From positions 1 through 33,728 of the forward strand of contig VMTC01000014.1 of NCBI GenBank assembly GCA_013791765.1: a DNA stretch of 33,728 nucleotides, in the 5' to 3' direction. This DNA comes from Rhodoferax sp. GTDB lineage: Bacteria; Pseudomonadota; Gammaproteobacteria; Burkholderiales; Burkholderiaceae_C. The notes beneath the pieces are model-generated. The model did not search any database, had not been told where the DNA came from, and worked only from the letters and a program-made list of their open reading frames with translations. The stretch's first letter is position 1. Every line of letters starts with the position of its first letter. The position numbers and the translations under genes are program-made. Of the stretch, positions 1 to 33,728 are shown in pieces.

Positions 1-333
1 CGGTGATTGGGCTATGCGACCGGGCTTTGGGGTGAAAGGCGCGCGTCGGCAAGCGCTTGCATACCCCAGCTTCAATTTCGCGTGTGTTTTCGCCCCAAAA
101 CCGCATGCGCATGGCCCAGTCGCCGGGCCGGGTTTAATACGCAAAGCCGTGGGTAAAGATGCTGCATTCGAGGTGTTTGCGAAACGCTAGTCCCACATAC
201 GCGGGCGGCGTGTGGTGGTCGCCCTGTCCTTGTGAACGGATTTACCCCCGGGGCGAGGGCAAATGCAGACTTGGGTCATGGTCGGCTGGCGCTGAACTGT
301 CACTGGACCGGCCCAACCGCGATCAGGCGCGCT
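1..333. other. Left-edge stretch without a convincing gene
   Basis: No recognisable gene was found in these 333 bases. Two weak minus-strand possibilities remain. One is an ORF beginning with an ATG at 112 (a second ATG at 106) that stays open to the window edge. It has no clear ribosome binding site and its translation resembles nothing I know. The other is a 34-codon open stretch from 241 down to a TAA at 134-136. It has no ATG and ends in the peptide FRKHLECSIFTHGFAY, and it could be the remnant C-terminus of a lost gene. Neither has codon-usage or motif support, so both are recorded only as things seen. Confidence 0.3.
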
Positions 334-1629
334 CTACAGCAACTGCATCTTTTTCGCCGCCTCAGTCAGCTCGCCGCGGAAGTCCGGGTGCGCAATCGCG
401 ATCATCTCCTGGGCGCGCTGTTTGGCCGACTTGCCGCGCAGCTGCGCCACCCCATATTCCGTCACCACATAGTTGATGTCGTTCTTGCTGGTGCTCATGT
501 GGGTGCCCGGTGCCAGCGTCGGCACGATGCGCGTGAGGCGGTCATTCTGGGCGGTGGACGGCAACACGATGAAGGCCTTGCCGCCGCGCGAGCGGTTGGC
601 AGCGCGCACAAAGTCAGCCTGGCCACCGGTGCCGGAATAGGGCACATGGCCCAGGCTCTCCGAGCCACATTGGCCCAGCAGATCGATCTGCAGCGTGGCA
701 TTGATCGCCATCAGCTTGTCATTCTTGGCCGCCAGATAGGGGTCATTGGTGAAGTCCACCGGGTGGATTTCCAGCGCCGGGTTGCGGTCCATGAACTGGT
801 ACAGTTTTTTGGAACCCAGCGCAAAGGTGGCGACCGTCTTGCCTGGCAGATAGCTCTTCTTGCGGTTGGTGATGGCGCCGCTTTCCACCAGGGTCAGGAT
901 GCCGTCGCCAATCATCTCGGTGTGCACGCCCAGGTCATGCTTGTGGGCCAGTTGCATCACCACCGCGTCCGGAATGCCGCCGTAGCCGATTTGCAGCGTG
1001 GAGCCGTCGTCGATCATGTCGGCCACGTACTTGCCAATCGCGACCTGCACCGGGCCAATTTTTGGCAAGCCCACCTCCATCACCGGCTCCGTGCTCTCCA
1101 CCAGCGCGGCCACTTGCGAAATATGCACATGGCAATTGCCGTTGGCATAGGGCACATTCGGGTTGACTTCCAGCACCACCGCGCGTGCTTTGGCCACGGC
1201 GGCCATGGTGTAGTCAGCGCCCAGACTGAGCGCAAAATAACCGTGCTGATCCATCGGCGACGCGATTGAAAAAACCACGTCAGCAGGAATCTGGCCGCGC
1301 TCGATCAGGCTGGGCATCTCGGAGAAATAGCTGGGAATGAAGTCGATCCAGCCGGCTTGCCCGCCAGCGCGGGTCGAGGCGCCAAAGAAGAACGCCACGT
1401 GGCGCACGTGCTCCACCGTCTCTGGGTCAATGTAGCCAAACTTGCGCACCGCCAGAATCTGCCCCACCTTGACGTCACGCAAGCGCCGGCGCTGCTCTGA
1501 CAGCGCGGTCAAAAGCGCAGGCGGCTCGCCGACTCCCGTGGGAACAATGATGAAGTCGCCGTTTTTGACATGCGAGATGGCATCGTCGGCGCTGCCGAGT
1601 TTGCTTTGGTATTGGTTTTTGAATGACAT
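334..1629 (-). CDS. Acetyl-CoA hydrolase/transferase family protein (4-hydroxybutyrate CoA-transferase-like)
   Basis: This 431-residue protein belongs to the family I CoA-transferase/acetyl-CoA hydrolase group (Cat1/Cat2/AbfT). It should move CoA between an acyl-CoA and a free carboxylate such as acetate, butyrate or 4-hydroxybutyrate in the cytoplasm. Visible family features are the N-terminal glycine-rich stretch near residues 31-36 and GYGGIPDAV near 215-223. HTEMIGDG follows at 236-243, and its Glu238 has the same number as the catalytic glutamate I recall for clostridial AbfT. The glycine-rich loop SGTGGQADF lies at 332-340. Length is normal for AbfT-type enzymes. It starts at an ATG with only a weak ribosome binding site, 135 bp downstream of rlmJ on the same strand. 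The substrate cannot be fixed from sequence; 4-hydroxybutyrate or acetate are the best guesses. Confidence 0.85.
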   Translation of the reverse strand: MSFKNQYQSKLGSADDAISHVKNGDFIIVPTGVGEPPALLTALSEQRRRLRDVKVGQILAVRKFGYIDPETVEHVRHVAFFFGASTRAGGQAGWIDFIPSYFSEMPSLIERGQIPADVVFSIASPMDQHGYFALSLGADYTMAAVAKARAVVLEVNPNVPYANGNCHVHISQVAALVESTEPVMEVGLPKIGPVQVAIGKYVADMIDDGSTLQIGYGGIPDAVVMQLAHKHDLGVHTEMIGDGILTLVESGAITNRKKSYLPGKTVATFALGSKKLYQFMDRNPALEIHPVDFTNDPYLAAKNDKLMAINATLQIDLLGQCGSESLGHVPYSGTGGQADFVRAANRSRGGKAFIVLPSTAQNDRLTRIVPTLAPGTHMSTSKNDINYVVTEYGVAQLRGKSAKQRAQEMIAIAHPDFRGELTEAAKKMQLL

Positions 1630-1764
1630 GGTGCGGTGGATCGTCCCGATGAGCCCAACGTGACTGGGCAGGAATTTGACTGAGGCAACGCACGCCTGCC
1701 CGGCGCACGTCGAACCCGGGCGGTCACCAAAACGGGTGACCTGCGAGGTGCTATTGGGGCGTGA

Positions 1765-2721
1765 TCAACCGCCGCTCTCGACAGTGAAAGCGGCGTGCTG
1801 GTCTTGACCAAGCAGTTCAACCAGTTGGGGCAACGCGAGCTGCAATGCCGCCTTCAAGGTGTGCGGCGGGTTGATGATGAACATGCCGCTGGCGGGCAGG
1901 CCTGGGCGGATGACTTCGCCCTCTTCATCGGCGGTCAGCTTGCTCGATTTGACGGTCAGTGTGGCGTTCAGCCAGGGCTTGCCGGCCTTGTTGGCCAGGG
2001 TTTTGAGCTTGCGCGGCACGTCGTGCGCTTCGGGGCGCGGAATGATCGGGTACCAGACGGCATAGGTGCCGGTGGCAAAGCGGGTCAAGGCATCGGCCAC
2101 CATCGCGACGACGCGGGCGTAGTCGTTCTTGATTTCGTAGCTGGGGTCGCTCAGCACCAGCGCCCGGCGCGCTGGCGGTGGCAAGAATTTCTTGATGCCT
2201 TCAAAGCCATCCTCGCGCAGCACCGCGACCTGGCGCCCGGCTTCGAGCTGCGCAATATTGGCCGACAGTGTCTTTGCGTCGGTCGGGTGGATTTCGAACA
2301 CCTTGAGCTTGTCGCGCTCACCGAGCAGGCGCTGGATGATGAACGGCGAGCCGGGATAGACCTTGTGGCTGCCCTTGCTGTTGAAGCTGGCCACCAGGTC
2401 CAGGTAATCCTTCAAGGCCGGGGCCAGCGTCTCGGTGCTGGTTTTTAATTTGACTACTTTTTTTATAGCTGCTTGGGCTTTAATGGCGAGGGCTACAGGC
2501 TCATTCAATGCAGAAATAAGGCGCAAAAACCCTTGGCCCGCTTCACCGCTGGTGGCGGCGTATTCACCATCGAGCCGGTACAGACCAGCACCGGCATGGG
2601 TGTCAAACACCGTGAGCGCCGTGTCTTTTTGCAGCAAATGCCGGAGAACGGCCAACAGCACAGTGTGTTTGAGTACGTCGGCATGATTGCCGGCATGAAA
2701 GGCGTGGCGATAACTAAACAT
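1765..2721 (-). CDS. rlmJ: 23S rRNA (adenine(2030)-N(6))-methyltransferase RlmJ
   Basis: RlmJ methylates N6 of A2030 in 23S rRNA using S-adenosylmethionine. The 318-residue product starts MFSYRHAFHAGNHADVLKH, matching the start of E. coli YhiR/RlmJ, so the ATG at 2721 is preferred over one seven codons upstream. DTHAGAGLYRL (40-50) is the SAM-binding region. The motif IV segment is DPSY (192-195), where the E. coli protein, as I recall, has DPPY. FATGTYAVWYP downstream is also family-typical. The protein is longer than the roughly 280 residues of the E. coli enzyme. Part of the excess, around residues 69-97, comes from an interspersed repeat read antisense (2465-2500). It follows the barrel gene on the same strand, across a 248-bp gap that holds a hairpin. 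Confidence 0.9.
   Translation of the reverse strand: MFSYRHAFHAGNHADVLKHTVLLAVLRHLLQKDTALTVFDTHAGAGLYRLDGEYAATSGEAGQGFLRLISALNEPVALAIKAQAAIKKVVKLKTSTETLAPALKDYLDLVASFNSKGSHKVYPGSPFIIQRLLGERDKLKVFEIHPTDAKTLSANIAQLEAGRQVAVLREDGFEGIKKFLPPPARRALVLSDPSYEIKNDYARVVAMVADALTRFATGTYAVWYPIIPRPEAHDVPRKLKTLANKAGKPWLNATLTVKSSKLTADEEGEVIRPGLPASGMFIINPPHTLKAALQLALPQLVELLGQDQHAAFTVESGG
2465..2500 (+). repeat. Interspersed repeat copy 1 (TAGC-N22-GCTA), inside rlmJ, antisense to it
   Basis: The 30-nt core runs from TAGC at 2466 to GCTA ending at 2495. A run of seven T lies just upstream and AGGC follows the core, as in other copies. It sits on the strand opposite to rlmJ. Read along rlmJ it encodes residues 75-86, PVALAIKAQAAI, followed by lysines from the T-run. 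The segment looks like an added loop between two conserved parts of the methyltransferase. No stop codon is introduced. Confidence 0.8.
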
Positions 2722-2926
2722 GGTGGCAATGGTAACCGGCACCGGCTTGCCTTACTGTCATTGAACTACCGCTTCCAGTGGATTGCAGTGGCTTCGGCCG
2801 ACGGACCGAGGTATACCGCTCTATGGCCCACGCCCGCGGGCGAGCGGCACACCGGCCCCAGGCATTGCCGAGGTCGGCAGTCGGCTGGCCCGGGACCCCC
2901 TGCGGATTGCGCGCAAGGGCTTTGAT

Positions 2927-2957
2927 CGCCCTGAGTTGAAATTTATTACTCAGGGCG
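2927..2957 (-). terminator. Hairpin after the barrel gene, possible terminator
   Basis: A perfect 10-bp inverted repeat (CGCCCTGAGT at 2927-2936, ACTCAGGGCG at 2948-2957) with an 11-nt AT-rich loop begins 12 nt after the stop codon of the outer-membrane protein gene. No run of T follows on the minus strand, so it may act as an mRNA-stabilising 3' stem or a weak terminator rather than a classic intrinsic one. The remaining sequence to rlmJ shows no recognisable gene. Confidence 0.5.
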
Positions 2958-2969
2958 TCGGCCCGAACT

Positions 2970-3677
2970 TTAGTAACGGTCTTGCTTTGGTTCGCGCTTG
3001 GGTGCCACGTAAGGCTCTGGCGCAGGAGCGACATAGGCTGGTGCAGGAGCAACATAGGCTGGTGCAGGAGCAACATAGGCTGGTGCAGGAGCAACATAGG
3101 CCGGTGCAGGTGCCACATAGACCGGTGCAGGTGCAACATAGGCCGGTGAAGGAGATTTGCCGCCAAACGCGATGTTCAGTCCCGCAGACACGATCCAGTC
3201 ACCCAGATTGTTGGCACCCGCATCGTTGCCGTGTGCCTGGTAACGGGCGTCCGCACGAAAGTCAACGTTCCTGCTCAGTTGCCTGGTAAAGCCCATGCCA
3301 ACCCTGGCCATCAAATTGTCGTTATTGTCGGCGTCAGAGTAACCTTCCCGTGCCCAGGCCAGGCCGGCCACCGCGTAAGGGGCAAAGTTGGGGTTGCGGT
3401 TAAAGAAATACAGGGCGTCCACGCCGATATTGCCTTGTTCGTCATTCTTGCCGTCCAGTCGCAGGTACTGGCCGCCGACTTCCATGTTCCATTTTTCGTT
3501 CAGCATCTTGCCAACAGCCAGTCCCACGCCACCACCGGTGCTTTTTGCCCGGTCGTTGTCGTTGATGACCACGCTTGCGGTTGGTGCGAGATACCAGCCG
3601 GAGTGGGTTGCCTGGGCTAACGCTGCGGTCCCAGTTAAACCAAGAACAAGGGCGGCGGCAAAGGATGAAGTTTTCAT
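2970..3677 (-). CDS. Outer membrane beta-barrel protein (OmpA-barrel-like) with AYVAPAP repeat tail
   Basis: A 235-residue secreted protein. Residues 1-23 form a clear signal peptide ending in an ALAQA-type cleavage site. Residues 24-176 alternate hydrophobic and polar residues as in the eight-stranded OmpA/OmpX-type barrel (GWYLAPTASVVI at 27-38, YAVAGLAWA in the middle, WIVSAGLNIAFGG at the end). From 179 to 220 there are six heptads AYVAPAP (one with V first), then a partial unit and a charged end REPKQDRY. The usual OmpA peptidoglycan-binding domain is absent, so either the gene ends in what is normally a linker or the proline-rich tail is itself functional. The gene is flanked by a hairpin downstream and a long intergenic region upstream. 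The ligand or role is unknown. Confidence 0.8.
   Translation of the reverse strand: MKTSSFAAALVLGLTGTAALAQATHSGWYLAPTASVVINDNDRAKSTGGGVGLAVGKMLNEKWNMEVGGQYLRLDGKNDEQGNIGVDALYFFNRNPNFAPYAVAGLAWAREGYSDADNNDNLMARVGMGFTRQLSRNVDFRADARYQAHGNDAGANNLGDWIVSAGLNIAFGGKSPSPAYVAPAPVYVAPAPAYVAPAPAYVAPAPAYVAPAPAYVAPAPEPYVAPKREPKQDRY
3018..3143 (-). repeat. Tandem 21-bp repeat, six units, coding AYVAPAP heptads
   Basis: Six consecutive 21-bp units encode the heptad AYVAPAP (second unit VYVAPAP), with a partly matching seventh unit beyond. Neighbouring units in the middle are nearly identical at the nucleotide level, which points to recent slippage or unequal recombination. Because the unit is a multiple of three, copy-number change alters tail length without breaking the frame. 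Confidence 0.85.
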
Positions 3678-3932
3678 GTTGACTTTCAGGATGAATGGGG
3701 GCAGTTGTGATTACGAATACATCGTGGAAGAAGTATTGCATGAGAAAGCCATTTCTTTTCTTGTTTGCTGAAGGATACATTCCCGATCTTTTGTAAGAAT
3801 TTTCCTTTTACGACGTAGGCCTGCGCCCGGTCGCAGTCCCTGGTCTGCCAGGCCAGCAACGCCGTCCGGGGCCGCCGCCAGGCCCCATTCCGCCCGGCCC
3901 GCAGCAAGTCTACGGTCTCGTGCCCGGCGTCC
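3678..3932. other. Intergenic stretch upstream of the barrel gene
   Basis: This stretch holds the untranslated leader and promoter of the minus-strand barrel gene. No convincing promoter hexamers could be fixed. From about 3815 to 3932 the sequence is GC-rich and proline-codon-like in one plus frame, but it has no start codon, family motif or ribosome binding site. It is probably non-coding or debris flanking the transposase remnant to its right. Confidence 0.4.
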
Positions 3933-4055
3933 TTACTCCGCAATGTTATTCACGGCTTCTGTATGGTTGGCGTAATCCTGCTGCCCAACGCTCTCCATCT
4001 TCAAATTCAGAAAGAAGGGCTCGATTACCGCGTTGACGCTCCTATGGCAAGTGTC
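3933..4055 (-). pseudogene. Remnant of an IS3-family transposase (OrfB C-terminal part)
   Basis: Read on the minus strand, this segment gives NAVIEPFFLNLKMESVGQQ followed by DYANHTEAVNNIAE and a stop at 3933-3935. This closely follows the IS3-family integrase-core stretch that normally reads DNAVMESFF.NLK.E.....Y....EA...I..YI. It includes the glutamate of the DDE triad and the tyrosine and alanine spacing after it. Upstream the match degrades within about ten codons. The expected continuation (YI..FYN..R.H..LG) is missing after the stop. It is therefore a small fragment of a former insertion sequence. No intact terminal inverted repeats or target duplications were recognised. Confidence 0.7.
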
Positions 4056-4136
4056 AGCTGCAGAGTCTTTCAAATCGGCAAAGTTCGCATCTTCATCTGG
4101 GCCGGAGACTAAAACGGGGCACTGCGCCCAATCTCA

Positions 4137-4142
4137 TATAAT
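4137..4142 (+). promoter_or_regulatory. Probable -10 element of the rplM-rpsI operon
   Basis: A perfect TATAAT lies 123 nt before the rplM start codon. No good -35 hexamer sits 16-18 nt upstream. The predicted transcript would start near 4149 and begin with a stem made by GCTTCGC (4148-4154) and GCGAAGC (4175-4181). Ribosomal protein leaders are often regulatory, but this particular stem is not one I recognise. Confidence 0.5.
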
Positions 4143-4264
4143 GTCCGGCTTCGCAGCGCTTTTGTGGCTCCGCGGCGAAGCTTGTACCCCACCTAAGAGA
4201 TTCCCATCAGAGGAACGCCGACCGTGGAAAAGAGTCCGACAAACCCTTCTCTAGTAGAAAACTC

Positions 4265-4696
4265 ATGACCAAAACTTTCAGCGCTAAAGCAGCTGACGTG
4301 GTGCACGAGTGGTTTGTGATTGACGCGACCGACAAGGTCCTCGGACGAGTAGCCAGCGAAGTTGCTCTCCGTTTGCGCGGCAAACACAAGGCCATTTATA
4401 CGCCTCACGTCGATACCGGTGACTTCATTGTCATCATCAATGCAGCCCAGCTGCGTGTCACCGGCGCCAAGTCGACCGACAAAATCTATTACAGCCATTC
4501 TGGCTATCCGGGCGGCATCTCCAGTGTCAATTTCCGCGATATGCAAGCGAAATTCCCGGGCCGTGCCCTGGAAAAAGCGGTCAAGGGCATGCTGCCCAAG
4601 GGCCCGCTTGGCTACGCCATGATCAAGAAGCTCAAGGTGTACGGTGGTGCTGAGCACCCGCACACTGCCCAGCAACCCAAAGTGTTGGAACTTTAA
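4265..4696 (+). CDS. rplM: 50S ribosomal protein L13
   Basis: L13 is an early assembly protein of the large ribosomal subunit. The 143-residue product matches the family along its whole length: [18 protein letters not shown] near residues 36-53, [12 protein letters not shown] near 104-115, and the C-terminal [18 protein letters not shown]. coli L13 has 142 residues. It is the first gene of the conserved rplM-rpsI operon, with the rpsI start 10 nt downstream of its stop. The ATG is preceded by a poor Shine-Dalgarno sequence. Transcription probably comes from the TATAAT near 4137, through a leader of about 115 nt. Confidence 0.98.
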
Positions 4697-4706
4697 GGAG
4701 CCACTG

Positions 4707-5099
4707 ATGATTGGTGAATGGAACAATGGTACCGGCCGTCGCAAATCAAGCGTCGCCCGTGTTTTCCTAAAAAAAGGCTCCGGCCAGATCGTGGTCAACG
4801 GCAAGGCAATTGAAAAATTCTTTGGCCGCGCAACCTCCATCATGATCTGCAAGCAGCCTCTGCTGCTGACCAACCACGCTGAAACGTTTGACATCATGGT
4901 CAACGTCGCTGGCGGCGGTGAGTCGGGTCAAGCCGGCGCGGTGCGCCACGGTATTACCCGTGCCCTGATTGACTACGATGCCACGCTCAAGCCTGAGTTG
5001 AGCAAAGCCGGTTTCGTCACGCGCGATGCACGTGAAGTGGAGCGTAAGAAAGTTGGCTTCCACGGTGCACGTCGCCGTAAGCAGTTCAGCAAGCGTTAA
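4707..5099 (+). CDS. rpsI: 30S ribosomal protein S9
   Basis: S9 is a small-subunit protein whose C-terminal tail reaches the P-site tRNA. The 130-residue product carries the family start [19 protein letters not shown], the central [17 protein letters not shown] and the basic tail [14 protein letters not shown]. The ATG at 4707 is chosen because AAGGAG lies 6 nt upstream and the protein then begins as in relatives ([13 protein letters not shown]). It is translated from the rplM transcript and followed 38 nt later by a strong terminator, closing a two-gene operon. Confidence 0.98.
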
Positions 5100-5137
5100 T
5101 TTCATTTCAAATTACGCTGGCGATTTGTTGCCAAATG

Positions 5138-5177
5138 ACAGCCGCCAGAATGCAGATTCCGGCGGCTGTTTGCTTTT
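5138..5177 (+). terminator. Intrinsic terminator of rplM-rpsI
   Basis: ACAGCCGCC (5138-5146) pairs perfectly with GGCGGCTGT (5161-5169). After one A-C mismatch the stem continues with GAAT/ATTC around a four-base loop. The stem is followed by the T-rich tail TTGCTTTT. It lies 38 nt after the rpsI stop codon. Confidence 0.85.
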
Positions 5178-5202
5178 CCCCCCACCCAATTAGGTTTCCA
5201 TC

Positions 5203-5931
5203 TTGCGCCTGCGTTTGCTTATTCGCCGCCTGACGGTCAGCGCCCCGCGCATGGCGGTGCGCAGCGCCATGCCCTGGCCCTTGCGCTGGCTCGCACTGGC
5301 GATTGTTTTAGGTTTTTGCGCCGCTCTTGCTTTGTGGGCGTTCGAGTTTGGCAAAGACATTGCCGGACTGGAACGAGGAACCAAAGCTCAATTGCAGCAG
5401 GTGCGCACCGAACTGGCGGCGCTGCAGCTTGAGTTGGCGACGGTGAAGAGCGCGCGTGACCAGGCCCAGTCTGTCGCTAACACCGTGGACACTTTGCTGA
5501 CCACTGAAAAGGTGGCGCAGGAGAGTCTGCTGGCGCAAAACAAACAACTCGAGGCCGAGAACCGCAGCTTGCGTGATGATCTGGGTTTTTTTGAGACACT
5601 GATTCCGGCGCAGGTTGGCGGGGCAATCGCAATTCGAGGCCTGCAGGGCGAACTGCGCAACGAGCGCGAAATAAGATGGCAGGTTCTGGTGATTCAGGCC
5701 AACAAAAATGCGCCGGAGTTCAACGGGCGACTGGAATTGAGCTTCAGCGGTTTGCTCAATGGCAAACCGTGGCTGGCGACTTTGCCGGGTGGTGCGCAGG
5801 TACTCAAGTTGAAGCAGTATGGTCGCATGGAAGGCGTCTTTGAGCTTCCGGCGCAAGTCGTGGTCAAGGGTCTGAGCGCCAAGGTACTGGAGGGTTCCTT
5901 GGTGAGATCGGCGCAATCCATCAAGCTATAG
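5203..5931 (+). CDS. Inner-membrane coiled-coil protein, DUF6776-type
   Basis: A 242-residue protein with a short basic N-terminus and one membrane segment near residues 28-48 (WLALAIVLGFCAALALWAF). A coiled coil follows from about 55 to 130, rich in Leu, Glu and Gln (LQQVRTELAALQLELATV). The C-terminal domain of about 110 residues is probably exported. In Burkholderiales this family commonly precedes a bactofilin gene, as here, so a role in cell shape or envelope is plausible but unproven. The start is uncertain. The ORF begins at a TTG (5203) that keeps an arginine-rich leader; ATGs at 5251 and 5269 would shorten it by 16 or 22 residues. The bactofilin start codon follows 36 nt after its stop. 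Confidence 0.75.
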   Translation: MRLRLLIRRLTVSAPRMAVRSAMPWPLRWLALAIVLGFCAALALWAFEFGKDIAGLERGTKAQLQQVRTELAALQLELATVKSARDQAQSVANTVDTLLTTEKVAQESLLAQNKQLEAENRSLRDDLGFFETLIPAQVGGAIAIRGLQGELRNEREIRWQVLVIQANKNAPEFNGRLELSFSGLLNGKPWLATLPGGAQVLKLKQYGRMEGVFELPAQVVVKGLSAKVLEGSLVRSAQSIKL

Positions 5932-5967
5932 TGCAACTTCACGAGCAGCAAATTTAAGGAGACCACC

Positions 5968-6369
5968 GTGTTTAACAAGAAGAAACAACCCCCCATCAAG
6001 AGCCTGATCGCCGAAGGCAGTCAGATTGACGGCAATATCAGTTTTGCCGATGGCTTGCGCATCGATGGGGCGATTGTGGGCAACCTGTATGCCAAAACCG
6101 ATAAAGCCAGCATTCTGGTCATTTCGGAGTCCGCAACCGTGATTGGCGAGATTCATGCTGATCACATCATCATCAATGGCTCCGTCAAAGGACCGGTACA
6201 CGCGCGCGTCATGCTCGAGCTGCAGCCCAAAGCCCGCATCCAGGGCGATGTGCACTACGCAGCACTGGAGATGCATCAGGGGGCTATCATCGCCGGGCAA
6301 TTGGGCCCACTGGCAGGCGTTGAGGTGGAAGAAAAGCCCTTGCTGAAGCTGGCAGCAAACAACGCCTGA
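5968..6369 (+). CDS. Bactofilin (polymer-forming cytoskeletal protein)
   Basis: Bactofilins self-assemble into filaments through a right-handed beta-helix and recruit cell-wall enzymes. This 133-residue protein has the core from about residue 13 to 110, with the repeating short beta turns of the family (GSQIDGNISF, GLRIDGAIVGN, SATVIGEIHA, GSVKGPVHA, ARIQGDVHY). It also has a short basic N-terminus (MFNKKKQPP), which often serves for membrane contact. The start is GTG at 5968, supported by AAGGAG 6 nt upstream. The upstream coiled-coil membrane gene is a likely partner. Two neighbouring loci carry wall hydrolase and recycling genes. Confidence 0.92.
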   Translation: MFNKKKQPPIKSLIAEGSQIDGNISFADGLRIDGAIVGNLYAKTDKASILVISESATVIGEIHADHIIINGSVKGPVHARVMLELQPKARIQGDVHYAALEMHQGAIIAGQLGPLAGVEVEEKPLLKLAANNA

Positions 6370-6426
6370 CTGAATGGTTGAGTAAATTGCGTTAGTATTC
6401 CCTCACTTAATTCAACGGAGAAATCC

Positions 6427-6789
6427 ATGAGCGCCGTCGCCGAAAACATCCAAACCGAAATGCCAAGCCCCATTCTCTTTACCGACAGTGCCGCAGCTAA
6501 AGTAGCTGACCTGATTGCTGAAGAGGGAAACCCTGACCTGAAACTGCGCGTGTTCGTGCAGGGTGGCGGCTGCTCCGGCTTTCAGTATGGTTTTACCTTT
6601 GATGAAATTACCAATGAAGACGACACCACCATGACGAAAAATGGTGTGTCCCTGTTGATCGACGCCATGAGCTACCAGTATCTGGTGGGCGCCGAGATTG
6701 ACTACAAAGAAGACCTGGAAGGGGCTCAGTTCGTGATCAAGAACCCCAACGCAACCACCACCTGTGGCTGCGGATCGAGCTTTTCTTAA
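6427..6789 (+). CDS. erpA: Iron-sulfur cluster insertion protein ErpA
   Basis: ErpA is an A-type carrier that delivers [4Fe-4S] clusters to apoproteins. The 120-residue product has the three ligand cysteines in the expected places: [11 protein letters not shown] (Cys49) and TTCGCGSSF (Cys113, Cys115). The N-terminal extension [15 protein letters not shown] is typical of betaproteobacterial ErpA. CGGAG lies just before the ATG. It converges with anmK, whose stop is 21 nt downstream. The order erpA, anmK, M23 peptidase, tyrS is shared with Pseudomonas, as I recall, which supports the assignment over IscA. Confidence 0.93.
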
Positions 6790-6810
6790 AGGGTTGAGGG
6801 CGTTGCCCGG

Positions 6811-7980
6811 TCAAGCCGGGTAGACCGCACCCAAAATACGGGCGCCAGTGGCGCCCGTTACGCTTTCCAGGCTTGAGGTTTTGCCTAAAAACGTGTTGCG
6901 CGCCAGCCAGGCAAAAGCGGCGGCCTCGACTTGTGAGGGGGGCAAACCATAGGCTTGCGACGAACTGATTTGCAGCCCCGGCAACAGGGCCTGCAGCCGC
7001 TCCATCAAGTGGCTGTTGAACGCACCACCGCCACACACAATTAATGTAGTGCTGTCAGGGCCGTAGCGCTTGACGCAGGCGGCGCAAACGCTCGCGGTCA
7101 ATTCGGTGAGTGTGGCCTGCACATCGACCGGTGCAATTGCTGTGAATTTTTCAAGTTTCCAAGTGAGCCAGCCCAGGTTGAATAGATCGCGCCCGGTACT
7201 TTTGGGCGCCGATTGCCCAAAGTAGGGCTCATCGAGCAAGGCCGCGAGCAGCTCGCCCTGCACCTGCCCGGCGGCCGCCCAGGCGCCGTCAAAGTCAAAG
7301 GGCTGGCCGGTGTGCTGCCGGCACCACGCGTCCATCAAGGCATTACCCGGGCCGCAGTCGAAACCCACCACGTCGTTGCCCATAAAACCAGGATGTTGGT
7401 GCCGTTCTGGCGCATCCGCTGGTGTTTCAGGGGCCGGGGCGGGGCCCAATACGCTCAGGTTGGACATGCCTCCGATATTGAGCACGGCCAGTGTTTGGTC
7501 GGGCTGCCCAAACGCCGACTGGTGAAAAGCCGGTACCAGTGGCGCTCCCTGGCCGCCGGCCGCGACATCGCGACTGCGAAAATCGGCAACGACATTCACG
7601 CCGGTCAGTTCCACCAGCAAGGCCGGGTTATTGAGTTGCAGGGTGTAGCCAGTGCCGTCGAAAAATTGCGGCTGATGCCGAACCGTCTGGCCATGGGCGC
7701 CGATTGCCGCTACAGCGCTTTTCTCAATGCCCGTCAATTCAAGTAACTGGGTCACCACGTGTGCATAGACGCGCACCAAGGCATTGGCGGCCAGTGCCGC
7801 GCGGTGCAATTCATTCATGCCAGGGCTGTTCAGGGCCAACAACTCGTCAGTCAAGGCCGTTGACAACGGCGCATTGACATGCGCCAAAACGCGCAGGGGC
7901 GCTTCTGAAAAATCAACCAGAACGCCATCGACTCCGTCCAGCGAGGTGCCAGACATCAAACCGATGTACAACTCAGGCAT
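6811..7980 (-). CDS. anmK: Anhydro-N-acetylmuramic acid kinase
   Basis: AnmK converts 1,6-anhydroMurNAc released in cell-wall turnover, plus ATP, to MurNAc-6-phosphate. The 389-residue protein begins MPELYIGLMSGTSLDGVDG, the family N-terminus with the phosphate-binding loop. The ATG at 7980 is therefore preferred over an in-frame start 12 codons upstream. GAHGQTVRH, GPGNALMDAW, CGGGAFNSHLM and the C-terminal PSQVEAAAFAWLA are further family blocks. Two regions, near residues 145 and 200, carry extra proline- and alanine-rich residues. It lies 36 nt downstream of the M23 peptidase gene on the same strand, so wall cleavage and recycling are probably co-transcribed. A 9-bp hairpin at 6838-6858 lies within its last codons. 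Confidence 0.93.
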   Translation of the reverse strand: MPELYIGLMSGTSLDGVDGVLVDFSEAPLRVLAHVNAPLSTALTDELLALNSPGMNELHRAALAANALVRVYAHVVTQLLELTGIEKSAVAAIGAHGQTVRHQPQFFDGTGYTLQLNNPALLVELTGVNVVADFRSRDVAAGGQGAPLVPAFHQSAFGQPDQTLAVLNIGGMSNLSVLGPAPAPETPADAPERHQHPGFMGNDVVGFDCGPGNALMDAWCRQHTGQPFDFDGAWAAAGQVQGELLAALLDEPYFGQSAPKSTGRDLFNLGWLTWKLEKFTAIAPVDVQATLTELTASVCAACVKRYGPDSTTLIVCGGGAFNSHLMERLQALLPGLQISSSQAYGLPPSQVEAAAFAWLARNTFLGKTSSLESVTGATGARILGAVYPA

Positions 7981-8016
7981 GCGGTGGGACGGGCCCGTCG
8001 GGCAGAAACAAGGCAA

Positions 8017-9417
8017 TTACTGGGCGCTGCCTGGCTGCATGGACGCCGCCGCCGCTAGCGCGATCCGGTTCTCCGCTGCAAGCTTTGCAAACACGGGTCT
8101 GGCGCTGGCTGCGAGCGGTATGGTCTCGTTGCCACGTGCGACAGTGAGTGGGTCGTGGTAGACGCCGTTGATGCGGTATTCAAAATGCAGATGCGGCCCG
8201 GTCGCCCAGCCAGTGGCGCCGACAGCGCCGATGTTTTGCCCTTGGTCGACGCGCTCGCCTTTGCGTACATTCATGCGGCTCAGGTGCGCATACACCGTCT
8301 TCAAGTTGTTGCGGTGCTGGACAATGATGACATTGCCATACCCATTTTGCACGCCGGCAAAGTCAACCACACCGTCGCCAACGCTGCGTACGGCCGTGCC
8401 GGTGGGCGCGCCGTAATCGACACCCTGGTGTGCCCGCATGACTTTCAAAATGGGGTGCATGCGCATCTTGAAGCCGCTGGTGACGCGGGAAAATTCCATC
8501 GGGGAGGCCAGAAAGGCACGGCGCAGGCTTTGGCCGTCCAAGGTGTAGTAGCCGCCCTTGCTGCGGGCACTGGCCGCAACATTGGTCGTGCGGGCCGTCA
8601 CCGTCGTGCTCAGGTCAGGTTCCTGAAACCACATGGCTTGAAAAATCTTGCCGTTGTTGACGAATTCGGCGCTCAGGACGCGACCGGTGCTCAGCGTCTC
8701 GCCGTCGCCTTCCAGAGTTTCGTAAACCACTGAAAAACGGTCACCTTTGCGCAAGGCGCGATGGAAATCGATGTCCCCAGCGAAAATTTCAGCGACTTGG
8801 ATGGCAATGGCGTCCGGAATATTGGCATCGTCGGTAGCGGCGAACAAGGAGCTCTGAATCGTGCCGCTGGCGAGGCGACTGATTGCGCTCACGGGAGCCG
8901 ACTCGATGCGTGACGCAAAGCCCTGTGCTGTTTGATCCAGCACCAGCCGGTTAAACTTGCCGTCTGTGTCGCCGCTCCAGCGGGCACTGAGTTTGAGCAA
9001 GCGGTTGCGCTCGTTGGTTTCGACGGTCACGTTGCGTCCGCTGCTGCCGAGCAGCGCCTGGCGCGCGGTGGCATCGGAGCGCAGGAAGGCCGCAGCCGCG
9101 GCGTCGTCAACGCCCAGGCGCTTGAGCAGGGTGTCGGCGGTATCGGTGGAACGCGTGAGGTCTGAGCGGAACAGCTGAAGTGCCTGCAGGTCCAGGTCAG
9201 CCGGAACAATGATGGGCAGTGCCTGTACTTGTTCGAGCACCTCGCGCACCGGCAGTTCGGCCGGATCGGGTCCGAGCGAGGCAACGGCAAAGGCGCCGCC
9301 GCCGCCGCTGAGCAACAGGGCCGCGATGGCGGCAGTCATGCGTTTAGGATGCTGGTGGATGATCTGGCTGGTCGCCATAAACAAGGCTTTTCCAGCGCCG
9401 ATGAGGCTGTTTATCAA
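8017..9417 (-). CDS. M23 family metallopeptidase (MepM/OapA-like murein endopeptidase)
   Basis: A 466-residue periplasmic peptidase expected to cut peptide cross-links in peptidoglycan. One membrane anchor or signal lies near residues 27-47 (MTAAIAALLLSGGGGAFAV). A middle region of about 220 residues (substrate or LysM-like domain, CSD3-like) follows, then the LytM domain at about 300-425. Zinc and catalytic residues are visible: H330 and D334 in HQGVDYG, H378 in YAHLS, and H409/H411 in GPHLHFEY. The longest ORF starts at TTG (9417). The ATG at 9378, 13 codons in, is an alternative that still keeps the membrane segment. It is divergent from tyrS and heads the anmK operon. Confidence 0.9.
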   Translation of the reverse strand: MINSLIGAGKALFMATSQIIHQHPKRMTAAIAALLLSGGGGAFAVASLGPDPAELPVREVLEQVQALPIIVPADLDLQALQLFRSDLTRSTDTADTLLKRLGVDDAAAAAFLRSDATARQALLGSSGRNVTVETNERNRLLKLSARWSGDTDGKFNRLVLDQTAQGFASRIESAPVSAISRLASGTIQSSLFAATDDANIPDAIAIQVAEIFAGDIDFHRALRKGDRFSVVYETLEGDGETLSTGRVLSAEFVNNGKIFQAMWFQEPDLSTTVTARTTNVAASARSKGGYYTLDGQSLRRAFLASPMEFSRVTSGFKMRMHPILKVMRAHQGVDYGAPTGTAVRSVGDGVVDFAGVQNGYGNVIIVQHRNNLKTVYAHLSRMNVRKGERVDQGQNIGAVGATGWATGPHLHFEYRINGVYHDPLTVARGNETIPLAASARPVFAKLAAENRIALAAAASMQPGSAQ

Positions 9418-9553
9418 AACAAATTTTCCAGGTAAAGGTTGCTATGTGCGCAACCGAACAGACAGGAAATCGGTGCCTGGCGAATTAAACTCAGACACTT
9501 GAGAAAACGCAAGTATAACTTCGCCCTATGCGCGGGCATCCAGAATAACCCTT

Positions 9554-10798
9554 ATGAATCAAGCTGCTACCGCCAACTCTTCTGTAACAGACCGTGTCCT
9601 GGATGCGCTCGCCGTGACGCTGCGCGGCTGTGAAGAACTGATTCCACAGGACGACTGGGTCAAAAAGCTGGCCCGCGCCCAGGCCACCGGCGTGCCGCTG
9701 CGCATCAAGCTCGGGCTTGACCCGACCGCCCCTGATATCCATATTGGCCATACGGTCGTTCTCAACAAAATGCGTCAATTGCAGGACCTGGGCCACACCG
9801 TGATTTTCCTGATTGGCGACTTCACCACGCTGATTGGTGACCCGTCGGGTCGCAACACCACGCGCCCGCCCTTGAGCCGAGAGCAAATCGAGGTCAATGC
9901 CCAGACCTACTACCGCCAGGCCTCGATGGTGCTGGACCCGTCCAAGACCGAGATTCGCTACAACAGCGAGTGGGGTGACAGCTTGGGTTCGCGCGGCATG
10001 ATCGAGCTGGCGGCCAAGTACACCGTGGCGCGCATGATGGAGCGCAACGACTTTCATGACCGCTTCAAATCGGGCACGCCGATCAGCGTGCACGAGTTTT
10101 TGTACCCCTTGATGCAGGGCTATGACTCCGTGGCCTTGCGCAGCGATCTGGAGTTGGGCGGCACCGATCAGAAATTCAACCTGCTGGTCGGGCGTCATTT
10201 GCAGGCCGAGTACGGCCAGGAGCCGCAATGCATCCTGACGATGCCGCTGCTTGAAGGGCTCGATGGCGTCGAGAAAATGTCCAAGAGCAAGGGCAACTAC
10301 ATCGGCATCAGTGAAGACGCCAACACCATGTTTGCCAAGGTGCTGAGCATCTCGGACGTGCTGATGTGGCGCTGGTACACCTTGCTGAGCTTCAAGAGCG
10401 AGGCGGAGATTGCTGCGTTGAAAGCCGAGGTGCAGGCCGGGCGCAACCCGAAAGATGCGAAAGTGGCGCTGGCCAAGGAGATCACGGCGCGCTTTCACTG
10501 CGCCGCCGCAGCTGAGACTGCCGAGCAGGATTTCATCAACCGTTCGCGCGGCGGCGTGCCTGACGAAATTCCCGAGCTGGCCTTGGCGCTGGGCGACGGT
10601 GGCGCCCCCGTTGGCATTGGTGCCTTGCTGAAAATGGCCGGCCTGGCGGCGTCCAGTGGTGAAGGCAACCGCTTGATTGACGGTGGCGGCGTGCGTGTGG
10701 ATGCCGGCGTGGTCAGCGACAAAGGCTTGAAGCTGGGTGCAGGCACCTACGTGGTGCAGGTGGGCAAGCGCAAGTTTGCCCGCGTCACGCTCGGGTAG
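9554..10798 (+). CDS. tyrS: Tyrosyl-tRNA synthetase
   Basis: A class I synthetase that charges tRNA-Tyr. The 414-residue protein carries HIGH at 63-66 ([14 protein letters not shown]) and KMSKS at 241-245 ([10 protein letters not shown]). A C-terminal S4-type RNA-binding domain occupies about 345-414 ([17 protein letters not shown]). The HIGH/KMSKS spelling and overall length fit the TyrZ-like second bacterial type found in betaproteobacteria and pseudomonads. TATAAC at 9514-9519 may be its -10 element. The downstream transporter gene starts 6 nt after the stop, so tyrS, the transporter and dtd are probably one transcript. Confidence 0.97.
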
Positions 10799-10804
10799 GT
10801 CAGC

Positions 10805-11719
10805 ATGGCTTTTATTCCTGAGCGTTTTCTGACGCCGCAGCGCCTGCTGCTGGCCTCGGTGGTGGTGGCCACCATCACCATTGCTCTTAAAACCGGGGCC
10901 TGGTACATCACCGATTCAGTCGGTTTGCTCTCCGACGCGATGGAGTCGCTGGTCAATCTGGCCAGTGCCATTTTTGGTTTGGTGATGGTGACCATCGCGC
11001 TGCGCCCGGCGGACGACGATCACCCCTACGGCCACCACAAGGCCGAGTATTTCTCCAGCGGCTTTGAGGGGATTTTGATCATTGCGGCGGCCATGGGCAT
11101 TATTTGGGCCGCGGGTCACCGGCTGATGGCACCGCAGCCGATCGAGCAAGTCGGCTGGGGCCTGGCCTTGTCGGTCATCAGCTCGGCCTTGAATGGTTTG
11201 ATGGCCTGGTTCCTGTTTCGCGCCGCCAAGGTGCACCGCTCGATTGCGCTGGAGGCAGATGCGCGTCATCTGGTCACCGACGTCTGGACCTCGGTTGGCG
11301 TCGTCATTGGCATCAGCGCGGTGGCCCTGACCGGCTGGCTCTGGCTTGACCCGGTGGTGGCCATCGGTGTCGCGCTCAATATTCTGTGGGAAGGCGCTCA
11401 CCTGATGTGGCGCTCGTCGCAGGGGCTGATGGACGAGGCGGTCGAGCCCGAAGTGCTGAACCAGATTCAGCAAACGCTGGGCGAGTTCGACCACCCGACC
11501 ATCCGCTTTGACCATGTGACCACGCGCCGCTCGGGCCAGCGCCGTTTTGTCGATCTGCACATGCACATGCCCGCGAGCTGGTCGCTCGGGCGCGCCGCTG
11601 CCGTGCGCACCAGCGTCGAGCAAGCGCTGATGAGCGCCGTGCCGGGCCTGCGCGCCACCATCCAGCTGCTGCCCACCGACGTGGAAGCGCATTTTGACGA
11701 CCGGCGGGATTTGATATGA
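10805..11719 (+). CDS. Cation diffusion facilitator family transporter
   Basis: An inner-membrane proton/divalent-metal antiporter of the CDF family (zinc, iron or manganese export). The 304 residues contain six predicted membrane segments and a cytoplasmic C-terminal domain from about 205. Family signatures are [12 protein letters not shown] in TM2, [10 protein letters not shown] in the first cytoplasmic loop, and [17 protein letters not shown] in TM5. The TM2 site is D-x-x-E-S rather than the D-x-x-x-D of YiiP. Metal preference cannot be told from this. It starts 6 nt after tyrS and ends 19 nt before dtd. Confidence 0.9.
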
Positions 11720-11738
11720 AAACGCGTCAGAACCATTC

Positions 11739-12212
11739 ATGATCGCCGTGATGCAGCGCGTCAGCCAGGCGCGGGTGCTGGTTGACGGGCAGACCATTGG
11801 GGAAATTGGCGCCGGCTTGCTGCTGTTGCTCTGCGCCGAGCGCGGCGACAGCGAAGCCGAGAGCGACAAGTTGCTGGCCAAGGTGCTCAAGCTGCGCATC
11901 TTCAACGACGCGGCGGGCAAAATGAACCACAGCGTGCAGGACATGGATGGTCAGGGATTGATCGGTGGTCTGCTGGTGGTGAGCCAGTTCACGCTGGCGG
12001 CAGATGCCACGGCGGGCAACCGGCCCAGTTTCACGGCCGCCGCCGCCCCTGCTGAAGGCCGTCGCCTGTACGATTACTTCGTGATGCAGGCCCGCCAAAA
12101 GCATCTCTTGGTGCAGACCGGCCAGTTTGGCGCCGACATGCAGGTGCATCTGGTGAACAATGGGCCGGTGACGATCCCGCTGCGCATGGCGCCAGCTGCA
12201 TGCACGAACTAA
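11739..12212 (+). CDS. dtd: D-aminoacyl-tRNA deacylase
   Basis: Dtd removes D-amino acids (notably D-Tyr) and glycine wrongly attached to tRNA. The 157-residue protein shows the two catalytic-site motifs, [17 protein letters not shown] and [11 protein letters not shown] (the Gly-cisPro motif). It begins [17 protein letters not shown] like other family members. It lies in the tyrS cluster, which fits its known action on D-Tyr-tRNA-Tyr. A short C-terminal extension (APAACTN) goes beyond the usual end, and the interspersed repeat begins about ten bases past the stop codon. Confidence 0.95.
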
Positions 12213-12221
12213 ATTTTTTTG

Positions 12222-12256
12222 ATAGCTACTAACGCAATTGAGACGCGGGCTAGAGC
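12222..12256 (+). repeat. Interspersed repeat copy 2 (TAGC-N22-GCTA), between dtd and coq7
   Basis: The 30-nt core is 12223-12252, preceded by a run of seven T and followed by GAGC and an AT-rich tail. It fills most of the dtd-coq7 gap. Its second half contains TTGAGA, which with the AT-rich tail makes a promoter (next entry). Confidence 0.85.
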
Positions 12257-12266
12257 TGAATATAGT
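12238..12266 (+). promoter_or_regulatory. Predicted sigma-70 promoter of coq7 formed by the repeat
   Basis: TTGAGA (12238-12243) and TATAGT (12261-12266) are separated by 17 nt, each one base from consensus. The predicted start site is near 12273, about 19 nt before the coq7 ATG. The -35 lies inside the repeat core and the -10 in its AT-rich tail, so the mobile or amplified repeat probably supplied this promoter. Confidence 0.65.
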
Positions 12267-12291
12267 CAATATTTATTGTGAAAGATGCCCT

Positions 12292-12924
12292 ATGTTGAAC
12301 AACCTGCAAGACCGTTTTTTTATAACCTGTGATGCCGCCCTGCGCACGCTGTTTGTCACGCCGCACGCCGAACGCGCCTGCCCGACTTTGCCGGGCGAGG
12401 CCACGGAACTCACCGATGCCGAAAAAGCCCAGTCCGGCGCACTGATGCGGGTCAACCACGTTGGCGAGGTCTGCGCCCAAGCGCTCTACACCGCACAGGC
12501 TTTTGCCACCAACAACGAGGCCTTGCGCGCGCACTACAGCAAAGCCAGCGCCGACGAGACCAACCATCTGGCCTGGACCCAGCAGCGACTCGAAGAGCTG
12601 GGCGCGCGCCCGTCCTTGCTCAACCCCCTGTGGTACGGCGCCGCCTTTGGCCTGGGTCTGGTGGCTGGGCGCCTGGGCGACGCGATCAGCCTGGGCTTTG
12701 TGGTGGAGACCGAAAACCAGGTGGAAGCCCATCTGGAGAGTCATTTGAGCCTGCTGCCCGCCAATGACCACGCCTCGCGCGCCATCGTGGCGCAGATGAA
12801 GGACGACGAGATGCGCCACGCGGTGGATGCGCAAAAAGCCGGGGCCGTGCCACTGCCGCCGCCGGTGAAAAGCCTGATGAGCGCTGCCGCCAAGCTGATG
12901 ACGACGGTGGCGCACCGAATCTGA
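12292..12924 (+). CDS. coq7: 2-polyprenyl-3-methyl-6-methoxy-1,4-benzoquinone monooxygenase (Coq7)
   Basis: Coq7/UbiF-type di-iron hydroxylase that adds a late hydroxyl group in ubiquinone biosynthesis. The 210-residue protein carries the carboxylate and histidine ligands in GEVCAQALY, ADETNHLAW, ETENQVEAHLESHL and KDDEMRHAV. LWYGAAFGLGLVAG is the membrane-associating stretch of the family. The start MLNNLQDRFF (ATG at 12292) is chosen over an upstream in-frame start that would translate part of the interspersed repeat. A GAAAG lies 9 nt before it. Its stop is one base from the stop of the convergent OsmC gene, leaving no room for a separate terminator. Confidence 0.95.
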   Translation: MLNNLQDRFFITCDAALRTLFVTPHAERACPTLPGEATELTDAEKAQSGALMRVNHVGEVCAQALYTAQAFATNNEALRAHYSKASADETNHLAWTQQRLEELGARPSLLNPLWYGAAFGLGLVAGRLGDAISLGFVVETENQVEAHLESHLSLLPANDHASRAIVAQMKDDEMRHAVDAQKAGAVPLPPPVKSLMSAAAKLMTTVAHRI

Positions 12925-12925
12925 C

Positions 12926-13375
12926 CTAAGCCTCTAACACCTCAAAACTGGTTGTAATTTCAGCTGTCTTGGCCAGCATGATGCTGGCCGAACAGTATTT
13001 GTCGTGGCTCATGGCAATGGCGCGCTCCACGGCGGCAGCCGGCAGGCTTTTGCCCGACACCGTGAAGTGCAGGTTGATGCGGGTGAATACCTTGGGATCG
13101 AGCTCGGCGCGCTCGGCGATGAGCTTGACCGTGCAGCCGCGCACCTCATGGCGACCGCGTTTGAGGATCAGCACCACGTCGTACGCGGTGCAACCGCCGG
13201 TGCCCGCCAGCACCAGCTCCAGCGGGCGCGGCGCCAGATTCAGGCCGCCGTTTTCCGGCTTGGCGGCGTCCGGCGCGCCGTCCATCACCAATGTGTGACC
13301 GCTGCCGGTTTCCGCTACAAACCCCATGCCCGAGCGCGTTGCCAAAGCGCCGGTCCAGCTGACTGTGCATTCCAT
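12926..13375 (-). CDS. OsmC/Ohr family protein (YhfA-like)
   Basis: A small cytoplasmic protein of the OsmC/Ohr fold, which generally reduces peroxides using two cysteines. The 149-residue form has Cys62 in GTGGCTAYDV and Cys128 in SHDKYCSASIML, the expected pair. The sequence resembles the YhfA subgroup more than true OsmC or Ohr, and that subgroup has no settled function. The ATG at 13375 is preferred because AAGGTGAG lies 7 nt upstream. A GTG four codons further upstream is the longer option. It is divergent from ilvA and converges with coq7. Confidence 0.88.
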   Translation of the reverse strand: MECTVSWTGALATRSGMGFVAETGSGHTLVMDGAPDAAKPENGGLNLAPRPLELVLAGTGGCTAYDVVLILKRGRHEVRGCTVKLIAERAELDPKVFTRINLHFTVSGKSLPAAAVERAIAMSHDKYCSASIMLAKTAEITTSFEVLEA

Positions 13376-13458
13376 CGTATTGCTCACCTTGCTTTTAAAA
13401 AGGTGTGAATTGTCGCTTGAGCCAGGCGTTTATCATCGACGGCTACGCAAAGCCCCCT

Positions 13459-15002
<1,544 letters not shown>

Positions 15003-15006
<4 letters not shown>

Positions 15007-15914
15007 GTGCCTCGCTCGAGGGCAAGCTGGTGGTGGCGATCTCCAGCCGCGCCTTGTTTGATTTTGAGGAAGAAAACGAGGTATTCGAGCAGGGCGATGA
15101 CCGCGCTTACATGGCCTTGCAGCTGCAGCGCCTGGACCTGCCTGCCAAACCGGGCGTGGCGTTTTCGCTGGTGCAAAAGTTGCTGGCATTCAATGCGGTA
15201 GAAGCGGGCAACAACCAGCCGGTCGAAGTCGTGATCCTGTCGCGCAACGACCCGGTCAGCGGCCTGCGCGTGATGAAGTCGGCGGCGCACTATGGCCTGC
15301 CCATCATCCGCTGCAGCTTCACGCGCGGCGAGTCGCCCTGGCGTTACCTCAAACCCCTGCACGCAAATCTGTTCCTGAGCACCCATTTGAGTGACGTGCG
15401 CGCCGCGCTCGACGCTGGTGTGCCCGCCGCGCAGGTTTACCCGGCATCGGTTCACGCTGGAGAGGCCTATCCGCATGAAGTGCGCATCGCCTTTGACGGC
15501 GACGCCGTGCTGTTCAGCGATGAAGCCGAACGCGTCTACCAGGCCCAGGGCCTGCAAGCCTTTCAACAACACGAAACCGACAAGGCGCAGCAGCCGCTGC
15601 TGGCGGGCCCCTTCAAGCCGCTGCTGGTCGCCCTGCATCGCCTGCAACAGGCCGGAACGCCCACCATGCGCATCCGCACGGCGTTGGTCACCGCCCGCAG
15701 CGCCCCAGCGCACGAGCGCGCCATCCGCACGCTGATGAACTGGAACATTGAGGTTGATGAAGCGATGTTTCTGGGCGGCCTGCCCAAGGGCGAGTTCTTA
15801 CGCGAGTTCGAGCCCGATTTTTTCTTTGACGACCAGACCGGGCATGTGGATGCAGCCTCGCAACATGTGCCCTCGGGTCATGTGGCGAGTGGGGTGTCGA
15901 ACCCGGTCGTTTGA
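15003..15914 (+). CDS. 5'-nucleotidase (cytosolic NT5C1/PF06189 family)
   Basis: A 303-residue protein resembling the prokaryotic members of the cytosolic 5'-nucleotidase I family, which dephosphorylate nucleoside monophosphates. Supporting blocks are the N-terminal LVVAISSRALFDFEEENEVF, where the phosphoacceptor aspartate would lie, and VVILSRNDPVSGLRV. RIAFDGDAVLFSDEAERVY, with a DxD-like pair, and the C-terminal EVDEAMFLGGLPKGEFL and FFDDQTGHVD also fit. No signal peptide is present. It overlaps ilvA by 4 nt, so the two are one transcriptional unit; a metabolic link to isoleucine synthesis is not obvious. It converges with queC across a hairpin. Confidence 0.85.
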
Positions 15915-15926
15915 CGCTCGGGGTGA

Positions 15927-15961
15927 CGGCGCTTGGGCTATCCCCCACGCACCAAGCGCCG
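15927..15961. terminator. Hairpin between convergent nucleotidase and queC genes
   Basis: CGGCGCTTGG (15927-15936) and CCAAGCGCCG (15952-15961) form a perfect 10-bp stem with a 15-nt loop. It lies in the 64-bp gap between two stop codons facing each other, so it could stop or stabilise both transcripts. No T-run follows on either side. Confidence 0.55.
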
Positions 15962-15978
15962 CGGGCAGAAACGCCGAA

Positions 15979-16710
15979 TCAAACCCTCGGTGTCAGGGCA
16001 AAACGTTCATAACCGCGCGCGCGCAGCAAACAAGCCGGGCACTTGCCGCAGCCATAACCCCAGGCGTGGCGGTGCTGGCGGTCGCCCAGGTAGCAGGTAT
16101 GGGTGTGCTCGATGATCAGGTCCAGCAGTGCGTCGCCGCCGCGCGCCACGCCGGATCTGTCGCCCAACTCGTGCGCCAACGCCCAGGTCGCGGCTTTGTC
16201 GATCCACATCAGCGGGGTTTCAATCAAGAAGCGTTTGTCCATGCCGAGCGAGAGCGCGAGCTGCATCGCTTTCATCGTGTCGTCGCGGCAATCCGGGTAG
16301 CCGGAAAAGTCGGTTTCACACACCCCGGTGACCAGCACCTGCAAATCGCGCCGGTAGGCCACCGCCGCAGCGAGCGTTAGGAACAGCAGGTTGCGCCCCG
16401 GCACAAAGGTGTTGGGCAGGCCGCCCTGTTCCATCTTGAAAGCAGTGTCGCGCGTGAGTGAGGTGTCGCTGACTTCGCCAAGAACCGCCAGGTCCAGCAG
16501 ATGGTCCTCGCCCAGCTTCTCGGCCCAGTGCGGAAATTTGGCGCGGATTTCGTTGAGCACGACCAGGCGCGCGTCAAGTTCGACCCGGTGACGCTGGCGG
16601 TAGTCAAAGGCAATGGTTTCGACCCGCTCGTACTTGGACAAGGCCAGCGCCAGGCAGGTGGTGGAGTCCTGGCCACCAGAAAAAAGAACGAGGGCGGTGG
16701 TGTGCATCAT
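15979..16710 (-). CDS. queC: 7-cyano-7-deazaguanine synthase QueC
   Basis: QueC turns 7-carboxy-7-deazaguanine into preQ0 with ATP and ammonia, in the queuosine pathway of tRNA modification. The 243-residue protein has the PP-loop FSGGQDSTT near residues 10-18. It also has [12 protein letters not shown] in the middle. The zinc-binding cysteines are Cys206, Cys221, Cys224 and Cys227 (CYLG and GCGKCPAC). Length is normal. It starts at tandem ATGs (MM), and the ybeY stop is 33 nt upstream on the same strand, so it may be the last gene of a phoH-ybeY-queC series. No queD or queE is nearby. Confidence 0.95.
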
Positions 16711-16743
16711 GAAATGGTGGGGTAAAGGTGCGGTTCGCCGGTA

Positions 16744-17190
16744 TCAATAAGGATTCTCAAAACCCAGCCGGGCCATGATGTCGCTTTCGCGCATTTCCAT
16801 GACCTGGGCGTCCTCTTCGTCGTCGTGGTCCCAGCCCTGCGCGTGCAGGGCGCCGTGTACCAGCAGGTGGGCGTAGTGCGCTTGCAGCGTCTTGCCTTGT
16901 TCCGCAGCTTCTTGGTCCACCACGGGCGCGCATAACACCAGGTCGGCTGTGACCACAGGCTCCTGCGTGTAGTCGAAGGTCAGCACGTTGGTGGCGTAGT
17001 CTTTTTTGCGGTAGTCGCGGTTCAGGGCCTGCCCTTCCTCGGCGTCGACGATGCGCACCGTGATTTCGGCGTCGCTTTGCAGCGCATGGCGAAGCCAGCG
17101 CGCTACCTTGTGGCGTGGCAGGGCGGCGCGGTGCAGGGCGGCATTTTCAAGTTTGCCAAATTGCAGTGAAAGAGTCAGTTGGTTTAACAT
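16744..17190 (-). CDS. ybeY: Endoribonuclease YbeY
   Basis: YbeY is a zinc-dependent single-strand RNase needed for 16S rRNA 3'-end maturation and ribosome quality control. The 148-residue protein shows the signature [11 protein letters not shown], with ligands His112, His116 and His122. The upstream arginine-containing block [14 protein letters not shown] is the conserved substrate-groove motif. The gene follows phoH on the same strand, as is usual, but the two are separated here by an interspersed repeat (17209-17246). The lnt and corC genes that often follow are absent; queC comes next. Confidence 0.95.
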
Positions 17191-17208
17191 AAAGTTTTAA
17201 GCTAAATA

Positions 17209-17246
17209 GGCCTCTAGCCCTCGTGAAATAAGCGTTAGTCGCTATT
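17209..17246 (-). repeat. Interspersed repeat copy 3 (TAGC-N22-GCTA), between phoH and ybeY
   Basis: On the minus strand the 30-nt core spans 17244 down to 17215, followed by GAGGCC and an AT-rich tail. It occupies the middle of the 75-bp phoH-ybeY gap, in the direction of transcription. No strong -35/-10 pair is seen in this copy. Confidence 0.85.
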
Positions 17247-17265
17247 GTTTTAACAGTTTTCTGGA

Positions 17266-18282
17266 TCAGATCGGCTGTTTGCGCGCACGGCCCCGCGGCG
17301 CCGGCGCGGTCACTTCATCGTCGACATCGTCGTCCTGGCGTCGCTGCGCTGCGCTGGCGCGCCCGGGCGCATCGTAGGCATCCACAATGCGCGCCACCAG
17401 CGGATGCCGCACCACATCGGCACTGGTCAGGCGGCAGATCGCAATGCCGGGCACGCGTTTCAAGACGCGCTCGGCGTCAATCAGGCCGCTGAGCTGGGTT
17501 TTGGGCAGGTCGATCTGGCTCACGTCGCCGGTGATCACGGCTTTGGAGCCAAAACCGATGCGGGTTAAAAACATCTTCATTTGCTCGGGCGTGGTGTTTT
17601 GCGCCTCGTCCAGAATCACAAAGGCGGTGTTGAGCGTCCGACCGCGCATGAAGGCCAGCGGCGCGACCTCGATGGTCTGACGCTCAAACGCTTTTTGCAC
17701 CTGCTCAAAACCCATCAGGTCGTACAGCGCGTCGTACAGCGGGCGCAGGTAGGGGTCGATCTTTTGCGCCAGGTCGCCGGGCAAATACCCCAGGCGCTCG
17801 CCCGCTTCCACCGCCGGGCGCGTCAGCACAATGCGCTGCACCGCGCTGCGCGCCAAGGCGTCCACGGCCATCGCCACCGCCAGGTAAGTCTTGCCGGTGC
17901 CGGCCGGGCCGATGCCAAAGGTGATGTCGTGGCTGGTGATGCTGTCAAGGTAGGTGGCCTGGTTCAGCGTGCGGGGCTTCAGGTCGGCGCGCTTGGTCTT
18001 CAGGCCTGGGCCGTCAGCGTCATTCAAGTCGGCGTCACCGGCCAGCATCAGTTGCACCGTGGCGGGCTCGATCGGGCGCGCTGCCATCTCGTACAGGGCC
18101 TGCAGCATTTCCATGCCGCGCTTGGCATTGGCCTTGCTGCCGTCGACCTTGAACTGCTCGTGCCGATGCGCAATCTTGACCTGCAGCGCGGCCTCGATGG
18201 TGCGCAGGTGCTCGTCCATCGGGCCGCACAGGTGCGACAAGCGGGTGTTGTTGGGTGGGGAAAACAGGTGTCTGAGGATCAA
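17266..18282 (-). CDS. PhoH-like ATPase
   Basis: A 338-residue cytoplasmic P-loop ATPase of the PhoH/YbeZ group, functionally tied to YbeY in ribosome and RNA metabolism. Walker A is GPAGTGKT (125-132). Walker B with the following residues is [22 protein letters not shown], and the ring-ATPase-like [10 protein letters not shown] comes after. The start is placed at a TTG at 18282 because the product then begins [21 protein letters not shown], the family N-terminus in Burkholderiales, with GGA about 9 nt upstream. The next in-frame ATG would remove this block. The C-terminal 30 residues are charged and low in complexity. It is divergent from ruvA, 42 bp away. Confidence 0.93.
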
Positions 18283-18324
18283 GTTGATAATTCCAAAATA
18301 AATTCTCTCAATGATAGGCACTAA

Positions 18325-18897
18325 ATGATCGGCAAATTGACCGGCACGCTCGACGACAAAAATCCACCCCAAGTCATCGTGGACTGCCACGGCGTGGGCT
18401 ATGAGGTGCTGGTGCCCATGAGCACCTTTTACAACCTGCCCGAGCTGGGCGAGCGGGTCAGCCTGCTGACGCATTTTGTGGTGCGCGAAGACGCGCAGAT
18501 TCTGTACGGTTTTGCCACCAGTCTGGAGCGTGCGGCGTTTCGCGAGCTCATCAAAATCTCGGGTGTCGGGCCGCGCACGGCTTTGTCGGTGCTGTCGGGC
18601 ATGAGCGTGGCCGAGCTCTCGCAGGCAATCACGCTGCAAGAAGGCGGGCGGCTGATCAAGGTGCCCGGCATCGGCAAGAAAACCGCCGAGCGTTTGCTGC
18701 TGGAGCTCAAAGGCAAGCTCGGTCCCGATATCGGTGTCGCCGCCAGTGTGGCCAATGACAGTCAGTGCGATATTTTGCAGGCGCTGCTGGCGCTGGGCTA
18801 CAGCGACAAGGAAGGAGCTGCCGCCCTGAAGGCACTGCCTCAGGAGGTGGGGGTGAGCGAGGGCATCCGGCTGGCGCTGCGGGCATTGGGGAAGTAG
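18325..18897 (+). CDS. ruvA: Holliday junction branch migration protein RuvA
   Basis: RuvA binds four-way DNA junctions as a tetramer and loads the RuvB helicase. The 190-residue protein has the N-terminal OB domain [20 protein letters not shown]. The two helix-hairpin-helix motifs are around residues 72-95 ([19 protein letters not shown]) and 108-125 ([19 protein letters not shown]). The C-terminal RuvB-contact domain is at 145-190. It is slightly shorter than the E. coli protein (203). Neither ruvB nor ruvC is in the window; the next gene is an unrelated small membrane protein. It is divergent from phoH. Confidence 0.97.
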
Positions 18898-18923
18898 CCA
18901 CTCGGCCAGATTGACGATGCCGC

Positions 18924-19169
18924 ATGAATGAAATCAAAAATCTCGAAGCCCTCGGCCTGGTTTTGCCCAGTCCCGCCTACATCGTTGGCGCTATTTTGTT
19001 TGGCATCATTGGCTATGCAGCGTTCAGGCGCGGTCGCAAAACAATGCGGCCCGCTCTGACCTGGACCGGCGTGGTCTTGATGCTGTATCCGTACGCCGTG
19101 TCGCAAACGTGGTTGCTGTGGCTTGTGGGTATTGGCTTGTGCGGATGGCTTTACACCCAGTGGAATTGA
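18924..19169 (+). CDS. Small conserved membrane protein
   Basis: An 81-residue protein of unknown function. It has two or three hydrophobic segments: residues 16-33 (PSPAYIVGAILFGIIGYA), 46-61 (TWTGVVLMLYPYAVSQ) and 63-78 (LLWLVGIGLCGWLYTQ). A basic loop (FRRGRKTMRP) between them suggests a fixed membrane topology. Similar small proteins are common in Comamonadaceae and are sometimes labelled amino acid transport protein, but nothing in the sequence supports transport. It begins 26 nt after ruvA and ends 52 nt before the NlpC gene, in the same direction. Confidence 0.7.
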   Translation: MNEIKNLEALGLVLPSPAYIVGAILFGIIGYAAFRRGRKTMRPALTWTGVVLMLYPYAVSQTWLLWLVGIGLCGWLYTQWN

Positions 19170-19221
19170 CTCGAAGGGCGTTGTCTTCATCTCTTTCTGA
19201 ATTCAATCAACCGGCGTGACT

Positions 19222-19725
19222 ATGTTCAACAGAATCGGCCTCGCAGCTGTTTGCCTGACGCTCCTGTCAATCCTTTGGGGCTGTGGGAGCTCGCCGCCGG
19301 CCCATCGTGGCTTGGGTTTCAGCGAAGCCCCGGACGTGCCGTCGCGAATTTCGAAAACGCAGGCCGACGACATCACGATTTACGCTGTCGGCCTTGTTGG
19401 CACGCCGTATCGCTACGGCGGCAACACGCCAGACTCGGGTTTTGACTGCAGTGGACTGATTGGCTACATCTACCAAAAGAGGGCAGGGTTGGCGCCACCT
19501 CGAACCGTCGCCAGGATGCAGCATTGGGGCCAGCCGGTATTAAGCAACAATATTCGCTCGGGCGATCTGGTCCTCTTTGCGCAACGCGATGTTGTCACCC
19601 ACGCGGGCATCTATGTTGGCGCTGGCCGTTTTGTCCACGCGCCCTCCACGGGCGGAGTCGTCAGGCTGGACAAATTGAATTCGAAATATTGGTCATCCCA
19701 GCAGGTGACTTTTCGCAGGCCTTGA
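19222..19725 (+). CDS. NlpC/P60 family lipoprotein, probable peptidoglycan endopeptidase
   Basis: A 167-residue secreted cysteine peptidase of the NlpC/P60 fold, expected to cut the peptide stems of peptidoglycan. The N-terminal signal ends in LWGC, with Cys21 as probable lipidation site; tryptophan at -2 is unusual for a lipobox. The catalytic domain runs from about residue 50 to 165: Cys76 in GFDCSGLIGYIY, His127 in VVTHAGIYVG and His139 in GRFVHAPS. GTPYRYGG before the cysteine is typical. The ATG at 19222 is preferred to a GTG two codons upstream. Its 3' end overlaps, on the opposite strand, the open frame of the decayed cytochrome. Confidence 0.9.
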   Translation: MFNRIGLAAVCLTLLSILWGCGSSPPAHRGLGFSEAPDVPSRISKTQADDITIYAVGLVGTPYRYGGNTPDSGFDCSGLIGYIYQKRAGLAPPRTVARMQHWGQPVLSNNIRSGDLVLFAQRDVVTHAGIYVGAGRFVHAPSTGGVVRLDKLNSKYWSSQQVTFRRP

Positions 19726-20056
19726 GGTCGGTCGCGCCAGCAGCGCACAGGAGCGGCCTGGGGAGTTGCATCGCCGCGTCTTCGAAGCTGCCCTGTTCGG
19801 CATCACTGTGGCAGGCGGCGCAGTTGCTCTTGCTTTTCACCAGCGGCGAGGCCCAGGCGGTGGTGCCTGGCGGGATCGATGGCTCGATTTTGAACGCCGC
19901 TTCGGTTTGATGCCGGTCCGCCGAGTTCGCTGTGATGAAGGCCAGTACGGCGGTGCCAAAGTGCTGGTTTTGCTCGAGCATGATTTTTTTCCAGGAGCGA
20001 CTGGGCAGCAGCGCCGGGTAAAAAACCGCGTGGCAACTGCCGCATTCAACGCCCCC
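19661..20056 (-). pseudogene. Remnant of a diheme cytochrome c (DHC family)
   Basis: One minus-strand frame keeps both heme-attachment motifs, CGSCH (20030-20044) and CAACH (19808-19822), with typical DHC surroundings: ALLPSRSWKKIM and QHFG after the first, VKSKSNC before the second, and DAEQGSFEDA after it. But there is no signal peptide. The frame runs straight back into the stop codon (20057-20059) of the neighbouring CoA-binding gene, and no start codon precedes the first heme motif. Only about 70 residues separate the two motifs, so much of the usual middle section seems deleted. The C-terminus reads on into antisense nlpC sequence. An internal ATG at the IM of SWKKIM would lose the first heme. 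It is best read as a gene eroded at both ends and inside. Confidence 0.75.
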
Positions 20057-20479
20057 TCAAGCGCTGGCGGCGTGTTCTATTTTCAGGCACCGGTTTTGCA
20101 CCACCCACAGGCCGGCGGCCTGGGCGGCTGCGGCTGCTGGCGCGTTTTCAACGCCCAGCTGCAGCCACAAAGCGCGCGCGCCAATGGCAATCGCCTCTTG
20201 CGCGACCGGCGGCACATCCTCGCTGTTGCGAAACACGTCTACCAGATCGATTGATGCGTGTTGCGCCGCTTCCTGCAGGGTGGCGTAGACCGTTTCGCCC
20301 AGAATGCTTGCCCCGCTGGCAGCGGCCACCGGGTTGACCGGGATGATGCGCCAGCCGTGCGCCTGCATGTAGCGCGCCACGCCAAAACTGGCGCGCTCGG
20401 GTTTGGGGGACAGGCCAACCACGGCGACGGTGCGGCAGCTTGCCAGGATCTGGCGAATGGTTTCGGTTTCAGTCAGCAT
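20057..20479 (-). CDS. CoA-binding protein (YccU-like)
   Basis: A 140-residue Rossmann-fold protein of the CoA_binding family, related to the nucleotide-binding part of succinyl-CoA ligase but standing alone. TVAVVGLSPKPERASFGVARYM near residues 17-38 is the dinucleotide-type loop. Family features further along are WRIIPVNPVAA, IDLVDVFRNSEDVPP and ALWLQLGVENAPAAAAA, ending in VQNRCLKIEH. Its biochemical role is not settled. It starts 4 nt after dsbD ends, so the two are co-transcribed. Directly behind its stop lies the cytochrome remnant in the same frame. Confidence 0.88.
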   Translation of the reverse strand: MLTETETIRQILASCRTVAVVGLSPKPERASFGVARYMQAHGWRIIPVNPVAAASGASILGETVYATLQEAAQHASIDLVDVFRNSEDVPPVAQEAIAIGARALWLQLGVENAPAAAAAQAAGLWVVQNRCLKIEHAASA

Positions 20480-20483
20480 GGTT

Positions 20484-22688
20484 TCATGAACTCTTTAATT
20501 TGGCCAGCATTGTGCGGACCTCTTGCACACTCAAAATTTCAGACAGCACTATGGGCGCCTGGCCATTTTGGTACAGCACATAGACGGGCACGCCATTGCG
20601 GCCGAGTTGCGCCAGCGCGGCGCTGATGGCGGGGTCACGCCGGGTCCAGTCGGCCCGAAGTAAGGTGACCTTGTTCGCATCAAAGTCGGCCAGCACCTCG
20701 GCGTTGGCCAGGGTGGTGCTTTCGTTGTACTGGCAGGTGACGCACCAGGCGGCGGTGAAGTCAACAAACACCGGTGCGCCCGTGGCAAGCACCTGCTCCA
20801 CCCGCCCCGGTGCCCAAAGCTGCCAGCGCTCATTGCCGGCCTTGCTGGACAGCTCGGAGGTCGTCGCCATTTCTATGACATTTTTGCCGATAGCCCCCGT
20901 CAACAGGGCAAGAGTAGCTATTGAAATAGTAGCCATGAAGATTCTGCTGCGGCCCTTGAGCGTGAGCGACCAGAGCACCAGACTCAAAGCCAGCAGCAGC
21001 GCCAGCAAGGCCGCCGCGCCGTTAATGCCGCTCTGCTGGCCCAGCACCCACACCAGCCAGACCACGGTGGCAAACATCGGGAATGCCATGGCCCGGCGGA
21101 AGGTGTCCATCCAGGCGCCGGGGCGTGGCAGCGCGCGCGCTACCGCCGGGAACAGGCTGACGGCCAGATAGGGCAGCGCCATGCCGATGCCCAGCGTCAT
21201 GAAAATCAGCAAGGCTTGCAGCGGCGGCAGGCCCAGCGCCAGCCCGAGCGAGGCGCCCATGAAGGGCGCGGTGCAAGGCGAGGCAATGGCGACCGCCAGC
21301 ACGCCCGACAAAAAGGCATTGACCGATGGGTTCTTGGCCTCCAGCGACAGCACCGCAGTAGGCAAAAAACGGCCAAACTCAAACACGCCCGCCAGGTTCA
21401 GCCCGATCACGGTGAACAGCACCGCCAGGGCGGCCACCACCGCCGGGGACTGCAACTGAAAGCCCCAGCCCAACTGCTCGCCCGCACTGCGCAAGCCGAT
21501 CAACAACGCGCCCAGTGCCAAAAAGGACAGCACCACCCCGGCGCTGTAGGCCAGTGCGCTGATGCGGTGGCTGCGGCGGTCATGGGCGTGGCGGGTCAAG
21601 CTCATCACCTTGATCGCCAGCACCGGGAACACGCAGGGCATCAGGTTCAGGATCATGCCGCCCAACAACGCACCGAGCAACGCCGCCCACAGGCCAATGG
21701 AAACTGGCGGGCTGAGCGCTGCGCCAGGCGCGCCGCTGTTGGCGTTCTGCACTGCAGTCAGCGTCGCTGGCGCCGCCGCGCTGCTGCCCGTTGCACTCAC
21801 CACAGGGGGCCAACTGCCCTGCAGCTTGGCCTGGACCCGAAAGCCCTCACGCTGGCCGTTGGTGCTGCTCACGAGCACCAGCGGCAGCAGCTCTGGGCTC
21901 ACCTCACGATGTTCGGACAGGGGCACGCTGGCGTTCCAGACGTCGACGCCTGCCACTTGGGTCCATTGCTGCGACCAGGCGCCCGCCGTTTCGATCAGCT
22001 CGGGCGTTTCCGGGAAGAATTCCAGTTGCTGACCGCGCAGCGCTTGCGGCAAGCCCGCCACCGAGACCTTGAGTTGCTTGCCTTCCACGGTGACCTGGCT
22101 GTCGCTTTGCAACTCGGTCGGTTGCGACTTCACGCTGGCGGCAAACGCGGCGCTGTTGAGCGCGGTGGAGCCGCGCACCGGCACCTGCAGCACAAATTCG
22201 CCGTCTTGCGGCACGCATTCGAGGCGGCACACCAGCCAGGTGGCTTTGAGTTTGATCTCGAGGTTGTTGCCAAGCAGCGCGGGTTTGAAAGCGGGCGTGA
22301 TGCTCAAAGGCACCGGCAGCAGCACCGTGCCCTCATAGCCGTAATTGGCCAGGTTGCCTATCGGGAATTTTTTGGGCAAGGGCCAGGCGATTTCGCCAGC
22401 GCTCACGCCTTCAGGCAGCGTCCATGCCAAAGTGATGGGCAGGCCAGAGTCGCCGGGGTTCTTCCAGTAGGTGTGCCACTCAGGTTGGTGCGTCAATTGC
22501 AGGCCCACCCAGACCGGCTGCCCCGCGCCGGCGCCGTCGGGGGCCTGTGCCATCAGTTCGGCCCGCACTTGGTCGGTGGTGACCACGGATGAAAGAGCAT
22601 TTTGAGCCCCAGCCCCTGTGGTTATTGCGCAAGCAGCTATAAAAAAAATAGCTTTAATCAAACGGAGGGGGGTGTTGAGGCAATTCAT
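20484..22688 (-). CDS. dsbD: Protein-disulfide reductase DsbD
   Basis: DsbD carries electrons from cytoplasmic thioredoxin across the inner membrane to periplasmic thiol proteins and cytochrome c maturation. Of its 734 residues, 1-28 are the signal peptide. The N-terminal periplasmic DsbD-alpha-like domain follows to about 300. Next comes a membrane domain of eight or nine helices with the redox pair in LMPCVFPVLAIKVMSL and ASPCTAPFMGASLGLAL. The C-terminal thioredoxin domain has CVTC at 649-652 in FVDFTAAWCVTCQ. Two interspersed repeats are built into it in frame. One forms residues 17-28 of the signal peptide, the other residues 590-601 in the last membrane helix. The CoA-binding gene follows 4 nt later. 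Confidence 0.93.
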   Translation of the reverse strand: MNCLNTPLRLIKAIFFIAACAITTGAGAQNALSSVVTTDQVRAELMAQAPDGAGAGQPVWVGLQLTHQPEWHTYWKNPGDSGLPITLAWTLPEGVSAGEIAWPLPKKFPIGNLANYGYEGTVLLPVPLSITPAFKPALLGNNLEIKLKATWLVCRLECVPQDGEFVLQVPVRGSTALNSAAFAASVKSQPTELQSDSQVTVEGKQLKVSVAGLPQALRGQQLEFFPETPELIETAGAWSQQWTQVAGVDVWNASVPLSEHREVSPELLPLVLVSSTNGQREGFRVQAKLQGSWPPVVSATGSSAAAPATLTAVQNANSGAPGAALSPPVSIGLWAALLGALLGGMILNLMPCVFPVLAIKVMSLTRHAHDRRSHRISALAYSAGVVLSFLALGALLIGLRSAGEQLGWGFQLQSPAVVAALAVLFTVIGLNLAGVFEFGRFLPTAVLSLEAKNPSVNAFLSGVLAVAIASPCTAPFMGASLGLALGLPPLQALLIFMTLGIGMALPYLAVSLFPAVARALPRPGAWMDTFRRAMAFPMFATVVWLVWVLGQQSGINGAAALLALLLALSLVLWSLTLKGRSRIFMATISIATLALLTGAIGKNVIEMATTSELSSKAGNERWQLWAPGRVEQVLATGAPVFVDFTAAWCVTCQYNESTTLANAEVLADFDANKVTLLRADWTRRDPAISAALAQLGRNGVPVYVLYQNGQAPIVLSEILSVQEVRTMLAKLKSS
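20886..20921 (-). repeat. Interspersed repeat copy 4 (TAGC-N22-GCTA), inside dsbD, sense
   Basis: The 30-nt core runs from 20920 down to 20891 on the coding strand of dsbD, ending GGGGGCTAT. It is read as IATLALLTGAIG (residues 590-601), in the same frame as the copies at 22606 and 30428. A GCTACTATT just upstream resembles the flank of other copies. The peptide makes up much of the last predicted membrane helix before the thioredoxin domain. Confidence 0.8.
22606..22640 (-). repeat. Interspersed repeat copy 5 (TAGC-N22-GCTG), inside dsbD signal peptide, sense
   Basis: The core spans 22639 down to 22610; it ends GCTG where the other copies have GCTA. A run of eight T and a GCTAT half-site lie just upstream. 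It encodes IAACAITTGAGA (residues 17-28), which with the T-run codons before it (IFF) forms the hydrophobic core and cleavage region of the DsbD signal peptide. Confidence 0.8.
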
Positions 22689-22787
22689 TGCAAAGTGTGA
22701 GTCAGGCTAATCGGTAAAGTTCCAGTGCGCAACGCAGACAGCGGTCAGCGTCTGGTGATCTCGCCGTTCGCGCCGCCGCTTCCATTG

Positions 22788-23126
22788 TCACTCATCGTCG
22801 CCCAGCAGCAAGGAGCCTTGCGCGAACACGCTTGGCAGCCTTTTGGGCGCCTTGATGCGCACCTGCTTGTTCACGTTCATGCGGCCAAACACCACCTCGA
22901 TGTCAGCGCCAGCCACCTCAAACTGGGTCGCCAGAAAACGCACCATGTGATCCGTGGCCTTGCCGGCGAGCGGAGCCGCCGTGACGCTGACCTTGAGCTG
23001 CTTGCCAAAGGGCTTGCCAATGGCATTCTTGCTGGCGCTGGGTTTGCCCAAAATGTTGATGATCAGCACGTCACCGTCCCAGGCAAAGAAGGAGTCTCCG
23101 GTGGCGTGTTTGCTGGCGCGGCTCAT
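22788..23126 (-). CDS. DUF167 family protein (YggU-like)
   Basis: A 112-residue protein of the DUF167/YggU family, small alpha-beta proteins of unknown function. Recognisable blocks are the C-terminal half pattern VSVTAAPLAGKATDHMVRFLA and the basic stretch NKQVRIKAP, typical of the family (G.AN..L...LA). Residues 1-15 (MSRASKHATGDSFFA) are slightly longer than usual. It lies 99 bp upstream of dsbD on the same strand and is divergent from hpf. In many bacteria the family sits next to yggT; no yggT is present here. Confidence 0.85.
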   Translation of the reverse strand: MSRASKHATGDSFFAWDGDVLIINILGKPSASKNAIGKPFGKQLKVSVTAAPLAGKATDHMVRFLATQFEVAGADIEVVFGRMNVNKQVRIKAPKRLPSVFAQGSLLLGDDE

Positions 23127-23226
23127 GGTGCCGAACCCGCTAATACCGCCTGTTGCTGCTGCTTCAACTCAATGTGAAGACGCCCATTTTTTGCGGCCTG
23201 ATACAAAATAGGTCAATAAAAAAAAT

Positions 23227-23255
23227 TTGCATTTCCGCCACGGCGGGGGCATAGT
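23227..23255 (+). promoter_or_regulatory. Possible hpf promoter
   Basis: TTGCAT (23227-23232) and CATAGT (23250-23255) are spaced by 17 nt. The spacer holds a small palindrome CCGCC-AC-GGCGG. Matches to consensus are modest, so this is only a candidate, about 85-90 nt before the hpf start. The rest of the 222-bp gap between the DUF167 gene and hpf shows nothing else recognisable. Confidence 0.3.
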
Positions 23256-23348
23256 GAATCCGTCGGACGCCAATTTTTATTTGGATTTTTGTGTTGTCGG
23301 CATTCCGTCGGCAACGGTTTCAACCCTGAGAGTAACAGGAGATTATTT

Positions 23349-23678
23349 ATGAATTTGACGATTAGCGGCCATCACCTCGAGGTTACCCCGGCCTTGCGCA
23401 GTTACGTAACCACCAAGCTTGACCGGATCAAGCGACATTTTGACCAGGTGGTCGATGTCAAAGTGCTGCTCACCGTAGAAAAGCAAACTGAGAAAGACCT
23501 GCGCCAACGCGCCGAATGCAATATTCACGTCAAGGGCACCGACATGTTTGCCGAGAGCTCCCATGCTGATTTGTACGCGGCCGTGGACGAACTGGTCGAC
23601 AAACTCGACCGCCAGGTCGTTCGGCATAAGAGTCGCCTGCAAAATCACCACCATGAAGCGCCCAAGCGGCTGATGTGA
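23349..23678 (+). CDS. hpf: Ribosome hibernation-promoting factor HPF
   Basis: HPF binds the 30S subunit in stationary phase and promotes 100S ribosome dimers or idle 70S. The 109-residue (short-form) protein matches from [20 protein letters not shown] to [23 protein letters not shown]. The ATG at 23349 is preceded by AGGAG about 6 nt upstream. An earlier in-frame start would add 20 unrelated residues. It is followed by a strong terminator, so it is transcribed alone, unlike many proteobacteria where it sits directly behind rpoN. No rpoN is present in the window. Low nutrient or stationary-phase control is expected from the family. Confidence 0.95.
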
Positions 23679-23702
23679 GGCCTTGCACCTGATCTTGCGC
23701 CC

Positions 23703-23733
23703 AGCCGCCTGCTCTGCCAGGCGGCTTTTTTTT
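23703..23733 (+). terminator. Intrinsic terminator of hpf
   Basis: AGCCGCCTG (23703-23711) pairs perfectly with CAGGCGGCT (23718-23726), with a 6-nt loop and a run of eight T at the end. It lies 25 nt after the hpf stop and separates hpf from ptsN. Confidence 0.92.
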
Positions 23734-23770
23734 AGTCAGAATTGGATGTGGGCATAATTCGGCCTTAATT

Positions 23771-24238
23771 ATGAATCGACTTGCAGCCATCCTCCCCCCT
23801 GCACAAGTGCTTGTGCAGATTGATGCCACCAGCAAGAAGCGCGCTTTTGAAGAAGCGGGCTTGCTGTTTGAAAACCTGCACGGCCTGAGCCGTTCACTGG
23901 TCACCGACAGCCTGTTCTCGCGCGAGCGGCTGGGCTCGACCGGCCTGGGGCACGGCGTTGCCATTCCGCATGGCCGTATCAAGGGCCTGAAGATGCCGAT
24001 GGCCGCAGTGCTGCAGTTGGCGCATCCGATCGGCTTTGATGCGCCCGACGAGCAGGCCGTCAACTTGCTGATTTTTCTGCTGGTGCCCGAGTCAGCAACG
24101 CAAAAGCACCTGGAAATCCTCTCCGAAATTGCGGAAATGCTCAGTGACGCGGTACTGCGGGAAAAAATGGCCGCCAGCACCAGCGCGGCAGAGTTGCACG
24201 AGCTGATCGTCAAATGGCAATCGGCCCAGCTGGCCTGA
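23771..24238 (+). CDS. ptsN: PTS IIA-like nitrogen regulatory protein PtsN (EIIA-Ntr)
   Basis: PtsN is the end acceptor of the nitrogen phosphotransferase chain (PtsP-NPr-PtsN) and controls potassium, nitrogen and envelope-stress functions by its phosphorylation state. The 155-residue protein is a single PTS EIIA type-2 domain. The phospho-acceptor is His67 in GVAIPHGRIKG, and the FLLVPESATQKHLEILSEIAEML block is typical. A CATAAT at 23753-23758, if the -10, would leave a leader of only a few bases. No Shine-Dalgarno sequence is visible before the ATG, so translation may be nearly leaderless. hprK follows 37 nt later. Confidence 0.94.
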   Translation: MNRLAAILPPAQVLVQIDATSKKRAFEEAGLLFENLHGLSRSLVTDSLFSRERLGSTGLGHGVAIPHGRIKGLKMPMAAVLQLAHPIGFDAPDEQAVNLLIFLLVPESATQKHLEILSEIAEMLSDAVLREKMAASTSAAELHELIVKWQSAQLA

Positions 24239-24275
24239 TTCTGGCCGGGCATTGACCTGATCCACGGGACGATGC

Positions 24276-25226
24276 GTGAAACCTAACGTTGTCAGCGCCG
24301 ATGTGCTGTTTGAGGAGTTTCGCAGCACCTTGAAGTGGGAGTGGCTGGCCGGTCTGGGCGCGTCCGAGCGACGTTTTGACGAGGTCGCGGTGCGTGCGGC
24401 GCGCTCCGGCGCCGATTTGGTCGGCCACCTCAACTACATCCATCCCTATCGCGTCCAGATATTGGGTCAGCGCGAAATCGCCTATCTCACCAACTCGACA
24501 CCGAGCGACTGCGCGCGCCGGATATCCCGCATCGTCACGCTGGAGCCACCGGTCCTGATTTTGGCCGATGGACAGGGCGCGCCCGAGGCCTTGTTGTCGA
24601 TGTGCGAGCGGGCACAGATTCCGATGTTTGCCACGCAGAGCTCTTCAGCCTTCGTGATTGATGTGCTGCGCGCTTATTTGTCCAAGTATTTTGCCGACCG
24701 CATCACCATGCACGGCGTGTTCATGGATATTTTGGGCCTGGGCGTGCTGATCACCGGGGAATCAGGGCTTGGAAAAAGTGAGCTGGGTCTGGAGCTGATC
24801 TCGCGCGGCAATGGCCTGGTGGCCGACGATGCGGTCGACCTGTACCGCATCAATCAGGACACGATTGAAGGCCGCTGCCCGGAACTGCTGATGAACTTGC
24901 TGGAGGTGCGAGGCATCGGCCTGCTTGATATTCGCGGCATTTTTGGCGAAACAGCGGTGCGCCGACGCATGCGGCTCAAGCTCATCGTGCATCTGGTGCG
25001 TCGCGAAACCATGGAGCGCGACTACGAGCGCATTCCCTATGAGCCGCTGACCCAGGACGTGCTCGATGTGCCGGTGCGCAAAGTGGTGATTCAGGTGGTG
25101 GCCGGGCGCAACATCGCGGTGCTGGTGGAAGCGGCCGTGCGCAACACCATCTTGCAGTTGCGCGGCATTGACACCTACCAGGAATTTGTCGAGCGCCACC
25201 GCAAGGCGATGAAGGCGGGCGACTGA
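24276..25226 (+). CDS. hprK: HPr kinase/phosphorylase
   Basis: HprK phosphorylates, and dephosphorylates with phosphate, a serine of HPr, linking the PTS to energy state. The 316-residue protein has an N-terminal MurF-like domain (1-130) and the kinase domain with Walker A GESGLGKS at 161-168. The catalytic His146 lies in [10 protein letters not shown]. The family signature [18 protein letters not shown] comes near 210-225, and the K-loop region includes [14 protein letters not shown]. The start is GTG at 24276; an ATG at 24272 is out of frame. It is in an operon with ptsN. Its stop is 21 bp from the stop of the convergent fur gene. Confidence 0.95.
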
Positions 25227-25247
25227 GGTGCGCCTGCTGGCGGGCGC

Positions 25248-25694
25248 TTAGTCCGGACTGCTGGCCGAGACCGCGCGATGGGGGCACTGCGCCCGGTTGC
25301 AGTGGGCATACAGACTCAAGGCGTGGTCGGCAATGGCAAAACCCCGCGCCTTGGCCACGGCGTGCTGGCGTTTTTCAATTTCCGCGTCATAGAACTCTTC
25401 CACTTTGCCGCAGTCCAGGCACACCAGGTGGTCATGGTGCTGCCCCTCGTTGAGCTCGTAGACCGCGCGCTCGCTCTCAAAATGGCTGCGAATCAGGATG
25501 TCGGCTTGCTCGAACTGGGCGAGCACCCGGTACACCGTGGCCAGACCGACATCGGAGCGTTCCTCTAGCAACACGCGGAACACGTCCTCGGCCGTCATGT
25601 GACGCTGCGCGCCTTTCTGGAAGATTTCCAGGATCTTCAGCCGGGGCAGGGTGGCCTTCAGGCCGGTGCTTTTGAGTTCATCAATCTTGGTCAT
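25248..25694 (-). CDS. fur: Ferric uptake regulator Fur
   Basis: Fur binds Fe(II) and represses iron uptake genes by binding AT-rich operator palindromes. The 148-residue protein has an N-terminal winged-helix DNA-binding domain (GLKATLPRLKILEIFQ, VGLATVYRVLAQFEQA). Its metal and dimer domain carries HHDH at 86-89 and two cysteine pairs, Cys92/Cys95 and Cys132/Cys137. The ATG at 25694 gives the usual MTKIDELKSTGLKAT start; an ORF extension of 15 codons upstream is rejected. It is divergent from bamE, the common betaproteobacterial arrangement. No clear Fur box was found in the 90-bp gap. Confidence 0.95.
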   Translation of the reverse strand: MTKIDELKSTGLKATLPRLKILEIFQKGAQRHMTAEDVFRVLLEERSDVGLATVYRVLAQFEQADILIRSHFESERAVYELNEGQHHDHLVCLDCGKVEEFYDAEIEKRQHAVAKARGFAIADHALSLYAHCNRAQCPHRAVSASSPD

Positions 25695-25784
25695 GGTGGG
25701 TCTCAGTCTTGTCAGCTGCCGGGTCGCTCGTGCAGGCACAGCCGGTACAATGTTCGATCATATCGCCACACTCCACACCACCTC

Positions 25785-26327
25785 ATGTCTGATCTTCAAC
25801 GCCGTGCTACCCGTTTGAGCCTGATTCTTGCCGCGAGCGCCAGCCTGATGGCCTGTGGCAACCTCAATGGCGCCAGTCGCAGCCTTGCCAGCATCGTGAC
25901 GCCTTACAAAATTGACATTGTGCAGGGCAATTTTGTATCCCAGGAGCAGGCTGCCGCCGTGAAGCCGGGCATGAGCCGGGCGCAGGTGCGTGACATTTTG
26001 GGAACCCCTTTGTTGACCAGCGTGTTCCATGCGGACCGTTGGGACTATGTGTTTACCTTCAAGCGCCAGGGCGTGCAGCCGCAGGCACGCAAAGTCACCG
26101 CCTATTTCAAGGGTGATGTGCTCGAGCGCCTGGACGCCGATCCCTTGCCGACCGAAGCCGAGTTTGTGGCGTCGCTCGATTCAGGACGAAAAGCCGGAAA
26201 AGTACCGGTGCTGGAAATGCCGCCACAGAGCCTGCCAACCGCGCCGGCCCCCGTCAAGGCCGCCGAGACCGCGCCATTGTCACCGCTGCCCGCGCGCTAT
26301 CCACCGCTGGAAGCGCCGGCCCGCTAA
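25785..26327 (+). CDS. bamE: Outer membrane protein assembly factor BamE
   Basis: BamE is a lipoprotein of the BAM complex that folds barrel proteins into the outer membrane. The 180-residue protein has a lipoprotein signal ending LMAC, with Cys24 lipidated. The SmpA/OmlA domain follows at about 35-120: [21 protein letters not shown], then [14 protein letters not shown] and DRWDYVFTF. After residue 125 comes a proline- and alanine-rich tail of about 55 residues, longer than in E. coli BamE (113 residues). The ATG at 25785 fits the signal peptide. It is divergent from fur and upstream of dapB, with a 25-nt gap. Confidence 0.94.
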
Positions 26328-26352
26328 GCCCGCACCGCGCACGTTTGCCTAC

Positions 26353-27168
26353 ATGAGTCCCAAGCTGCCCCATCGTGTGGCCATCGCGGGCGTCTCTGGC
26401 CGCATGGGTCAGATGCTCATCGAAGCCGTCAAAAGTGCCGATGACTGTGTGCTAACCGGCGCGCTTGACGTAGCAACGAGTCCCGCCCTGGGCCTTGACG
26501 CGATGGCGTTTTTGGGCCAAGCCAGCGGCGTTGCGATCACGGCCGATCTTGCCGTCGGCTTGAGTCAGGCCCAGACCCTGATTGATTTCACCCGGCCCGA
26601 GGGCACGCTGGCCCATCTGCGCGTCTGCCGCGAACTGGGCGTCAACCTGGTGATCGGCACCACCGGCTTCAGCGAGGCGCAAAAGGCCGAAATCACCGCT
26701 GCAGCCCGCGATATTGCGATTGTGATGGCGCCCAACATGAGCGTCGGGGTCAACGTTACGCTCAAGCTGCTGGAGATGGCGGCCAAGGCGCTCGCCACCG
26801 GCTATGACATAGAAATCATCGAAGCGCACCACCGCCACAAGGTCGACGCCCCTTCCGGCACGGCGCTCAAGATGGGCGAGGTGATCGCCAGCGCACTCGG
26901 GCGCGACCTCAAGGACTGCGCGGTCTACGCGCGTGAAGGCGTCACCGGTGAGCGCGATCCGTCCTCGATTGGCTTTGCCACCATTCGGGGCGGCGACATT
27001 GTGGGTGACCACACCGTGCTGTTTGCCGGTATTGGCGAGCGCATCGAGATCAGCCACAAATCGTCCAGCCGCGCCACCTATGCGCAGGGCAGCTTGCGCG
27101 CGCTGCGTTTTCTCAGTACTCAAAAAACGGGTTTGTACGACATGGCTGACGTGTTGAACCTGAAATGA
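26353..27168 (+). CDS. dapB: 4-hydroxy-tetrahydrodipicolinate reductase
   Basis: DapB reduces hydroxy-tetrahydrodipicolinate with NAD(P)H in the lysine and diaminopimelate pathway, which also feeds peptidoglycan. The 271-residue protein has the nucleotide-binding loop [13 protein letters not shown] (residues 9-21). Other blocks are [17 protein letters not shown] and the catalytic and substrate motif [16 protein letters not shown]. coli DapB has 273 residues. The ATG at 26353 is chosen because the loop then lies at the usual distance from the N-terminus. Its stop overlaps the exbB start (ATGA), so the two are translationally coupled. Confidence 0.96.
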
Positions 27169-27824
27169 ACCCGGCCCAGCTGTTCTTTCAGGGCGACGCG
27201 CTCACCCAGGGCGTGGCGCTGCTGCTTCTGGCCATGTCGGTGGGCAGTTGGGTTGTCATTGTCTGGAAGTCCTGGTTGTTGCACCGCGCCAGCGGCGACG
27301 TGCGGCGCAGCCTGACCGCGTTCTGGAGTTCAAAGTCGTTTCAGGCCGCGCTGCCCCAGTTGCAGGCCTTTGACCGTGAAGCCCTGGTCCTGTCCTTGGT
27401 CGTTGCGACCCAACTTGAAGCCAACGCGACGCTCTCTAGCGCCGGTGACAAGGCCCACCAATTGACCCGGGTGCTGCGCGATGCGCTGCATGCCGCCCTG
27501 GCCAAGCTGAGCGCAGGCCAGGTGTTGCTGGCCACGGTGGGCGCCACCGCGCCCTTCGTTGGTTTGCTGGGCACGGTCTGGGGCATCTACCATGCCCTCA
27601 TTGGCATTGCAAATGCCGGGCAGGTGACGATTGACAAAATATCCGGCCCGGTCGGCGAAGCCCTGATCATGACCGCCGCGGGCCTGGCAGTGGCGATTCC
27701 GGCGGTGCTGGCTTACAACGTGCTGGGCCGCGTGATCGGGCGCATTGAAGCCGAGCTCGAAGGCTTTGCGCGTGACCTGCGCGAACTCGCCAGCACGCAG
27801 CCAGTCTGGTCCGCGCAGCCTTGA
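27165..27824 (+). CDS. exbB: ExbB/TolQ-family proton channel protein
   Basis: A 219-residue inner-membrane protein of the MotA/TolQ/ExbB family that forms the proton channel driving TonB- or Tol-type energy transfer. Three membrane segments are seen at about 14-35, 116-140 and 155-178. The conserved [17 protein letters not shown] is between the first and second, and [25 protein letters not shown] is in the third. It overlaps dapB by 4 nt and is followed directly by the exbD partner. No tonB, tolA or tolB is in the window, so ExbB rather than TolQ is a choice by similarity and neighbourhood. Confidence 0.88.
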
Positions 27825-27838
27825 ACCCGGAGCCGGCG

Positions 27839-28267
27839 ATGTCCTTTGGTCGTCTGGAACGCACTGCTGCCCCGAAGCCGATGAGCGAGATCAACATGAC
27901 GCCGCTGGTGGACGTGATGCTGGTGCTGGTGGTGATCTTCATCATCACCGCGCCGCTGCTGGTCAGTTCCATCCAGCTCGATTTGCCCCAAGCCCAGACC
28001 AGCGCAGTCAGCGCGGCGCCCAAATTCGTGACCGTGGTGGTGGATAAATCCGGCCAGAGCTTTCTCGATGACAAGGCGCTGACGCTGGCTGAACTGGCGG
28101 CGCAACTGGCGCAAGCCGCCAGGCTCAATCCCGAGCTGGAATTGCAGTTGCGGGCCGACAGCGCCGTACCCTATGGCCGCATCGTTGAACTCATGGGCAG
28201 CGCCCAAAAGGCCGGGTTGAACCGGATCGGCTTTGTGACCGATCCCAAGCCTGACGCCAAACCCTAA
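27839..28267 (+). CDS. exbD: ExbD/TolR-family biopolymer transport protein
   Basis: The partner of ExbB in the proton-driven motor. The 142-residue protein has a short cytoplasmic N-terminus and one membrane helix at about 22-43 that carries the essential aspartate (Asp25 in EINMTPLVDVMLVLVVIF). A periplasmic domain follows, ending in YGRIVELMGSAQKAGLNRIGFVTDP. The ATG at 27839 is preferred because GGAG lies 6 nt upstream; a TTG at 27821 would overlap the exbB stop. leuS follows 42 nt later in the same direction. Confidence 0.9.
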   Translation: MSFGRLERTAAPKPMSEINMTPLVDVMLVLVVIFIITAPLLVSSIQLDLPQAQTSAVSAAPKFVTVVVDKSGQSFLDDKALTLAELAAQLAQAARLNPELELQLRADSAVPYGRIVELMGSAQKAGLNRIGFVTDPKPDAKP

Positions 28268-28309
28268 AATCGCCTGATTGCGATCCGGTGATCGCCAGAG
28301 TGAACTTAT

Positions 28310-30988
28310 ATGCAAGAAAAATACACCCCTCTCGAGGTCGAACAAGCGGCCCAAAGTCATTGGACCGCGATGGATGCCTACCGCGTCACCGAAGACGCGT
28401 CCAAAAAGAAGTTTTACGCCTGCTCCATGCTGCCCTACCCCAGCGGCAAGCTGCACATGGGCCATGTGCGCAACTACACCATCAACGACATGCTCACGCG
28501 CCAGTTGCGCATGCAGGGTTTCAATGTGCTGATGCCGATGGGCTGGGACGCCTTTGGCCTGCCGGCGGAAAACGCCGCGCTGAAGAACGGCGTGCCGCCA
28601 GCCCAGTGGACCTTCGAGAACATCGCTTACATGAAGCAGCAGATGCAGGCGATGGGGCTGGCGATCGACTGGAGTCGCGAGGTTGCCACCTGCACGCCCG
28701 AGTACTACAAATGGAACCAGTGGCTGTTTCTGAAGATGCTGGAAAAGGGCATTGCCTACCGCAAAACCCAGGTCGTCAACTGGGACCCGGTCGACCAGAC
28801 CGTGCTGGCCAACGAGCAGGTGATTGACGGCAAAGGCTGGCGCACCGGCGCCACCGTCGAAAAGCGCGAGATTCCGGGCTACTACCTCAAGATCACCGAC
28901 TACGCCGAGGAACTGCTGACTCAGGTGCAGACCGGCTTGCCGGGCTGGCCCGAGCGCGTCAAGCTGATGCAGGAGAACTGGATTGGCAAGAGCGAGGGCG
29001 TGCGTTTTGCCTTCACCCATGACATCCACGACGCCGCTGGCACGCTGATCGACGCTGGCCGGATGTATGTTTTCACCACGCGCCCGGACACCATCAAAGG
29101 CGTGACCTTTTGCGCCGTGGCGCCCGAGCATCCACTGGCGGTGCACGCGGCAAAAAACAACCCGACGCTGGCGGCTTTCATCGAGGAATGCAAGAGCGGT
29201 GGCACCACCGAGGCCGAACTGGCCACACAAGAGAAGAAGGGCATGGCCACTGGCCTGTTCGTGACACATCCGCTGACGCAGCTGAAAATCGAAGTCTGGA
29301 TCGGCAACTATGTGTTGATGAGCTATGGCGACGGCGCCGTCATGGGCGTGCCCGCGCACGATGAGCGCGACTTCGAATTCGCCAAGAAATACCGCCTGCT
29401 GATCAAACAGGTGGTGCAGGTCGACGGTGAGCATTTTGACTATGAGCGCTGGCAAGACTGGTACGCCGACAAGCAACGCGGCGTGGTCGTCAACTCGGGT
29501 AGCTTCAGCGGCATGCCGTTCAAGCAAGCGGTGGACGCCGTGGCGCACAAGCTGGCCGCGCTCGGTCTGGGCGAGAAGAAAACCACCTGGCGCCTGCGCG
29601 ACTGGGGCGTGAGCCGCCAGCGCTACTGGGGCACGCCGATTCCCATCATTCACTGCCCGCAGCATGGCGCCGTGCCGGTGCCGGAAAAAGATTTGCCGGT
29701 GGTCTTGCCGCTGGACTGCGTGCCCGACGGCTCGGGCAACCCGCTTCACAAGCATGAAGGCTTTCACGCCGGTGTCGTCTGCCCGATCTGCGGCGCTGCA
29801 GCGCGGCGCGAAACCGACACCATGGACACCTTTGTGGACAGCTCGTGGTATTTCATGCGCTACTGCGACCCGGAGAACGAGCAGGCGATGGTGGGCGCGG
29901 GCGCGGCCTACTGGATGCCGATGGACCAGTACATTGGTGGCATCGAGCACGCCATCCTGCACCTGCTGTACGCGCGCTTCTGGACCAAGGTCATGCGCGA
30001 CCTGGGGCTGGTCACGGTCGACGAACCCTTCACCAAGCTGCTCACGCAGGGCATGGTGCTCAACCACATCTACTCGCGCAAAACCGCCAACGGGGCGAAA
30101 GACTATTTCTGGCCGAACGATGTTGAAAACGTGTCCGATGCGGCTGGCAAGGTGGTGTCGGCCCGGTTGAAGGTCGCCATCGGCGACTTGCCTGCGGGCA
30201 CATTGATCGACTACGAGGGCATTGGCACCATGTCCAAGTCGAAAAACAACGGCGTCGACCCGCAGGACCTGATCGAAAAATACGGCGCCGACACCGCGCG
30301 CCTGTACACCATGTTCACCGCGCCGCCCGAGGCCACGTTGGAGTGGAACGACGCAGCCGTGGAAGGCAGTTACCGCTTCCTGCGCCGGGTCTGGAACTTT
30401 GGCGTCAAATTATCTACTATAGATATGATAGCTGCTAACGCAAGCGTGACGGGGGCTAGGAGTCTAAATGATATAAATTTCAGCAAAGAAGCGAAAGTCC
30501 TTCGGCTGGAGATCCACACCGTGCTCAAACAGGTGGACTACGACTACCAGCGCATGCAGTACAACACCGTGGTCTCGGGCGCGATGAAGATGATCAATGC
30601 GCTGGAGAGCTTCAAAGCCACCGACTCCAGCGGTGCGCAAGTGGCACTGATCGAGGGCTTTGGCATCTTGCTGCGCTGCCTGTACCCGGCCACGCCGCAC
30701 ATCACCCACAGCCTGTGGCAGGACCTGGGCTATGCCGCCGCCTTGGGCGAGCTGCTCGATGCGCCCTGGCCCCAGGTGGACGAATCGGCGCTCTTGCAGG
30801 AAGAAATTGAACTGATGCTGCAAATCAACGGCAAGCTGCGCGGTGCCATTGTCGTGGCGGCCGGTGCCACCCAAGCCGAGATCGAGCAGGCCGCCATCCG
30901 CAGTGAGGTGTTTGGCAAGCTGGCCCACGGGGCGACGCCCAAGAAAATCATTGTGGTGCCGGGTCGGCTGGTCAATGTGGTGCTTTGA
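28310..30988 (+). CDS. leuS: Leucyl-tRNA synthetase
   Basis: A class I synthetase that charges and proofreads tRNA-Leu. The 892-residue protein has HMGH at 49-52 ([14 protein letters not shown]). The CP1 editing domain lies at about 225-420 ([16 protein letters not shown]-like GMPFKQAV near its end), and the zinc-like CPICG comes at about 490. MSKSK is at 641-645, and the anticodon-binding domain starts near 680. An interspersed repeat (30428-30462) is read in frame as residues 707-718 and lengthens a linker at the start of the anticodon-binding domain by roughly ten residues relative to E. coli. lptE begins 10 nt after its stop, as in E. coli, where leuS, lptE and holA are also neighbours. 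Confidence 0.97.
30428..30462 (+). repeat. Interspersed repeat copy 6 (TAGC-N22-GCTA), inside leuS, sense
   Basis: The core is 30429-30458, with an AT-rich CTACTATAGATATG before and an AT-rich stretch after it, both also translated. It encodes [12 protein letters not shown] (residues 707-718) in the same frame as the two dsbD copies. The AT-rich flanks stand out from the GC-rich leuS sequence on either side. Confidence 0.85.
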
Positions 30989-30998
30989 GGTGCTGCCC

Positions 30999-31505
30999 AT
31001 GAATCGTCGCTCTGTTGTCACGCGGCTCGGTCAGGCCGCACTGCTCAGCCTCTTGCTGGGAGGCTGCGGCTTCAAGCTGCGCGGTGCGCAAAGCTTCGCC
31101 TTCCAGACGCTGGCGATCAACCCCCAACCGGGTGGGCCGCTGGCGCTCGAGTTGCGCCGCTCTTTTGCCCACCCGGTGCGGGTTCTGGCGCCGAATGAGC
31201 CTTTAAGCCAGGCGCAAGTGGTGCTTGAAATTCTGCAGGAGCAGCGCGAGAAGGCCGTGGTTGGCCTGAGCAGCTCGGGCCAGGTGCGGGAGTTTCAATT
31301 GCGCATCCGGCTCAAGTTCCGGGTCCGCAACGCCGCCGGCGATGAGCTCACGCCCGAGACCGAGCTCATGCAGCAGCGCGATATGAGTTTCAGTGAAACC
31401 GCCGTGCTGGCCAAAGAAGCCGAAGAAGTGCTGCTGTACCGCGACATGCAGTCCGATCTGGTGCAACAGCTGATGCGCCGCCTTGAAGCGATCAAATACC
31501 TGTGA
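30999..31505 (+). CDS. lptE: LPS-assembly lipoprotein LptE
   Basis: LptE is the lipoprotein plug of the LptD barrel, which inserts lipopolysaccharide in the outer membrane. The 168-residue protein has a lipoprotein signal ending LGGC (Cys23), followed by GFKLRGAQSFAFQTLAI, the conserved start of the mature protein. The rest is poorly conserved, as is normal for the family, but length, position between leuS and holA, and the fold-typical VREFQLRIRLKFRVR strand support it. The ATG at 30999 fits the signal peptide; upstream in-frame codons overlap leuS. Confidence 0.93.
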   Translation: MNRRSVVTRLGQAALLSLLLGGCGFKLRGAQSFAFQTLAINPQPGGPLALELRRSFAHPVRVLAPNEPLSQAQVVLEILQEQREKAVVGLSSSGQVREFQLRIRLKFRVRNAAGDELTPETELMQQRDMSFSETAVLAKEAEEVLLYRDMQSDLVQQLMRRLEAIKYL

Positions 31506-31555
31506 AGACTGGCCCGAACCTGGGGCGCCGCGCGGGCCAGCGCATCCGCTAGACC

Positions 31556-32620
31556 ATGCAAGTCGCCCCCAACCAACTTGCGGCCCATCTGCAAAAGGGC
31601 CTGAAAAGCCTGTACACCGTGCATGGCGACGAGCCGCTGCTGGTGCAGGAGGCGGCGGACGCTGTTCGCGCGTTCGCCCGCAGCCAGGGCTTTAGCGAGC
31701 GCAGTTCGCACACGGTGGCCGGCGCGCATTTCGACTGGAGCGAGGTGCTGGCCGCGGGTGGCTCGCTGAGCCTGTTTGCGGACAAACAGATGCTTGAGCT
31801 GCGCATCCCGTCGGGCAAACCCGGCAAGGATGGCGCTGTGGCGCTGCAGCACCTGGCCGAACAGGCGCGGGGCAACGAGTCCACCCTGACCCTGGTCATG
31901 CTGCCGCGGCTCGACAAGCTGGCTAAAAGCAGCGCCTGGTTTGGCGCGCTCGAGAGTTTTGGCATCACGCTGGCGGTGGAGCCGGTCGAGCGCAACGCCT
32001 TGCCGGCCTGGATTGCGCAGCGCCTCTCTTCTCAGGGCCAGCGCGTCGCCGCCGGGGAGGCCGGCCAGCACAGCCTGCAGTTTTTTGCCGACCGGGTCGA
32101 AGGCAACTTGCTGGCGGCGCACCAGGAAGTCCAGAAGCTGGCGCTGCTGTATCCCGTCGGCGAGCTGACGTTTGAGCAGATCGAAAGCGCGGTGCTCAAC
32201 GTGGCGCGTTACGACGTGTTCAAACTGTCGGACGCCGTGCTGGCGGGGCAGGTCCTTCGGGTGCAGCGCATGCTAGACGGTCTGCAGGCCGAAGGCGAGG
32301 CGGCCGTGCTGGTGCACTACACCCTGGCCGAGGACATTCGCGCCATGAAGCGCGTCAAGGACGCCATGAACCGGGGCAGCCCGCTGCCGCTGGCGCTGCG
32401 CGAGCAACGCGTGTGGGGCGCGCGCGAGCGTTTGTTTGAGCGCGTGCTGCCGCGCCTGAGCGATGCCACCCTGGCGGCCTGGCTGCAGGCCGCGCACCAG
32501 GTCGACGGCGTGGTCAAAGGCCTGAAGTCGCCCGGCTGGCCGCCCGAGCCTTGGGCCGCGCTGCACCAGCTGGCCTTTGAGGTCTGCCGCGCATGCGCCG
32601 TGCCGGCGCGCCAGCGCTAG
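31556..32620 (+). CDS. holA: DNA polymerase III subunit delta
   Basis: The delta subunit opens the sliding clamp within the clamp loader. The 354-residue protein has the N-terminal AAA+-like fold with the family start QLAAHLQKGLKSLYTVHGDEPLLVQEA, which lacks a functional P-loop, as expected. A lid region follows (EGNLLAAHQEVQKLALLYP, where EGN is conserved). The C-terminal collar domain comes after YDVFKLSDAVLAGQ. Length is like E. coli HolA (343). It follows lptE by 50 nt, the conserved order leuS-lptE-holA. No good ribosome binding site is visible before the ATG. Confidence 0.95.
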   Translation: MQVAPNQLAAHLQKGLKSLYTVHGDEPLLVQEAADAVRAFARSQGFSERSSHTVAGAHFDWSEVLAAGGSLSLFADKQMLELRIPSGKPGKDGAVALQHLAEQARGNESTLTLVMLPRLDKLAKSSAWFGALESFGITLAVEPVERNALPAWIAQRLSSQGQRVAAGEAGQHSLQFFADRVEGNLLAAHQEVQKLALLYPVGELTFEQIESAVLNVARYDVFKLSDAVLAGQVLRVQRMLDGLQAEGEAAVLVHYTLAEDIRAMKRVKDAMNRGSPLPLALREQRVWGARERLFERVLPRLSDATLAAWLQAAHQVDGVVKGLKSPGWPPEPWAALHQLAFEVCRACAVPARQR

Positions 32621-32674
32621 CCGCCATGGCAGCGGGTTGACGATCGGCTTCGAATTTAGAATACTATAATTTGC

Positions 32675-32710
32675 ATAGCTTTATACAACCGCTGGACGGG
32701 GGCTACAGCC
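32675..32710 (+). repeat. Interspersed repeat copy 7 (TAGC-N22-GCTA), upstream of the DEAD-box gene
   Basis: The core is 32676-32705, flanked on the left by a perfect TATAAT (32665-32670) and on the right by CAGCC and an AT-rich tail. It fills much of the 121-bp gap between holA and the helicase gene and points in the same direction. A TTGACG at 32637-32642 is too far (22 nt) from the TATAAT for a normal promoter, so promoter function here is uncertain. Confidence 0.8.
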
Positions 32711-32741
32711 CGATTTAATCAATATTACCAAGCCATTTTCC

Positions 32742-33728
32742 ATGCCATTTTCTTCACTCGGTCTGTCTCCTGCGCTCTTGCGTGCTGTCGCCGGCAAGGC
32801 CTGGCCGGCCCCCACCGCCATTCAGCAGGCGGTGCTGGGCCCGGCGCTGCAGGGGCGTGACTTGCTGGCTCAAGCGCAAACCGGCTCGGGCAAGACGGCG
32901 GCCTTTGCTTTGCCGCTGTTGCAGCAGTTTGAAGCGGCGCTGCCGCAGAGTCCGCGCCGCCTGCGCGCCCTGGTTCTGGTGCCCACGCGCGAGCTCAGCA
33001 CCCAGGTTGGCGAAGAGATTCGTCAGCTGGCGCAGCACTTGCCGCGCGCGCTGAAGGTGGCCATCGTTTTTGGCGGCGTCTCGATCAACCCGCAAATGTT
33101 GCGCCTGCGCGGCGGCGCCGACATCGTGGTCGCCACACCCGGGCGTTTGCTCGACCTGGTGCAGCACAATGCGCTCAGCTTGAGCGCCGTGGCGACGCTG
33201 GTGCTCGATGAAGCCGACCGTTTGCTCGATCTGGGTTTCTCCGAGGAGTTGAACCGCATCCTCGCGCTGTTGCCCGCGCAGCGACAAAACCTGTTTTTCT
33301 CGGCGACTTTTCCACCGGCCGTGCAGACCCTGGCGAAGACGCTGCTGCATGAGCCGGTGCGCATTGAGGTCGCGCCCGCAGCGCAAACCCAGCCCGACAT
33401 TGAGCAGCGCGTTATCGACGTGGACGCCGGCCAGCGCACACAGTTGCTGCGCCATTTGTTCGTGCAAAACCACTGGAGCCGGGTGCTGGTCTTTGTCGCC
33501 ACCAAACACGCCGCCGAGATGGTGGCCGACAAGCTGCGCAAAGCGCGTATCAACGCCGAACCCTTCCACGGCGAACTCAGCCAGGGCAAGCGCACCCAGG
33601 TGCTGGCTGACTTCAAGGCCTCACGCCTGAAAGTGGTGATTGCCACCGACGTGGCGGCGCGCGGCCTGGACATCGCGCAATTGCCGGTGGTGGTGAATTT
33701 TGATTTGCCGCGCTCGGCGCTGGACTAC
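32742..33728 (+). CDS. DEAD-box RNA helicase (RhlE-like), cut by the right edge
   Basis: The first 329 codons of an ATP-dependent RNA helicase. Motifs are in order: Q-motif region WPAPTAIQQ (residues 21-29), motif I AQTGSGKT, Ia PTRELSTQ, Ib TPGRLLDL, motif II DEAD in LVLDEADRLLDLGF, motif III SAT, motif IV VLVFVATK, motif V TDVAARGLDI, and the start of motif VI at the edge. The missing C-terminal part would tell RhlE from other subfamilies. The ATG at 32742 gives the usual short N-terminus (MPFSSLGLSPALLRAV). The gene lies just after an interspersed repeat. Confidence 0.93.
   Translation, partial: MPFSSLGLSPALLRAVAGKAWPAPTAIQQAVLGPALQGRDLLAQAQTGSGKTAAFALPLLQQFEAALPQSPRRLRALVLVPTRELSTQVGEEIRQLAQHLPRALKVAIVFGGVSINPQMLRLRGGADIVVATPGRLLDLVQHNALSLSAVATLVLDEADRLLDLGFSEELNRILALLPAQRQNLFFSATFPPAVQTLAKTLLHEPVRIEVAPAAQTQPDIEQRVIDVDAGQRTQLLRHLFVQNHWSRVLVFVATKHAAEMVADKLRKARINAEPFHGELSQGKRTQVLADFKASRLKVVIATDVAARGLDIAQLPVVVNFDLPRSALDY

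What the first reader, a model, noticed from the sequence alone, without database searches (positions are those of the whole stretch)
2465..32710. Seven copies of a short interspersed repeat with a fixed 30-nt core, TAGC-N22-GCTA
Cores lie at 2466-2495 (+), 12223-12252 (+), 17215-17244 (-), 20891-20920 (-), 22610-22639 (-, ends GCTG), 30429-30458 (+) and 32676-32705 (+). All have exactly 22 nt between TAGC and GCTA. They share a partial consensus inside (T/G-G-CTAACGCAA early; GACGGGG late) and AT-rich flanks, often with a third half-site (GCTAT/CTACT) about 10 nt upstream. TAGC and GCTA are inverted to each other, so the ends could pair. This is about one copy per 4.8 kb, both strands, genic and intergenic. 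I have a vague memory of similar sequences in Comamonadaceae intergenic regions but know no name or described function.
Basis: partly seen in the sequence, partly recalled or inferred. Interest (0 to 1): 0.85.

Follow-up and report, generated by a model that had tools for sequence, protein, structure and literature searches.

The report
Genome-wide DNA motif with lineage dialects
Hundreds of copies of one roughly 65-letter DNA motif sit at fixed places in the genome of a Rhodoferax-like bacterium and many relatives, in and between genes; each lineage spells it in its own way, which looks like a DNA address read by an unidentified machine, possibly a signal for taking up DNA from relatives.

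Summary
The repeat is real. All seven cores lie where stated; the genome holds 387 exact TAGC-N22-GCTA (reversed control 115). A profile finds 59 copies in 400 kb and none in reversed sequence. The core belongs to an ungapped, AT-rich element of about 65 nt. In one family 27 of 150 genomes are rich; none of 196 genomes of other families exceeds 18 matches. Pairing of the ends is not supported.

At two coding sites copies come and go by substitution, not insertion. In leuS, 9 rich congeners keep 9-11 of 11 motif letters and 9 poor ones 4-8; Ala codons there defy the genome's preference in rich genomes and match it in poor ones. Genomes have dialects (GGGCTA, GCGCTA, CGGCTA); the leuS copy carries its own genome's dialect in 16 of 19 well-preserved, classifiable cases.

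This resembles the DNA uptake sequences of Neisseriaceae and Pasteurellaceae. I favour an uptake-signal-like motif (0.40) over an intracellular binding site (0.33) or a REP-like element (0.12). No recogniser is known; ComEC and RAYT presence do not discriminate. Probable fragments were printed in 2017 without function (PMC5217627).

The parts
2453..2515 (+). Copy 1 (core 2466-2495), inside ORF 1765-2742 on the opposite strand (RlmJ-like by recall; no NCBIfam match at 1e-5)
   Evidence: nhmmer 42.7 bits; element-like at the same place, by eye, in G121, G153 and G154 but not in the rich genomes G151, G161, G162
12210..12272 (+). Copy 2 (core 12223-12252), between ORFs 11739-12212 and 12292-12924
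   Evidence: nhmmer 46.2 bits; gene calls
17195..17257 (-). Copy 3 (core 17215-17244), between ORF 17266-18474 (upstream, minus strand; PhoH-like by recall) and ORF 16744-17190 (YbeY-like by recall)
   Evidence: nhmmer 53.5 bits; an element in the same gap, by eye, in 6 of 6 rich congeners read and in 0 of 8 poor ones
20871..20933 (-). Copy 4 (core 20891-20920), inside a DsbD-like gene (20484-22586, minus strand)
   Evidence: nhmmer 41.2 bits; same site read in 41 genomes
22590..22652 (-). Copy 5 (core 22610-22639, ends GCTG), just upstream of the DsbD-like gene
   Evidence: nhmmer 34.4 bits; counterpart in G121, 36.4 bits
30416..30478 (+). Copy 6 (core 30429-30458), inside leuS (28310-30988), writing part of a 26-residue linker (residues 703-728)
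   Evidence: nhmmer 45.0 bits; leuS by TIGR00396; same site read in 44 genomes
32663..32725 (+). Copy 7 (core 32676-32705), between ORFs 31556-32620 and 32742-33728
   Evidence: nhmmer 40.2 bits; gene calls

Best explanation
The element is a DNA-level recognition motif of about 65 bp, kept at fixed chromosomal places by a sequence-specific machine whose preferred spelling differs between lineages. It most likely works like DNA uptake specificity in Neisseriaceae and Pasteurellaceae: a surface receptor of natural transformation prefers fragments with the cell's own dialect, and recombination of those fragments pushes matching letters up in place (molecular drive). When the preference is lost, copies erode to background. 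Shown here: the family, its DNA-level upkeep in leuS, the dialects, in-place gain and loss at two coding sites, and genomes of the same genus almost without it. Inferred: that a trans-acting recogniser exists, that its job is uptake, and that drive rather than ordinary selection keeps the copies.
For: In-place evolution: at dsbD the motif sits at one offset in a span of 141-174 nt in 41 genomes, with and without it; in poor G150, G152, G160 and G164 the leuS linker keeps 78 nt without the motif. DNA-level upkeep: Ala codons in the leuS linker are GCT or GCA in 38 of 41 cases in 9 rich congeners and 11 of 38 in 9 poor ones; background in the own genome 22%. Letters at leuS: rich 9-11 of 11, poor 4-8, p 1.7e-4; dsbD: rich 6-11 (n 9), poor 4-7 (n 7), p 0.0019. 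Dialects: GGG:GCG counts such as 354:19, 264:5 and 26:327, own dialect at leuS in 16 of 19 classifiable sites scoring 9 or more, 17 of 24 at 7 or more. Repeated switching: at least 6 rich/poor and 7 GGG/GCG changes on a leuS tree made without the linker. Distribution: both strands, 22 of 59, 27 of 59 and 3 of 27 placed copies in ORFs, few in divergent gaps, no agreement with GC skew, more even spacing in G031. Information: 48-69 bits over 80 columns (partly forced by seed choice) where about 14 bits would mark 620 sites. PMC1626085 (abstract and passages) reports mutation rather than copying, two types and AT-rich flanks for Pasteurellaceae; PMC3630211 (passages) dialects for Neisseriaceae.
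Against: No uptake or competence was shown, and no receptor is known. ComEC (PF03772) is in 49 of 50 genomes, poor ones included, and is missing in element-rich G042, rated 100% complete. Known uptake motifs are 10-29 bp, this is about 65 bp; density is about 1 per 3.4-7 kb, not about 1 per kb (last figure recalled). At the gap of copy 3 most poor genomes lack the whole stretch (6 of 8 spans 11-28 nt), so length changes occur too. The even spacing is not significant in G000 (P 0.12) or G039 (P 0.30). At dsbD only 4 of 6 GCG-type sites have C at letter 26, and several rich genomes lack the motif there. Rows are related, so p values are guides.
Confidence: 0.4

Rival explanations
1. Binding site of an intracellular protein (nucleoid organisation, segregation, repair or global regulation), kept by ordinary selection at each copy and co-evolving with the protein's specificity.
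For: In-place upkeep, dialects and loss in whole lineages fit equally. Three spaced half-sites GCTA-N8-TAGC-N22-GCTA over a fixed distance suggest a bound complex. More even spacing in G031.
Against: Information of 48-69 bits is far above the about 14 needed to mark the sites (inflated by seed choice). No replication polarity. Few copies lie in divergent gaps, so promoter control is unlikely. Nine congeners do with almost none.
Confidence: 0.33
2. A REP-like element spread by a REP-associated tyrosine transposase (RAYT) as single-stranded hairpins.
For: The own genome has a RAYT (NF047646, 80 bits, exactly at the cut-off) with a copy 65 nt before its start and 12 nt after its stop. In 7 of 16 rich genomes examined a copy lies 349-418 nt beyond the Y1 domain on the 3' side; in 0 of 3 poor ones. 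The GCG dialect can fold (mean -9.2 kcal/mol).
Against: Y1_Tnp is in all 9 poor congeners and gives no hit in element-rich G141. No covariation. Sites in dsbD and leuS change by substitution. The consensus shows no GTAG-plus-palindrome, which PMC8266576 (passages) gives for REPs. The seven RAYT neighbours may be one inherited site.
Confidence: 0.12
3. Transcription terminator or RNA element at 3' ends of genes.
For: Copies cluster near 3' ends: median core distance 37, 35 and 24 nt in three genomes.
Against: A third to nearly half of copies lie inside ORFs in two genomes, both strands; no T run after a stem; no covariation; no Rfam match at E <= 1.
Confidence: 0.05
4. Fossil of an old miniature transposon, decaying at its insertion sites.
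For: High information; leuS linkers are 42-69 nt in some lineages and 78 nt in most carriers, so an old insertion may have founded that site; short gap at copy 3 in poor genomes.
Against: Fossils should erode alike everywhere; here state follows genome-wide copy number and dialect. Copies are aligned without gaps over 80 columns.
Confidence: 0.05

Closest known systems
DNA uptake sequences: DUS dialects of Neisseriaceae (PMC3630211, passages read) and Hin/Apl-type USS of Pasteurellaceae (PMC1626085, abstract and passages read)
   Same: Hundreds of copies, both strands, genes and gaps, permissive places, origin by mutation, lineage dialects, AT-rich flanks
   Different: About 65 bp instead of 10-29 bp; lower density; three half-sites; uptake and receptor not shown; many lineages have lost it
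Spaced motif pairs GCTTAT(N)5AAGCG (Acidovorax ebreus, 114 copies) and ATAGCT(N)22CAAAAG (Polaromonas naphthalenivorans, 125 copies), PMC5217627 (abstract, sections 9 and 13 read)
   Same: Very probably parts of this element: spacing and letters fit the GCGCTA dialect and a Polaromonas dialect that also stands in the leuS of L057
   Different: Printed as two unrelated 'potential novel motifs' with no family, dialects, orthologous sites or function
REP elements and RAYT (PMC8266576, passages read)
   Same: Hundreds of copies; a RAYT gene next to copies in some genomes
   Different: No covarying palindrome, no GTAG in front of one, in-place evolution, RAYT also where the element is absent
BRE of Bordetella and other Betaproteobacteria (PMC3110155, passages read)
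   Same: Short repeat, also in Comamonadaceae, some copies in genes
   Different: About 90 bp, 69% GC in Bordetella, often in tandem, at most 29 copies; here 37-44% GC. Sequences not compared

Membership tests
DNA uptake sequence (DUS/USS) | Strongly over-represented motif in coding and non-coding DNA, both strands | tested here: met
DNA uptake sequence (DUS/USS) | Copies arise by mutation in place rather than by copying | tested here: met
   Met at two coding sites, leuS and dsbD; one intergenic site also involves a length change
DNA uptake sequence (DUS/USS) | Lineage dialects shared across the genome | tested here: met
DNA uptake sequence (DUS/USS) | Short core (about 10-12 bp) with or without AT-rich flanks | tested here: not met
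   Conserved letters span about 65 nt
DNA uptake sequence (DUS/USS) | Carrier has the transformation machinery | tested here: inconclusive
   Only ComEC sought: 49 of 50 genomes, poor ones too; absent in element-rich G042
DNA uptake sequence (DUS/USS) | Own motif promotes DNA uptake | not testable with these tools
   Needs experiment
REP/RAYT | Palindrome preceded by a GTAG-type tetranucleotide | tested here: not met
   No such order in the consensus; no covariation
REP/RAYT | Presence follows the RAYT gene | tested here: not met
   Y1_Tnp in all 9 poor congeners, no hit in rich G141
REP/RAYT | RAYT gene flanked by its repeats | tested here: inconclusive
   Both sides in the own genome; 3' side in 7 of 16 rich genomes, possibly one inherited site
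Miniature transposon (MITE) | Occupied against cleanly empty sites | tested here: inconclusive
   Not seen at leuS or dsbD; a length change at copy 3; no target duplication was sought
Structured RNA or terminator | Compensatory base pairs | tested here: not met
   59 copies, 130 cores
BRE | About 90 bp GC-rich conserved sequence | tested here: inconclusive
   Base composition and copy number differ (against the paper's text); sequences not aligned

The most novel reading that the evidence does not exclude
A third, independent invention of genomic uptake signals, in Comamonadaceae-type Burkholderiales, built on a long three-half-site DNA element with at least four dialects, whose spelling is rewritten in place, lineage by lineage, and abandoned in others. 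If uptake is wrong, the same data point to an undescribed chromosome-wide DNA address and its reader.
Probability: 0.4. Interest if true: 0.92.

Novelty: new variant of a known kind. Interest (0 to 1): 0.8.

Why it matters
Uptake sequences are the classic case of a genome shaped by what its own uptake machine prefers, and I know of them in two families only (recall). A dialect system in a large environmental family, with gains and losses inside one genus, would give a fresh comparative test of how such motifs arise, switch and die, and a route to the receptor. If it is instead an intracellular site, hundreds of conserved 65-bp addresses point to an undescribed chromosome protein. Either way leuS and dsbD are single-site records of the process, and those who annotate or align these proteins should know that the residues there are written by a DNA motif.

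Tried and rejected
RNA hairpin or terminator: no covariation in 59 own copies or 130 GCG cores; no Rfam match. Replication-polar signal: strand agrees with local GC skew in 27 of 59, 30 of 59 and 15 of 30 copies. Neighbouring copies share a strand more often than chance in G000 (32 of 49 against 24, P 0.018) but less often in G031 (20 of 50 against 27); not pursued. RAYT and ComEC as markers of carriers: not discriminating. Promoter reading of the ATAAAT-like tail: no -35 at a usual distance by eye in the consensus. Viral or plasmid carriage: three exact dialect patterns match 10, 14 and 2 stretches of viral contigs, not read; one 91-base copy has no plasmid match at E 0.01.

Errors of mine: one search used a 31-letter pattern, so its zeros mean nothing; one search is the correct form. 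One search read two minus-strand loci on the wrong strand; one search reads them rightly. One search failed half-way; the G031 part was redone. One search read three upstream letters one base off and is superseded. Rows dropped or relabelled: G040 has no leuS hit at the limit used; G031's dsbD span came out empty and was dropped; G158 and G164 have no dsbD span; loci without both anchors are missing from the site tables; 3 of G039's 30 copies lay too near an end to be placed. In one search G031 was labelled CGG by hand and ranked with a copy figure of 900, because the GS pattern misses its dialect. The cut of 9 letters for the dialect table was chosen after seeing the scores; the script's own cut was 7, and both results are given. 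G125 counts as 'poor' although its few listed matches look genuine.
Full report
Observation. Exact TAGC-N22-GCTA occurs 0.06 times on average (maximum 1) in 100 Markov sequences of the window's make-up. In the whole genome (4.17 Mb, 136 contigs) it occurs 387 times against 115 for the reversed pattern; TAGC-N20-GSGCTA 373 times against 27. I read 20 further stretches (399,985 bases with the window). A profile made from 39 copies finds 59 at E <= 0.01, the 39 among them, and none in the reversed sequence, about one per 6.8 kb. Carried over to the genome this is about 620 copies (inference).

Anatomy. In 41 seed matches (three places read on both strands) conserved letters run from about -17 to +50 of the core without gaps: GCTA around -12 to -9, an AT-rich stretch, A-TAGC at 0-4, CGCA around 11-14, ACG-N-GGGCTA at 21-30, AGCC around 32-35, ATTT at 38-41 and TAAAT around 46-50. 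Of the 59 copies 51 have TAGC and 46 have GCTA exactly in register. The element is 44% GC in a 60% GC sample. No pair of columns covaries beyond what thousands of comparisons give by chance. The GCGCTA dialect, whose cores can fold, shows no covarying pair in 130 cores and a weak excess of folding energy over column-shuffled sets (z -2.3). Rfam has no match at E <= 1.

Where it sits. With a simple gene caller of my own, 22 of 59 copies in the own sample lie in ORFs although 87% of the sequence is coding; in G031 27 of 59 (91% coding); in G039 3 of 27 placed (89% coding). Of the rest few lie in divergent gaps: 3 of 37, 3 of 32 and 1 of 24, where such gaps are 43 of 198, 22 of 90 and 20 of 73. 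Cores sit close to 3' ends (median 37, 35 and 24 nt). Inside ORFs one reading frame dominates (16 of 22 and 21 of 27). In the forward frame in which TAGC would be a TAG stop, both copies listed read GAGC. Strand does not follow local GC skew. Spacing is more even than random in G031 (CV 0.67 against 0.89, P 0.008; P 0.014 matched to gaps), in the same direction without significance in G000 (P 0.12) and G039 (P 0.30).

Who has it. Of 150 genomes of the same family 27 have at least 40 matches of TAGC-N20-GSGCTA and more than their control, by my count of the table; most of the other 123 have 0-3. This misses other dialects: G031, with 24 matches, is in truth rich. In one search, 196 of 200 genomes are from other families of the order and none has more than 18 matches (two dialects sought). 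Of 18 genomes of the own genus 9 are rich (own genome included) and 9 have 0-11 matches; several are incomplete. A scan of 80 named contigs (1.47 Mb) gives 27 hits in 13 contigs and none reversed; they include Rhodoferax antarcticus and R. bucti (titles). The window's genus is probably Rhodoferax (inference: L040, titled Rhodoferax sp., has the contig length and leuS place of G162).

Dialects. In 45 genomes GGGCTA and GCGCTA types were counted apart: own genome 354:19, G153 264:5, G035 209:5, G042 184:1; but G039 26:327, G010 11:163, G121 75:193; G161 is even at 68:68. G039 also has its own interior (many cores with GCGTATAT and ATATGCGC). G031 has a third, very uniform type with AGGCAATAAATACGCCGGCTA, 59 copies in 200 kb and none reversed. 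A fourth type is in print: ATAGCT(N)22CAAAAG in Polaromonas (PMC5217627, section 13); the leuS linker of the Polaromonas contig L057 carries CAAAAG at that spacing after GGAGCT.

The leuS site. ORF 28310-30988 is leuS (TIGR00396), and copy 6 lies in a linker of 26 residues. The site was read in 44 genomes. On 11 letters shared by the dialects the 9 rich congeners score 9-11 and the 9 poor ones 4-8 (Mann-Whitney p 1.7e-4); over all 44 the score follows genome copy number (Spearman 0.60, p 2e-5). Letters 25-27 at sites of 9 or more are GGG in 8 of 10 GGG-type genomes (G157 has GAG, G146 GCG), GCG in 7 of 8 GCG-type genomes (G039 has GTG), CGG in the one CGG-type genome, and GCG in two mixed genomes. 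At the looser cut of 7 it is 8 of 13, 8 of 10 and 1 of 1. Rich genomes outside the genus do not all keep the site (for example G010, G047, G070 and G120 score 4-6). In poor G150, G152, G160 and G164 the linker is still 78 nt with the motif gone; in five other poor genomes it is 51-75 nt. Ala codons in the linker are GCT or GCA in 38 of 41 cases in rich congeners and 11 of 38 in poor ones; the own genome's background is 22%. The constraint is thus on DNA, and without it the codons return to background. Rows are related, so p values are guides. A quick leuS tree made without the linker needs at least 6 rich/poor changes and 7 between GGG and GCG types, so the pattern is not one split.

The dsbD site. 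Copy 4 lies in a hydrophobic stretch of a DsbD-like protein (below the NCBIfam cut-off). In 41 genomes the span between anchors is 141-174 nt and the motif, where present, sits at one offset, so no insertion is needed. Rich congeners score 6-11 (n 9), poor ones 4-7 (n 7), p 0.0019; Spearman over 41 is 0.53. At sites of 9 or more, letter 26 is G in 12 of 12 GGG-type and C in 4 of 6 GCG-type genomes (my reading of the rows). The signal is weaker than at leuS; rich G002, G141, G146, G148 and G151 lack the motif there.

Other sites. In the gap of copy 3 the 6 rich congeners read carry an element and the 8 poor ones do not, by eye; in 6 of those 8 only 11-28 nt remain between the anchors, so deletion or insertion is involved there. 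At copy 1 an element-like stretch stands, by eye, in G121, G153 and G154 but not in rich G151, G161 and G162. Copy 5 has a counterpart in G121.

What it does. To be explained: a long, information-rich motif (58, 48 and 69 bits over 80 columns in three genomes, partly forced by seed choice; about 14 bits would mark 620 sites), both strands, permissive places, in-place gain and loss, spelling that changes genome-wide in step, and near-total loss in some close relatives. Copying explains the information but not the in-place evolution; a regulator's sites explain the in-place evolution but not the information; uptake-driven molecular drive explains both. PMC1626085 (abstract and passages) describes origin by mutation, two types and AT-rich flanks for Pasteurellaceae; PMC3630211 (passages) dialects in Neisseriaceae; PMC1939737 (passages) the drive. 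I commit to an uptake-signal-like motif at 0.40, with an intracellular binding protein at 0.33.

Tests of the machine. ComEC is in 49 of 50 genomes and so cannot tell carriers from non-carriers; its absence in element-rich G042 speaks against uptake there unless it is a recent loss or an assembly gap. The own genome has a RAYT gene with copies on both sides, and 7 of 16 rich genomes examined have a copy on the 3' side of the Y1 gene, but the family is also in all 9 poor congeners and has no hit in element-rich G141.

Literature. Ten searches of the held open-licence library found no name or function. PMC5217627 (abstract, sections 9 and 13, passages) prints what are very probably fragments from Polaromonas and Acidovorax and says that Rhodoferax ferrireducens T118 has the most motif pairs (140) of the 569 genomes scanned, without a function. 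PMC3110155 (passages) describes BRE, which differs in composition and number. PMC3733652 does not mention six genera looked for. PMC2346458 (passages) reports location biases of uptake motifs inside genes, not tested here. Most subscription papers are not held, so a description elsewhere is possible.

Noticed in passing
window 2996-3163: Tandem array of a 21-nt unit, about six to eight units, inside ORF 2970-3572 on the minus strand.
   Followed up: no
window 11739-18474 against G162:C97 and G155:C23: The genes on either side of copy 2 are not neighbours in several congeners; there the gene before it is followed by the YbeY/PhoH-like pair, so a rearrangement seems local to this genome.
   Followed up: partly
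L260:4841-5685: RAYT gene (4936-5643) with a copy of the element on each side, both on the minus strand.
   Followed up: partly
G000:C24:92091-93823 and G000:C9:127-1916: The most alike copies of the sample lie in what seem to be neighbouring duplicated genes or stretches, so duplication of DNA rather than transposition may explain them.
   Followed up: partly
L036-L145, leuS linker: The leuS linker at residues 703-728 varies from 42 to over 100 nt across Burkholderiales, a tolerant place.
   Followed up: partly
G340:C1:1320532-1321116: Four nearly equal 30-mers at exact 185-nt steps in a genome of another family, a separate tandem repeat.
   Followed up: no
G015:C1: Twenty Y1_Tnp matches, several identical in score, as if an IS200-like element is active in this element-rich genome.
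   Followed up: no
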